Source of the DNA: a virus | DNA length: 42,164 nucleotides | Reading direction: 5' to 3' (one strand) | Virus record (IMG/VR): IMGVR_UViG_3300047678_000454 | Location: 1 to 42,164 of that record | Shown here: positions 1 through 42,164 of the stretch, one piece after another | Numbering within the stretch: the stretch's first letter is position 1 | Layout of the letters: each line of letters starts with the position of its first letter | Translations under genes and position numbers: made by a program | Notes under the pieces: generated by a model | The model's input: the letters and a program-made list of their open reading frames with translations, nothing else | The model's database searches: none | Told to the model about the DNA's origin: nothing

Positions 1-26
1 CACCCCGCGATCAAGGAGGGCAACAT
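1..26 (-). CDS. Start of the next late gene, cut by the window edge
   Basis: An ATG at 26 is preceded by AAGGAG with a six-base spacer, one of the better Shine-Dalgarno sites in the tail region. Only eight residues (MLPSLIAG) are visible before the window ends. It lies downstream of the fibre-like gene and reads in the same direction, so it is likely another tail or lysis gene. Function cannot be judged. Confidence 0.35.
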
Positions 27-208
27 AGAGACTCCTTCTGACGAAAGCAAGATTTATTAATTTGCTTCCGCTTGGTGGCGTTGCGATCGCTGTTGCCGGG
101 GCGACAAACGGCAGAACCTGAAAAGGGTTCGATGTAGCACTGAAATGGGTTGAAGAGCGTATCGCGCGAGGCGGCTGGAAAAGGGTTGCCGCCGCCCGGC
201 AGGGCCAT
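11..208 (-). CDS. Doubtful 65-residue reading frame after the fibre gene
   Basis: This frame starts 22 bases after the fibre stop, with an AGGGGG stretch upstream, and ends overlapping the better supported start at 26. The predicted protein has four cysteines and a Pro/Gly/Arg-rich composition unlike the other phage proteins, with no recognised domain. It may be non-coding leader sequence for the next gene. Confidence 0.2.
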   Translation of the reverse strand: MALPGGGNPFPAASRDTLFNPFQCYIEPFSGSAVCRPGNSDRNATKRKQINKSCFRQKESLCCPP

Positions 209-229
209 TGCAATCCCCCTGCCGGAACA

Positions 230-1870
230 CTACAGAAACTTTACCACGGGCACGCCGTTCGACATTCTGACCATCACGGGCACGTCGTTGCTCGGTCCGA
301 TCCAAAAACTCCGGTTCGCCATATTGTTTGTAATGGCGAAAAGGCTCCACGTGTTGCTCGGATAATACGTGCCGCCGAAGGCGGTGATCGGAGCGTAGAA
401 ACTGGCTGATCGGGCGCTGCTGCCGCGCACCCGGAAAAACCGCGACGCGAGGGTGAAATCGTAGGCGATATTGAAGGTCACCAAGCCGCTGTTCGTTGAG
501 GCTGTATAGGTCGTGAATTTACCCCAACTCGTCGTGCTGATCAGGTTTGTAGAACTCTCCACTTGCCAGCCGTTAATCAGGTTGGTTTGCATCACCGTCA
601 GATTCGCCGCCAACTGGGTGCCATCGTCGGCAAAACCTTCGATCTTCACGAAGGCATTCGAGGTCACTAAATCGACCAGCGGGGCGCTGAGCTGGCTGTA
701 TGAATAATGGGTCGCCGCATTGGTATCAAATCCCGAGGCCCAGAGTGACGCCAGCGCGGCCGTGGCGACGTCCACATACTTCTTCGTGGCGGCGTCTGTA
801 AGGTGCACGGGATCGTCGAAGGCGGCATGCTGACCGATGAATGAATTCGTGCGGCCGATATACTCGGGATGATCTAGGCCGTAGAGTGTCAACGCGCCGA
901 CGTTTGTGCTGCTCGCGCCGACGACGCTGATGCTAATATTCGTGAAGGTCGTGAACCCGTTCGTGATGGAGAACCAGGCGTTTGTTCCCGTGTAGCTGCC
1001 GACGAGTTGTTCGAACTGATTTGTCGGCGGTGCCAGCCCGCCGCCACCGAGACTTGGCGTGGCCAATTTCCATGAGTAAAGCTGTGAGAAACGTCCGATG
1101 TAATTCGAGCCATTGAAGGTCAGGACGGGCAGGTTCGTGAGCGTGAACAGTGAGCTGCTGTAAACGCCATTGCTGAAGACGCTCGTCGTGACGAAATTCG
1201 TGCCCGGCGCTCCTACCGGAATACCGATGGTGACATAGGCAATGGAGCCGATGACGCCGGTGTTCGTGACCGTGGCCGCGCTGCCGGGCGCAAGGTTCGT
1301 GGCGGTGAAAGAGAAGTTCGTGATGCCACCGCCGACGCCGACACCGCCGCCGCTGTTCGTGGCGATGTAGTTCAGGAAAAGACTCAATGGTGTCGGCGGC
1401 AGATAATCCGTAGGTGACGCAAAGCCATCGAACGTCAGGATCGAATTCGTATTGGACGCGTGCAGCTCGATGGTGGCCGCCGGCAAGGTGTTGGTGATGG
1501 AGACGACTCCGTAAAAATTGCCAATGTCGTTCGTGTCCTGGCTGCTGAAGGTGATTTCCCAGATGAGATTGGTGTCCTGGTCACGCGTGGCATTGGCCAA
1601 GAGTTGCCACCGCTGAGAGGTGTAAAGTCCGGTCTCCCAAACGACGTTGGTGCTGCCGCCGGCGACGACCATGATCTGAAGATTGTTTGAGTCCAACGTT
1701 GGCAGCCGGCCGCGCCAGTTGAAATCCACGCGATCGCCGTTCGTCAGCCAGTTGTTGCTCTGGTCGTAGTTTTTGAGGAGCAGATCCGCACTCCCACCGA
1801 TGAACGGCATGCCGGCAAAGCTGTTGAGGAGCGAAACTAAAACTGTGGCGATGATGATGATTTTTTTCAT
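230..1870 (-). CDS. Exported Asn/Thr-rich tail-fibre-like protein
   Basis: The 546-residue product begins with a typical signal peptide (MKKIIIIATVLVSLLNSFA, residues 1-19). Residues 20-150 form a beta-rich N-terminal region, followed by a Gly-rich hinge near 173-182. At 358-367 it has TDAATKKYVD, a motif seen in many phage tail fibres and collar-like proteins. Residues 437-483 (VESSTNL ... SRFFRVRG) resemble a C-terminal domain frequent in verrucomicrobial secreted proteins, and a short tail-like module follows. The gene starts one base after the stop of the tail tip gene, which is the usual place for a receptor-binding fibre. A signal peptide on a phage fibre is unusual: it may be a true virion protein with a membrane-targeted N-terminus, or a protein secreted from lysogens. 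The assignment to the tail is inferred from position and the AATKKYVD motif. Confidence 0.7.
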   Translation of the reverse strand: MKKIIIIATVLVSLLNSFAGMPFIGGSADLLLKNYDQSNNWLTNGDRVDFNWRGRLPTLDSNNLQIMVVAGGSTNVVWETGLYTSQRWQLLANATRDQDTNLIWEITFSSQDTNDIGNFYGVVSITNTLPAATIELHASNTNSILTFDGFASPTDYLPPTPLSLFLNYIATNSGGGVGVGGGITNFSFTATNLAPGSAATVTNTGVIGSIAYVTIGIPVGAPGTNFVTTSVFSNGVYSSSLFTLTNLPVLTFNGSNYIGRFSQLYSWKLATPSLGGGGLAPPTNQFEQLVGSYTGTNAWFSITNGFTTFTNISISVVGASSTNVGALTLYGLDHPEYIGRTNSFIGQHAAFDDPVHLTDAATKKYVDVATAALASLWASGFDTNAATHYSYSQLSAPLVDLVTSNAFVKIEGFADDGTQLAANLTVMQTNLINGWQVESSTNLISTTSWGKFTTYTASTNSGLVTFNIAYDFTLASRFFRVRGSSARSASFYAPITAFGGTYYPSNTWSLFAITNNMANRSFWIGPSNDVPVMVRMSNGVPVVKFL

Positions 1871-1871
1871 G

Positions 1872-4682
1872 TCAGAACACGGTGTTAATGGTGAGATCGA
1901 AGCCGGCGGTGATCATGCCGCTGGCAGAGGCAGAGATGGCGATGGCCGCGGACGTTTTGACCGACACGCCAGATCCGCTCGCGCCGCCGCCGGCGGGTGC
2001 ATAGAGAGGCTCATTCACGTTTGGGGTGTAGGTCTGGAAGGTTTGATCGTAAACCACATCGGTTTGATTGCGCAGAATCGGGCCGCTGGTTTGAAACGTG
2101 ATCGTTGATCCGGGCGTGGTGCAAACCAATTTCAAGGGACCATACGGCACGAGCCGGGCGCACTTCAGCTTGGCGGGAATGAAGCCGGACACCGGCTTCG
2201 GTGTCTGCGAGGAATAAGACGAGGGATTCAGCAGCTCATCACCGTTGATGTCGAACACGTGGGCATAGGCACACACGGCCGCTCCGGAGCCGGTGACGAT
2301 GAATACCACGTCACGCGTCGTCGTTTGGTTGGTGGAATCGCGAGCGACCATGCGCAAGGTGTAAGTGCCGGGCGATTCGATCTTGGCCGTGGTCGAAAAG
2401 TTATAGCTGAACACGGGCGCAAAATTCTTGCTGCCGATGCTACGGCCGCCGGTCACGCCGCTCTTCAAAAGGGTGCTGGTGATCTGAACCAGATTGCCAT
2501 CGGGATCGCTCCAAACGCCCGTGACGGAAACCAGCAAAGGCCAGATGGTAGTGCCGGAGATCGTGTTTGAATAATTGGCGGGCGACGTGAGCGCGAACAC
2601 CGGCGCCGTGTTGCTGTTGATCGGGAAATTAAAACTGACGCTCGATGCCAGCGACACCGGCAGGATGGAGGTGAACGTGTTCGGTGAGAATTTCAGCAGC
2701 GCCGGCGTGAGCGTGCCGGCCGCACGCAAGGCGCGCAGGGTGTCGAACTGCGTATTGAACAGCGCCGTGACGTTCGCTTTCGGGATGAGCCAGACTTCAT
2801 GCTCGTCGCCGGCGATGCTGTTCCAGGTGAATGCGAGCGGCTGGGTGTTCTGGCGGCCGCGCAAGAGGGTGAGCTGGTAAATGCCGGCGCTCACGAGCGA
2901 CGTGGTGCTCACGCTGCAGATTTCCATGAGCGCGAAATTGCCGGATTCCAACACCTGCTGATAGGCGCTGCTGCTGCCGTGCGGCGTGCGCTGAACGATG
3001 AAGGCGAGCATCTTGTCGTTCGCTGCTTCGATGGCCGTCTGTTGGAATGTGAACAGGTCCGCATCCGGTTGAGTGGTGTCCACCGTCACATTGACGGTGG
3101 TATCCGTGGCCGCAATGTTCGACCCCACTTTGCCGCGGGCAGCAAAACCGGTGAACGAACCAAGCTGCGGAAACGTGCCGCCGCTACTCGTATCGAAATA
3201 AACCGAGCAGCCGCTGATGAGGCTCGATGGCCGCTGCACGAGCGTCACGATGCTGCCGCGTTCGACGCCGAGAACCGTCGGCACTTCCACGATGCGCAGA
3301 CTGGTGATGGCCGGCACGCTCAAGCCCGTCACGAGCGTTTGGGCGGCGCCGGGAGCGAACGGCACAGGAGCCAGGGTGTTCTCCGCAACCAGTTTCAGCG
3401 TGATCGGCCCGGTGCTGGGAATGCGGCGTTCGATCACGCGGAAATAGGCGAAGAGGCTGTTCGCATTCGGTTCGAGATCCACATCCAACAAAACATAACT
3501 GCCGGCGCGGATGGTCCGGGCCAGCTCGCGGCGCACACTGACCTCGCACGTCGTGACGGCATGGCCGATCACACGCAAGGTCTCGCGACCGTGCAGCACC
3601 GCTTGATCCGGCCGGCAGATATACGGCCGGTCCAACACCTGTTCGCGCACCGTGCCCAGCACCGTGAACAGGCGCGGATCATCCGCCTTGTCCGATACCT
3701 GCTGATAATTGAACTGCCGCGAAGGGTAGTTGATCGTCGCGCGTGATTTGGTTTGCTGCCACGAATTCGTGGAAAACTTCGGCACGCCGGCGAGCGCATC
3801 TTCGGTCAGCGTCACGTAACTGCCGGGCGTCACGCCATGCTGGAAAACACCGATCTCAATGGACTTCGTGGTTGGGTTGTAACGGCTGTAGCCGTCGATC
3901 ATATCCATGAGATGTTCGAAGACAGCGCGGAGAGTTTCGCAGGAATCAATTAACACGCTGCCGCCGGTCAGCAGCGGTTGTGCATCGAGGAGCGTGGCCA
4001 CGGCATTGAAGCTAGTGCCGTCGATCACGCCCGCGCCCTGGCCGGCGAGATTTTTATCCGTGAGAATTTCCACTGCGGCCGCGGCGACGTTGCACTGGCC
4101 ATCACTGATCAGTGCCGGCGATCCGGTGACAATGCTTTGCGTCGGCTTTTTGCGGACGATGATCTCCACGTTCGGACCGCTTTGAATTTCCTGCCCGAAT
4201 AGAAAATCGCGTAGCACGACGTAGCAAATGCCTTTGTAGTCCGGATGTTGATCGCCCTTGTCATTGCCGGAGCTCGCGAGCAGCGGATCCGCCGTCTGCG
4301 TTTGCGTGCCCCAGTAGAGCCGGATCACGCCATAGTAAGTGCCATCGTCGGCCGTGATGGAGAAATCATTATAGTCAGCACCGCTCCTCGCGAACGTGTA
4401 TTCCGTCCAGCCATTCAATCCCGAGCCGGGCGCGTTCGCCGTGCTGGCCGTGTGCGCGTTCGTGCAATACCAGGTCTGACCGTTGAAGACATAGAGGTGA
4501 CTCGTCCCGGTTAAAATGCTCAAGCCCACCGCCCACGCAACACCACCCGGCCAGACTTCTTTGCCGTTGAGAATGATGCTCACCAACTCGTCCACCGGAC
4601 CCACGCAAAGGCCGCCGGCGATCGTGCCGTAGTAGTTGTATGTGGTGCTGCCCGCACCGCCTGATTTGCCGCCGCCGCTCAT
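1872..4682 (-). CDS. Central tail tip / host-specificity protein (J-like)
   Basis: At 936 residues this is the largest protein in the window and follows a small assembly protein and NlpC/P60, the standard siphovirus tail-tip order. The N-terminus has a Gly-rich GGGKSGGAGS stretch and a predicted hub-like region with VDELVSIILNGKEVW. The middle (about residues 240-440) contains the DGYSRYNPTTKSIEIGVF and VREQVLDRPYICRPDQA segments typical of large tail-tip proteins that form the ring at the tail end. The C-terminal third is a Thr/Ser-rich beta region with a probable Ig-like segment near 700-800. Its start overlaps the AAATAA of the upstream gene's stop region and no good Shine-Dalgarno site is visible. 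It is expected to nucleate tail assembly and contact the cell surface. Naming it J-like rests on size, position and general pattern. Confidence 0.75.
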   Translation of the reverse strand: MSGGGKSGGAGSTTYNYYGTIAGGLCVGPVDELVSIILNGKEVWPGGVAWAVGLSILTGTSHLYVFNGQTWYCTNAHTASTANAPGSGLNGWTEYTFARSGADYNDFSITADDGTYYGVIRLYWGTQTQTADPLLASSGNDKGDQHPDYKGICYVVLRDFLFGQEIQSGPNVEIIVRKKPTQSIVTGSPALISDGQCNVAAAAVEILTDKNLAGQGAGVIDGTSFNAVATLLDAQPLLTGGSVLIDSCETLRAVFEHLMDMIDGYSRYNPTTKSIEIGVFQHGVTPGSYVTLTEDALAGVPKFSTNSWQQTKSRATINYPSRQFNYQQVSDKADDPRLFTVLGTVREQVLDRPYICRPDQAVLHGRETLRVIGHAVTTCEVSVRRELARTIRAGSYVLLDVDLEPNANSLFAYFRVIERRIPSTGPITLKLVAENTLAPVPFAPGAAQTLVTGLSVPAITSLRIVEVPTVLGVERGSIVTLVQRPSSLISGCSVYFDTSSGGTFPQLGSFTGFAARGKVGSNIAATDTTVNVTVDTTQPDADLFTFQQTAIEAANDKMLAFIVQRTPHGSSSAYQQVLESGNFALMEICSVSTTSLVSAGIYQLTLLRGRQNTQPLAFTWNSIAGDEHEVWLIPKANVTALFNTQFDTLRALRAAGTLTPALLKFSPNTFTSILPVSLASSVSFNFPINSNTAPVFALTSPANYSNTISGTTIWPLLVSVTGVWSDPDGNLVQITSTLLKSGVTGGRSIGSKNFAPVFSYNFSTTAKIESPGTYTLRMVARDSTNQTTTRDVVFIVTGSGAAVCAYAHVFDINGDELLNPSSYSSQTPKPVSGFIPAKLKCARLVPYGPLKLVCTTPGSTITFQTSGPILRNQTDVVYDQTFQTYTPNVNEPLYAPAGGGASGSGVSVKTSAAIAISASASGMITAGFDLTINTVF

Positions 4683-4685
4683 GGG

Positions 4686-4880
4686 TTATTTCTTTCCGGG
4701 GATAGTGTTAGGCGCTTTCTTCGCGCGCAGGTTGTAGATCGGCGAAAACCATTTCGCCGACACCTTGCGTGTGCCGGCGATGTAAGCGACCGGCACGGCC
4801 TGTTGCTGATTGCTGGTCATCTGATCCTGCACGCCGAACGGTTTCGACATGGGCGACGGGTTGGAGTTGCCGCCCATCAT
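4686..4880 (-). CDS. Small tail-tip assembly protein
   Basis: The 64-residue protein contains AVPVAYIAGTRKVSAKW, a pattern seen in short proteins encoded directly before J-like tail tip genes in transposable siphoviruses. Its start ATGATG overlaps the stop of the NlpC/P60 gene, so the two are translationally coupled, and it ends four bases before the tail tip start. The N-terminus is rich in Asn, Ser and Gln. It probably acts in tip assembly, but no enzymatic motif is present and the role is inferred from position. Confidence 0.6.
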   Translation of the reverse strand: MMGGNSNPSPMSKPFGVQDQMTSNQQQAVPVAYIAGTRKVSAKWFSPIYNLRAKKAPNTIPGKK

Positions 4881-5326
4881 GCGAGCGGCCTCCAGATCTT
4901 GGCGATGCGCTGGGAATAGCTCGCATCATTCACGTTCGAGATCATCACGCCGGCCGGCCGCAGGCAGTGAATGAAGCTGCCGCCGACGTCCACCACGAGG
5001 CCGCAGTGATGAATGCAGCCGCCCATTTTAAAACCGAGCATGTCGCCCGGCATGGGGATCTCGTTTTCGATCACGGTGAAATTGGGCAGGCCGGCCATGA
5101 ACTGTTCAATCAAACTTTCCGTCTGCGTGTGGGCCCAGTCCATCGGACCTTCGGGAATCGACGGCAACGTCACGCCACAGGCAGCGTAGATCGCACCGAC
5201 TAATTTCTGACAGCTCACACCGGCCTGTTTAATCGCAGCATTCGGCATGAATGGGGTATCCAGCCAGCTCGCCGCCTCGCCGAGCAACAAATGCTGCGTG
5301 TCTTCGTTATGGAAAAATGGGGTCAT
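4877..5326 (-). CDS. NlpC/P60-type tail peptidase
   Basis: The start at 5326 gives a 149-residue protein with the NlpC/P60 layout: the catalytic cysteine in GVSCQKLVGAIY (Cys39), the catalytic histidine in GCIHHCGLVVD (His107), and a further polar residue near His120. This family cleaves peptide bonds in peptidoglycan stems. In siphoviruses it sits beside the tail tip and opens the wall during DNA entry or helps process tail proteins. No signal peptide is present, which fits a virion-associated enzyme. It is coupled to the next gene by an ATGATG overlap. A longer frame extends upstream but would run into the preceding lipoprotein gene, so the shorter start is preferred. Confidence 0.82.
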   Translation of the reverse strand: MTPFFHNEDTQHLLLGEAASWLDTPFMPNAAIKQAGVSCQKLVGAIYAACGVTLPSIPEGPMDWAHTQTESLIEQFMAGLPNFTVIENEIPMPGDMLGFKMGGCIHHCGLVVDVGGSFIHCLRPAGVMISNVNDASYSQRIAKIWRPLA

Positions 5327-5364
5327 GAAAGAGTGGAGTCCAAGTAACTTGGCTTCGATAAGAA

Positions 5365-5829
5365 TCAGGGGTTTTGCGGCGCCAACAGCCAGAGCCAGGC
5401 CGGCGGATTTAACGTGTTCGTAGATGGCGCACCGACCATGTTCAGGATCGGCGGATAATAATCCGACGTGCGGCTGACGACACTGTTGCTGAACGTCACC
5501 GTCAAATACTGGCCGGAATTGTAGAGCTGAACAAAACGCTCGCTGAGAATCGGATTCGTGGTGCCGATGCTCGTCGCCGGAATGGGCACCGTCTTGAAGG
5601 CGATCCACGTGCCATCGTTCGTGCCGGCATGGAAAAACACGGCCGTGTCCGGAAAATAATTCACCCCGTTGACCGTCACGAAATTATTGGTCGCCGGCGG
5701 ATATGCGGCCAGTTGAAACGTGACCCCGACTTCATTCGTCCCTACCGGCGTCGTGTGGAACGGCGGCGTCGCGCACGCGGGTAGAACGAGCGCGAAACCG
5801 AGCATGGTGATGAGGAGGTTTTTTTTCAT
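5365..5829 (-). CDS. Predicted exported lipoprotein in the tail module
   Basis: The 154-residue product starts with MKKNLLITMLGFALVLPAC, a lipoprotein signal with lipobox LPAC (Cys19). The remainder is beta-rich with many Asn/Thr pairs and aromatic residues, ending in a Pro-rich WLWLLAPQNP tail. Neighbours are a small unknown gene upstream and NlpC/P60 downstream, so it lies inside the tail-tip gene block. The leader AGAAATAAATTATG is A/T-rich with no Shine-Dalgarno site. The role is unknown. Surface exclusion of related phages or a membrane receptor-shielding function is possible for a lipoprotein in this position, but this is inference only. Confidence 0.65.
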   Translation of the reverse strand: MKKNLLITMLGFALVLPACATPPFHTTPVGTNEVGVTFQLAAYPPATNNFVTVNGVNYFPDTAVFFHAGTNDGTWIAFKTVPIPATSIGTTNPILSERFVQLYNSGQYLTVTFSNSVVSRTSDYYPPILNMVGAPSTNTLNPPAWLWLLAPQNP

Positions 5830-5832
5830 AAT

Positions 5833-6045
5833 TTATTTCTTTGCGGACTTTTTGCGTTTTTGGTTGAGCATGAATCGGCGGAGATCAGGCCACATGCCAT
5901 CGAGCTGCTTTTCCATCGAGTCCACGTTTGCGGAAGCCCACGGCGGACCGATTCGCAGGCCGTAAACTTTGCCGTGAGCGATGACCATGATGTCGATTCC
6001 TTCCGGTGATTTGGATTGGGGTATTGGAGTTGGTGTTGCACTCAT
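5833..6045 (-). CDS. Small conserved-looking tail-region protein
   Basis: This 70-residue protein has a Pro-rich N-terminus, a middle HGKVYGLRIGPPWAS segment and a Lys/Arg-rich C-terminus (NQKRKKSAKK). The leader is the A/T-rich AAGAAATAAATTATG. It lies between the BR0599-type gene and the exported lipoprotein. No family is recognised; the basic tail could bind nucleic acid or act in assembly. Confidence 0.55.
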   Translation of the reverse strand: MSATPTPIPQSKSPEGIDIMVIAHGKVYGLRIGPPWASANVDSMEKQLDGMWPDLRRFMLNQKRKKSAKK

Positions 6046-6048
6046 AAT

Positions 6049-8052
6049 TTATTTCTTACCGCCGCCGCCCTGGTTGGTGTTCACCCGCAGCACGGACGGA
6101 TTGCCGACGGGCATAAAGGGAAATCCGCCGAAGCGGGAATAATTACTGAACTTCGTGTTGCACGTCGTGCGCTGACCATCGCAGCCGGGGAACATTTTCA
6201 CCACGTCGCCGGCGCTGGGAGCATTGAGGAGTGGTTGCGCGAGATAGAGCGTCACCTGGCCACCGCTGATCGCGAGATTATCGCTCACCATGCGGCTTTG
6301 TTTGACGCCGGCCGTGGTGATCTGCACGTAACCGGCAAAGAAAAAATGCGCGGCGAGCGTCGCGCCGTTGGAGCTGGTGATCGTGCCCACGATCAAGGTG
6401 CTCGTGCTGGCGTTGTAACTGACCACGGCGGCCGTCCACGTCCACGCCGCAATATCCAAGCCGCAGTTCGACTCAAACAGCACCCAATTGCAATTCGCCT
6501 GGTAAAGCCGGCGCGGGATCGTGCGCTCGAAAATGCTGCTCATGCTCGCGCAGTCCACGGAAATAAACGGGGGCTCCGAATCGCACGTGCCCACCTCCCC
6601 GGCGAAGTAGCAGCGCAAATTGGAAACACTGTTGCCCGAAACATCGCCCTCGTAAATTTCCACGAGCAGCGGCCACTCCAATTGAAAGGGCAGCAGCAGC
6701 GCCAGCGGATTGCCGGAAAAATTCCGACTCTTGATCGTCACGCTCTGACGTTCGAGATTATCTGTCTCCGTGATTTCCGTGTTGTCGAATGGCTGGCTCA
6801 CCCATGAATGGGTGCCGTCCGAAAGGGAGCGCTCGAAGCTGGTGAAATACCAAACCGTGGGACTGCTCGGAATGGTGAGCGTGAACTTATACAGCATCGC
6901 CGTTGCGGGCAGCGCACCCATCGTGGTGCCAATCGTCTCGCCGCTCACGGTCGTCAGTTCCCAGGGCAATTCTTTGAACGCGATCGTGGCCACCGCGAGA
7001 TCCGGCCGGGTGAACGCAACGGAAATTTTTAGCGCATCAAAACGCGCCAGGATCAAAGACTCGACGCGCGTCGTCGCAGCCGTGAACGCCGTGCCGATCG
7101 CTCCGGAGAGCGTCAGTGTGTTGCCGCTCACACTGTTCACTTTCACGGGCACGCGATTCACCAGGTCATCGAGCAGGAGGAAATTATTTCCGCTCAACGC
7201 CGAGCCGTCCACCACACTCAACGTCGTCGCGCTCGATGCCACGTTGGCGGTGAGCTGTGATTCACTGATGCCGGCCGGGAGCCAGAACGCCTTCGCTTCA
7301 CCACTGCGATCCAGAAAAAAGCGCAGGAGGTTTTGACCGTCGAGATTTTGCAGCGTGAATGATTGCGTCACCCGGCGGCGACTGCGTTGGGTGAAATACT
7401 GGCTCTGTTGCGCGCGCAGGGCACCGATGCTTTGCCAACTCACATCGTTTTCAGAAGTTCCGGAACGCGGCGGCGTCGCCCAGTTCGGCGAGAACGGAAA
7501 CAGTGGCGGCGTGCCGCTGCCGGCAGCGAGGCCCGTCGGCGGCGTGAACGTCGCCGGCGTCAGCGAATAGGTGTTGTCGTTTTCAACGAAATCAAATTCC
7601 ACGCTGGCGAGCGTGTCATTGATCAACGTCGGATCCGGGATGCTGTTCAGCCTGCCTACGCAGAGCGGATAACTCACGCGGGAAAACGGCGCATTGCTGG
7701 CCGGCTGCACACTCGGTGCAGCGGTGTCATCGAGGAGCACGTAAAACGCCGCGGTGATTGCCGGCGTCGCACTCGGTTGCGTCAAGCCCGGCCAGAACGG
7801 ACATAGCACCGCCTGCGTGGAGAGATCCTGCAAATTGTTCCGCAGATTGGTGATGGCCGTGTATCCATTCAACAGCGCGGAATATTTTACCGACAAGCGC
7901 AACGTATCGCCCGTGAGCCGGCGCGTCTCGCGCCCGGTGAGGCCACGTTCGTAGCTCGCCGGCAGCGCGGCCTCGATCTGGACAGCACTGGTCCATGACG
8001 GCGCGTCATCGAGCAGGAAGGCCGGATTAGAGTTGAACGTGACTGCAATCAT
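6049..8052 (-). CDS. BR0599/DUF2163-type distal tail protein
   Basis: Starting at the ATG at 8052 gives 667 residues. The N-terminal half is a beta-rich domain; the C-terminal part has the hallmarks of the phage BR0599 family: paired cysteines in NCNWVLFESNCGLD and the closing GCDGQRTTCNTKF ... FGGFPFMPVGNPS motif. In B3- and D3112-like phages a protein of this family follows the tape measure and forms part of the distal tail. The C-terminal cysteine pairs are likely structural. A longer frame runs upstream but would overlap the preceding gene and starts with Arg/Pro-rich sequence, so the internal start (MIAVTFNSNPAF) is preferred. The fusion of the N-terminal domain with the BR0599 domain makes it longer than many family members. 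Confidence 0.75.
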   Translation of the reverse strand: MIAVTFNSNPAFLLDDAPSWTSAVQIEAALPASYERGLTGRETRRLTGDTLRLSVKYSALLNGYTAITNLRNNLQDLSTQAVLCPFWPGLTQPSATPAITAAFYVLLDDTAAPSVQPASNAPFSRVSYPLCVGRLNSIPDPTLINDTLASVEFDFVENDNTYSLTPATFTPPTGLAAGSGTPPLFPFSPNWATPPRSGTSENDVSWQSIGALRAQQSQYFTQRSRRRVTQSFTLQNLDGQNLLRFFLDRSGEAKAFWLPAGISESQLTANVASSATTLSVVDGSALSGNNFLLLDDLVNRVPVKVNSVSGNTLTLSGAIGTAFTAATTRVESLILARFDALKISVAFTRPDLAVATIAFKELPWELTTVSGETIGTTMGALPATAMLYKFTLTIPSSPTVWYFTSFERSLSDGTHSWVSQPFDNTEITETDNLERQSVTIKSRNFSGNPLALLLPFQLEWPLLVEIYEGDVSGNSVSNLRCYFAGEVGTCDSEPPFISVDCASMSSIFERTIPRRLYQANCNWVLFESNCGLDIAAWTWTAAVVSYNASTSTLIVGTITSSNGATLAAHFFFAGYVQITTAGVKQSRMVSDNLAISGGQVTLYLAQPLLNAPSAGDVVKMFPGCDGQRTTCNTKFSNYSRFGGFPFMPVGNPSVLRVNTNQGGGGKK

Positions 8053-8101
8053 TAAAAGTGTGCCGGTGGCGTGGATCGCACGTCCGCCGGCGTGTGGTGG
8101 A

Positions 8102-8350
8102 TCAGGAGCCGGCGGGAGCCGTGTTTGCTTCCACAGCAGCGGCGAGCTCGGTGGCTTTCGCATCCAGCGTGACACCGAGATCGGTGAGCGGTTGCAACTG
8201 TTCGGCGGTCGCGCCATTCGCGAGCGCGGCGGTCACGGCCGCATCTTGCGCGGCTTTGATGCCGTTGATGACCTTGAGCGCTCCGTCCATCACGGTGGTG
8301 GCGCGGGTGACGATCGGACCGAGAACTGCGATTTGTTGTGTGCCTGTCAT
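8102..8350 (-). CDS. Small Ala-rich helical tail-region protein
   Basis: The 82-residue protein starts at an ATG that overlaps the stop of the upstream membrane protein (ATGA), with GGAACACC before it. It is Ala/Thr-rich and predicted to be mostly helical, with heptad-like spacing over residues 15-80. It lies between the tape measure and the BR0599-type protein. No family is recognised; a minor tail or chaperone role is possible. Confidence 0.55.
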   Translation of the reverse strand: MTGTQQIAVLGPIVTRATTVMDGALKVINGIKAAQDAAVTAALANGATAEQLQPLTDLGVTLDAKATELAAAVEANTAPAGS

Positions 8351-8508
8351 GGTGTTCCTTTTTGGTGTTTTTTTACTGCGCACTCCAACGCCTCCGTTGA
8401 GGCGCGGAGAGATTTCAAAAGGCGTTGCTCGCTCCACCAGGTGAGCACGGCCGTGAGCGCGCTGCCGGTGAGCGTCCCGGCTAGAAAATAGAGGATGAGG
8501 AATTTCAT
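8347..8508 (-). CDS. Small single-span membrane protein after the tape measure
   Basis: This 53-residue frame begins with MKFLILYFLAGTLTGSALTA, giving one membrane segment over residues 3-23 followed by a charged helical tail (SEQRLLKSL). It starts two bases after the tape measure stop and overlaps the next gene by ATGA. The size and layout resemble small phage membrane proteins such as holin-like or spanin-like peptides, but nothing specific supports lysis. It is outside the proposed lysis region at 24-26 kb. Confidence 0.55.
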   Translation of the reverse strand: MKFLILYFLAGTLTGSALTAVLTWWSEQRLLKSLRASTEALECAVKKHQKGTP

Positions 8509-8510
8509 AA

Positions 8511-10757
8511 TCAGGCGCTGCGCACGCGGTGAAGGTTTTTGCCGACCACGTCCATGATGTATTTCTCGTGGGCATCGTTGCGCTCGATGTGATCCTGCAC
8601 CGCGCGCATATCGGTGAAGGAATAAATGCTCACGTTGCTGCCGCCACCGCCGCCACTCATCAGCGCGGCCGTTTGATCGGCCGGGAGAATGGTTCCGGCG
8701 GTGTCCGGCACAAAGAGTTCCGGCCCGCGTTCGCCGACCAGTGAGTAACGGCCCATGGGCGGACGGCCGCCATCGGCAAACGCACCGCCGAACATCGTGG
8801 ATAATTCCGCCGCGCCGATGAAGCCCGGCGCCGCCAGCGCGGCGCCGCCGAACGTCGCGATCGTGGCGAGCGTTGCCGCCGGCGACCAGATCGCGGCCGA
8901 TGCGGCGGCGGCCGGCGCACTGGCGGCCACCGATGCCGCCTGCAATCCGCGACCAACTGTGGCCATCATCACTTGCGTCAGCACCCAGCGCACGCCCATC
9001 TGCACGATGCCCTGCACGATCTCGCCGATGATGGAATTATAAATGTCCGAGAGCGCTTGTTTCCAAGTGCGCGTGCCCATGATCAAACCGGAGATGCCGT
9101 GACTGATGCTTTGCACGGCCGTATTGAACACGCTCCCGAACGTCTGTGCCGATTCGCGCGCGAGATTGTTCAGGTTCAGCAGCTGCACCTTGACTAGTTG
9201 AAATTGATATTGGAACGAGCTCGCGCCCTGCGTCGTCTGGATTTTGTTTTGCAGATCCACCTGCTGGATCATCAGCTCGTTTATCTTTTGCTGGATTTGT
9301 AGCTGCGCAGCCTTGTCCGTGGTGCCGTTGTATTGCCCCTGCAATGAGTTGATCACGGCCGCATTTTGCGCAAGGAGATTTTGGAGCAGCGGCACGGAAG
9401 CGGCATCGCGCTGGCGATCGCTGAGGAGCGGGTTGCCATCGAGCGCGCGGATTTTTCCTTCCGTCTGCGCGCGGTTGATGGTCTGCTGCAGTTCGGCGAT
9501 CTTCTCGAGCTCACTGCGATAGGCCTTCTCGGCGACCGTGCGTTTCTTCGCCGCCTCCTGCAGCAGATGCGTGTATTCGGCTTCCCCAATTTCTCCGGAG
9601 AAATAAAACGACTCCGCCAGATTCTTGCGCTCCTGGTATTCCACGCCGCTCAACTGCCCGCGCAGCACGCCGTCGGCATTCTGTTTTTCCGTGAGCTCAT
9701 CCTCGAGGGCCCGGAGCCGTTCGGAAACGTCGGCGCGCTCGGCGGCGCGGATCTTCCCGACGCTGGCTTCCTGCTCGCGGGATGATTTCTCGGCGGCCGC
9801 GCGCTCGAGGTCCGCGATCTTTGAGGCTTCCGCCCGCTTCAGCTCGTCCACGCGTGCGAACACTTCTTTGTTATATTTCGGACCCACAAACGAGTCAGAC
9901 TGTTGCAGCGTGAGCATCAGCTCCTGGCGCAATTTCTCAAAACGCTCATGTTCCGCCGCTATGAGTTTATCTGTTCCCGAGAGCACGTCCGGCGTGGAAC
10001 GATCCATCAGCTCCTTCAGCTTCGCCTTGGCCTTGACCTGCTCTTCGGAGACGTGCTTGAACTGGCTGGCCACCCAGTCATTTACTTCCGCCGGCGAGGC
10101 TTGCGCCAAATCTTTTTGAACGTCGTGCGTGGTCTGATCCTTGAACGGATCGCCCGTGTGAAAAAATTCTTCCACAGTTTCCGTGTTGTTCCGGCCCAGC
10201 GATCCGTCCGCTCGTTTGTAAAGTGGGATGCGCGGGCTCTTACCGAGATAATCGGAAAATTCTTTAGCGCTGGCGTCGGAGAGCAATCCGGCATTTTTGA
10301 AGAGCTGAATTTTTTCAAGTATGCCCGGCACCTTGTCGAGCGCCGCCACCAGGTCATCAATTTTCTTCGTGCCGTCGTCCACGCCCCCGAGCACGGCATA
10401 CCATTCGAGACTGAACACCGCTGCCGCCGCACCGGCAGCCACGAGGTAAGGCGTGAATGCCGCCAGGCTAAAACCCATCGTGCCCACTGCCTGCACAATG
10501 CGCGGCGTCTCCATCGCCAGCATCCGGATTGGATCAATACCCGCTACAATGCCATCCGTCATCGCGCGCGCGACGTGGCCCAGCTCCATCATTGCCATGC
10601 GGTTTGATCCCAGACCTTTCGTCAATTCCTTGGCGTGCTTGGTGGCCACCTTCAGCGGCGCACTGATCTCCGGAACTTTCTTCTCGACGAAGTCCTTCAG
10701 ATCAGCGGCTGCCGGCATGGTGTCCGCGACCACTACAATTTTAATCGGCTCGCCCAT
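8511..10757 (-). CDS. Tail tape measure protein
   Basis: At 748 residues it follows the tail assembly chaperone pair, the fixed place of the tape measure gene. The N-terminus (residues 1-60) is polar; residues 90-125 include a hydrophobic stretch. Residues about 230-480 are long charged coiled coils (Glu/Lys/Arg/Gln-rich, with many ERAAAEK-type heptads). The C-terminus has Ala-rich membrane-like segments near 590-660 and the common GRYSLVGERGPELFVP motif near 695. It sets tail length by spanning the tail lumen and may pass into the host membrane during DNA entry. The leader CAAAAAATAAAGTATG is A/T-rich and overlaps the chaperone stop region. Confidence 0.88.
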   Translation of the reverse strand: MGEPIKIVVVADTMPAAADLKDFVEKKVPEISAPLKVATKHAKELTKGLGSNRMAMMELGHVARAMTDGIVAGIDPIRMLAMETPRIVQAVGTMGFSLAAFTPYLVAAGAAAAVFSLEWYAVLGGVDDGTKKIDDLVAALDKVPGILEKIQLFKNAGLLSDASAKEFSDYLGKSPRIPLYKRADGSLGRNNTETVEEFFHTGDPFKDQTTHDVQKDLAQASPAEVNDWVASQFKHVSEEQVKAKAKLKELMDRSTPDVLSGTDKLIAAEHERFEKLRQELMLTLQQSDSFVGPKYNKEVFARVDELKRAEASKIADLERAAAEKSSREQEASVGKIRAAERADVSERLRALEDELTEKQNADGVLRGQLSGVEYQERKNLAESFYFSGEIGEAEYTHLLQEAAKKRTVAEKAYRSELEKIAELQQTINRAQTEGKIRALDGNPLLSDRQRDAASVPLLQNLLAQNAAVINSLQGQYNGTTDKAAQLQIQQKINELMIQQVDLQNKIQTTQGASSFQYQFQLVKVQLLNLNNLARESAQTFGSVFNTAVQSISHGISGLIMGTRTWKQALSDIYNSIIGEIVQGIVQMGVRWVLTQVMMATVGRGLQAASVAASAPAAAASAAIWSPAATLATIATFGGAALAAPGFIGAAELSTMFGGAFADGGRPPMGRYSLVGERGPELFVPDTAGTILPADQTAALMSGGGGGSNVSIYSFTDMRAVQDHIERNDAHEKYIMDVVGKNLHRVRSA

Positions 10758-10760
10758 ACT

Positions 10761-11066
10761 TTATTTTTTGGTTTCGGGATTGATTACTTTCAGCAGCAAG
10801 TTGCGCTGCGCACTCCAACTTTTTGAATCACCCTGCGCGGCGGTCATCAGCAGCAGGATCGTTTCCGCCTCCCGCCGGCGATGCGCTTCCGACAGGGCCG
10901 TGAGCCGTTCCCAGCTCAACTCGATCGCCGCATCGAGACTCAGGCCGCACCGGGCTGCAAGATCGCAGGCAACCGTGAGGAGATCATGCGTTCGATCAGC
11001 TCCGGTGGCAGGTTGCGCAGATTTTCCGCCGCGCGTTCGTTTTGGCGGGCGGCATAGGTAAAAAAA
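10761..11066 (-). CDS. Tail assembly chaperone T-like extension, reached by -1 frameshift
   Basis: The frame has no credible start of its own but stays open across the end of the upstream chaperone frame, in the -1 phase. At the T_TTT_TTT slip site a ribosome would leave the zero frame after residue 86 and enter this frame, adding 99 residues and giving a fusion of about 185 residues. This matches the G/GT arrangement of lambda-like and many other long-tailed phages. The C-terminal part (LLTVACDLAARCGLSLD ...) is Leu/Ala/Arg-rich and helical, as in other T domains. It sits immediately before the tape measure gene, which the chaperones are expected to coat during tail assembly. Confidence 0.75.
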   Translation of the reverse strand, partial: FFYLCRPPKRTRGGKSAQPATGADRTHDLLTVACDLAARCGLSLDAAIELSWERLTALSEAHRRREAETILLLMTAAQGDSKSWSAQRNLLLKVINPETKK

Positions 11067-11317
11067 CCGTTCGCATTCACCTCCCGCACGGCGGCGTTCA
11101 CGCGTTCGTAACTCTCCGGGTGCAGCGCTTCCACCAGCCCGCGATTCACACCACATACGAGCGCGGCAAAACCGAACTCATCATCGAGCAACTTCATCGC
11201 CGCCGGATAATCCTTCAGCTTGAGCTGGTTCACGGTGAACTCGCCGGCGCGCGAATCCTCGAACGTGACTTCGATCACTTTTTTTCCGAACAGCGTGGTG
11301 GCAGCATTTTCATTCAT
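10940..11317 (-). CDS. Tail assembly chaperone, G-like
   Basis: The preferred start at 11317 gives 125 residues, MNENAATTLFGKKVIEVTF at the N-terminus, followed by a helical region containing LKDYPAAMKLLDDEFG. Size, position before the tape measure, and an overlapping -1 frame place it as the shorter chaperone. It would be made at high level, with a minority of ribosomes making the longer fusion. A longer upstream start would run into the exported glycosidase-like gene. Confidence 0.75.
   Translation of the reverse strand: MNENAATTLFGKKVIEVTFEDSRAGEFTVNQLKLKDYPAAMKLLDDEFGFAALVCGVNRGLVEALHPESYERVNAAVREVNANGFFTYAARQNERAAENLRNLPPELIERMISSRLPAILQPGAA
11060..11066 (-). other. -1 ribosomal frameshift site T_TTT_TTT
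   Basis: On the minus strand the zero-frame codons are GGT TTT TTT ACC, so seven consecutive T residues form a perfect X_XXY_YYZ heptamer. Slipping back one base continues as TAC CTA TGC in the second chaperone frame, which is open to 10761. The site lies within the overlap of the two frames. A downstream pseudoknot was not established. Confidence 0.75.
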
Positions 11318-11321
11318 ACGA

Positions 11322-13211
11322 TTAAGGCGAGTAGTAAAAGGAGCCGTTGGTGTAGCGCAGGTAGTAACCATTAGCGGGGGAGTTGACGGTGTTGAGTTGG
11401 GAGAGCAGCGGCATGGCGCGAATCAGACAGGAAGTATTGGCCGCCAGGTTCGTGGAGAAGGAAGCGCCGTTGCCCAGCACGGTGCCGGTGCGAACGTCGA
11501 TAAAATTGCAAACGTAGTTCGTGCCGATGCGCAAATCTTTCAGCGCCACTGTGAGGTTCGTGGCCGTGCTGCCGGACTCGTTGGCGAGCACCACCGCCAC
11601 CGATCCATCGTAAAGCGGCTTGGCCACGATCATGCCCACATTTTTGCCGCAGTCGCGGACGTAGTAGGGAAAGTTTTGCAGGGGATCGTTGTGAATCCCA
11701 CAAACGCCGGCGTTAGTCCATTGCGAGTAGTTCGCCAGGGAGTCATTAAAGCCGGAGAAGAATGGACTCCAGCCGCACAACGCCATGAGGTTGACAGATG
11801 CGGCCGAGCCATCGGCCTCGATGATGTGGCCGCGTAGAACTTTTTCCGCATTGGGATACGTGTTGACGTAGCGGCGGTATTCGCGGCAGGCCTGAATGGA
11901 GGTTGATCCATAATTCGCCGAATCCGCCGGCGCGTCATACTGCAGCGCGTTGTGCGCCGTGTAGAGGTCTGGCATCGTGACTGAGGGCACGCCGCCGTTC
12001 GGATTTTCGTAGGCAGTGAAGGAAATGGGGCGGGTGCGCGCCGGGATCCACGGTGATCCCGGATCGTTCCAGACGTGGCGTCCGAAGACGCTGTAGTTCG
12101 GATAAAGGATGTTCCACGCGATGGTGTTTTCGATGGCCAGGAATTCCGGGATCGTGCAGTGCGTATCGTTGTCTTCGATCGTGTCAACACCCCACAAATA
12201 AAGTTTTTGGATGTCGTTGGAGATGAAATCGGGCGTCATGAGCGGATTCCAATTGGTGTGCGCGGCTTGCGCCCAGTAGGCATCGCGGCCCACGGCGGCC
12301 ACGGCGGAGTAAGTGACGTAAACGTTCTGGTTGGCGTAGTTCGCATTCGTCAGCACCCAGAAGCCGTCCGCGCTGGAATAGCCCGGCTGATTCGTCGCCT
12401 GATAGCCAGCCATGTTAATCATGAGTCCGATCTGGATGCCATTGGTGTGCAGAAAATCGACGAGGTTGGTAAATCCTTTGGGGTAGACGTTGGTCCGCTC
12501 ATAAAGGAATCCGTCGCTATCACGAATGAAACTGCCGACGTCCAGATTCACGCGCACAGGCAGGCCGTTCGATTTCAAATTTGGGATGATTCCGTTCGCG
12601 ACATACGCCAGGATATTCGTGCGGATCATGTTGTCATTCGTCATTGGTTTGACGGTCCCGCCACCCAAATATGGCTGGTAGGTAATGACGAGCGGCGCGT
12701 TGGTGACGGCGCAATGGATGGCTCCGATTGGGAAAGGGGATTCCATGCCCGCGGCAGAAAAACCCACGACCTGGCTGTTGGTGTAAACATACAGTCCGGA
12801 AACTTGGGTGGAAGGAATCAGCCCGGTGATGTTGCCGCTGGCTATGGCACCGGAAAATGAATTGCCCGTAAGGTTGCCAAAGACATCGACGCTGAAAGCC
12901 CCGTTCCAGTTGGTAAAAGTCAGCCCGCGAATGTTGGCCGACGAGTCAATGACCGGCCAGTAATTACCGCCGTTGGTGGCTAGGATCGCGCCGGTGACAT
13001 TGTTGGTTTGCGCGGAGATGCTGGTGGCGGTAATCGTTCGCGCATTGAGATTCGTCGCCCACACGGCCGTGAACTGTGCGTTGCTTTTCCCCAAGGCGCC
13101 GGGGCTCTCGGGATTCGGGATAATGTCAACGGCCCGCAGCCGCGACGCACAGGCCAGGGCGCAAAACGTGCCGAGCAGAAATAATTTTTGGAAGCGGGGA
13201 ATAGTGATCAT
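11322..13211 (-). CDS. Exported GH27-like (alpha-galactosidase-like) protein in the tail module
   Basis: The 629-residue product starts with a signal-like segment (residues 1-27, FLLGTFCALACA core). Residues 30-150 are Asn/Thr-rich and fibre-like (GKSNAQFTAVWATNLNAR). Residues about 160-480 fit a GH27-type barrel: NLDVG at 222-226, RDSDGFLYE at 230-238, YPKGFTNLVDFLHTNGIQIG at 243-262, and WGVDTIEDND at 341-350 at the place of the family's catalytic WGVDYLKYD strand. The C-terminal part is a beta domain with Asn/Thr repeats. It lies between the repeat-rich membrane-anchored protein and the chaperones. Family members remove terminal galactose or related sugars; here the natural target could be a host surface polysaccharide. 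Substrate and activity are inference, and the catalytic residues are not exactly canonical. Confidence 0.68.
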   Translation of the reverse strand: MITIPRFQKLFLLGTFCALACASRLRAVDIIPNPESPGALGKSNAQFTAVWATNLNARTITATSISAQTNNVTGAILATNGGNYWPVIDSSANIRGLTFTNWNGAFSVDVFGNLTGNSFSGAIASGNITGLIPSTQVSGLYVYTNSQVVGFSAAGMESPFPIGAIHCAVTNAPLVITYQPYLGGGTVKPMTNDNMIRTNILAYVANGIIPNLKSNGLPVRVNLDVGSFIRDSDGFLYERTNVYPKGFTNLVDFLHTNGIQIGLMINMAGYQATNQPGYSSADGFWVLTNANYANQNVYVTYSAVAAVGRDAYWAQAAHTNWNPLMTPDFISNDIQKLYLWGVDTIEDNDTHCTIPEFLAIENTIAWNILYPNYSVFGRHVWNDPGSPWIPARTRPISFTAYENPNGGVPSVTMPDLYTAHNALQYDAPADSANYGSTSIQACREYRRYVNTYPNAEKVLRGHIIEADGSAASVNLMALCGWSPFFSGFNDSLANYSQWTNAGVCGIHNDPLQNFPYYVRDCGKNVGMIVAKPLYDGSVAVVLANESGSTATNLTVALKDLRIGTNYVCNFIDVRTGTVLGNGASFSTNLAANTSCLIRAMPLLSQLNTVNSPANGYYLRYTNGSFYYSP

Positions 13212-13214
13212 GTT

Positions 13215-13850
13215 TTAGTTGGGGTATAGAGTTAAACTGCTGCCGGTCCATTTCGATGAACTGGCCGGCGAACTACTTGGATAAATGGCCGACGTGCTGC
13301 CGATCCATTGCGACGAGATGCCTGCCACGCCACTCGGATAAATGCCATTGGTTGAATTCGTCCACAGCACCGAGTCAGAGGGGTTGGGAATGATGTTGCC
13401 GGGCGGCGTGGAGCTGAAGCCGCCGCCGCTGCCACCGACATTCGTGCTGGCAGTTCCGCCGGCGATGTAACCGCCAACGATATTCGTGCGCGAATAATTG
13501 GTGCTCGATCCGCTGCCAGCCGTGAGGTTGGTGCGGGAAAAATTGGTGTTGAAGCCGCCCGCACTGCTCAGGTTGGTGCGGGAAAAATTGGTGTTGAAGC
13601 CGCCCGCACTGCTCAGGTTGGTGCGGGAAAAATTGGTGGAGAAAATCCCGGATCCAAAAAGATTCGTGCGCGAGAAATTCGTATTGTAGCCGCCGCTGCC
13701 CGTGAGATTGGTGCGCGAATAGTTCGTGCTGAAACTTTGCGTGAGCGATTGGCCGTGGGCCGGAAACGCGTTCACGAGAAAAATCACCCATGCGATTAAC
13801 ACAGCCAGCACGATCAGTTCGGGAATGTTCCTGACTAAAAATTTTCTCAC
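13215..13850 (-). CDS. Membrane-anchored repeat protein, fibre-like
   Basis: A GTG at 13850 gives a 211-residue protein whose start avoids the upstream hairpin. Residues about 9-28 (ELIVLAVLIAWVIFLVNAF) are a membrane anchor or uncleaved signal. It then has six copies of a 15-residue unit with core TNFSRTNL and Gly/Ser spacers, two of them identical in DNA, and three copies of a C-terminal 19-residue unit ending in IYPS or LYPN. It shares an IIPNP segment with the glycosidase-like protein, suggesting a common architecture. The gene lies four bases upstream of that gene. It may form a beta-helical stalk or surface fibre, but no family match is claimed. Confidence 0.6.
   Translation of the reverse strand: MRKFLVRNIPELIVLAVLIAWVIFLVNAFPAHGQSLTQSFSTNYSRTNLTGSGGYNTNFSRTNLFGSGIFSTNFSRTNLSSAGGFNTNFSRTNLSSAGGFNTNFSRTNLTAGSGSSTNYSRTNIVGGYIAGGTASTNVGGSGGGFSSTPPGNIIPNPSDSVLWTNSTNGIYPSGVAGISSQWIGSTSAIYPSSSPASSSKWTGSSLTLYPN
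13531..13638 (-). repeat. 45-bp tandem coding repeat
   Basis: Units at 13531-13575 and 13576-13620 are identical, and a third continues for about 18 bases before diverging. Each encodes 15 residues with core TNFSRTNL. Copy number could change by slippage without breaking the frame. Confidence 0.85.
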
Positions 13851-13863
13851 AATGGTTGGCGAT

Positions 13864-13909
13864 GTAGCGGCGCGGCAGTCATCCGGCATTGCCGGACAAC
13901 CGCCGCGCC
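13864..13909 (+). repeat. REP-like GTAG hairpin, long nested form
   Basis: GTAG at 13864-13867 is followed by stem GGCGCGGC (13869-13876) pairing with GCCGCGCC (13902-13909), with an inner TCCGGC/GCCGGA stem at 13882-13896 closing on ATT. It lies between the 51-residue gene and the repeat-protein gene and is not followed by a U tract, so a simple intrinsic terminator is unlikely. Confidence 0.65.
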
Positions 13910-13917
13910 CGTGGTTT

Positions 13918-14073
13918 TTAAGTCGCGGCGGTTTCGGACTCGTCGTCGTGTTTCTCCGGCTTGGTGCTGCCGGGCTTGGCGCTCGTATCCGGGCGGATCA
14001 GGTTTTTCGGCGGCGTCTGGTCGAGCTCCGGATTTTTCACCTTATTCACCGCGTGAGTTTTTTCAGTATTCAT
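13918..14073 (-). CDS. Small hydrophilic protein next to the tail tube
   Basis: This 51-residue frame begins MNTEKTHAVNK and is rich in Lys, Pro, Asp and Thr, probably disordered. It starts 11 bases after the tail tube stop. No family is recognised. A small gene is often found between tail tube and chaperones, so it could be an assembly factor, but the coding call rests on position and clean start-stop fit. Confidence 0.5.
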   Translation of the reverse strand: MNTEKTHAVNKVKNPELDQTPPKNLIRPDTSAKPGSTKPEKHDDESETAAT

Positions 14074-14084
14074 AGCGTGTGAGC

Positions 14085-14654
14085 TCAGGAGTTGTTGATC
14101 AGGCCGACGTTAAACGAGCTGTAGAGCACGTTGGCTTCCCATTGCGGCTTGATCACACTGCCCTCTTTGCTGGCCATGCCGCCGACGATGCGCAGCATCA
14201 CATACACATCGAGGTTGAGCATGAAGGCGTTGTTTTGGTCGTAGTGCTCCATGTGAAACCACCCTTTGCGCGGCGGCGCGGAGAGCGGATTGTAAACGCC
14301 GCCGGCGCTCGTGAGTTTTTGCGACGTGCGGAAAAACACTTCCATCGCCAGCGCGGAAATGTCTTCCGTGGTGAACTTGAACATGCCCTCCGCACCTTTC
14401 TCGATGATGTCATAAAGCTGCATGCGGCCGGGCATGGGCTTGTAGATTTTTTCATCGCCCATGGACTTGAAGCCGCTGTCATCCCAGTCAGCGATCGCGC
14501 CGACGTCGAGGTAGAGCGGATCCGTGGGATCAGGCTTGTTCGTGCGTGAACTGGCGCCGGCGCTGCTGCCGGAAGCGGGAATGGTGATGGTATCGCCGTC
14601 GCGGAAGAAGAATCCGTGTTTGCCGACGGCGTAACTGCCTATGGGTAGTGACAT
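14085..14654 (-). CDS. Major tail tube protein
   Basis: The 189-residue protein begins MSLPIGSYAVGKHGFFFRDG and has a beta-rich composition with segments such as PLYLDVGAIADWDDSGFK typical of non-contractile tail tube subunits. It follows the gp37-like connector and precedes the chaperone and tape measure genes. Many copies would stack to form the tail tube. No sheath protein gene accompanies it, which supports a siphovirus tail. The leader ACATAAAATAATATG is A/T-rich with no Shine-Dalgarno site. Confidence 0.72.
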   Translation of the reverse strand: MSLPIGSYAVGKHGFFFRDGDTITIPASGSSAGASSRTNKPDPTDPLYLDVGAIADWDDSGFKSMGDEKIYKPMPGRMQLYDIIEKGAEGMFKFTTEDISALAMEVFFRTSQKLTSAGGVYNPLSAPPRKGWFHMEHYDQNNAFMLNLDVYVMLRIVGGMASKEGSVIKPQWEANVLYSSFNVGLINNS

Positions 14655-14706
14655 ATTATTTTATGTATTTTGTTGGTTGGTTTCGCCGTGAATCGTTCAC
14701 GGAAAT

Positions 14707-15255
14707 TTATAGTGTGGGACCGGCACCCGTTTTGGTTTCTATCCAGCCGCCTTTGCATTCCAATTCCAGGGCGATGGCGGCGCGGCCCGGATGGTTCGCT
14801 TTTTCTTTTTCGTTTTTCACGATCATCACGTCGGATCCTGTCGGCGTGCAGATCACGCCGCTCGGATTCTCGAGCAACTGCCCGGTGACGAACGGCAGCG
14901 TGAGCGCTTCCAGCTTGTAAGCGCCGGGATTGTTGGCCGTGCCAAACAAGGCGTCATTGCGCTTGCCCAGGACACGATCCGAGATCAGCAGTGCGAACGG
15001 CACGGTCCGGCGCGTGAGAATTTTGGCGAACTTCACTTCCGTCTCCCAATGTTCCGCCAGGGGAACGATCAGGCAGATACGCTGCTCGCTGATGAGCAAC
15101 TGTTGAAACGCATCGGTGAGCGATTCGCTATCGAACAATTCCACCCGGAGAAACGCCGCCGTCGTATTGTCGGCGAGCTTCACGGCCGTGACTTGCGTCT
15201 TGAGCGCGGCGGCGATGTCGCCCACGGAAACGAGATGTGCGGTGGCCGGTGTCAT
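14707..15255 (-). CDS. gp37-like tail completion protein
   Basis: The 182-residue protein overlaps the upstream gp36-like gene by ATGA. Its position between gp36-like and tail tube genes, and its mixed alpha/beta character with LISEQRICLIVPLAEHWE, match the gp37/DUF1834 position in Mu-like phages. It is expected to act at the head-tail joint or as a tail terminator. Sequence similarity is weak by eye, so the name is mainly positional. Confidence 0.55.
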   Translation of the reverse strand: MTPATAHLVSVGDIAAALKTQVTAVKLADNTTAAFLRVELFDSESLTDAFQQLLISEQRICLIVPLAEHWETEVKFAKILTRRTVPFALLISDRVLGKRNDALFGTANNPGAYKLEALTLPFVTGQLLENPSGVICTPTGSDVMIVKNEKEKANHPGRAAIALELECKGGWIETKTGAGPTL

Positions 15256-15671
15256 TGCTTGGCGATGAACGTGCGTCCGAGTAACTGACTGTTTCCAGCC
15301 GTGGTGCCATCACCCCAGCCGCCGGCGATCGTGCTTTGCGTGGTGTCCGTCACTTTCGCCAGATTCAGCCGCTCGCCTTCGGCGATCGCCGTGAGCTCAT
15401 CCCACGTCGTCTTGTAATCATCCGCGATGGCCTTTGGGATCTCACCGAACTGCGCCTGGCTGTAGGCCCGATAGAGCGCGATGGTTCGGCCCCAGTTTGT
15501 GATGCTCGCCGGATCAATCACATAGCCGGCGGTGAGCCGGGCGACGTCCGCCGCCGCGCCGTTGCAGATGCCCTGCAATGCGGCATTCGCACCGCCGGTG
15601 TCACCGAGCGCAGTGGCGAACTGCGCCAGCTTGTCGGCGGGCAGATTGAGATCGGAAACAGCGAGGCTCAC
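15252..15671 (-). CDS. gp36/DUF1320-like neck protein
   Basis: The GTG start gives a 139-residue protein with helical segments IALYRAYSQAQFGEIPKAI and DDYKTTWDELTAIAEGERLN, a layout characteristic of the DUF1320/gp36 family of Mu-like head-tail connectors. It follows the capsid region and is coupled by ATGA to the gp37-like gene. The leader is A/T-rich (AAAATTAAAAATTTGTG), and a strong hairpin lies just upstream. Confidence 0.68.
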   Translation of the reverse strand: MSLAVSDLNLPADKLAQFATALGDTGGANAALQGICNGAAADVARLTAGYVIDPASITNWGRTIALYRAYSQAQFGEIPKAIADDYKTTWDELTAIAEGERLNLAKVTDTTQSTIAGGWGDGTTAGNSQLLGRTFIAKQ

Positions 15672-15697
15672 AAATTTTTAATTTTGAATTTTAAGTT

Positions 15698-15731
15698 GCC
15701 GGCGGCAGGGGTCGTGCGGCCTGCCGCCGGC
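15698..15731. repeat. Perfect 12-bp stem-loop between connector genes
   Basis: GCCGGCGGCAGG at 15698-15709 pairs exactly with 15720-15731 around a 10-base loop. It lies between the 57-residue gene and the gp36-like gene. It lacks the GTAG of the other hairpins. In the direction of transcription it is followed by an A-rich, not U-rich, stretch, so it may be an mRNA-stability or processing element. Confidence 0.7.
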
Positions 15732-15737
15732 GGTGAA

Positions 15738-15911
15738 CTATTTCTTATCTTTGTCGCCGGGCTTCGGATCTTCGACTTTGGGCTCGACGTATTTTTCGGC
15801 GAGCTTCTTCTCGATTAACGCCGCGGCATCCTTGTCAGGGACTTCGAGCGTTGAGCCGAATTTGCGGATATGGCCGCCATGGGCCACGGTTTGAAGGAAT
15901 TTAATCTTCAT
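15738..15911 (-). CDS. Small DUF7210-like head protein
   Basis: This 57-residue frame starts MKIKFLQTVAHGG, with a pattern (K-x-L-x-T-V-x-HGG ... G-x-x-x-E-V-P-D-x-x-A-x-x-L-I) shared by very small proteins encoded among capsid genes of Mu-like phages. The C-terminus is charged (EPKVEDPKPGDKDKK). It sits between the exported protein and the gp36-like connector. The leader GCAATAAAATATG is A/T-rich. The precise role is not known. Confidence 0.65.
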   Translation of the reverse strand: MKIKFLQTVAHGGHIRKFGSTLEVPDKDAAALIEKKLAEKYVEPKVEDPKPGDKDKK

Positions 15912-15914
15912 ATT

Positions 15915-16472
15915 TTATTGCGTGGATTGAGAGTAGAGCAGCGCCGCATTGACGTTCGTGCCGCAAGTCGTGCTGGCCTGCGTGCATTGCATCTTGCGGA
16001 TGTTGCTCAAGGTTGTGGCGGGAATGTTCGTCCAGAACACGTTGGTGAACGCCGCCGTGTTACCGACGAGCGGCACTGTCCAGGTGATTGGATAGCCACC
16101 GTTGCCTTTCGTCCACGTGAAGCCGTCGGCCGTCACGTCGAACTTCACCGTGTAGTTGGTGGTGGTCGAAGACGGGATTGCCGCGTTAGTGGACCACACC
16201 GCCAGGAAGAGCGTCACGCCCTGATTCTGGCGGATCGTCTTGATGTAGGTGTTCGTGCCGCCCGGCGCATTCGTGATCGTCTGACTGTTGGTCAGAGCGA
16301 ACTGCACCCAGTTGGTGTCGTTATACGCGAAGTTGGGCTGGCCGGTCTGGTAGCCCGCGGCGGCGAGGTTGGTCAACTGCGCTTGTGCCGGCAACGCCGA
16401 CAATGCGAGCAGTCCGATAGTAGCGCAGAGCAAGAGCATCTGCGTGAGGTCGAATTTTTTCGTGTTGTGCAT
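15915..16472 (-). CDS. Exported Asn/Thr-rich protein next to the major capsid gene
   Basis: The start at 16472 gives 185 residues with a clear signal peptide (LLLCATIGLLALSALPAQA, cleavage near residue 31). The mature part is beta-rich with many Thr-Asn pairs and four residues of Cys near the C-terminus region (QCTQASTTC). It lies immediately downstream of the major capsid gene, where a head-completion gene would be expected, yet it is predicted to be exported. No domain is recognised. It may be a lysogeny-expressed surface protein or an unusual virion component. The leader GAAATAAAAATATG is A/T-rich. Confidence 0.65.
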   Translation of the reverse strand: MHNTKKFDLTQMLLLCATIGLLALSALPAQAQLTNLAAAGYQTGQPNFAYNDTNWVQFALTNSQTITNAPGGTNTYIKTIRQNQGVTLFLAVWSTNAAIPSSTTTNYTVKFDVTADGFTWTKGNGGYPITWTVPLVGNTAAFTNVFWTNIPATTLSNIRKMQCTQASTTCGTNVNAALLYSQSTQ

Positions 16473-16501
16473 ATTTTTATTTCGATGATTTATTTTGGTT
16501 G

Positions 16502-16526
16502 GTAGGGCGGAGCTGCTGCTCCGCCC
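16502..16526 (+). repeat. REP-like GTAG hairpin, 9-bp stem
   Basis: GTAG at 16502-16505 runs into stem GGGCGGAGC (16505-16513), loop TGCT and perfect partner GCTCCGCCC (16518-16526). It is just downstream of the capsid stop on the minus strand, without a U tract in that direction. Confidence 0.7.
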
Positions 16527-16537
16527 CACGATTCAGA

Positions 16538-17518
16538 TCAACCTAAGCAGCCGTTGAGCAGGTAGCCCGTGCCGCTGGCGATGATTTTTTCGGCGACATA
16601 GATGTCGCCGCGATGCACATCCGCCTTCACCGTTTCGTCACGATAGGTGAAGATGGATTGTCCATCCGGGCCGGAGCCGGCCGCCGTGGTCGGAGCGCCG
16701 CCGCTGTCCAGGCTGGTGATCGGACTGCCGAACGCCGTCCAATTGAACGTGCGGATCGTGCAGGGGATTTCCAGATCCGCCGAATTGATGTCCGTGGTGA
16801 ACGCCGCGACATTCCCGAGAATGTCCGCCGCGCTGAACGCCTGGCCTTCGTGATTGATGGCTTGGACGTTGTAGGCCACCACGACGCGACGCACGCCGAA
16901 GTAACCGGCGAGCTTGTCTTCGTTCAACACACCGGCCGCGGTGTATTTGAAGAGATCGACCAGCTTGTTGTGCGTTTGCAGCGCGAGGAACGTCGGATTG
17001 CTGATCGTCATCGTGACCATGCTCTTCGGCGTGCCGGATTGCTGGCGGATGACTTCGCAGGCCGCATCCACATCCGCCTTCGGATTCGAGGCGGGATCGT
17101 TCCACGGCACGGCGATGTTCGCCGTGGGCAATGAGGCGAGAAGGGCGACGACGCGCTTCTCACGGCTCACGCGGATCGTGTCCACGATGCGCGCGGTCTT
17201 GACGCGGTCGAGGTCAAAATACGTCGCATACTTCTTGCGCTCTTCGTCGGGAGCCGGAGCTTCCAAGCCGTAGTTTTCGCAATTGTAGGTGTCGTTCGTC
17301 ACCTTGGTCTGGATGCGCGTATAGGGCGAGCCCGGTGCGCGGGGTTTGAGGTCCGGCACATTGGCGATGTCGTCAATGTCGAACTTGTAGTAAGTGCCGG
17401 ACTGCAGCGGCGCCGGGAAAAACGGCGCGATGATGTCGGCAACGAAACCTTTGGGGTCGCGCATGAAGGCCGTGGCGACCACCGAAAGGATCGGGTTAAG
17501 TGTGGCGGTTGTTTGCAT
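16538..17518 (-). CDS. Major capsid protein
   Basis: The 326-residue protein follows protease/scaffold and decoration genes and precedes the connectors. It has a major-capsid pattern: an N-terminal FMRDPKGFVADIIAPFFP segment, a YYKFDIDDIANVPD strand region, and a TISNPTFLALQTHNKLVDLFKY region as in HK97-fold capsid subunits of Mu-like phages. It should form the icosahedral shell. The leader is strikingly A/T-rich (AAATAAAAAATAATATATG) and a REP-like hairpin lies 22 bases upstream of the start. Its high expected expression makes this leader the best test case for the non-Shine-Dalgarno starts. Confidence 0.87.
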   Translation of the reverse strand: MQTTATLNPILSVVATAFMRDPKGFVADIIAPFFPAPLQSGTYYKFDIDDIANVPDLKPRAPGSPYTRIQTKVTNDTYNCENYGLEAPAPDEERKKYATYFDLDRVKTARIVDTIRVSREKRVVALLASLPTANIAVPWNDPASNPKADVDAACEVIRQQSGTPKSMVTMTISNPTFLALQTHNKLVDLFKYTAAGVLNEDKLAGYFGVRRVVVAYNVQAINHEGQAFSAADILGNVAAFTTDINSADLEIPCTIRTFNWTAFGSPITSLDSGGAPTTAAGSGPDGQSIFTYRDETVKADVHRGDIYVAEKIIASGTGYLLNGCLG

Positions 17519-17539
17519 ATATTATTTTTTATTTGATTC

Positions 17540-17567
17540 GTAGCAGCGGACGTGAGTCCGCTCACAT
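17540..17567 (+). repeat. REP-like element, copy 1
   Basis: GTAG at 17540 is followed by a perfect AGCGGAC-GTGA-GTCCGCT hairpin at 17545-17562. It occupies the gap between the decoration gene's stop and the capsid leader. Confidence 0.85.
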
Positions 17568-17577
17568 TGAGTTCGGA

Positions 17578-17961
17578 TCAGGGCATCACGCAATCGGTCT
17601 GGATGAAGCTCACGATGTCGCCGGTGGCGATGGTTTTGGGGTTGATGGCGATGCCGCAGCATTTGTCGCCGCTCGATGCGGCCACCACGCCGGTGGCACC
17701 CATCTTGACGTAAGCGGGCGCATTGATCGCGCCGCCGGCGATGCACTTGCGGATCGGCCCGCGCGTGTGGACGAGATACGCGCTCGAACCTTCGAGGCGT
17801 TCGCTGATGGTGCCGATTAAGATGCCGCTCGCGAGGATTTGAATCTTCTGCGTGTCGGCGTCCACGAGTTCCACGGGATAGTTCTCCTTGCCCACGAGGG
17901 CAGCGGCGACGTTCTCCGAGAAACTGTGTTTCGGCCATTCGGTGTAGAAACTTTTGCTCAT
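17578..17961 (-). CDS. Capsid decoration protein, DUF2190-like
   Basis: The 127-residue protein lies between the scaffold and major capsid genes. It has a beta-rich profile with NYPVELVDADTQKIQILASG and GVVAASSGDKCCGIAINPKT, characteristic of the DUF2190/head decoration proteins of transposable siphoviruses. It is expected to bind the outer capsid after expansion. The leader is ATCAATCATATATG. Confidence 0.72.
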   Translation of the reverse strand: MSKSFYTEWPKHSFSENVAAALVGKENYPVELVDADTQKIQILASGILIGTISERLEGSSAYLVHTRGPIRKCIAGGAINAPAYVKMGATGVVAASSGDKCCGIAINPKTIATGDIVSFIQTDCVMP

Positions 17962-17994
17962 ATATGATTGATGTTGGTTGCGTTGGTTTGCGGA

Positions 17995-18609
17995 TCAGCG
18001 GGCGACCTGGATGTCGGCGCGCGGTTTTTCGGAACGGCCGATCAAGATCTCGGCGTAAGCCTGGTTGCCTTCGGGCGTTTTGAGGAACGCTTCCAATGCC
18101 TGTGCGTCGGACGCGATGGCTTTGTTGGCTTCCTTGATTTTCTTGGCACCGGCGAGCGCGCGGTTTTCCGGTTCGGAAAATTCCGCATTCGTGTGCGTGA
18201 CGGTCTGGCCCGCACCCATCACGATCTTCACGGGCGTGCGCGCACCGAGTTTGTTGAGCTGGTCTTCCGCGCTCTTCGCGTTGGCGAGATAGGCGTTTTC
18301 CCAGAACTCGATGGCCGCGGTGTCCGCCGGCGCGATCACGCCCTGGGCATTGCCGGGAGCGGTGATGTATTTGGCGACGGCCGCTTTCGCCTGGGCTTTC
18401 TTGCCGTCGGTCTCGATGGCGGTGATTTTGGCGGTGAACGGCTCCATGGCTTTTGCCAGGGCTTTGTTCAACGCGGTTTCATCCAGCACACCGGCGGTGG
18501 CGGGATCCTTCTCAGCGCTTTTACCTTGTGCGGTTTTGAGCGCGGCGACATCGGCAATGACGGGCTTGAGCGCCTCAGTCATGGCCGCCTGCAGTTCTTC
18601 TTTGGTCAT
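17995..18609 (-). CDS. Nested scaffold protein, gpZ-like
   Basis: An in-frame ATG at residue 214 (MTKEELQAAM) is preceded by AACAAAAAAACACC, the same A/T-rich type of leader used elsewhere in this phage. It would give a 204-residue protein containing only the helical scaffold half. In Mu the scaffold Z is made from an internal start in gene I, so this is expected. Whether the internal start is used is an inference. Confidence 0.6.
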   Translation of the reverse strand: MTKEELQAAMTEALKPVIADVAALKTAQGKSAEKDPATAGVLDETALNKALAKAMEPFTAKITAIETDGKKAQAKAAVAKYITAPGNAQGVIAPADTAAIEFWENAYLANAKSAEDQLNKLGARTPVKIVMGAGQTVTHTNAEFSEPENRALAGAKKIKEANKAIASDAQALEAFLKTPEGNQAYAEILIGRSEKPRADIQVAR

Positions 18610-19248
18610 GGTGTTTTTTTGTTGTTGTGTTGCCGCGCCCGCCTTAACGGACGCGATGTTTTTGAATGCGGCCTTATTAACTAGGCCGCCCAAATTGGCT
18701 CCGATGGCAATCGGTTCGTGGTCATCGTTGAAATACCACTCGGGGGAAAAGCGCGTGAACTCCGGCGCGGGACCCGTGACGGACGCCTTGCCGCTCGCGG
18801 TCCATTTGCCCTTCAGCCGGATGCCGCCGGCTTTCGGATCTTCGCCACCCCAATACATTTCCGTGGGGCGACCGGACGCGCGGCCGTCTTGATGATCGAA
18901 ATCAATGAAGGGAGCATCACCTTGCCCGGCGGCAGCCAGGTTGCGCAGCCGCTGCAGTTGCGCGTTAAACGCCTGCGCGTGTTGCGACTTCACGGTGAAG
19001 CTCAATTGTTTTGCCTCATCACCGACGGTGCAGCACGGCGACTGCGCGCCCGGCGGCATCCATTGAATGTCGAACTCATCACCACTGGCCGCGGCGACCT
19101 GGATCGGCTCGCCGGCGGAGAAGGCAGCGCGGGCCGTGGCACTTTGCGCTTTGTCCGGGAGGTTGCACATCGGGCAAATGGCCGGCGTTACGTCCGCCGT
19201 CGGCACAAATTCATTTTCGCAACCGCGACATTTTATTTTTTTGCTCAT
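17995..19248 (-). CDS. Head maturation protease with scaffold, gpI-like
   Basis: The 417-residue protein has the Mu gpI pattern: an N-terminal protease region (about 60-205) with APEFTRFSPEWYFN and the IGANLGGLVNKAAFKNIAS signature, and a C-terminal helical scaffold rich in Ala/Lys/Glu (214-417). Unusually, residues 1-30 form a putative zinc ribbon (CRGC ... CPMC, Cys at 8, 11, 25 and 28). It starts ATGA-coupled to the virion morphogenesis gene. In Mu-like phages the protease cleaves the scaffold and itself during head maturation. An internal start for the scaffold alone is annotated separately. Confidence 0.8.
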   Translation of the reverse strand: MSKKIKCRGCENEFVPTADVTPAICPMCNLPDKAQSATARAAFSAGEPIQVAAASGDEFDIQWMPPGAQSPCCTVGDEAKQLSFTVKSQHAQAFNAQLQRLRNLAAAGQGDAPFIDFDHQDGRASGRPTEMYWGGEDPKAGGIRLKGKWTASGKASVTGPAPEFTRFSPEWYFNDDHEPIAIGANLGGLVNKAAFKNIASVKAGAATQQQKNTMTKEELQAAMTEALKPVIADVAALKTAQGKSAEKDPATAGVLDETALNKALAKAMEPFTAKITAIETDGKKAQAKAAVAKYITAPGNAQGVIAPADTAAIEFWENAYLANAKSAEDQLNKLGARTPVKIVMGAGQTVTHTNAEFSEPENRALAGAKKIKEANKAIASDAQALEAFLKTPEGNQAYAEILIGRSEKPRADIQVAR

Positions 19249-19850
19249 GCTTCGGGATTTTCATCCGCCATCTGGCGGTCGAGAGTTTTTTGTGCGCGCA
19301 TCAGGATCGCGGCTTCGAGTTGCGATTTCGGCGGCAGCGCATCGGTATCTGCCTTTTGCGTCACTGACTTGGTGAGGATGTATTCCACGGTGATGCCTTT
19401 GCCTTCCTTCACGGCGAGCACGGCGTTGGCGAACGGGCCTTTGCCGGTCTTCACCAAAAATAATTTCAGCCCGGTCTCCTGCTCGAACGTATGGGTCGAG
19501 CGATCATAGGCGCGCTCCTCGACGGGAATCGTCAGCGCACCGGCCGCCTTCGCGCGGATCGGACCGCCAAAAACTTTTTGCGCGATCGCCGGATGATTCA
19601 CCGTCACCGTCACCGTGTTGCCGAGCACATACGGGTTTTGCACCGTGCGCGAAACGGCGAGCCAGAAGTGCGAGCGGCGTTCGCTCAAACGGTTGGCTTC
19701 CGATTTGTCTTTCTGGCGGAAATGCCGTTTGAGCAGATTGCCGACCGTGCGGCCGGACGACATCAGGATCGCGCGCGGGTTTTTCGCCGCCGTGATCTTG
19801 CGGGAAAATTCCGCTTGAAATTTTGTATCGTTGAACGAGAGCGTGATCAC
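19245..19850 (-). CDS. Virion morphogenesis protein, gpG-like position
   Basis: The 201-residue protein is ATGA-coupled to the portal upstream and to the protease downstream. Position after the gp29-like portal and before the protease is that of Mu gpG. It is basic, with a helical N-terminus (RKITAAKNPRAILMSSG), a LLKRHFRQKD segment, and a beta-rich middle (NTVTVTVNHPAIAQKVFGG) similar to other tail-completion or head-tail joining proteins. The family name is positional. Confidence 0.6.
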   Translation of the reverse strand: MITLSFNDTKFQAEFSRKITAAKNPRAILMSSGRTVGNLLKRHFRQKDKSEANRLSERRSHFWLAVSRTVQNPYVLGNTVTVTVNHPAIAQKVFGGPIRAKAAGALTIPVEERAYDRSTHTFEQETGLKLFLVKTGKGPFANAVLAVKEGKGITVEYILTKSVTQKADTDALPPKSQLEAAILMRAQKTLDRQMADENPEA

Positions 19851-21736
19851 TTGGCCACCGCCTTTCGATCCATGTAGCCGCGCGCGACGCCGTTCACGGC
19901 CGCAGCGCTCATCGCATTTTCCAGCGAGTGCGCGAGCGCTTGGTGATCGAGCTGGTGGAACAGTTCTGGGATCTGCGCCTGCGCTTTCTTCAGCGCGGCC
20001 GCAAATTCAGCGTCAGTCACATCACCGGATTTGGCTTTCGCGAGCAGTTCGTGAAAGAACGGTTTCACGCCTCCCAGCCATTTTTCGGAAACGCCAGTAA
20101 GCTCTTCGAGCGCGGCATTCACGATCGCCTGATCCGCCGGCGCTTTCGCGCGGGCATGATTGCAGTGATGTTCCGCCAACCGGCCCTGCGCATTGTCGAG
20201 ACGATCGAGCGTGGACGGATCATTCGGATCTTCGCCAAGCTTCGATTTGCCGCCAGGCGCGGACTGCGCCATCGCCACGAGCACTTCATCGTCCTCATCC
20301 GGCTGGATCAAATCGTTGTCTTCAAAATATTGCGCCTTGGAGATTTTCACGCCCGGCGTCGAGAGGATGATCTGATAGCGTTGCGCGACGGTAAGCAGAT
20401 CCTTGCCCTTGGTGTCCGCCGGCACGAGCTGCGGACATTCCGAGTCGTCGCCGAAATTCAAACGGCACAGCGCCGGCAGCAGCGTCACGTTCAGCACCTT
20501 GGCCGTGCGCTTGGCCACGCCCATGATCTTCTCCTGGCGCACATCGCCCTGCAGCGCGGCGGCATGACCGCTGCCGAGACCGCCGCCGTGTGAAACTTGT
20601 GTGCTCGATGTCTGGCCCAGAATCAGCACGTCGCAAATCGTGTCCGCGGCGTCGATCAACACTTTGTGCGGCACATTGCGCGCATCGGTCGCGCCTGTCT
20701 TCAGTTCGAGGTTCGTGCCGGCCGGGAACGCGCCATAGGCCATGTTGCCCATCTGTTGCAGCATGTCCAAAATCTGCGTGATGGTCTGGTTCGGCACGCC
20801 CGGCGCGTAAGTCGCCCAGCGGATCGGCATCCCGAACATCTGGGAGAAGTTCAAAAACCAGTCCCAGGTGAAATTCTGCGCACTCCACCAGTAACCGAGA
20901 ATGGCGAGCAGCGAGGCATTCAGCGGATGACCGCTCTTCTGCTTGAAAATGGAAACGATGAATTGATCCTTCGGGATCTCCGCCCAGTCGCCGTCCACCA
21001 TGTTGAGCTGGATGCCCGGATTATTCTGCCGCACTTCGCGCGCGTTCAGCATCAAACGATCATCCGTGATCGTGGATCCGCTCGGATAGCCGTAGTAGCG
21101 CGGATGGGTATATTGGGTGGCACGTGGACACCACAGCTTGGCCATCTGCGATTTCTTGACATCGAGGCTGACATTGATCGGGCGCTGCTCGTAGATCACT
21201 TGCAGCATGGAGATACCTTTGCCGGCGGCATCCATCACATCGCGCAGCGTATCCTCGAAATCGTTTTCATCGCGCTCCAGATCCGGGCGCATCGTCCAGA
21301 GCATCTGCTCGATCACACGTTTGCGGCGTTGCGCTTCCGGCGTGGGCTTGTTGCCCTTCATGGCGAACGGCTGCAGATTCCAACCGAGCCCGATCACGGC
21401 CGTCTTCAGCTCGTTGAGGTTCTTGGAGAGACGCGGCCAGGTGCGCTCCATCAGATCGAACATCTGCCACTGGGCAACCAGGTTGCCGCCCATCGCACCA
21501 CGGATGATGTTTTCGATCATCGCCGGCGTATACATCGAGATCTGGCTCGTGAGCCAGCGATCGCGGACGGACGGATGAATGATCTGCTGCAGGTCCGGAC
21601 TGGCGAGCCCGGCTTTCAAGTCGGCAGATTTATCCAGGGACGGTGCGGCCGACGTCGCCGTGGTGGTCGCGCCTTTGATGGGCGGCAAACCACCGGCTTG
21701 CGCCAGGGGAATTCCGGCTGGGCGGGTAGGCGTCAT
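19847..21736 (-). CDS. Portal protein, gp29/DUF935-like
   Basis: The 629-residue protein begins at an ATG with GGGAGGTGCTCGC upstream. It follows the large terminase gene, as gp29 does in Mu. The core has DUF935-like segments SGHPLNASLLAILGYWW and NFTWDWFLNFSQMFGMPIRW, and SHGGGLGSGHAALQG-like sequence near residue 395. A C-terminal helical extension (about 520-629) follows, as in longer members. It forms the portal ring through which DNA enters the head. The next gene overlaps its stop by ATGA. Confidence 0.85.
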   Translation of the reverse strand: MTPTRPAGIPLAQAGGLPPIKGATTTATSAAPSLDKSADLKAGLASPDLQQIIHPSVRDRWLTSQISMYTPAMIENIIRGAMGGNLVAQWQMFDLMERTWPRLSKNLNELKTAVIGLGWNLQPFAMKGNKPTPEAQRRKRVIEQMLWTMRPDLERDENDFEDTLRDVMDAAGKGISMLQVIYEQRPINVSLDVKKSQMAKLWCPRATQYTHPRYYGYPSGSTITDDRLMLNAREVRQNNPGIQLNMVDGDWAEIPKDQFIVSIFKQKSGHPLNASLLAILGYWWSAQNFTWDWFLNFSQMFGMPIRWATYAPGVPNQTITQILDMLQQMGNMAYGAFPAGTNLELKTGATDARNVPHKVLIDAADTICDVLILGQTSSTQVSHGGGLGSGHAAALQGDVRQEKIMGVAKRTAKVLNVTLLPALCRLNFGDDSECPQLVPADTKGKDLLTVAQRYQIILSTPGVKISKAQYFEDNDLIQPDEDDEVLVAMAQSAPGGKSKLGEDPNDPSTLDRLDNAQGRLAEHHCNHARAKAPADQAIVNAALEELTGVSEKWLGGVKPFFHELLAKAKSGDVTDAEFAAALKKAQAQIPELFHQLDHQALAHSLENAMSAAAVNGVARGYMDRKAVAK

Positions 21737-21932
21737 GCGAGCACCTCCCGGCTGACTACCCTATTTGGGGTAAAGCCCACTTCGTGACTACCGAAAAATC
21801 CTTCTATTGCAGCGCATTGCAGCCCAGCCGGGGCAAGGAAGCCGCTCCAGGCTGTCTTCGGACGGTCCCCGGCATTTTTTTTGCCAGCGGCCTTCCTGCC
21901 AAATCCAGAATCGGCAATCGTAAATCGCAAAT
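21737..21932 (-). other. Intergenic insert between terminase and portal, with AATCG repeats
   Basis: The terminase stop and portal start are separated by 196 bases, a larger gap than between most genes here. Its right edge has AATCG units at 21909, 21916 and 21923 on the plus strand in the phrase AATCGGCAATCGTAAATCG. A 67-codon frame (21733-21936) crosses the gap, but its start lies inside this repeated stretch, so it is more likely a remnant of an inserted repeat than a gene. Confidence 0.4.
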
Positions 21933-23546
21933 TCAAGAGAGCCTCCGGGGTTGAAAGGCACCGAGCCGGCTGAAGGGAGCCGCCCCGACACCTTGCCGCA
22001 GCGTCGTCATCATTTCCGGCGTGATCGCGCCGTCGAGATTTGACCGCAGGGCGTGCAGGGAAAGTTTCTGGCTGTCAAACGTGTCACCGTGTTCGCCGTT
22101 CGGTCCCAGTTCGCAGGCAAAGCTACCGCGATCGCGCTTCACCCGGCGGAAATCTTCCTTGATATATTTCTCCGGCGGCAACGTCGCGCGGTTGTCATTG
22201 ATCTCAGTGGCGAGCAAATTACCAAGCAACGCCTTCTTGGTGATCGGTTCGCTGCCGGGCTGTTCGACCGTCTCGCTGGCGACGACCAGTTCGACGGGCA
22301 CGAGCGCGGCGAGCTCGCGTTGCACGCGCACGGCAAAGTAACGTTCATTCGTGGCGTCCACCGCCAGGCGCCGGGCGCGTCCGCCTTCGCGGCGTGAGTT
22401 CACGGCCTGCGTGATGGCCTTGGCGCGTGCGAGGGCAATGTCCGGATCCGCCGTCTTCCACGCGATGGTGGCCACGCCGCGCCAGTTCGTGGCGTCGATC
22501 TCTTCCGTGACGGTGAAGCTGCTCGGATTGCTCGTCTCTTTTTCCGTGGTGGCCAGATCCCAGCCCAGTCCGACCTTGCCGGGTCCGATGTGATCCACCA
22601 CAAACGCCAGGGCGCGATCGAAATCACCGTCGTCTTCGCAGAGAAAGAAAGCGCAGTTGCCGATGCCGCGCGTTTGCGCCGCGTTCAATTGCACCACGCC
22701 GACGGCCGATGTGCCGCCTAATATAAACTTAACGCCGTAGTTACGATCCCACGCATCCTTGTCGTTTGCCCGGCGACGATGTTCCACCGGATCCAATGGC
22801 TCGCGCGTCTCCAGATCATAGACCGGCACGCCGTCCGCATACGCGTCGAAGGCATCCACGCGCAGCACCCAGATCCCGAAGTCGGTGCGATACCAGTTGC
22901 CAGCCGGATTCACCGGCAACGGTGTGCCGACGGGCGGCACGAGCATTTCATTCGAGAGATGCGCGTCGTCCGGTGAAGGCGTCGTCGCGAAGATGACGCG
23001 GAAATTCGGATTGCTCTGCGCGATCGGTTCGATGGCTTCCCACACTTCCGCCCAATTTTTCTTGCGCGAAATCTCATCACAGATCAGATCGCCGGTTTCA
23101 CCGACGGTGTCCGGTTCGAGCGCGACCACCTTCGTGCGGCTGTAATCCGTGCGATCGTGGTAGTAGCGGAATTCGAGTTTCTGCGCCTCGAACATTTCCG
23201 CGTAATCGTCATCGCGCAATTCATCCAGGCTCCGGCCCGTGGTCGTGTCCACCGTCTTGAGCTGGCCGTCGGCATCGGCCGCATCCTGATGCAGCGACGC
23301 GATCGCTTTGCGGATGATCTCGGATTCCTTCCGCACCACTTCGCGGCCCAGGGAAAGCTTCACCGAGCCGAAGATGACCGTGTGCCCGCGCTGCTTCATC
23401 ATCTTCTTAAGACTGATGCTCGCAAGGATCGTGGTCTTGCCGTATTGCCGCCGCGCGAGAAAGCCGGTGATGCCGTAACGCTCAATGCCGCGGACAAAGT
23501 TTTTTTGTCCGGAGCGAAATTTGACGATGGTGTTCGCGTTGCTCAT
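21933..23546 (-). CDS. Large terminase subunit, gp28-like
   Basis: Starting at the ATG overlapping the upstream stop (ATGA at 23546) gives 537 residues. The ATPase part has Walker A RRQYGKTT at 32-39 and a Walker B-like DLICDEIS near 150. The C-terminal nuclease has the RNase H-like acidic positions GLGWDLATTEKE and RLAVDATNERY. This matches the Mu gp28 family, which cuts and pumps DNA into the head through the portal. Gene order DUF3486-terminase-DUF935 supports it. A longer upstream frame is an artefact of the other frame of the small subunit gene. Confidence 0.88.
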   Translation of the reverse strand: MSNANTIVKFRSGQKNFVRGIERYGITGFLARRQYGKTTILASISLKKMMKQRGHTVIFGSVKLSLGREVVRKESEIIRKAIASLHQDAADADGQLKTVDTTTGRSLDELRDDDYAEMFEAQKLEFRYYHDRTDYSRTKVVALEPDTVGETGDLICDEISRKKNWAEVWEAIEPIAQSNPNFRVIFATTPSPDDAHLSNEMLVPPVGTPLPVNPAGNWYRTDFGIWVLRVDAFDAYADGVPVYDLETREPLDPVEHRRRANDKDAWDRNYGVKFILGGTSAVGVVQLNAAQTRGIGNCAFFLCEDDGDFDRALAFVVDHIGPGKVGLGWDLATTEKETSNPSSFTVTEEIDATNWRGVATIAWKTADPDIALARAKAITQAVNSRREGGRARRLAVDATNERYFAVRVQRELAALVPVELVVASETVEQPGSEPITKKALLGNLLATEINDNRATLPPEKYIKEDFRRVKRDRGSFACELGPNGEHGDTFDSQKLSLHALRSNLDGAITPEMMTTLRQGVGAAPFSRLGAFQPRRLS

Positions 23547-24121
23547 TTCCAGAGATCGCCAAAGAGGCGTTGGCCCAGCCGTTCCGTCTTGTCCGCCGTC
23601 GGCACATTGCTCGACAAAATCTTTTTCGCTTCCTCGTCCGCAAACCATTTGATGAACAGCTCGCACGTCTCGCGCTGCCACTTCTCGCGATTGAACGAAC
23701 GCTCTTCCGCCTTGCCCTGCACCTCGTGCCACTTGATCACCGGCTTGAGCATGTTGAACACCAGCTCGCTCATCTCCGGCGTCATGTTCGCTTCCGTCGA
23801 AAATTTCAGAATCAACACCCGCACCAGCTTGATCAGCGTTTCCGTTTCCGGCGCCGGATTCTTGGCGAGCATCTTTTCCACTTCGCGCACCTGGTTCGCT
23901 CCGGTGGAAATCTGCTTGAGCAGTTTGTCCTGCAGCAGCTCCGATTGCCGCGCCTGCCACCATTCCGATAAACGCCCGGTGGAGACCGTGCAGCCATCCA
24001 GCTTGAGCTGCGCGCGCGCCTGCTCGATTGTGAGCCCGTCGCCACCCTTGTCGCGCGGCGTGAACCACTGCGTCAACCGTTCGGCGAACGGATCCAGCTT
24101 CGATTGTTTTTGTTTGCTCAT
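23543..24121 (-). CDS. DUF3486-like small terminase subunit, gp27-like
   Basis: The 192-residue protein starts with an SKQKQSKLDPFAERLTQWF segment, followed by a helix-turn-helix-like region (TIEQARAQLKLDGCTVSTGR), a central coil with QISTGANQVREVEKML and a C-terminal helix ending GDLWK. It lies immediately upstream of the large terminase, coupled by ATGA, as DUF3486/gp27 in Mu-like phages. It would recognise phage DNA ends and recruit the motor. Confidence 0.78.
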   Translation of the reverse strand: MSKQKQSKLDPFAERLTQWFTPRDKGGDGLTIEQARAQLKLDGCTVSTGRLSEWWQARQSELLQDKLLKQISTGANQVREVEKMLAKNPAPETETLIKLVRVLILKFSTEANMTPEMSELVFNMLKPVIKWHEVQGKAEERSFNREKWQRETCELFIKWFADEEAKKILSSNVPTADKTERLGQRLFGDLWK

Positions 24122-24130
24122 TATTCATTC

Positions 24131-24158
24131 GTAGCAGACGACGCGAGTCGGCTCACAA
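24131..24158 (+). repeat. REP-like element, copy 2 (one mismatch)
   Basis: GTAG at 24131 precedes AGACGAC-GCGA-GTCGGCT, a stem with one A-G mismatch and a GCGA loop. The stop of the gene at 24153 lies within the element, and the next leader begins just after it. Confidence 0.75.
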
Positions 24159-24407
24159 TGACTGCGCCCTGATTTTCCCCCGCGGCGTCAGATCCCACAT
24201 CACGCCGCTCACCTCGTCATTCGTGCCGGCGATCAGCCGCAGCGTCTCGCAATCCATGATGTGCATCTTGAGATCGCCGTCGGTGAACGACACGTGCGGG
24301 AAGGACTGGCGCAGAAAACTTTTCAGCGTGTCATCGGGCATCGGTCCCTTCGCGGCCAGCACGGCCCGCAGGATCGCGGCGCGGATCTGTTGTTCGAGAC
24401 TGGTCAT
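24153..24407 (-). CDS. Small winged-helix-like protein, gp26 position
   Basis: The 84-residue protein has a winged-helix-like arrangement: an N-terminal helix (LEQQIRAAILRAVLAA), DDTLKSFLRQSF and a C-terminal strand pair (VMWDLTPRGKI). It lies between DUF2730-like and DUF3486-like genes, the gp26 place in Mu order. Its last codons run into a REP-like element. The leader is GCTCGAATAATATG. DNA binding is only suggested. Confidence 0.55.
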   Translation of the reverse strand: MTSLEQQIRAAILRAVLAAKGPMPDDTLKSFLRQSFPHVSFTDGDLKMHIMDCETLRLIAGTNDEVSGVMWDLTPRGKIRAQSL

Positions 24408-24408
24408 A

Positions 24409-24795
24409 TTATTCGAGCAGCCCTTTCGCGTTGCGCAGATCGGCGATGATACGGCTGGGCATGTCGTCCATCTTTTTGCTCAACTCGGTTTGCACGGCCT
24501 CGATGCGCTTGTAGACACCGGCGCTGCGTTGGCTCGCGTGGACTTCATTGTTGCGGCGATCTTCGCGCAGCTCAGTGCGGATGGCATCGAACTCGCGCTT
24601 GTTATCTGCCGCGTGATTTTGAAAATCCGTTTTGCCGACGAACGATTCCAGCAGTTGCACGTTGAGCGGCTGCTCCACCTTCACGTCCTGTTTCTTGAAC
24701 AGGCCCATGACGCCGACAAACATTCCGACGCCGCCAAAGATGAGCGAGCAGATCAACGCGCCGATTTCCAGCCCGGACATTTCCGCGAACATCAT
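24409..24795 (-). CDS. DUF2730-like membrane and coiled-coil protein, gp25 position
   Basis: The 128-residue protein has one N-terminal membrane segment (about 8-32, IGALICSLIFGGVGMFVGVMG) and then a long charged coiled coil to residue 110. This layout fits the DUF2730 proteins encoded just before gp27 in Mu-like phages, and also resembles inner-membrane spanins. It overlaps the holin candidate by ATGATG. Either a lysis role or a morphogenesis role is possible. Confidence 0.65.
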   Translation of the reverse strand: MMFAEMSGLEIGALICSLIFGGVGMFVGVMGLFKKQDVKVEQPLNVQLLESFVGKTDFQNHAADNKREFDAIRTELREDRRNNEVHASQRSAGVYKRIEAVQTELSKKMDDMPSRIIADLRNAKGLLE

Positions 24796-25094
24796 TGGAC
24801 CACCTCAGTCGTTGCGGGTTGCTCGGCGCTGGTGGCTGGATCAGCAACGATCACCGCGGCGGTGGTCTCCGCCGGGATCAGATCCGAGAGCGGATGCGCG
24901 GCGAGATAGTTCACCAGCGCCCGGATGAAACTGACGCCGAACACGGCTGCCAGTTGCTTCAGGTTCAGCGCCGCGACTTCCGGCACGACCTGGCTGATGC
25001 CGGCGACGCCGAAAAACGCCACGAGCGAATGGATCGCCGCATCGAGCGCGCTGGCATTTGCCGCCAGCCAATATCTAAGGAGTTTTTGTTTCAT
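24792..25094 (-). CDS. Holin candidate
   Basis: The ATG overlapping the DUF1353 stop gives a 100-residue protein with two probable membrane segments (about 15-38 and 47-67) and a polar acidic C-terminal tail. It lies among DUF1353, DUF2730-like and exported genes, the lysis region of related phages. A holin would form the hole that ends infection. No sequence-specific holin family is recognised, and a two-span spanin partner is an alternative. Confidence 0.58.
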   Translation of the reverse strand: MKQKLLRYWLAANASALDAAIHSLVAFFGVAGISQVVPEVAALNLKQLAAVFGVSFIRALVNYLAAHPLSDLIPAETTAAVIVADPATSAEQPATTEVVQ

Positions 25095-25516
25095 GAATGG
25101 AGATGATGTTTGCCGCCGTATTTTTCTGCGCAGAAATCCTTCACCGGGATGCGGCGTGAATCGTCGCGCCAGGCAATGCCGCCGAACCAGCGCACGTTGA
25201 GATAGATGATCGTCCGCTGCCACCACTTCACCCGGCTCGCCTTCATGGCCTGCAGCAGCAACCGATCGCACGTTGCGCGCGGATAGACCTGCGTGCGGTA
25301 AAGGTAATCGTGCAGCACCGCGGCATCCGTGTAGCGGCCGAACGGTGGCAGGATGTTCCAGAACAGTTTCGGCACGCTGGCCATGTCCGTGACAAAACCT
25401 TTCGGCACCGCGATGCTGCCGGTGGCGGACGTCCAGAACGCAAACCAATCGGTCAAGCGCCAATGCCGGCCATCCGGCATCTGCTCGAACTCAGCTTGTT
25501 TGCAAAAGTGGGCCAT
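25091..25516 (-). CDS. DUF1353 family protein
   Basis: The 141-residue protein has the DUF1353 core VPKGFVTDMASVPKLFW, followed by PFGRYTDAAVLHDYLYRTQ and a helical region with LLLQAMKASRV. The family is common in lysis regions of double-stranded DNA phages; its biochemical role is unsettled. It is coupled by ATGA to the holin candidate. Confidence 0.83.
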   Translation of the reverse strand: MAHFCKQAEFEQMPDGRHWRLTDWFAFWTSATGSIAVPKGFVTDMASVPKLFWNILPPFGRYTDAAVLHDYLYRTQVYPRATCDRLLLQAMKASRVKWWQRTIIYLNVRWFGGIAWRDDSRRIPVKDFCAEKYGGKHHLHS

Positions 25517-25519
25517 GGG

Positions 25520-25765
25520 TTAAGCGGCAGGAGTGAAATCGACGTAGAACTTCTGGCCCTCGACGATCTTGCCGATCAGATCCGGATTGCTGATGGACAT
25601 GGTGATCTGGCCCGTCGGCGTCCATTTGGAGAACGAATTGTCATCGCTCTTGCCGTCGGCATCGAACGGCGCTTCCGTGACGGCTTGCATCGTCACGTTC
25701 TGAAACGTCTCGCTGATGGTTTCCACTTTCGTGGCCTTGAATTTTGCGCGCATGGTTGGATTCAT
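25520..25765 (-). CDS. Small conserved phage protein of unknown role
   Basis: The 81-residue protein has a recognisable pattern, MRAKFKATKVETISETFQ at the N-terminus followed by FSKWTPTGQITMSISNPDL and a closing GQKFYVDFTPAA. Similar small proteins (sequence ending YYVDFT) occur in many phages and plasmids. The leader CAAATAAAAAAATATG is A/T-rich. Its function is not established; it lies within the lysis-region block. Confidence 0.65.
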   Translation of the reverse strand: MNPTMRAKFKATKVETISETFQNVTMQAVTEAPFDADGKSDDNSFSKWTPTGQITMSISNPDLIGKIVEGQKFYVDFTPAA

Positions 25766-25771
25766 ATTTTT

Positions 25772-25876
25772 TTATTTGATCGGGAGAATGCCGCAGCCAG
25801 CCAGGCCGAACGCGATGACGCCGAACGCCAGCAGCAGCAAAATCAATCCGAGTCTCGTGAGGTTGGTTTTTTTCAT
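25772..25876 (-). CDS. Tiny predicted lipoprotein
   Basis: This 34-residue frame begins MKKTNLTRLGLILLLLAFG and has lipobox LAGC at residues 25-28, leaving only a short tail (GILPIK). It lies between an exported barrel-like protein and the small conserved gene. Size and position resemble an outer-membrane spanin (Rz1-like) or an entericidin-like peptide, but the tail is very short and lacks the usual Pro-rich region. Confidence 0.5.
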   Translation of the reverse strand: MKKTNLTRLGLILLLLAFGVIAFGLAGCGILPIK

Positions 25877-25894
25877 GGGATGATGCGCGGAGGT

Positions 25895-26548
25895 TTACTG
25901 CGTTTTTTTGCCCCACCAATACGTCAGGTGAACACCGCCGATGATGTCCACGCCTGGCTGATCGCTCGTGTTGGCGGTGACGATGCCCACGCCGGCTTCC
26001 CAGCGGCTGCTGATGCGCCATTCCTTTTCAAACCCGGCAAACGCATAGTTCGCCGGTTCATGCCGCCGGAAGTTATAGACCACGCCATCACCGGCAATCG
26101 TCTTGACTGTGCCGAGCAGCGGCCAGTTGTTCGTGACGCCGATGCTCAGGTTCGCGCCGCCTTCGTAGAATGTTCCGCCGATGTTCGCGCCGACGACGCC
26201 GGCATTCAGCGATCCGCTTTCATTCAACGGCAGCGTGACCATGACGGCCTCGACCCATTCATGCGACGTGGTGTTCTGACCTATGCCGATGCGCACCGTG
26301 GCGTTGCCGTTCGTGGTGAATGGCCGCAGATGTTGGAACGTGCTCCAGATGTCTTTGCCGGCGGCGATCAAATCCTTTTGCGTCTGACCGGAGCCCACCA
26401 CGATGCCGTTGGATTCCACGACGAGCGTTTGAATCGTCGGCGGCGGAACGCTGATGCCGCTGCCGCCGATCACCACCGGATCAGCGACGGCGGAAACAAG
26501 CGCGAGCGCAAAGGTAAAAATAAGTGCGAATGTGAATTTGAATTTCAT
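25895..26548 (-). CDS. Exported beta-rich protein, possible outer-membrane barrel
   Basis: The start at 26548 gives 217 residues with a signal peptide (MKFKFTFALIFTFALALVSA). The mature part is rich in Gly and aromatic residues in alternating strands, such as SLNAGVVGANIGGTFYEGG, YAFAGFEKEWRISSRWEAG and the closing GGVHLTYWWGKKTQ, suggesting a small beta-barrel of eight strands or so. It is the first gene of the lysis/packaging block after a 410-base gap. It may modify the host surface or block superinfection. Confidence 0.6.
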   Translation of the reverse strand: MKFKFTFALIFTFALALVSAVADPVVIGGSGISVPPPTIQTLVVESNGIVVGSGQTQKDLIAAGKDIWSTFQHLRPFTTNGNATVRIGIGQNTTSHEWVEAVMVTLPLNESGSLNAGVVGANIGGTFYEGGANLSIGVTNNWPLLGTVKTIAGDGVVYNFRRHEPANYAFAGFEKEWRISSRWEAGVGIVTANTSDQPGVDIIGGVHLTYWWGKKTQ

Positions 26549-26597
26549 GCGAGTAGTGGGTTGAGGTTGATGGATGGAAGGGCGCAGCCCATTGGCC

Positions 26598-26611
26598 ACA
26601 CCGCTAGGTGT
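26598..26611. repeat. CACCGCYAGGTG hairpin, copy A
   Basis: ACACC-GCTA-GGTGT forms a 5-bp stem and 4-base loop after GGCC. The fifth pair (A-T) differs from the other two copies but pairs correctly in each. Confidence 0.6.
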
Positions 26612-26629
26612 CCGCCGAGACGCCGGCCT

Positions 26630-26824
26630 ATGAACAGCATCTTCCCTCCCCGTGAAAACATGCCGGCCAAACCAGCATTGATGAAAGCGGGGAGACCTTG
26701 GCGGCAGAAAATTAAAGCGGCGGCAAATGATCCGGAGATGCGAGATGAAGCGCAGCCAGTTGAGGCGAGATCAGGAGCCGCCGCAAAGGGCGTAGTTCCC
26801 GGAAGCGGGAAGGTATTGTGGTGA
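26630..26824 (+). CDS. Doubtful plus-strand gene in the gap
   Basis: This 64-residue frame is Lys/Ala/Pro-rich and starts eight bases after GAGACGCCGG. No family or ribosome site supports it. It would be the only plus-strand gene within the phage's coding array, possibly expressed in the lysogen. Confidence 0.25.
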   Translation: MNSIFPPRENMPAKPALMKAGRPWRQKIKAAANDPEMRDEAQPVEARSGAAAKGVVPGSGKVLW

Positions 26825-26921
26825 TTAACTGCAACTGCGTGTTTCATCTCGCACGCAGCATCCCAAAGTTCCACGTGGAAGTATCAGTCGCGGCGACTGT
26901 AATCGTGAAGTCCCTTTACCG

Positions 26922-26950
26922 GTAGCAGCGGACGTGAGTTCCGCTCCAAT
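26922..26950 (+). repeat. REP-like element, copy 3 (one base inserted)
   Basis: GTAG at 26922-26925 is followed by AGCGGA pairing with TCCGCT, with an extra T that enlarges the loop. It lies just beyond the stop of the candidate regulator gene. Confidence 0.75.
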
Positions 26951-26958
26951 CAAATCCC

Positions 26959-27414
26959 CTAACTAATCCGCCGAGACCGTAGAAAATTCTCGATGCTCGC
27001 GCGAGAAAATAAGCAGAACGAGTTCGGACCATCCGCCTGGCGCGGCTCGCGCGTCACCGTGAAATGCTGCTTCAATTCGTGAACGTGCTGGTGACTGCAC
27101 GCGAGAATCCGCTGCAGCTCGGTGCTCCGGATGTCGCGGTTCGGCAGAATGAGTTTGTAAACGACGCCCTCAGTGATCGCCGGCATCGGCTGCTGATAAC
27201 AGAACGCCCAGGCGCTCGGTGCGTAGATGCGGATGCAGCGCCGCTGCCGCTCGCCCTGCACGAGCGCGATGTCCCAGGCGAACTTGATCACGCGATTCTC
27301 CACGTCCGCCACGAGCACGTCATAGTCACGATCGAAAAAATCCGCGCACGATTCCAACGCGAGCGTTGGCTTCGTGCGCGGCAATTCCAATTTGGTGAAA
27401 TCGAGCTGACTCAT
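26959..27414 (-). CDS. Putative HTH regulator before the late genes
   Basis: The 151-residue protein has a C-terminal region that reads like a short helix-turn-helix DNA-binding domain of the MerR/excisionase type: STELQRILACSHQHVHELKQ, then a wing, then FSRASIENFLRSRR. The N-terminal half is mixed and contains an aromatic YAPSAWAFCYQQ stretch. It lies between the accessory genes and the late block, before a 410-base gap that could hold its target. In Mu this is where Mor and C act, but the sequence shows no evident homology to them. Confidence 0.5.
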   Translation of the reverse strand: MSQLDFTKLELPRTKPTLALESCADFFDRDYDVLVADVENRVIKFAWDIALVQGERQRRCIRIYAPSAWAFCYQQPMPAITEGVVYKLILPNRDIRSTELQRILACSHQHVHELKQHFTVTREPRQADGPNSFCLFSRASIENFLRSRRIS

Positions 27415-27512
27415 TAAAAAATTACGGGCGCGTGCCGAAGATCGTTCGATGACGACTGCTGTGGTCCGACACCGCCCGCGCGAACTTCGACTTTAGCAGC
27501 GGTGTCAAAACC

Positions 27513-27710
27513 CTATTCAGATTCCGAATAAAATTTCAACGCCGGCAGCGTAGCCAGCACCTGGTTGTTTTCCATCACGATCAGGCGGCCGCTCGGATCC
27601 GTCAGCGGCGTATCGCCTAGCAGCACCGCGTAGTGCGATGCCGTTTCCTCGTCATAGCCTAGCGCCATGATCTCGTTGCATAAATTGGTCAGACCTTCTT
27701 CAGTGATCAT
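27513..27710 (-). CDS. Small acidic protein coupled to the MuF-peptidase gene
   Basis: The 65-residue protein starts with ATG overlapping the stop of the upstream gene (ATGA) and is acidic, beginning MITEEGLTNLCNEIMALGYD. The tight coupling to a gene with a peptidase domain makes a regulatory or inhibitory partner conceivable. No domain is recognised. Confidence 0.6.
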   Translation of the reverse strand: MITEEGLTNLCNEIMALGYDEETASHYAVLLGDTPLTDPSGRLIVMENNQVLATLPALKFYSESE

Positions 27711-29185
27711 ATCCAGTTGAGTTGTTTGAACATTGCTTCCACTGCGTCCGCGATCGGCGCGAAATCATCCGCGTGCCATTGCCGGAAACGCGCCAGGTTT
27801 AATTTGTCCTGCATCATCAGCGACGTCTTGATCTGCAGCTTGAGCAGTTCGGACGACGAACGTTCCGCGATGAATTGCGCATACACGCGCGCCCAGATTT
27901 CCACGGGCTTCAAATAATAATTGATCACGCGCCGCTCGCTGTAGGAATCCGCCACCTTCAACTGCGCGCGCAGATTTTTGATCGCATCCGTTTTTTCCGC
28001 CGCCGCCAGAATTTGTTTCATCGGATCATAGCCGGTGCTCGTGGCGTAGTTGCCTTTCACGCCCAGCGCGGAGAGATCCAGAAAGTGTCCGATCTCATGC
28101 ACGGCCGTCAGCGCCGGCCACGAGCCATCCGGGCGCACGGCGATCAGTTGTGTCTCGATGCCGCGCGCGGTCCATACCGGCCGCATGTAACCCAGCGCAT
28201 CCTGGCGCGCCGTCGTCTTTAGCGGAATCGCCGGCAGCTCGCCGTCGTCGTGGACTTCGTCGATCGCCTTGAGCGCCTCGTCCACTTCCTCTTTGAGCGT
28301 GCCGCGCACGCGCACGGTGATCGCATCCGAAACGGGCGCAATGTTTTTTGGCACCGTTTCCGGCGCCGGGATCGCGCCGGGCGGATGCGCGTTCCACCGG
28401 ATCACGTCGCCCTCGATTTTTATTTTCGGGCCGAACACCTGTTTCATTTTCGCGAGCAGCTCCGGCTCGATGCCGTGCGCGCTCGCCTGCAGGTTCGTGT
28501 TCAGGTATTTTTTATCCGGCACCAGCTTCTGCCCGCGCTTCAGCAAGCCAAGATCAATCGCTTCATCGCGATCCACATCTTCCACGTCGTGACCGCAGCC
28601 CCAGCCCCACGGTCCCCACGGCACGTGAAAGTCCTGGTTGATCACCAGCGCCCAGATCGGATCCGTTTTCAGAAACACTTGGTCTTCGTAAATGTTATGC
28701 GATTGCCGCGGCTCCTTCACCGCCTTCACCCGGATGAAACGGCTCGCCGGAAATTCATTCAGCACGTCCGGATCCATGCCTTGCCGCCAATAACCGTAGT
28801 CGCCGGCCTGCTGCGTCTTGATGTCGAAGATCAATCCGAGCCGCCGCTGGCTGGTGATGTCGCGCAGGCCGCCGCCTTCGCGCTGCACGCCCATGCTCGC
28901 GAGCAGCTTTTGCATCTGGTCCACGAACGCCGCGCGCCCACCGGTGGCGAGCAACGTCTGCCCGTCATCGAGCCGCTTGGTGTTCGCCGCCAGGTAATCA
29001 CCCAGCGAATCTTTCATCGCCTGCAGCACGCGCACGCTCTCCACGTTGGCGGAAAAAAAAGCATTCTCGCGCAGCTCCACGGGCAGATCACTCCACTCGC
29101 TCGAAGACAACGCCGCGCCGACGGGCGACTGCGCACCGAGCTTGTCGAGCGCCTCTGCGAACGGCATGGGTTTTACGAATTGCAT
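27707..29185 (-). CDS. MuF-like minor head protein fused to a zinc metallopeptidase domain
   Basis: The 492-residue protein has a MuF-type N-terminal region (about 1-230): NAFFSANVESVRVLQAMKD, RRLGLIFDIKTQQAGDYGYW, FPASRFIRVKAV and the closing WGPWGWGCGHDVEDVDRDEA typical of gpF head morphogenesis proteins. After a Pro-rich linker (about 270-295), the C-terminal half has HEIGH at 363-367, the HExxH zinc-binding motif, and a downstream PVEIWARVYAQFIAE that supplies a likely third ligand (Glu). In Mu-like phages gpF lies right after the portal; here it lies about 6 kb upstream of the terminase. MuF proteins can carry effector domains that travel in the head, so the peptidase may be delivered with DNA. 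That role is inferred. Confidence 0.78.
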   Translation of the reverse strand: MQFVKPMPFAEALDKLGAQSPVGAALSSSEWSDLPVELRENAFFSANVESVRVLQAMKDSLGDYLAANTKRLDDGQTLLATGGRAAFVDQMQKLLASMGVQREGGGLRDITSQRRLGLIFDIKTQQAGDYGYWRQGMDPDVLNEFPASRFIRVKAVKEPRQSHNIYEDQVFLKTDPIWALVINQDFHVPWGPWGWGCGHDVEDVDRDEAIDLGLLKRGQKLVPDKKYLNTNLQASAHGIEPELLAKMKQVFGPKIKIEGDVIRWNAHPPGAIPAPETVPKNIAPVSDAITVRVRGTLKEEVDEALKAIDEVHDDGELPAIPLKTTARQDALGYMRPVWTARGIETQLIAVRPDGSWPALTAVHEIGHFLDLSALGVKGNYATSTGYDPMKQILAAAEKTDAIKNLRAQLKVADSYSERRVINYYLKPVEIWARVYAQFIAERSSSELLKLQIKTSLMMQDKLNLARFRQWHADDFAPIADAVEAMFKQLNWI

Positions 29186-29196
29186 AAAGTTTTTTT

Positions 29197-29256
29197 ACCA
29201 CCAAGGCACCAAGCCACCAAGTTTTTCCGGCCTTGGTGTCCTGGTGTCTTGGTGGT
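29197..29256. repeat. Imperfect inverted repeat of ACCACCAAG units
   Basis: The left arm (29197-29221) matches the reverse complement of the right arm (29232-29256) at 22 of 25 positions. It fills most of the gap between the MuF gene and the upstream gene. Each arm contains three related CACCAAG units. Confidence 0.7.
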
Positions 29257-29266
29257 TCATTTTCAT

Positions 29267-29611
29267 TCAACCTAATCGCGCGTGCGCATTCTGCCGGATG
29301 CTGATGCTGCGTTCGATCATCTTCTTGCCCTGGCTCTCCAGCCAGTTCGCGCAATGCGCGATCTCCTCCGCCGTCGCGTGCTCGATGTGCTTGTAGCCGC
29401 GCTGGCCGCTGATGATCCATTTGCTCGCGCTCGCCAGCGACCGCACATCGCGATCATGCAGCCGGCCGCTGCAGGTGAGCTGCACATCCTTGGCCGTCAT
29501 CCAACACCGCCCGCCCTGCAGCAGCTTTTCAAGCCAGGCGACATTCGCATCCTCCGGCCGGGACTCGAACAGTCCCAGTTGCGGATCGCGAATCGGCGGC
29601 GCGGCACTCAT
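29267..29611 (-). CDS. Putative winged-helix-like accessory protein
   Basis: The 114-residue protein starts at an ATGA overlap. It contains a helix-turn-helix-like section (KDVQLTCSGRLHDRDVRSLA), an SKWIISGQRGYKHIEHAT stretch and a C-terminal helix with MIERSISIRQNAH. The pattern resembles small phage proteins with a winged-helix fold. DNA binding is possible but untested. It ends the chain of coupled accessory genes. Confidence 0.55.
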   Translation of the reverse strand: MSAAPPIRDPQLGLFESRPEDANVAWLEKLLQGGRCWMTAKDVQLTCSGRLHDRDVRSLASASKWIISGQRGYKHIEHATAEEIAHCANWLESQGKKMIERSISIRQNAHARLG

Positions 29612-29838
29612 TGCTTCACCGGATGACAGGTGAAATGTTTGAACGGACGGAATTCTCTGTCTCCCAATTCGCGCTCTTTTTGGCAGTGCCGCAGCACAAA
29701 ATCGCGCGTGACGTGAGAGTTCCATTTGATGCGTATTGGATAAACCGAGCCGCGATCAGTCTTCCCTTTGAAACGAAAAATGGACCAGTAATCCGAACGC
29801 TCGTTCGGATCGGGCGGCGATGTTTTTTCCGTGCTCAT
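29608..29838 (-). CDS. Unknown accessory protein (76 aa)
   Basis: It is basic and aromatic, with FRFKGKTDRGSVYPIRIKW and a C-terminal CQKERELGDREFRPFKHF. It is coupled by ATGA on both sides. No family is recognised. It belongs to the chain of small proteins between the ParB-like and MuF genes, where anti-defence and host-takeover genes are often found. Confidence 0.55.
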   Translation of the reverse strand: MSTEKTSPPDPNERSDYWSIFRFKGKTDRGSVYPIRIKWNSHVTRDFVLRHCQKERELGDREFRPFKHFTCHPVKQ

Positions 29839-30068
29839 TTTGAATGGGTGACTTTGATGGTGATTTTGCGGCGCGATTTATTTTCGAGCGCGAACGCGAT
29901 CATCTCCATGAGCTGCTCTTCTCCCTTGTGCCGGTCGGTTTTTGCCTTGAGCTTGGCTAGATGCGTCTCTGCGTCCGCACGCGGAAACGTCCACGTCTGA
30001 ACCATGCATGATGTGGATTTGCCGCCGCCGGTTCGCAGCTTCATTCTGAATTTGTAGGTGCAGCTCAT
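29835..30068 (-). CDS. Unknown accessory protein (77 aa)
   Basis: The sequence is basic and beta-alpha, starting MSCTYKFRMKLRTGG and containing TDRHKGEEQLMEMIAFAL. It starts three bases after the upstream stop and overlaps the next gene by ATGA. No family is recognised. Confidence 0.55.
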   Translation of the reverse strand: MSCTYKFRMKLRTGGGKSTSCMVQTWTFPRADAETHLAKLKAKTDRHKGEEQLMEMIAFALENKSRRKITIKVTHSK

Positions 30069-30071
30069 AGC

Positions 30072-30455
30072 TCAATAGTCTTTGTCAAAATCTTTGAACT
30101 CGTCCTCGCAGTCCGCGCAGCCGAAACATTCCACTTCGCCGTGGTTGTGACAGACGCAGAAATCACCACCGCAGAAGCAGGCGATGCTGCCGAGTCCGCC
30201 GCAGCCATCATTGCGCACCGGCGCGAAGTATGGATCCTTTTCACCACACCAGCATTCGTTTGATCCTTGGTGGATACATAGTCCTGGTTGGTCCATCGGA
30301 TCCGGCTGGCGCGTGAATTTCATGCCTTGCCGGCGCAACCATTTTTTCCGGCGCCGGCGCGACCAGCCCAGCTCGATGAGATAGCGCTGGCAAATGTGTT
30401 CCGTGTAATACGGATCGCCGGCGACCGCCAGCGCGAGATTGATTTGTTCGCTCAT
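30072..30455 (-). CDS. Cys-rich accessory protein (127 aa)
   Basis: The N-terminal half is helical and basic (LGWSRRRRKKWLRRQG), with a later Cys-rich region holding CIHQGSNECWCGEKD and repeated Cys pairs (CFCGGDFCVC, CFGCADC), which may bind zinc. It overlaps the previous gene by ATGA. The family is not recognised. The acidic C-terminus (DEFKDFDKDY) is unusual. Confidence 0.58.
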   Translation of the reverse strand: MSEQINLALAVAGDPYYTEHICQRYLIELGWSRRRRKKWLRRQGMKFTRQPDPMDQPGLCIHQGSNECWCGEKDPYFAPVRNDGCGGLGSIACFCGGDFCVCHNHGEVECFGCADCEDEFKDFDKDY

Positions 30456-30676
30456 GCTTGTTTCACGGTGGCCACCGTTGGCCGGATTAAATTATTTTCA
30501 TTCACCTGCAGCGGCAGCACCGGCGGGTCGAACATTTTTTCCGACGCGTTGATTTCCAGCTTCACCGCGAGCTGATCCGCCTTCAGCTTCGGACTACGTT
30601 TGCAGACGCGCACAATCTTGGGCGACATCCATGAGCGCGGTGATTTCTCGAACACGATGTAGAGCGTGTTGCTCAT
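30452..30676 (-). CDS. Unknown accessory protein (74 aa)
   Basis: A basic N-terminus (FEKSPRSWMSPKIVRV) is followed by a helical region and a hydrophobic PPVLPLQVNENN. It is coupled by ATGA on both sides. No family is recognised. Confidence 0.55.
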   Translation of the reverse strand: MSNTLYIVFEKSPRSWMSPKIVRVCKRSPKLKADQLAVKLEINASEKMFDPPVLPLQVNENNLIRPTVATVKQA

Positions 30677-31206
30677 AGCAGTTGATCCTCCTTCGCCTTC
30701 ATCTCCGTCAGGATGCCCAACAAGGCGCGCAGGTTCGGCAGCGGCAGATCCTCGTGGAACGGTTCGTTATAGACCGGCGCAAAACTCCGGCGGCAGATCG
30801 AAATGATCATCGCATCCGGCACGCGCAGCTTGTTGATCGCAATCACCAGCCGTTCCCGCGCGCCGATCGTTGGATCCTCCAGGCGCATCGCGGCGGCGAT
30901 ATTCGTTTCCTCCTGCATCAGTTTCCAGAGGCTCGTGATGCTGTCCACTTCGCGGTTGTTCAGCTTGAGCGTGTCTTTGTTCGCGCTGATCGCGGCGAGG
31001 TAGCTGCCGTGCCGCAGATCATCCAGCGTCATCGCGCGATGATGCTTCAGCGCGATGACCTCGCCCGCGGCGATGACTTTGGCCACATGAATGTTCGTGC
31101 TCTCGCGCTCCATCACCAGCCGGCCCGCCTTCATGTGCCAGCCCAGCTTGCGACACGTCTGCGTCCACAGCGGAAAGAAAAACCGGCGTTGTTGTTTTTC
31201 GGTCAT
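30673..31206 (-). CDS. Unknown helical accessory protein (177 aa)
   Basis: Starting at the ATGA overlap at 31206 gives a helical protein with MTEKQQRRFFFPLWTQT at the N-terminus, suggestive of DUF1018/gp16-like phage proteins but without a clear match. The middle (DLRHGSYLAAISANKDTLK) and C-terminus (NLRALLGILTEMKAKED) are regular helices. It could be a DNA-binding or host-takeover factor. Confidence 0.55.
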   Translation of the reverse strand: MTEKQQRRFFFPLWTQTCRKLGWHMKAGRLVMERESTNIHVAKVIAAGEVIALKHHRAMTLDDLRHGSYLAAISANKDTLKLNNREVDSITSLWKLMQEETNIAAAMRLEDPTIGARERLVIAINKLRVPDAMIISICRRSFAPVYNEPFHEDLPLPNLRALLGILTEMKAKEDQLL

Positions 31207-31628
31207 GGGAATTTTATCAGCCGCAGCGTGATGCCGGCGCGCTTGCAGTCCGCCGTGGCCTGCTCGCCGTGCTGGCGGCAATAGCGCAGCCGGCCGGGCT
31301 CGACGAACTCTGCCGGATCATTGCAACGCCGCTGCCGTCCATCCTCGCGCATCAGAAACTGGCAGCCCGTCGGATCCGCTTCCGCGATCTTCGGCCGTTC
31401 ACTCACGCGATCGAGCGGATGCGGCAATTCCAGATCCGGCCCATACTTCCGCCACATGCGGTCCACCGCCTGCCGGCGTGCCGGCGTAAAATGGAACGCG
31501 CCCGTCGGCAAACCAACGTAGCTGCCGAGAAATGATTTCTCCCACTCGGTGAGCAGCACGCCGTCATCCCGCTTCACGTTCACGGCGAGCGCGTTCAGGA
31601 ATTCGCAGAGATGTTGATCGTTGATCAT
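31203..31628 (-). CDS. Accessory protein with Cys/His cluster (141 aa)
   Basis: The start at 31628 is preceded by GGAGG, and both ends are ATGA-coupled. The N-terminal part (EWEKSFLGSYVGLPTGAFHF) is helical; the C-terminal part has Cys-Cys-Cys-His (CQFL ... RRC ... RYCRQHG), a likely zinc finger. No family is recognised. A longer upstream frame would be read out of phase with the previous gene. Confidence 0.58.
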   Translation of the reverse strand: MINDQHLCEFLNALAVNVKRDDGVLLTEWEKSFLGSYVGLPTGAFHFTPARRQAVDRMWRKYGPDLELPHPLDRVSERPKIAEADPTGCQFLMREDGRQRRCNDPAEFVEPGRLRYCRQHGEQATADCKRAGITLRLIKFP

Positions 31629-31921
31629 ACCAATCGCCTCCTCACGGTCGCGAGCCGGCTGGCGAGCTGCCGGCAGCGCGCCTGCACCGAACTCGGCAGC
31701 AGCTCGTAAATCGCCGACATTTCTATCGCCAGCGCATCGAGGTCCATCACCAGGCTCTTCATCTCCGGCACGCGGGTGGCCACCGTGCCGCGCGTCGTGA
31801 GCCCGGCCAGCAAACGCCGGTTGGCCAGCGACCGCCAGTTCGCCTGGGCACGCACACGCACGGCGAGCGGCCGCTTCGCGCGGCGCGACCAGCTTCGAGT
31901 TGTGCGTGCTCCAGGAGTCAT
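31625..31921 (-). CDS. Unknown basic protein after the ParB-like gene (98 aa)
   Basis: An Arg-rich N-terminus (TTRSWSRRAKRPLAVRVRAQ) leads to a helical C-terminal half (SLVMDLDALAIEMSAIYELL). The start follows the ParB-like stop by three bases; the next gene overlaps by ATGA. An internal Met before the helical half is an alternative start. Confidence 0.5.
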   Translation of the reverse strand: MTPGARTTRSWSRRAKRPLAVRVRAQANWRSLANRRLLAGLTTRGTVATRVPEMKSLVMDLDALAIEMSAIYELLPSSVQARCRQLASRLATVRRRLV

Positions 31922-31924
31922 GAT

Positions 31925-33043
31925 TCAGATTTTGCCGAACGCCGCCGTCTTCCGGTATTGCCGCACGCCGGCGGATTCGATCCACTTTTTATTCAGCCAG
32001 GGCAAAAGCCACTGGCTCGCATTTTCTTCTGTGCGCGCCATCAGGTCGGTAGAGGAAAATAAGACGGGCAGGCTCTCGCCGATCTTCAATGCCGTCTCCG
32101 AGAATGGTCCCGCTGCCACCGGCTTTTTGACCTCCTCCGTTTTCTCCAGAAGAATTTCCGGCACCGGCTGTCCGTAGATCGCGCAGATTTTTTCGATGCG
32201 CACCTTGTGGATTTTGCACACGCGGATGTAGGCCGCGTTGCTGTTCACCACGATCTGCGGCAGCGCCTTGCCATCCACGAACGCCGCGAGATGGTGGAAC
32301 ACCACTTGCCGCACAATCCAATTTTCTTCGCGGCTGCCAGCGCTCGTGAGCCAGTTGCGCAAATGCAGCAGCGGATTTTCCCGCGTCAGATTTTCGCCCG
32401 TCTGCAATCGGTCCAAGGCATCCGCCGTTTTATCCGCCCAATGCGCGCGCGCCATGATGAGGCACGCCGCCACCGTGGTCTGCCGCACGCCGGTTTGCGT
32501 GATGGGATTCGCCAGCCACCAATTGATTTCCGTTTTGTAGAGCGCGAAGACCGCGAGGATCGTATCCGTGGTGGACTTGCTTACGCGACTCAGACCGAAC
32601 GCGGCCGCCGCGAGCGCGTTGCAAATCTTCACCACTTCGCCGGCCTGCTTCTTCGGCACGTCGTGCTGCAGGTGGAGTTGATCCGCCAGCGTGCGGGCGC
32701 GACCGCGATCCACGGCATCCATCGTCTTGCGTTTTTCCTTCTCCGCCGGCCAGCCACTGGAGACCAGCATCAGCACCGGGCTTTTGGCCCGCACGAGCGC
32801 CTGCAGGCGATGCTGGCCGTCAATGAGGTTGTCGGCGTCATCGAAGGCGATGCCCTGGTGCGTCGTCATCCACGCGCCGTTTTTCATATCGAGCACGTAG
32901 CCGTTCACGGCGTCTTCGCGCAACTTGCGATTGCGGTGATTCGCCTGCAGCCAATCGGCCGCGAGCTCCGGTGTCACCTGGACGAACGTGAACTTCACGT
33001 TCGCCAGCGACGTGTTTCTGATTTCGGCGGCAGGGATTTTCAC
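31925..33043 (-). CDS. Second ParB-like protein, preceded by a G10 tract
   Basis: The GTG at 33043 gives 372 residues. The N-terminal ParB/sulfiredoxin-type domain has DGQHRLQALVRAKSPVLML with the DGQHR motif near residue 75, as in many phage and plasmid proteins of this fold. The C-terminal part is helical and includes YIRVCKIHKVRIEKI. G10 lies seven bases upstream of the start, in the place of a ribosome-binding site. One extra G would fuse the frame to an upstream ATG. Its role could be transcriptional or nuclease-like; the other ParB-like protein lies at 38.8-39.8 kb. Confidence 0.7.
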   Translation of the reverse strand: MKIPAAEIRNTSLANVKFTFVQVTPELAADWLQANHRNRKLREDAVNGYVLDMKNGAWMTTHQGIAFDDADNLIDGQHRLQALVRAKSPVLMLVSSGWPAEKEKRKTMDAVDRGRARTLADQLHLQHDVPKKQAGEVVKICNALAAAAFGLSRVSKSTTDTILAVFALYKTEINWWLANPITQTGVRQTTVAACLIMARAHWADKTADALDRLQTGENLTRENPLLHLRNWLTSAGSREENWIVRQVVFHHLAAFVDGKALPQIVVNSNAAYIRVCKIHKVRIEKICAIYGQPVPEILLEKTEEVKKPVAAGPFSETALKIGESLPVLFSSTDLMARTEENASQWLLPWLNKKWIESAGVRQYRKTAAFGKI

Positions 33044-33084
33044 GTCTCTACCCCCCCCCCGATTTTTTCAGAATTATTTTGCAT
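33040..33084 (-). CDS. Short upstream frame that could extend the ParB-like protein
   Basis: ATG at 33084 has the phage's A/T-rich leader (AATAAAAAACACTATG) and reads MQNNSEKIGGGVET before TGA at 33040-33042, overlapping the GTG as GTGA. With 11 rather than 10 G residues, this frame would continue into the ParB-like protein as MQNNSEKIGGGGRDVKIPAA. Confidence 0.45.
   Translation of the reverse strand: MQNNSEKIGGGVET
33051..33060. repeat. Homopolymeric C10/G10 tract
   Basis: Ten consecutive C on the plus strand (G10 in the transcript) lie directly before the ParB-like start. Such tracts are prone to slippage in replication and to sequencing error. Confidence 0.9.
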
Positions 33085-33107
33085 AGTGTTTTTTATTGAA
33101 TTTTCCG

Positions 33108-33587
33108 TCAGTGAGTCTTGGTGTTGGCGTCGCCCCACATCACCTTGATGGCGCACTTCGGGATGCCCGCCTTGTCGCGGGCGATGCACGCGGTGAGGAA
33201 CGCGGGCGCTTCGGATCCGAAAACTTCATCCGCGTGTTTGCGGAATTTTTTGCCGGAATCAAACCGGTTCTCGAACTTGTTCACCGCCTTGAAAAATTCC
33301 AGCACCTTGCCGTCATGAGTGATCGAATCCACGATCTTGAGATGGCGCTCACTGCCCTTACCGAATTCCCCGATGATCATGTCGCTCGTCAGGATGACCG
33401 GCACGGCCTTCGCGGTGCCGGCGGCGATGAACTGGCGGCCTTCGCGATCTGCGTCGTTCAGATCCACCTGCTCGCCGTGGAGCGCGGCGTGCTTCACCCG
33501 CACCTCGATGTCCTTCAGCTCGACGGAAAGTTTTTCCATCTCCGCCGTGATCTCGAGCCCGCGGTCAATGTCCGCACGCAAGCTCAC
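33108..33587 (-). CDS. Unknown accessory protein (159 aa)
   Basis: A GTG start overlapping the upstream TGA (GTGA) has GGGAGG six bases upstream. The 159-residue protein is mostly helical at first (LRADIDRGLEITAEMEKLSV) and mixed later, with FKAVNKFENRFDSGKKFRK and a C-terminal DKAGIPKCAIKVMWGD. It could be a DUF3164-type or nucleoid-associated phage protein; no clear family is assigned. Confidence 0.55.
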   Translation of the reverse strand: MSLRADIDRGLEITAEMEKLSVELKDIEVRVKHAALHGEQVDLNDADREGRQFIAAGTAKAVPVILTSDMIIGEFGKGSERHLKIVDSITHDGKVLEFFKAVNKFENRFDSGKKFRKHADEVFGSEAPAFLTACIARDKAGIPKCAIKVMWGDANTKTH

Positions 33588-33826
33588 GAGAGCCTCCCTT
33601 CCAGGATCGCGATGCGCTGTTCGACCTTGACCATCTCGCGACGCACGCGGAGATTCACCCGGTCCGATTCGCGCTGGATTGTTTTGCGCGTGCTGTTGCA
33701 CAACTTGATGGCGGCGGCCTCCTGCTTGTTCAGCGCCAGCCGCGTTTTTAAACTGTCGCGCATGATTTTGGCCTTGGACTTTTTCAAGATCCGCAGCTCC
33801 GCGCGATATTCGTTGTTCATGTTCAT
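33584..33826 (-). CDS. Small coiled-coil protein (80 aa)
   Basis: The protein is Lys/Arg/Glu-rich and helical (MNNEYRAELRILKKSKAKIM), ending in a VKVEQRIAILEGRLS helix. It could bind nucleic acid. It is coupled by GTGA to the next gene. Confidence 0.55.
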   Translation of the reverse strand: MNMNNEYRAELRILKKSKAKIMRDSLKTRLALNKQEAAAIKLCNSTRKTIQRESDRVNLRVRREMVKVEQRIAILEGRLS

Positions 33827-33853
33827 ATTCGATTTAGTGGATGCGTTGATGGA

Positions 33854-34147
33854 TCACGTGCCGACGGCGCGCAACTCCGGTTTGAGTTTCTCCAGCGCCG
33901 CGATCAGCGCCGGCGCGTATTTGTCGTCCATTATCACGGCCGTGCGATTCTCGCCGCGTTTTTCCTCGATGCGGAAAAATTCACCGCCGCGATTCCGGCG
34001 CAGGCTGATCTTGAAAAGTTTGCGATCGGCCTCGATGACTTCGGTGCCGAGAATTTCATCGGGCTTCTGCATCGGCCGGCCAGGGAAATGTTCAGCCGGC
34101 CGGGCGATGAAGGGCTTGCGTTGGTGCAGGTAACTTTTGCTTTCCAT
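33854..34147 (-). CDS. Basic PUR/ssDNA-binding-like protein (97 aa)
   Basis: The region KLFKISLRRNRGGEFFRIEE followed by ALIAALEKLKPEL resembles PUR-alpha-type or related single-stranded nucleic-acid binding repeats common in bacteria, in being a strand pair with a following helix. The leader AGAAAATAATTATG is A/T-rich. Its role near the transposition genes might be DNA binding, but this is tentative. Confidence 0.5.
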   Translation of the reverse strand: MESKSYLHQRKPFIARPAEHFPGRPMQKPDEILGTEVIEADRKLFKISLRRNRGGEFFRIEEKRGENRTAVIMDDKYAPALIAALEKLKPELRAVGT

Positions 34148-34182
34148 AATTATTTTCTTTCTTTGGTTGATGGTTGAGTGAG

Positions 34183-34359
34183 TTAGAGCGTGACGAGAAT
34201 TCCCATGGCGAGCATCCCGAGCACGAAGCCGGCGGCGATGGTGACGGCCGTATCAATGATCGCGAGCACGCGCTGGCGTTCCCGCTCTTCCAGGTTGCGC
34301 AGGCCGCTGGCGTCGTCGTGAAATAACTGCGGCGGCAGATTTTTGGTGACGTGTTGCAT
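34183..34359 (-). CDS. Single-span membrane protein (58 aa)
   Basis: The 58-residue frame MQHVTKNLPPQLFHDDASGL has one membrane segment near the C-terminus (about 38-57, VTIAAGFVLGMLAMGILVTL). Start and stop fit between two genes, with a REP-like element just upstream and A/T-rich leader. It could be a membrane-targeting immunity or host-interaction protein. Confidence 0.55.
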   Translation of the reverse strand: MQHVTKNLPPQLFHDDASGLRNLEERERQRVLAIIDTAVTIAAGFVLGMLAMGILVTL

Positions 34360-34362
34360 AAT

Positions 34363-34677
34363 TTATTTATTTCGTAGCAGCGGACGTGAGTCCGCTCCAA
34401 TGAGTGTTCTTTGGTTCGCCGACACGCGCCGGCCGTTGAGGCGTTTGATCGCCCGTTGGTTGTTGCGTTGCACCTTGGCTGCAATCTTCAGGCAGCGCTG
34501 GCAGTTGCAGTCCGCCAGGTCTTCCTGCGCCGGCGCAAGCAGCAGGCCGCAGCGAGTTTTGTTGTAGGCCAATTTGATGTGGACCTTGAGCCCGCGATCC
34601 ACCGGCACGGCTTTGGTGATGCGCACCGCGAGTAGATGCCGCGCCGTGGGCGAAATGGCTTCGAGCAGCGATTTCAT
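34363..34677 (-). CDS. Unknown accessory protein whose C-terminus reads through a REP-like element
   Basis: The start at 34677 overlaps the upstream stop (ATGA). The 104-residue product has a helical N-terminus (MKSLLEAISPTARHLLAVR) and a Cys pair (CNCQRC) that may bind metal. Its last 12 residues, including IGADSRPLLRNK, are encoded by REP-like element 4, in the same frame as in the transposase copy. The C-terminus may therefore be recently altered. Confidence 0.6.
   Translation of the reverse strand: MKSLLEAISPTARHLLAVRITKAVPVDRGLKVHIKLAYNKTRCGLLLAPAQEDLADCNCQRCLKIAAKVQRNNQRAIKRLNGRRVSANQRTLIGADSRPLLRNK
34374..34402 (+). repeat. REP-like element, copy 4
   Basis: GTAG at 34374 followed by a perfect AGCGGAC-GTGA-GTCCGCT hairpin at 34379-34396. 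It encodes the end of the upstream gene and ends at the A/T-rich leader of the next one. Confidence 0.85.
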
Positions 34678-34853
34678 TTCTCCCTCCATAGGATGAGGCG
34701 GATCGTGATCCACCAAAGGCCGATGCCGAACACGAGCTGGAGCTGGCTTTCATCCGTGACTGGATTCTTGAAATAGCCATAGGCAATCGTGCTGCCGAGC
34801 AGGTTCGCGTAGCGATGCCCGCGCCCGGAGCGGTGAATCTCAAGTCGTTTCAT
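34674..34853 (-). CDS. Small membrane-associated protein (59 aa)
   Basis: MKRLEIHRSGRGHRYANLLG at the N-terminus is basic; a hydrophobic segment (LQLVFGIGLWWITIRLILW) near the C-terminus may span or contact the membrane. It overlaps the MuB-like stop by ATGA and the next gene by ATGA. Function is unknown. Confidence 0.58.
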   Translation of the reverse strand: MKRLEIHRSGRGHRYANLLGSTIAYGYFKNPVTDESQLQLVFGIGLWWITIRLILWREK

Positions 34854-36016
34854 GCCTGCCTCCCATTGGCCGCACCGCCAGGTGCCTTCACCGGCTCCGC
34901 CAGCGCCCGTTCCTCCAGCGCCGCCTCGATGTAATCCACCGTGAGCGGCGACTTGTCATCATCCGCCGCATCCTTCGCGTCCTGGATGATTTCAAAGAAG
35001 CGACGGATCCGGCCGCGCGTGTGCCCGATCTTCTTCAGCAGATCCTTGTGCTTTTCCGCCGCCTTAAAGCCGACGGTCTCCGCGATGAGCACGAGATCCG
35101 CGATCGGCGGATAATTCGGCAGGCGCAAAAATCCGTCGCGTCCACCGGCCCGGCCCTCGAACTGTTCGAGATAGATGCTCTCGCTGTTGAACATCTGATC
35201 TTCGTTTTCCGGCGTGATGCTCCAGACGATCGCGCAGCCCGTCTCATCTTGCAGCGAGCGCAGGAATTGATACGCCGGCTGCGTCTCCACGCCCTTGCCC
35301 ATGGCCACGAGCTTCTTCTCGCTGCGCACCATGTCCTGCATGTTATCCACCACGATGCACTTCGGCGTGCCGTTCACCGCGTGCATGCTCTCGAAGATTT
35401 TCGCCCGCGCCGGACCGTAGGCGATGCTGCGGCTCGCGCCGCACTTCACCGCCAGGCGGATGATGAATTCCTTCAGCGAACCATTGTCCGTGGATTCGAG
35501 CCACTTGATGTTCGGATCGCGCATCGCCAGCTCCTTGTAGCTCGCCGTCTTTTGCGTGCCCGTCGGGCCGACGATCACGCGCAAACGGTTCACGCGGTCT
35601 TTCTTCATCGCCTTAAAGATCACGCGGCGGATCGTGTGGAACGTCGTGGTTTCGACGAACGGCATGCCGCCCTGCAGCAGCTCCACGCGCACCGAGTCGC
35701 GCACGGCGATGAACGCGTTCTTGAGGTTGGTGAACGCGACGTAGGGATTCGGCAGCTCGTTGCCTTCGGCGTCGTGCTTCACGCGGCCCTTGAACACGCG
35801 CACCCAGTTCGTCTTGTCGATCGAGACGCCGACTTTGCGGGCGCGTTCCACCCAAACATCGACATCGCGCTTGCATTCGTCGCGCAGGAAAATCTTGGCC
35901 TCGCGATAGAGCGGCGCAATCTCCGGCGGGAACAACTGCATCTCGGCTTCGATGTGGGGATCATCGTAGTAGATCGTCGTGGCCTGCCGCTTTTCGTTGG
36001 TGCGTGCTTCACTCAT
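34850..36016 (-). CDS. MuB-like AAA+ ATPase
   Basis: The 388-residue protein has Walker A GPTGTQKT at 150-157, Walker B-like KCIVVDNMQD near 219-228 (Asp224) and an N-terminal helical region. It lies after the transposase in the MuA-MuB order, with a 46-residue gene between. MuB-like ATPases bind DNA in an ATP-dependent way, select target DNA and activate the transposase. A strong Shine-Dalgarno site (AAGGAGGTGCGCA) precedes the start, unlike most of the phage. The C-terminal 20 residues carry a CACCGCYAGGTG-type hairpin copy in frame (APGGAANG). Confidence 0.8.
   Translation of the reverse strand: MSEARTNEKRQATTIYYDDPHIEAEMQLFPPEIAPLYREAKIFLRDECKRDVDVWVERARKVGVSIDKTNWVRVFKGRVKHDAEGNELPNPYVAFTNLKNAFIAVRDSVRVELLQGGMPFVETTTFHTIRRVIFKAMKKDRVNRLRVIVGPTGTQKTASYKELAMRDPNIKWLESTDNGSLKEFIIRLAVKCGASRSIAYGPARAKIFESMHAVNGTPKCIVVDNMQDMVRSEKKLVAMGKGVETQPAYQFLRSLQDETGCAIVWSITPENEDQMFNSESIYLEQFEGRAGGRDGFLRLPNYPPIADLVLIAETVGFKAAEKHKDLLKKIGHTRGRIRRFFEIIQDAKDAADDDKSPLTVDYIEAALEERALAEPVKAPGGAANGRQA
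34872..34885. repeat. CACCGCYAGGTG hairpin, copy B
   Basis: GCACC-GCCA-GGTGC lies in frame within the MuB-like gene's C-terminus. Its fifth pair is G-C where copy A has A-T and copy C has T-A. Confidence 0.6.
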
Positions 36017-36153
36017 TGCGCACCTCCTTCGATCAACGCGTCCGCCGCGAACGGATTCTTGAGCAGGTTTAGTGCGAGGTTTTTTGCCAGCTCCGTGTGC
36101 CGTTCGCCTTCCGCGCGAAGGCGGTTGATTGCTTCATTGGTTTTCAGTTTCAT
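36013..36153 (-). CDS. Small protein between transposase and MuB-like ATPase (46 aa)
   Basis: The sequence MKLKTNEAINRLRAEGERH is helical and charged, ending ADALIEGGAQ. Its TGA overlaps the MuB-like ATG, so the two are coupled, and GGAGAAAGAAG before its own start may bind ribosomes. It is suggestive of a small helper of transposition, but no family is known. Confidence 0.55.
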   Translation of the reverse strand: MKLKTNEAINRLRAEGERHTELAKNLALNLLKNPFAADALIEGGAQ

Positions 36154-36184
36154 CTTCTTTCTCCAGTTGGTTGTTGTTTGTTCC

Positions 36185-36212
36185 GTAGCAGCCGACGTGA
36201 GTCGGCTCTAAA
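36185..36212 (+). repeat. REP-like element, copy 5
   Basis: GTAG at 36185 followed by perfect AGCCGAC-GTGA-GTCGGCT at 36190-36207. It lies directly after the transposase stop and before the small gene. Confidence 0.85.
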
Positions 36213-36214
36213 AT

Positions 36215-38254
36215 TTATTCGTCGATAAAAACCGGCTGCATCGCGCGGCGTTGTTCACGTTCCTCTTCCCGCGCCAGGCGTGCCGCCGTGCGCTCAAATT
36301 CCTCCTGCTCCACACCGCGCCCCGTGGCCGCGCGTAGAAAGCGGGATTGCGGCGCCGGCGCCGTGTTCCGGTTATCCACCGGCACCACGTTTTGATTTCG
36401 GGTTTCGATTTGCGTGATGCCCGGCTTGCCGTCGGGCCGCGTGGCCTTGACCACGCGCACGAGCGCCTGCGCGTTCTGACGCGCCGCCGCCAGGCCGATG
36501 TCCGGGAATTCCCCATAGCCCAGCTTGCGCAAGTTGAACCGTGCCTGGCGGTCGGTCATCTCCGCATCGCCCAAAATGCTCTCGGCTTTGAAGCCCTTGA
36601 AATCGTTCACCAGAATCACCTTGCCCGGCGCGTCGAGAAACGGGTTGTAATGCACCCGCACCTGCGCCCGGTGAAACTCCCTCATCCAGTCTTGCCCGAA
36701 GTGAAACACCTGGCTAAGTCCATCCATGAGCTTCACGGTGGTCTTGACGATGAAACCTTTCACCGTCAGCGTCGGCGAGATCACCGGCGCGAACATCCAT
36801 TCGCTGCCCGCATCAAGCGCGCGCAAATTCTTCGGCGACTTGTCGCTCCAAAATTCATTCGGGATCCATTTGCCGTAGCGCGAGTGCAGGATGCGCTGCG
36901 CGTTGTGTTCGTTGATCGCTTCGTGCAGCGCCTTCACCACGGCATCGAGCGGCAGAAAATGTTTGCGCGGATCCGTCGCACCGGCGCGGCAGCTCATCAG
37001 CAGCTTCGTCGTCTCTTCGTCGTCGCGCATGTTGCGGCCGACTTGCCCTGGCAAAAACGAGAGCTTCGTCCACAGCTTGTTGAACAGCGTCTCGATGATC
37101 TTCCGATGCGGCGAGTGAACGTGCTGCACCTTGATGCCGGCGCGTTTCAGCGTCTCGTGGACGAGGTTGGATTTGCTGATGCCCATTTCGAGAAACATCC
37201 CGCGTGGCATCCCGTGCTCGCGAAAAGTCGTGTGCATCGTCGCTGTCAGATCTTCGGCGCGATACGAACTGCGCGGCCGCGCCGTGAAGGAAAAGCCCGG
37301 AATGAAATAGCTGCGATGATCGGCGGGCACGATGAATTGGAAACGGCCGCACATCACGCCGAACTTGTCCCAGCACTTGTCGCCGGGCCGTTCGATCGGC
37401 ACCGTCAAAATCAAATTGATCGTCGCATCGTCAATCGTCCACCACTCACCCGGCTCAATCATCCGCTCCTCGCCGGTGGTCTCATCCACCGTGATCTGGA
37501 GCGAGCCAGGGCTTTGGACGTATTGCAGCCACGCCCCGCGTGGCGAGCGATAGGCCCGCACCGTGGTTTCGCCCACGTCAACCTGCCGCCGCATGGATTC
37601 GGTTAGCAACGGCTTGCCGGCCTCTATGCGTTCCTGTAGCAGCCGACGTGAGTCGGCTCCAATCTCTCCGGTCTTCAGCGCGTGCAACGTCGCTTCCTGC
37701 GGACTCCCCGCCGTCATCGTGCGATTCGATTGCAGCGTGTGTGCCGCAACGCTGCTGGCTTCGGTTTCCGTGAAAGAATATTTCGCCGTGCGGCCGGGCG
37801 GAGATTTTTTGGCGAGCGCATTGACCAGCACTGAGCGTTCGGGTGTGCTCTCCCAGTTGGCACTGGCACGTTTGATTGCCTTGTTCCAGCGGCAAAACTC
37901 CACGGCGGAAACTCCGGTTTCCTTGCGCACTTTTTTCCAATCGTGCGTGGGATTCTGTTCGCGGTAATTCCGCACCGCCTCGAACTTGGCCAGGCACAAT
38001 TGCCCGTGCTCGATCTGCGCCGTGGTGAGCCGGCGCTGTGGCCTCACCGCTAGGTGACGTGCCGGGTGATTCATGACCCCATTATCTAAAGGCGGCACCG
38101 GATCTCCCGGCACACCACATCCCGCGCACGCAGCGGCCTCAGCCGCAAAATTAGAATCCGGCTGACGGACGGGCTCAAGGCCTGTATCCGCACGGGCAAT
38201 CGCACCTGTGTTCTCGGTTAGGCCGTCGCCGGAAAATGTTGAATCTTGGTTCAT
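36215..38254 (-). CDS. MuA-like DDE transposase, catalytic triad read as D-E-E
   Basis: The start at 38254, two bases after the upstream TAG, gives 679 residues. An N-terminal DNA-binding region includes TAQIEHGQLCLAKFEAVRNY (78-97). The catalytic RNase H core has first acid Asp275/Asp276 (WWTIDD), a strand MFLEMG (353-358) where the second acid is Glu356 instead of the usual Asp, and third acid Glu388 (HRKIIETLF). The C-terminal part includes HFGQDWMREFHRAQVRVHYNP and a basic region. It would join phage ends to target DNA. It starts with an Asp/Pro-rich segment, and a REP-like element is read in frame at residues 198-206 (IGADSRRLL). A longer upstream start would overlap the preceding gene by 80 bases. 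Confidence 0.82.
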   Translation of the reverse strand: MNQDSTFSGDGLTENTGAIARADTGLEPVRQPDSNFAAEAAACAGCGVPGDPVPPLDNGVMNHPARHLAVRPQRRLTTAQIEHGQLCLAKFEAVRNYREQNPTHDWKKVRKETGVSAVEFCRWNKAIKRASANWESTPERSVLVNALAKKSPPGRTAKYSFTETEASSVAAHTLQSNRTMTAGSPQEATLHALKTGEIGADSRRLLQERIEAGKPLLTESMRRQVDVGETTVRAYRSPRGAWLQYVQSPGSLQITVDETTGEERMIEPGEWWTIDDATINLILTVPIERPGDKCWDKFGVMCGRFQFIVPADHRSYFIPGFSFTARPRSSYRAEDLTATMHTTFREHGMPRGMFLEMGISKSNLVHETLKRAGIKVQHVHSPHRKIIETLFNKLWTKLSFLPGQVGRNMRDDEETTKLLMSCRAGATDPRKHFLPLDAVVKALHEAINEHNAQRILHSRYGKWIPNEFWSDKSPKNLRALDAGSEWMFAPVISPTLTVKGFIVKTTVKLMDGLSQVFHFGQDWMREFHRAQVRVHYNPFLDAPGKVILVNDFKGFKAESILGDAEMTDRQARFNLRKLGYGEFPDIGLAAARQNAQALVRVVKATRPDGKPGITQIETRNQNVVPVDNRNTAPAPQSRFLRAATGRGVEQEEFERTAARLAREEEREQRRAMQPVFIDE
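37636..37663 (+). repeat. REP-like element, copy 6, inside the transposase
   Basis: GTAG at 37636 and a perfect AGCCGAC-GTGA-GTCGGCT hairpin at 37641-37658. In the transposase frame it encodes IGADSRRLL (198-206). Confidence 0.85.
38044..38057. repeat. CACCGCYAGGTG hairpin, copy C
   Basis: TCACC-GCTA-GGTGA lies in the transposase N-terminus, encoding HLAVRP at residues 67-72. The fifth pair is T-A. Confidence 0.6.
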
Positions 38255-38256
38255 GG

Positions 38257-38538
38257 CTAGTCTTGGATCGGGCGGAGAAATTTTTCCACGCGCGCGAACT
38301 CGTCTGAATCTTTCGGGATGTATTGGACTTCGCCGCATGCCTTGAGCAGGGCGATCACATCTTCCAACGTCTTCACTTTTTCCCAGTCCACCTCCATGAA
38401 GTGCTTCTTGAAATAAGCATCGTCCTCATCCTCATCTACACCTGGTAAATAGCCGTTGGGCATGTAGCCCTCTGCGCAGAACGGGCATTCCGCCACGCCT
38501 TCCGGCGTATCCTTGCCGCATTTAAAACAGGATCTCAC
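38257..38538 (-). CDS. Zinc-ribbon-like protein (93 aa)
   Basis: The GTG start has GGAGGTGGTCAA before it. The first 21 residues hold Cys4, Cys7, Cys18 and Cys21 (CFKC ... CPFC), a probable zinc ribbon; the rest is acidic with a helical end. It lies upstream of the transposase and is coupled to the previous gene. It may regulate transcription or bind nucleic acid. Confidence 0.62.
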   Translation of the reverse strand: MRSCFKCGKDTPEGVAECPFCAEGYMPNGYLPGVDEDEDDAYFKKHFMEVDWEKVKTLEDVIALLKACGEVQYIPKDSDEFARVEKFLRPIQD

Positions 38539-38780
38539 TTGACCACCTCCATTTTCCGAGCCGAGTCGCGATAGGACTTAGCCAGCGACAAATACGTGTC
38601 CGCCACTTCGGAAACTTTTTTGCCAAGGATGGCTGCGATGGCATGGCGATCGCGCCAGTAGCCAGCCCAACTGCGCATCTGCCCACGATGCCACGCCGAT
38701 TCCGTCAATTGAGGATCACGCTTCAGGCATTCACTGAGCGGGCCAGAGCAGTTCGCAGGGACGAAGATTTTAGATTTCAC
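38535..38780 (-). CDS. Unknown early protein (81 aa)
   Basis: The GTG start overlaps the ParB-like stop (GTGA). The same GAGGTGG(C/T)CAAGTGA context is used at the end of this gene, so consecutive stops and starts share an EV(A/V)K coding context that also acts as a ribosome site. The protein is helical with Trp/Arg-rich middle (SWAGYWRDRHAIAAIL). No family is recognised. Confidence 0.55.
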   Translation of the reverse strand: MKSKIFVPANCSGPLSECLKRDPQLTESAWHRGQMRSWAGYWRDRHAIAAILGKKVSEVADTYLSLAKSYRDSARKMEVVK

Positions 38781-39793
38781 TTGGCCACCTCACTCTTGTG
38801 CGATTTCAAAAACTCCTTGATCGTGCGTTCCGTCACCGCGCACGTCGCCGCCACGGATTCGATCTTCGTCAGAAATTCCTCCACGCTCTTGCCCTTGTGT
38901 TCCACCAGCTCGGTTTCCAGCGCGCGGATCCATTTGCGGATCTCCGGCGCGGCCTTGTCCGGCGTGCTAAAGCGTTCGGCGCGCGTCGCCAGGCTGTCCA
39001 GTGCATCGCCGAACAGCTCAAGCTGCTTCTGCGGCAGCTCATGCGCGCCGCCCGTGAGCCGGCCCTTGATGCCGGATTCCACGTTCCACAGATTCTTTTC
39101 GCCGGTGAGCAGTTGATGCTCGAAATCCAGCTTCAAATCTTCCTGGAGGGACCGCAGCTCGCCCGCGGATGGCACATCGAGATCCAGATCCGTGTGCAAC
39201 TTCTTCAGGGCGGTGAATTCCGGCTCGTTGAGCCACTGCCAGACCGCACGCGCCTTGTAAAATGTCTCCTTTGTGACACCCCAGCGGATGCAGAGGTTTT
39301 TGACGGATTCCTTGGCTTCGTCGGACCCTGAAGTCAAGTTACTTGACTTCGAGAAACATTGGGGTTTTAGCTCAATTTCGTTCGTCTTGCGCCCATGCTT
39401 GAGGTTGTCGAGGCGGCGAAATTCGGCACTCAAAACGACCTCCTGAATGATCGGCATCATCAGATAAGCCGTCGCGCCGCGCGTCATCTGCTTGCGGGCG
39501 ATCAACGTCTCCGCAATCACCACGCCGACCATGTCTTCGGGGATGATTTGGCAGGGCACTTCCTTGAACTGCCAGTCCTTGGCCGATTCCCAGCGCCAGC
39601 CGCCGTCCGCGATAAAACCTTCCGCCGTGATCAGCAACGGCTGCAGCACGCCCGTGGCCGCGACGCTGTCGGTGAGCGCGATCCAATCCGGCATTTCCTT
39701 GTCGATCCCAGGGAAGTGTTTCCGCAGCTTGTGCAGCCGCAGCGTTTTGGGATCACGATATTCAATTTTGTGTTGTTGGTTCATGTGGTTCAT
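38777..39793 (-). CDS. First ParB-like early protein
   Basis: The 338-residue protein has a ParB/sulfiredoxin-type domain (about 10-110) with IADGGWRWESAKDW at the place of the DGHHR motif and GVLQPLLITAEGF before it. Residues about 110-220 include a helical DNA-binding-like region (VKNLCIRWGVTKETFYKARA). The C-terminus is helical and acidic. The substitution in the DGHHR motif suggests altered or absent activity. It lies upstream of the transposase with early genes. The A/T-rich leader CAATTTTTATG marks the start. Confidence 0.68.
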   Translation of the reverse strand: MNHMNQQHKIEYRDPKTLRLHKLRKHFPGIDKEMPDWIALTDSVAATGVLQPLLITAEGFIADGGWRWESAKDWQFKEVPCQIIPEDMVGVVIAETLIARKQMTRGATAYLMMPIIQEVVLSAEFRRLDNLKHGRKTNEIELKPQCFSKSSNLTSGSDEAKESVKNLCIRWGVTKETFYKARAVWQWLNEPEFTALKKLHTDLDLDVPSAGELRSLQEDLKLDFEHQLLTGEKNLWNVESGIKGRLTGGAHELPQKQLELFGDALDSLATRAERFSTPDKAAPEIRKWIRALETELVEHKGKSVEEFLTKIESVAATCAVTERTIKEFLKSHKSEVAK

Positions 39794-39816
39794 AAAAATT
39801 GCTGCCGATCATCGGC

Positions 39817-40095
39817 TCAGTTCTCGCCGCTCATGTGCAGCAGGCAGCGGTCAGTGCCGCGAAATATCCAGGCGAAGCGCATCGGCGCACTCACCAGCAG
39901 TGTCAGGATGCCTGTGCTGTCATGCCCGATCTCCGCCTTGAAGGAAATGCCGCCACTGCACGTTTTCAGCCGGGTCGGCAATTTCTCCGTCAGCGCAAAG
40001 CCTGGCTGGCTGCCGGAGAAGAGTTGCCCCGTGAGCAGCGTGATCTTTTCATCAAGCTGCTGGCTCAACGGCATCGGGGATTCGTTCAATTTCAT
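39817..40095 (-). CDS. Unknown early protein (92 aa)
   Basis: The start at 40095 follows the REP-like element and the A/T-rich leader AACAAATTTTATG, avoiding a longer frame that would be read through the repeat. It contains LDEKITLLTGQLFSGSQPGF and a beta-rich C-terminus. No family is recognised. Confidence 0.58.
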   Translation of the reverse strand: MKLNESPMPLSQQLDEKITLLTGQLFSGSQPGFALTEKLPTRLKTCSGGISFKAEIGHDSTGILTLLVSAPMRFAWIFRGTDRCLLHMSGEN

Positions 40096-40106
40096 AAAAT
40101 TTGTTC

Positions 40107-40135
40107 GTAGCAGCGCGACGTGAGTCCGCTCCAAT
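40107..40135 (+). repeat. REP-like element, copy 7 (one base inserted)
   Basis: GTAG at 40107 and AGCG[C]GAC-GTGA-GTCCGCT with one bulged C. It sits between the stop of the preceding gene and the leader of the next. Confidence 0.75.
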
Positions 40136-40353
40136 TAAAGCTCCACGGCATATCTCCCCACCGGCGGCGTGGCGTAGCGGTTGAGGAAACCGAAGCGCAC
40201 ATCAATCGCCCGGCGCAGGCTTTTCTTTTCATCCGCATCCAGATCGGCATCGTCGGCAATGTCCCGGCGCGTCGCGTGCAGATCATCCGCGTGATCCATG
40301 CGTGAGATCGAAAATTCGTAAGAGTTCGGGTGCATAAATAATTTTCCTTCCAT
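40135..40353 (-). CDS. Unknown early protein (72 aa)
   Basis: The start at 40353 overlaps the upstream stop (TGATG). An alternative start at 40335 (MHPNSYEF) has GGAAGGAAAATTATTT before it. The protein is helical with acidic ADDADLDADEKKSLRRA. No family is recognised. Confidence 0.55.
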   Translation of the reverse strand: MEGKLFMHPNSYEFSISRMDHADDLHATRRDIADDADLDADEKKSLRRAIDVRFGFLNRYATPPVGRYAVEL

Positions 40354-40610
40354 CAGGTGTTCACCTGATTCGTAGTTCCCCCCACTTGCTCCGCCGCCAG
40401 AGGCCCGGCAGACTGCATCGTGGGAGCTGACTGCGTTTTGATAAAAGTGGCGAAACGAAAAACTTCAACGTCTTCATCCGGCGCATCCGCCGCCACCAAC
40501 GGCGTCAGCTTCACCGTCACCAGCCCGCGGCTATGTTTATTGATCGCGTTTTCCGAGAGCCGGCGAACGGCTGCCAGGCAGGCTTCAGGATTAAGGGAGA
40601 CGAGTTTCAT
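40353..40610 (-). CDS. Unknown early protein (85 aa)
   Basis: The start overlaps the regulator stop (ATGA). It has a helical N-terminus (MKLVSLNPEACLAAVRRLSE) and a mixed C-terminus ending GGTTNQVNT. No family is recognised. It is expressed together with the early regulator. Confidence 0.55.
   Translation of the reverse strand: MKLVSLNPEACLAAVRRLSENAINKHSRGLVTVKLTPLVAADAPDEDVEVFRFATFIKTQSAPTMQSAGPLAAEQVGGTTNQVNT
40354..40367. repeat. 14-base perfect palindrome at the start of an early gene
   Basis: CAGGTG-TT-CACCTG spans 40354-40367, extending to 16 bases with flanking T/A. It overlaps the end of one early gene and lies beside the start of the next. It may be an operator or a hairpin that affects coupling. 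Confidence 0.5.
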
Positions 40611-40792
40611 TTTGCAGTTTCTTGAGTGGCGAGTTTTTCTTCGATAGCGCGGCGCAACATTTTGCTGCGATCCAAGTCTTGATCAGCGACGAAGGCATCA
40701 ATGCGCTCCATCAGATCAACGGGAATCCATGCGCCAATGAACGTGCTGTCATCCTTTCGGAGCGTTCCTTGTTTGGCTGGGCGGCGTGTCAT
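40607..40792 (-). CDS. Early ribbon-helix-helix regulator
   Basis: The 61-residue protein has an RHH pattern: strand DSTFIGAWIPVDL followed by ERIDAFVADQDLDRSKMLRRAIEEKLA. Such proteins bind DNA as dimers through the strand and often regulate their own operon. It starts immediately beside a 10-bp-spaced operator and shares the promoter with all early genes. Its start lies at or within two bases of the likely transcription start. The opposite plus-strand gene is another RHH-like protein, so the two form a candidate switch. Confidence 0.7.
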   Translation of the reverse strand: MTRRPAKQGTLRKDDSTFIGAWIPVDLMERIDAFVADQDLDRSKMLRRAIEEKLATQETAK

Positions 40793-40819
40793 GTTGAACT
40801 AAGTTAAACTGAGTTTAAC
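40793..40819. promoter_or_regulatory. Tandem operator with 10-bp spacing
   Basis: GTTGAAC (40793-40799), GTTAAAC (40803-40809) and GTTTAAC (40813-40819) are spaced at 10-base intervals. The last two are an inverted pair. Such phasing puts all sites on the same helix face, as used by RHH repressors. They overlap the -10 and spacer of the minus-strand promoter. Confidence 0.65.
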
Positions 40820-40829
40820 GCCTAGTCAA
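40801..40829 (-). promoter_or_regulatory. Early minus-strand promoter, predicted leaderless
   Basis: TTGACT at 40829-40824 and TAACTT at 40806-40801 are 17 bases apart. The likely start of transcription is at about 40794-40792, at the regulator ATG, leaving no room for a Shine-Dalgarno site. The operator sites overlap it. Confidence 0.5.
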
Positions 40830-40873
40830 ACATTTTTGTTGTAATATTTTTGTCGGGCGTTAAAAGTTGTTCC

Positions 40874-41140
40874 GTGCCGGGTGAACACAACGAAAACACA
40901 AAGCTTTTAGGCTTCTACGCCAACAACGATTTGGTGCTCAAAGTTGACGAAGCTTGCGCGGGCACGCCGCGCTCACAGTTTCTTCGCGAAGCGGTGGTCG
41001 AATATATGGCCAAGAAAGGCCACCCTTTGCCGGAACACCTCAAGAATGCTCCCAGTCGTGCCGGCAAAGGTGGGCCTAAGCCGCTTTCGTATCGGAAGGC
41101 CGCCGCAAAAATTCGGAAGAAAAACAAACCTCCCGAATGA
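40874..41140 (+). CDS. Divergent ribbon-helix-helix-like regulator
   Basis: The preferred GTG start gives 88 residues; TTG at 40850 would give eight more. It has an RHH-like strand and two helices: KLLGFYANNDLVLKVDEACA and SQFLREAVVEYMAKKG. The C-terminal third is very basic (KAAAKIRKKNK). It is divergent from the early regulator across the operator, so it may be the lysogeny-side repressor. A weak -10 (TAATAT at 40842-40847) lies upstream, with no good -35. Confidence 0.65.
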   Translation: MPGEHNENTKLLGFYANNDLVLKVDEACAGTPRSQFLREAVVEYMAKKGHPLPEHLKNAPSRAGKGGPKPLSYRKAAAKIRKKNKPPE

Positions 41141-41237
41141 TGCGTGCGATCCGCTCAAAATCATCCGCTGATGCCAGGGCTTGTTCCGGCGTCATTCCCT
41201 CGATCGTTTCCAGTGCAATTTCGTTCAGTTCATCCAT
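41076..41237 (-). CDS. Small protein converging on the plus-strand regulator (53 aa)
   Basis: MDELNEIALETIEGMTPEQA begins a helical acidic protein, with AAAGG six bases before its start. Its last 65 bases overlap the end of the plus-strand regulator on the opposite strand. It could act with the switch or belong to the host flank. No family is recognised. Confidence 0.5.
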   Translation of the reverse strand: MDELNEIALETIEGMTPEQALASADDFERIARIIREVCFSSEFLRRPSDTKAA

Positions 41238-41313
41238 AAAAACCTTTCGTCCCCGCAGCCTGCTCCCAACGGTCAGACATTGGCTGTCTAAGTGAATAAG
41301 TCCAATAACTTTT

Positions 41314-41733
41314 ATGAAAAATACCCTCACCATCCTGCTTCTATCCGCAGTTTTTCTTACCGGCTGCGCCACCGTCGGGCGTAAACTGGATCAGTCGGCA
41401 GTTGACCAGATAAAAAAGGGTGTCACCACCCGCGATCAGGTCATTCAATTGATCGGCTCGCCAGATCAGGTCACACGCACCGGCGATGGCTTAACAACGT
41501 TCCAATATATGTATTCTCGCGCCAGTGCCAAAGCGGTGAATTTTGTGCCCGTCGTGAACGCTTTTGCCGGTGGAGTTAATGTCCAAAACCAGATGGTGAT
41601 GGTGACGTTTGGTTCTGACGGCGTGGTGAGCGACATTTTCAGCACTTACGGCGGCAACGAGGTCAACACAGGCGTCACTTCCGGCAGCTCGGCAAAACTG
41701 CCGGGAACAACCGAAAATAAGCGCCCTCAGTAA
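41314..41733 (+). CDS. SmpA/OmlA-like lipoprotein
   Basis: The 139-residue protein has a lipoprotein signal (MKNTLTILLLSAVFLTGC, Cys18) and an SmpA/OmlA-like region with QIKKGVTTRDQVIQLIGSPD, the usual start of this two-helix, three-strand domain. The family includes BamE, but the domain also occurs in unrelated lipoproteins and phages. It could be a host gene at the insertion site or a phage lipoprotein. No Shine-Dalgarno site is visible. Confidence 0.65.
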   Translation: MKNTLTILLLSAVFLTGCATVGRKLDQSAVDQIKKGVTTRDQVIQLIGSPDQVTRTGDGLTTFQYMYSRASAKAVNFVPVVNAFAGGVNVQNQMVMVTFGSDGVVSDIFSTYGGNEVNTGVTSGSSAKLPGTTENKRPQ

Positions 41734-42099
41734 CGGCCATCGCCCCGTTCCAAATCGGCTCCGGTGACACCTAGAAGATGTGGATCGAGATGAGGCCGAA
41801 TCCCTGGGCTTGATCCGTCCCCGAGAGCGCGTTCCGACCGCCACGATCACGTTTGACCTGGCTGAACTACGCCGAAAGATTGCAACCGCCCTGCCACTTG
41901 GCTGCAACTCGGTTTGACCATTTCATTATTTCTTTCTCCGACTCGAAATCGGCGCTCGCTGCATTTTGCCTCAAAAGCTGTGTAAGTGGCCTTCTTTCAG
42001 CATGTTTCAGTCATCTTCCCCGAATTTCACTCTCTCCCCCCTGTGCGCCCGGCAGCGAGCGGGACGTTGAGCCAGCCATTGGCTTTGGCTGCGGCGGCT
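41734..42099. other. No confident gene between the lipoprotein and window end
   Basis: The stretch holds no clear promoter or long gene. A plus-strand frame ending at about 41912 reads ERVPTATITFDLAELRRK, a plausible fragment, but no start or family can be supported. An interrupted hairpin (AGCCA ... TGGCT) lies near 42071-42091. Confidence 0.5.
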
Positions 42100-42164
42100 T
42101 CAAAATTTCTGCGGCAGCATTGTCAGCGGATCGCGCAAGGGCAGTTCGGTGAATTTTCCTCCGA
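42100..42164 (-). CDS. Possible C-terminal end of a gene cut by the window edge
   Basis: On the minus strand the frame reads KFTELPLRDPLTMLPQKF followed by TGA at 42100. It looks like a normal protein end and may belong to the flanking host genome. Only about 20 residues are visible. Confidence 0.35.
   Translation of the reverse strand, partial: GGKFTELPLRDPLTMLPQKF

Follow-up and report, generated by a model that had tools for sequence, protein, structure and literature searches.

Structural genes of phages are annotated on the presumption that their products are cytoplasmic, and the heads and tails of tailed phages are normally assembled in the cytoplasm. Lack of a signal peptide has served as an argument for phage origin (Benler 2018, PMC6199706), and for Verrucophage P8625, the one published lytic phage of Verrucomicrobia, 0 of 52 proteins were reported with a signal peptide (PMC4642752). 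There is also a known strategy in which an exported receptor-masking protein is encoded beside the receptor-binding gene, as with Llp of phage T5 (PMC9586334). In gene arrangement our point of comparison is the pair of Pseudomonas phages D3112 and B3, which are transposable siphophages (Casadabanvirus-like). The window, by which we mean the whole analysed stretch of 42,164 nucleotides from an IMG/VR virus record, shares with them a Mu-type portal, a similar head-tail order, a BR0599-type hub and a MuB-like ATPase, and its late-gene order is nearly that of D3112. The portal matches Portal_Mu at 1e-55 in a profile search, and the ATPase (34850-36016) matches phrog_296 at 2.6e-14 as well as AAA_22. 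The ORF in the MuA position (36215-37999) has no family match in the profile search. The other gene matches and the gene order place the window among D3112-like transposable siphophages.

Searches with the capsid and portal proteins found eleven syntenic relatives, with capsid identities of about 45-75%, which together with the window form our comparison set of 12 phages; their contigs end at differing points. In GTDB the window is closest to a contig that binning assigned to a Verrucomicrobia subdivision 3 genome, and at the end of one relative (G002) stands a bacterial glgC gene, its product sharing 85% identity with the one from a genome of the same class. Verrucomicrobia is well supported as the host phylum of the group, and for the window we infer it from sequence likeness. 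Because bacterial genes flank the phage in G002 (GlgC, at 1-1302 of L019) and in G004 (TrpB-like by eye, at 36304-37605), these two contigs look like integrated proviruses.

In this Mu-like group, apparently of Verrucomicrobia, the genes that build the particle are predicted to include genes for conserved exported proteins, among them tail-fibre-like and sugar-cutting ones. The relevant genes of the window are given below, with the score of each exported protein (P1 to P6) for a signal peptide. The slot is the interval between the tail tube and tail assembly chaperone genes.

230 to 1870, minus strand: P1, 546 aa, fibre-like, directly 3' of J, signal peptide MKKIIIIATVLVSLLNSFA with G following the cleavage site; score 45.1
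1872 to 4682, minus strand: J-like tail tip or central fibre protein, no signal peptide; phrog_1101 at 3.5e-29, in 5/5 relatives searched
5365 to 5829, minus strand: P2, 154 aa, no family, between the hub and NlpC/P60 genes, with a signal peptide or a lipoprotein-like start; score 43.3
6049 to 8052, minus strand: baseplate hub or tail assembly protein, no signal peptide; Phage_BR0599 at 2e-15, phrog_778 at 2.2e-42
8511 to 10757, minus strand: tape measure protein, no signal peptide; phrog_1538 at 1.2e-22
10940 to 11317, minus strand: tail assembly chaperone, closing the slot; Phage_TAC_7 at 0.0053 (below cutoff), position as D3112 orf42
11322 to 13211, minus strand: P3, 629 aa, signal peptide, N-terminal part fibre-like by eye, and a region like GH27 (alpha-galactosidase); score 37.1
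13215 to 13850, minus strand: P4, 211 aa, signal peptide or anchor and TNxSRTNL repeats; score 58.0
14085 to 14654, minus strand: putative tail tube gene, opening the slot; no family match, the assignment following from its position relative to D3112 orf41 and its conservation among relatives
15915 to 16472, minus strand: P5, 185 aa, directly 3' of the capsid gene, a beta-sandwich with a signal peptide that resembles a pilin leader; score 48.2
16538 to 17518, minus strand: major capsid protein, no signal peptide; phrog_1005 at 2.1e-40
25895 to 26548, minus strand: P6, 217 aa, the sixth of the exported proteins, with holin-like and DUF1353 genes nearby, no family; score 46.3

Signal peptides were scored by a simple rule that asks for a positive n-region, a hydrophobic h-region free of charges and small residues at both -3 and -1, with a threshold of 36, which composition-preserving shuffles of each protein reached in 0.5-0.7% of trials. 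The observed scores of P1-P5 and P6 were matched by at most 0.3% of their own shuffles. The preliminary description of this DNA had placed a signal peptide, lipobox or membrane anchor at the start of each of P1 to P5 and none in the structural genes interleaved with them. Both observations hold, as all five ORFs are present on the minus strand with scores above 36 and none of the labelled core genes of the window from the capsid gene to J is positive by the rule. Applied to lambda, the rule picks out 1 of 23 late genes, namely Lom, a known outer-membrane protein; applied to D3112 it picks out 0 of 29. From the capsid gene to just beyond J in the 12 phages, 0 of 105 core genes against 16 of 44 unlabelled genes are exported by the rule (p = 3.4e-10), and in distant Verrucomicrobiota prophages 4 of 141 unlabelled (non-core) genes are (p = 2.2e-8 against the clade), both p-values being indicative only because the gene caller was our own, the genomes are related and hence non-independent, and the contigs are variously truncated. 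The caller overlooked the exported ORF 3' of J in G002, which was recovered by reading frames. An N-terminal membrane segment in the large terminase was considered and rejected, codon-based calling giving a shorter terminase and a separate gene before it.

The exported proteins also differ from the core proteins in composition. Their richness in Asn and Thr, seen already in the preliminary description, is confirmed across the 12 phages, where the mature proteins contain 9.2% N and 12.6% T (core proteins 4.2% and 7.1%), and they are low in charge, with 3.9% K+R and 4.6% D+E (core proteins 9.7% and 10.9%). The comparison of these phages shows conserved predicted export signals at fixed positions in the late operon; Sec export itself, and action outside the cytoplasm, we infer. 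The placement within late genes given in the preliminary description is likewise supported, since the genes from the capsid to P1 form one contiguous operon with gaps of -4 to 67 bp. Its interpretation is supported in part: the proteins may form a coordinated system for surface modification or exclusion, or may be fibres built from exported pools. P1, P2 and P3 begin 1-3 bp after their upstream neighbours, and promoter-like sites in the operon are not above shuffled expectation (5 observed against 6.8). Given this operon structure, late co-expression with the virion genes is the natural reading. The apparent co-transcription of these genes with those for the capsid, tape measure and J proteins makes expression during lysogeny less likely.

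Our best explanation, for which we see about as much reason to accept as to doubt, is that these are a lineage-specific set of late-operon proteins that are exported and act outside the cytoplasm, most likely on surface glycans. They would be synthesized late together with the virion genes, exported by Sec via N-terminal signals that are predicted and conserved between phages, and would then bind and trim glycans on the surface of the infected cell or in its surroundings. Receptors would in this way be masked or removed, which would keep progeny from being lost on the dying cell or on the polymers that coat it. P5 would be the constant member throughout the lineage and P1 a recurring tail-fibre-like member beside J, and the slot, filled by P3 and P4 in the window, would hold proteins that vary from phage to phage and are fibre-like or act on glycans or esters. 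The main rival reading, possible but tentative, is that the proteins are virion appendages that leave the cytoplasm by export before they are added to the particle, either in the periplasm or at lysis. P5 would then be a capsid decoration or head fibre, and P1, P3 and P4 would be tail fibres or spikes.

P5 offers one conserved gene on which these readings can be tested. A relative of P5 lies 3' of the capsid gene in 12/12 phages including the window, with 21-61% identity to the window protein, and both this constancy and the place beside the capsid gene are in favor of a virion appendage. When alternative starts are allowed, 11 of the 12 are exported by the rule (the L008 member requires a TTG start), and the L085 protein, with a hydrophobic N-terminus, fails it. 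A cleavage site resembling A-x-A/G/S followed by Q is present in most members, and in the window protein the predicted mature chain begins with QLTNLA. Several of the leaders resemble type IV pilin leaders, and that of L006, MNTKRNFTLLEILVVIAVLGLLAALMIPSVQAD, is above the cutoffs of both Pfam N_methyl and TIGR02532. It is the only relative to pass them; the window leader has no match to either and no GFxxxE motif. Glu5 is absent from P5 of the window, L002, L004, L081 and L082, and Gly-1 is absent from all. Both the loss of Glu5 from most of the pilin-like members and the presence of a site like that of signal peptidase I speak against a true pilin function. Among 388 Verrucomicrobiota genomes, 238 have N-termini that match a P5 profile. 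P5 may plausibly have borrowed a pseudopilin leader that then became an ordinary signal peptide. The structure model of P5 (pLDDT 69.7) is a jelly-roll-like beta-sandwich, and Foldseek returned only jelly-roll matches to viral and phage structural proteins, which speak for a virion appendage but are weak (TM about 0.4-0.5).

The position directly 3' of J, which also suits a virion appendage, is occupied by an exported ORF in the window, in G002 (24197 onward) and in G005, and in G001 too, where the contig end cuts it. P1 residues 38-182 match residues 120-271 of the G002 post-J protein (28%, 4e-11) and P1 residues 416-546 match residues 181-306 of the G005 one (32%, 4.5e-13), both E-values coming from a four-sequence database. 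These two post-J proteins also carry signal peptides; domain order varies between phages and the signal peptide is kept. In G004 there are instead three ORFs between NlpC and J, two of them exported by the rule. A 36-residue piece of P1 that includes ATKKYVD has matches at E 0.5-10, most of them to proteins with the name tail fiber, and the C-terminus of the G002 post-J protein resembles cyanophage structural and fibre proteins with similarly weak E-values. Single matches of this kind mean little, and the evidence is the shared naming of the matches; for a virion role this is support that rests on names, at E-values mostly of 0.5 or worse. P1 has no Pfam or PHROG family and no match to the Ail/Lom beta-barrel, and neither the viral contigs nor the phage collection gave an informative relative.

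Of the 11 phages with a contig that spans the slot, 7 have exported proteins in it by the rule and two more by eye, with varying content; L084 and L085 have no exported protein there. The start of P4 at 13850 is a GTG with an in-frame ATG at 13889; in L002 the relative that occupies this position (13031-13927) begins with a clean signal peptide and carries the TNxSRTNL repeats again. P3 falls just short of Melibiase_C (22.8 bits, cutoff 22.9), also matches Melibiase_2, and against the PDB finds alpha-galactosidase 3lrk/3lrm at E 0.0012. A candidate catalytic stretch, WGVDTIEDND, was found by eye, with the position of the nucleophile uncertain and the catalytic residues not clearly placed. Its single-sequence structure model (pLDDT 37.5) was disregarded. 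No informative relatives of P3 were found in viral contigs, the phage collection or host genomes, and a match of its N-terminus in L116 was rejected as chance, being an unrelated region with stop codons. In L005 the slot protein is an SGNH/GDSL esterase (Pfam 4.3e-7, phrog_8480 8.6e-21) that resembles minor tail proteins of Gordonia phages, a further point for virion appendages. By eye, L004 has an SGNH-type protein in the slot and L008 a tailspike-like protein of 1164 residues. The glycan-directed role in our best explanation is favored by what the slot contains, namely proteins that resemble spikes or are predicted to act on glycans or esters (P3, L005, L008).

P2 was not found in L002 by tblastn and its position is not conserved. 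The lipobox claimed for it, VLPAC, departs from the canonical form, and cleavage by signal peptidase I after ACA and before T fits as well. Several other ORFs were observed. A 53-aa ORF with a hydrophobic N-terminus lies between the tape measure and hub genes (8347-8508, minus strand). On the strand opposite the late genes, 41314-41733 (plus) encodes a BamE-type lipoprotein (PF04355 at 1.5e-9, phrog_3135, and a weak Cor match), and G005 has a lipoprotein ORF of similar look. Small ORFs of the head-tail module in relatives contain a cold-shock-protein-like motif (KWFxxxKGFGFI...DVFVH) that was not seen in the window. By this motif they are:

L004, 11034-11264: cold-shock-like ORF
L005, 16979-17239: cold-shock-like ORF
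L006, 15794-16000: cold-shock-like ORF
L079, 13195-13422: cold-shock-like ORF
L084, 12062-12280: cold-shock-like ORF
L085, 12128-12406: cold-shock-like ORF

The expectation that related phages carry the same genes at the same positions was borne out for P5, P1 and the slot where P3 and P4 lie, but not for P2 and P3, which lack relatives at their own positions. Since the signals hold and exported genes recur at the same positions in relatives, the exported late-operon genes are not random insertions. The export reading rests on the P5 leader being kept in divergent relatives, on the P1 signal peptide being kept despite domain rearrangement, and on the low-charge, Asn/Thr-rich composition that sets these proteins apart from the core. 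We counted against our best explanation the near-threshold GH27 match of P3, the lack of conserved relatives of P2 and P3, and the simple rule behind the signal peptides.

The fibre-like architecture and the gene positions argue for joining virions, and P1 and the slot proteins look like virion fibre and spike parts. However, to our knowledge no tailed-phage virion protein is exported by Sec, heads and tails being assembled in the cytoplasm, and exported receptor-masking proteins such as T5 Llp are known. For these reasons action at the envelope or outside is favoured over addition to virions outside the cytoplasm. It is rather doubtful, on the sequences analysed, that one lineage of tailed phages sends part of its fibre and capsid-adjacent proteins through Sec and then completes its particles outside the cytoplasm. 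A third explanation, moron-like cargo, holds that unrelated genes for host secreted proteins were captured at tolerated sites and have no common role. The differing slot contents, the lack of relatives of P2 and P3 at their own positions and the likeness of the P5 leader to pseudopilin leaders, abundant in Verrucomicrobiota, would fit it, but P5 keeps one position in 12/12 phages, the P1 family recurs 3' of J, the starts of P1, P2 and P3 follow closely on their neighbours with no promoters standing out, the proteins have phage fibre architecture, and exported genes are far fewer in the distant prophages, all of which make it improbable. That the signals are artefacts, either other hydrophobic N-termini or wrong start codons, is very improbable despite the rule-based predictor and the ambiguous start of P4, given the contrast between core and P5 genes, the lambda control that detects Lom alone and the recurring P5 cleavage-like site.

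If head-tail operons do include a conserved exported set, then either fibre-like proteins and enzymes also take part in late-phase masking of receptors and remodelling of the envelope, or some tailed virions are completed outside the cytoplasm, contrary to the rule. Among known systems, D3112 differs from the window in having no signal peptide in its 29 late genes and no exported tube-to-chaperone slot, and where P5 would stand it has orf36, a different protein that lacks a leader. Verrucophage P8625 is likewise a siphophage of Verrucomicrobia and differs in having no reported signal peptides (PMC4642752). Type IV pilins and pseudopilins share the P5 leader, with the L006 member above both cutoffs, whereas the window P5 is below them, lacks the two pilin residues and has a signal-peptidase I-like leader end. 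Lambda Lom is, like P1, an exported protein encoded directly 3' of J, but P1 is fibre-like and outside the Lom/Ail family. The superinfection-exclusion lipoproteins T5 Llp and Cor are also exported proteins encoded in or near tail genes (PMC9586334); Llp is a very small outer-membrane lipoprotein, whereas P1-P5 are 154-629 aa and mostly without a lipobox. Finally, phage tailspikes and tail-associated esterases or depolymerases, such as the Gordonia minor tail protein and phrog_8480, likewise combine fibre-like parts with a hydrolase domain, and to this the phages described here add a predicted Sec signal and a site between the tube and chaperone genes.

Follow-up and report, generated by a model that had tools for sequence, protein, structure and literature searches.

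The 629-aa ORF in the tail region of the virus record analysed here (IMG/VR; the whole stretch of 42,164 bases is called the window below) is an accessory, moron-like gene in a slot with exchangeable content; the closest relatives, in which the site is otherwise conserved, lack it. According to sequence searches and a structural model, its main domain is a GH27-type barrel followed by a C-terminal beta-sandwich (clan GH-D). The nucleophile column of this domain is changed, and signal-peptide-like N-termini recur on the proteins filling the same slot in related phages. Taking this into account, we put the probability at roughly 40% that the product of this gene is a fibre-type accessory protein, exported by the Sec route, which acts late in infection on a glycan of the host surface.

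The window phage looks like a transposable siphophage, because it encodes a Mu-type portal (PF06074, E 1e-55, Pfam), a MuB-like transposition ATPase (phrog_296, E 2.6e-14) and a tape measure protein. Given that the putative transposase (36215-38338) has no match in PHROGs, its match to Arm-DNA-bind_3 being weak (E 0.08), the term “transposable” rests on the ATPase and the portal. The host is probably a member of Verrucomicrobiota: the portal was matched in 41 of 374 genomes and the tail protein encoded at 6049-8217 in 12 of 387, all searched genomes being Verrucomicrobiota, and thus this host is likely rather than shown. The genome set was the phylum of G001, which includes an Akkermansia muciniphila contig (Verrucomicrobiota). 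Every match of these two proteins to named phages is below 60% identity.

Sixteen close IMG/VR contigs, fetched with alignments of two neighbouring tail proteins, served as relatives (the portal alone as query found none in IMG/VR). The slot is flanked by the tail-tube-type gene on one side and by the chaperone or tape measure gene on the other, and is intact in 12 of the 16 relatives, L060 and L061 holding an identical one. The two relatives closest by capsid and tail-tube scores (L114 and L115) lack the 629-aa gene: one fibre-type gene is directly followed there by the chaperone gene, and in L114 its stop overlaps the next ATG. In the other relatives, the slot is occupied by different large proteins, most of them with signal-peptide-like N-termini. 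At the slot boundary of the window, two tail-chaperone-type ORFs overlap in different frames (10761-11156 and 10940-11317, both on the minus strand), resembling programmed frameshift pairs; pairs of a similar kind are also seen in L067, L075, L115, and L122.

Seven slot proteins (L062, L065, L066, L067, L068, L069, and L076) have a homologous N-terminal stem followed by unrelated C-terminal ends, the window protein being without this stem; a scan with the stem returned only already known contigs. The protein of L065, whose slot is cut by the contig end, terminates in an SGNH esterase (phrog_8480, 6.8e-33), the only end confirmed as an esterase, that of L067 in a foldon (23.9 bits, cut-off 21), and that of L066 in a GH-D-like domain, matched by blastp to the window domain with 3.6e-8 across 113 residues. 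An end-to-end alignment of the L066 and window domains was discarded, as only their first third aligns well. A recognisable GH-D-like domain is present in two of 13 intact slots (the window and twelve relatives). By eye, we also see SGNH-like ends in L062, L064, and L069, LamG-like ends in L044 and L047, and a beta-helix in L076, none of them confirmed by Pfam or PHROGs (L064 was outside the PHROG comparison). In the Verrucomicrobiota prophages L044, L047, L145, and L147, the slot protein has 690-849 aa, and three of the four match tail-fibre families: tail fiber (6.1e-25) and tail spike (4.0e-7) in L147, tail fiber (1e-8) in L047, head decoration (4.7e-13) and tail fiber (1.4e-5) in L145.

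The preliminary description had placed the ORF among tail genes, and it is indeed surrounded by tail-tube-type, fibre-like, and chaperone-type ORFs and by the tape measure gene (Table 1). All three motifs quoted there are present (LDVG at residues 223-226, FLHTNGIQIG at 253-262, and WGVDTIEDND); the last was given at residues 341-350 and lies in fact at 340-349. The gene starts three bases past the stop of the gene ahead of it, and the chaperone ATG follows within a few bases of its end. A chance ORF is ruled out by length, fold, and neighbours, and composition gives no sign of recent foreign DNA, GC being 0.555-0.58 across the gene and matching the surroundings.

Table 1. Features of the variable slot and its surroundings; coordinates refer to the window.
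Feature	Coordinates	Strand	Basis and remarks
Tail tape measure gene	8511..10757	-	phrog_1538, E 1.2e-22
Tail-assembly-chaperone-type gene, downstream slot boundary	10940..11317	-	phrog_1442, E 0.049; position and conservation; ATG at 11317
Accessory slot gene, 629 aa	11322..13211	-	ATG; signal peptide, Asn/Thr-rich part, GH-D domain, C-terminal beta domain
C-terminal beta-sandwich, Melibiase_C-like, residues about 520-608	11388..11654	-	Pfam, E 9.7e-5; pLDDT
GH27-like barrel, residues about 173-519	11655..12695	-	Pfam, PDB, profile searches, AF2 model
Beta-4 segment WGVDTIEDND, residues 340-349	12165..12194	-	Alignment
Asn/Thr-rich fibre-like part, residues 28-170 (boundary approximate)	12702..13130	-	Sequence
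Signal-peptide-like N-terminus, residues 1-27	13131..13211	-	Heuristic; by eye, A22 or A27 probably precedes the cleavage site
First slot gene, 224 aa, hydrophobic N-terminus	13215..13889	-	15-residue TNFSRTNL repeats
Tail-tube-type gene, upstream slot boundary	14085..14654	-	Position and conservation, without family match

The 629-aa protein has no match in PHROGs at E 0.1, known tail fibres included, in NCBIfam, or, at 1e-3, among 20 other slot proteins, and no relative of its Asn/Thr-rich part was detected by phmmer among the 21 slot proteins compared. Relatives of the GH27-like protein were found neither in named phages, nor, at 1e-5, by direct search of the 387 Verrucomicrobiota genomes, nor in IMG/VR (also with L066 added) and among GTDB contigs, where the short seed patterns make a negative result weak evidence. 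The first slot gene has a homologue in L114 and only weak repeat matches in L115. Its Asn/Thr-rich repeats of 15 residues (TNFSRTNL...) and those of 14 residues, FGTNAPGSLTASN, in an ORF of L075 (5951-6748, plus strand) possibly form a beta-solenoid.

By sequence, the GH27 resemblance of the domain is beyond chance, yet weak. The Melibiase_C match scores 22.8 bits, just under the Pfam cut-off of 22.9, Melibiase_2 is matched at 15.7 bits, below the cut-off of 23 (E 0.0098), and among PDB sequences yeast alpha-galactosidase 3lrm is matched with E 0.0012. Against a profile built from 30 GH27 proteins of Verrucomicrobiota, the window scores 14.7 bits and L066 20.7 bits; the corresponding hhalign values are 74% and 94%. 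The reverse profile, made from the window and L066 domains only, matched three loci in 387 Verrucomicrobiota genomes at E <=0.001. Judged by eye, two of them are typical GH27 and one is GH36-like, that is, all belong to clan GH-D, and one locus coincides with a Melibiase_2 match from our GH27 survey. The Pfam and PDB matches together with this reverse search constitute the model-independent support for the fold.

The single-sequence AF2 prediction for the whole protein was useless (mean pLDDT 33.5). The model based on an alignment of 27 rows (window, L066, and 25 GH27) reached pTM 0.70 and mean pLDDT 62.7; the first half of the barrel and the C-terminal beta domain are well predicted (pLDDT mostly 87-94 at residues 530-599), and pLDDT drops below 50 at residues 403-442 and 447-468. 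The best Foldseek match of the model is alpha-N-acetylgalactosaminidase 4do4 (1.1e-15), and the best one in the structure comparison is rice alpha-galactosidase 1uas (Z 22.6, 323 residues, 4.0 A), the top 26 matches of the latter comparison (VIA) being GH27-type by title. Among predicted viral proteins, only the alpha-galactosidase of Tetraselmis virus 1 matches the model at E <=0.001. Because GH27 rows are present in its alignment, the model is supporting rather than independent evidence of the fold. The model is GH27-like, and the refuting outcome named in the preliminary description, a fold other than a TIM barrel, did not arise.

The catalytic columns were read in a MAFFT alignment of the window, L066, and 25 GH27 rows, using the established catalytic positions of GH27, in which DDxW is the galactose-binding motif. 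The nucleophile column (KxD, end of beta-4) contains Asp in 25 of 25 GH27 rows, Asn348 in the window, and Glu442 in L066, and the Lys column two residues before it contains Glu346 and Lys440, respectively. A two-residue gap lies beside the nucleophile column, and Asp347 or Asp349 could be the true partner. The acid/base column (after beta-6) is provisionally assigned to Asp415 in the window and Asn508 in L066; its surroundings are not conserved, with pLDDT below 50, and the conserved Arg four residues ahead is Val411 in the window. In the DDxW motif, the first Asp column is filled (Asp224) and the remainder is gapped. The altered catalytic segment noticed at the outset is thus borne out; of the two catalytic acids, only the nucleophile position is clearly changed, rather than both being missing. 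The proposed alpha-galactosidase is not sustained, a plain enzyme of this type being ruled out by the catalytic columns. Judging from the alignment, the domain, if an enzyme at all, would use the GH27 fold with changed chemistry, and the protein should not be filed as an alpha-galactosidase.

The N-terminus of the protein passes our signal-peptide test, a simple home-made heuristic rather than a trained predictor; 63 of 2000 shuffles of the whole protein also pass, and 269 of 2000 when the shuffling is confined to the first 60 residues. Starts were counted only if they lay within 25 residues; allowing any start in the first 130 residues was too lenient, as 15 of 21 tape measure proteins then pass. 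Near the first start, the test is passed by 11 out of 17 ORFs with 190 aa or more in the slots of the window and of 11 relatives (slot intact, duplicates removed; hand tally), and by 12 out of 21 if ORFs of 110-189 aa are included (hand tally). For eleven core head/tail genes, the figure is 14 out of 157 homologues (summed by hand). Since the sequences are related and no correction for relatedness was made, the Fisher p-values (4.2e-7 for 11 out of 17 against 14 out of 157; 5.2e-9 without the tail-tip protein) are only a guide. Eight of the 14 core passes belong to the tail-tip protein w1872 and are probably false positives; without it, six out of 139 pass. The core comparison leaves out w230 (6/8) and w15915 (5/5), since they are apparently exported, as well as w4686 (0/9), w10761 (0/5), and single window genes. 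Outside the 17 are L061 (the same slot as L060), the partial slots of L064 and L065, and distant loci.

No slot ORF of at least 190 aa passes in L060, L069, and L076, where export-type N-termini appear only from later starts or by eye. All four slot proteins of the above prophages have a signal-peptide-like N-terminus, that of L145 only from a later start. By eye, L144 and L146 resemble the signal-peptide type and L143 does not, and the corresponding protein of L040 and L046, chosen by portal, has no signal peptide; in the distant L070 and L071, the large ORFs of the slot fail the heuristic. In the slot proteins of L065, L069, L068, and L076, the hydrophobic segment is preceded by a Pro-rich stretch about 50-75 residues long; it aligns between L065 and L069 and resembles an extended signal peptide, the start codons being uncertain.

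Because export signals recur on fibre-type proteins, export in the course of late expression is the simplest reading. The product of the 629-aa gene would be synthesised alongside the late tail proteins, cross the inner membrane by means of its N-terminal Sec signal peptide, and end up at the host envelope or beyond it, where the GH27-like domain, with its altered catalytic chemistry, would bind or cut a surface glycan. Such binding or cutting would aid release or lower re-adsorption: progeny could leave lysing cells and debris untrapped, or competing phages could meet fewer receptors. Prevention of reinfection or help in escape, suggested in the preliminary description, may be the purpose of the protein. 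Against the preferred explanation, the tail-gene location and the fibre modules fit a virion tailspike, the window protein lacks the stem of its relatives, Asn348 may mean that the domain is not an enzyme, and to our knowledge no exported phage tail fibre has been described.

The main rival, in our view quite possible, is indeed a virion tailspike or tail fibre, built into the tail, with a hydrophobic N-terminus that serves assembly or is dispensable and a GH27-like domain that recognises or cuts the receptor glycan of the next host. It would account for the gene lying in the tail gene cluster, for the tail fibre and tail spike families matched by the slot proteins of host prophages, for the foldon in L067, and for ends that vary behind a common stem, a pattern known from receptor-binding proteins; exchangeable glycan-active ends as such are predicted by both the export and the tailspike readings. 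However, export-type N-termini recur on unrelated slot proteins, and the closest relatives do without the gene. Tailed phages assemble their tail fibres in the cytoplasm, a process that neither needs nor easily tolerates N-termini of the export type.

The changed columns described above (Asn348, Glu346, and the mostly gapped DDxW) would also suit a catalytically dead, lectin-like GH-D domain, exported or virion-borne, that binds glycan and masks receptors or attaches the particle. Other fillings look lectin-like by eye (the LamG-like ends of L044 and L047), but Asp347 and Asp349 beside Asn348 could serve in catalysis, L066 retains the Lys and has Glu in the nucleophile column, and the slot of L065 is filled by an esterase, so that we consider this reading unlikely. 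An auxiliary metabolic gene, i.e., a secreted glycosidase with which the lysogen feeds on environmental polysaccharide, would agree with the combination of a signal peptide and a GH-type domain, and many Verrucomicrobiota carry GH27 genes (51 of 115 genomes). This is very improbable, however, for a gene inside a tightly packed late tail operon whose slot is filled by fibre-type proteins in relatives; moreover, a consensus scan of the region 10700-14800 gave a single promoter-like match, under the shuffled mean of 2.4 (terminator-like matches: six against a shuffled mean of 5.2, no clear excess). Finally, both Pfam scores lie under the cut-offs and the alignment-free AF2 model is poor, as would be the case for a low-complexity fibre with spurious GH27 resemblance; given that the three loci picked up by the domain profile in 387 genomes are all clan GH-D-like and that the nearest solved folds are GH27, we give this possibility hardly any credence.

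Known systems resemble the window protein in part. GH27 alpha-galactosidases and alpha-N-acetylgalactosaminidases (rice 1uas, human 3h53) have, like the model, a barrel and a C-terminal beta-sandwich, whereas the window protein sits in a phage tail locus, has a fibre-like part in front, and differs from them in the nucleophile column (Asn), the Lys column (Glu), and the mostly gapped DDxW motif. With phage tailspike and tail-fibre depolymerases it shares the tail-locus position, a fibre part with an exchangeable C-terminal end, and a glycan-active domain, but its domain is a GH27-like barrel rather than the usual beta-helix, and its N-terminus is signal-peptide-like. Predicted glycoside hydrolases occur in fibres of Alteromonas phages, including one short HHpred match to alpha-galactosidase in a capsid fibre, export being unmentioned in the available portion of that account (PMC8228385).

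Mosaic adhesive trimer (MAT) proteins of Bdellovibrio have a signal peptide followed by a conserved beta-rich domain, a phage-fibre-like shaft, and diverse C-terminal ends, and bind glycans (PMC10769870); the slot proteins resemble them in architecture, which does not imply homology, and MAT proteins are cellular surface proteins of the predator, not phage genes. Lom of phage lambda is a signal-peptide protein encoded between the tail spike and tail fibre genes, but it is an outer-membrane beta-barrel without a glycosidase domain (PMC12309495). Signal-peptide and SAR endolysins are phage enzymes, too, and exploit the Sec system of the host; they cut peptidoglycan for lysis and are not encoded in a tail-gene slot (PMC6116005). 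These precedents cover parts of the picture, and in the literature searched (largely without subscription journals) we found no phage combining them and recognised nothing on exported tail fibres, or on GH27 domains in tail loci, of Verrucomicrobiota phages.

As a tentative and more doubtful generalisation, a group of temperate siphophages of Verrucomicrobiota might make Sec-exported tail fibres in which a signal peptide and a common stem are combined with glycan-active ends that can be exchanged (GH27-like, SGNH esterase, and others); these fibres would fold in the periplasm or on the surface and coat the host or join virions at lysis. If true, such fibres would be the phage counterpart of the Bdellovibrio MAT fibres, and a conserved slot of export-signal fibre-type proteins with exchangeable glycan-active ends would represent a different use of the receptor-binding repertoire. 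The moderately surprising point is the export signals on fibre-type slot proteins and less the GH27 fold itself. The domains found in phage tail loci are also joined by a GH27-like barrel whose active site is altered.

Export-type N-termini are also seen elsewhere in the window. A small gene after the major capsid gene (15915-16529, minus strand) has a prepilin-like or signal-peptide N-terminus, as do its relatives in L062, L067, L114, and L115, where it is of the FTLTQLLVVVAIIGLL...AxAQ type; five out of five homologues pass the heuristic. The gene after the tail-tip gene (230-1870, minus strand) has a signal-peptide-like start, also in L061, L075, and L115, with six out of eight homologues passing, and a small ORF between tail genes (5365-5829, minus strand) carries a lipobox-like signal peptide (LVLPAC).
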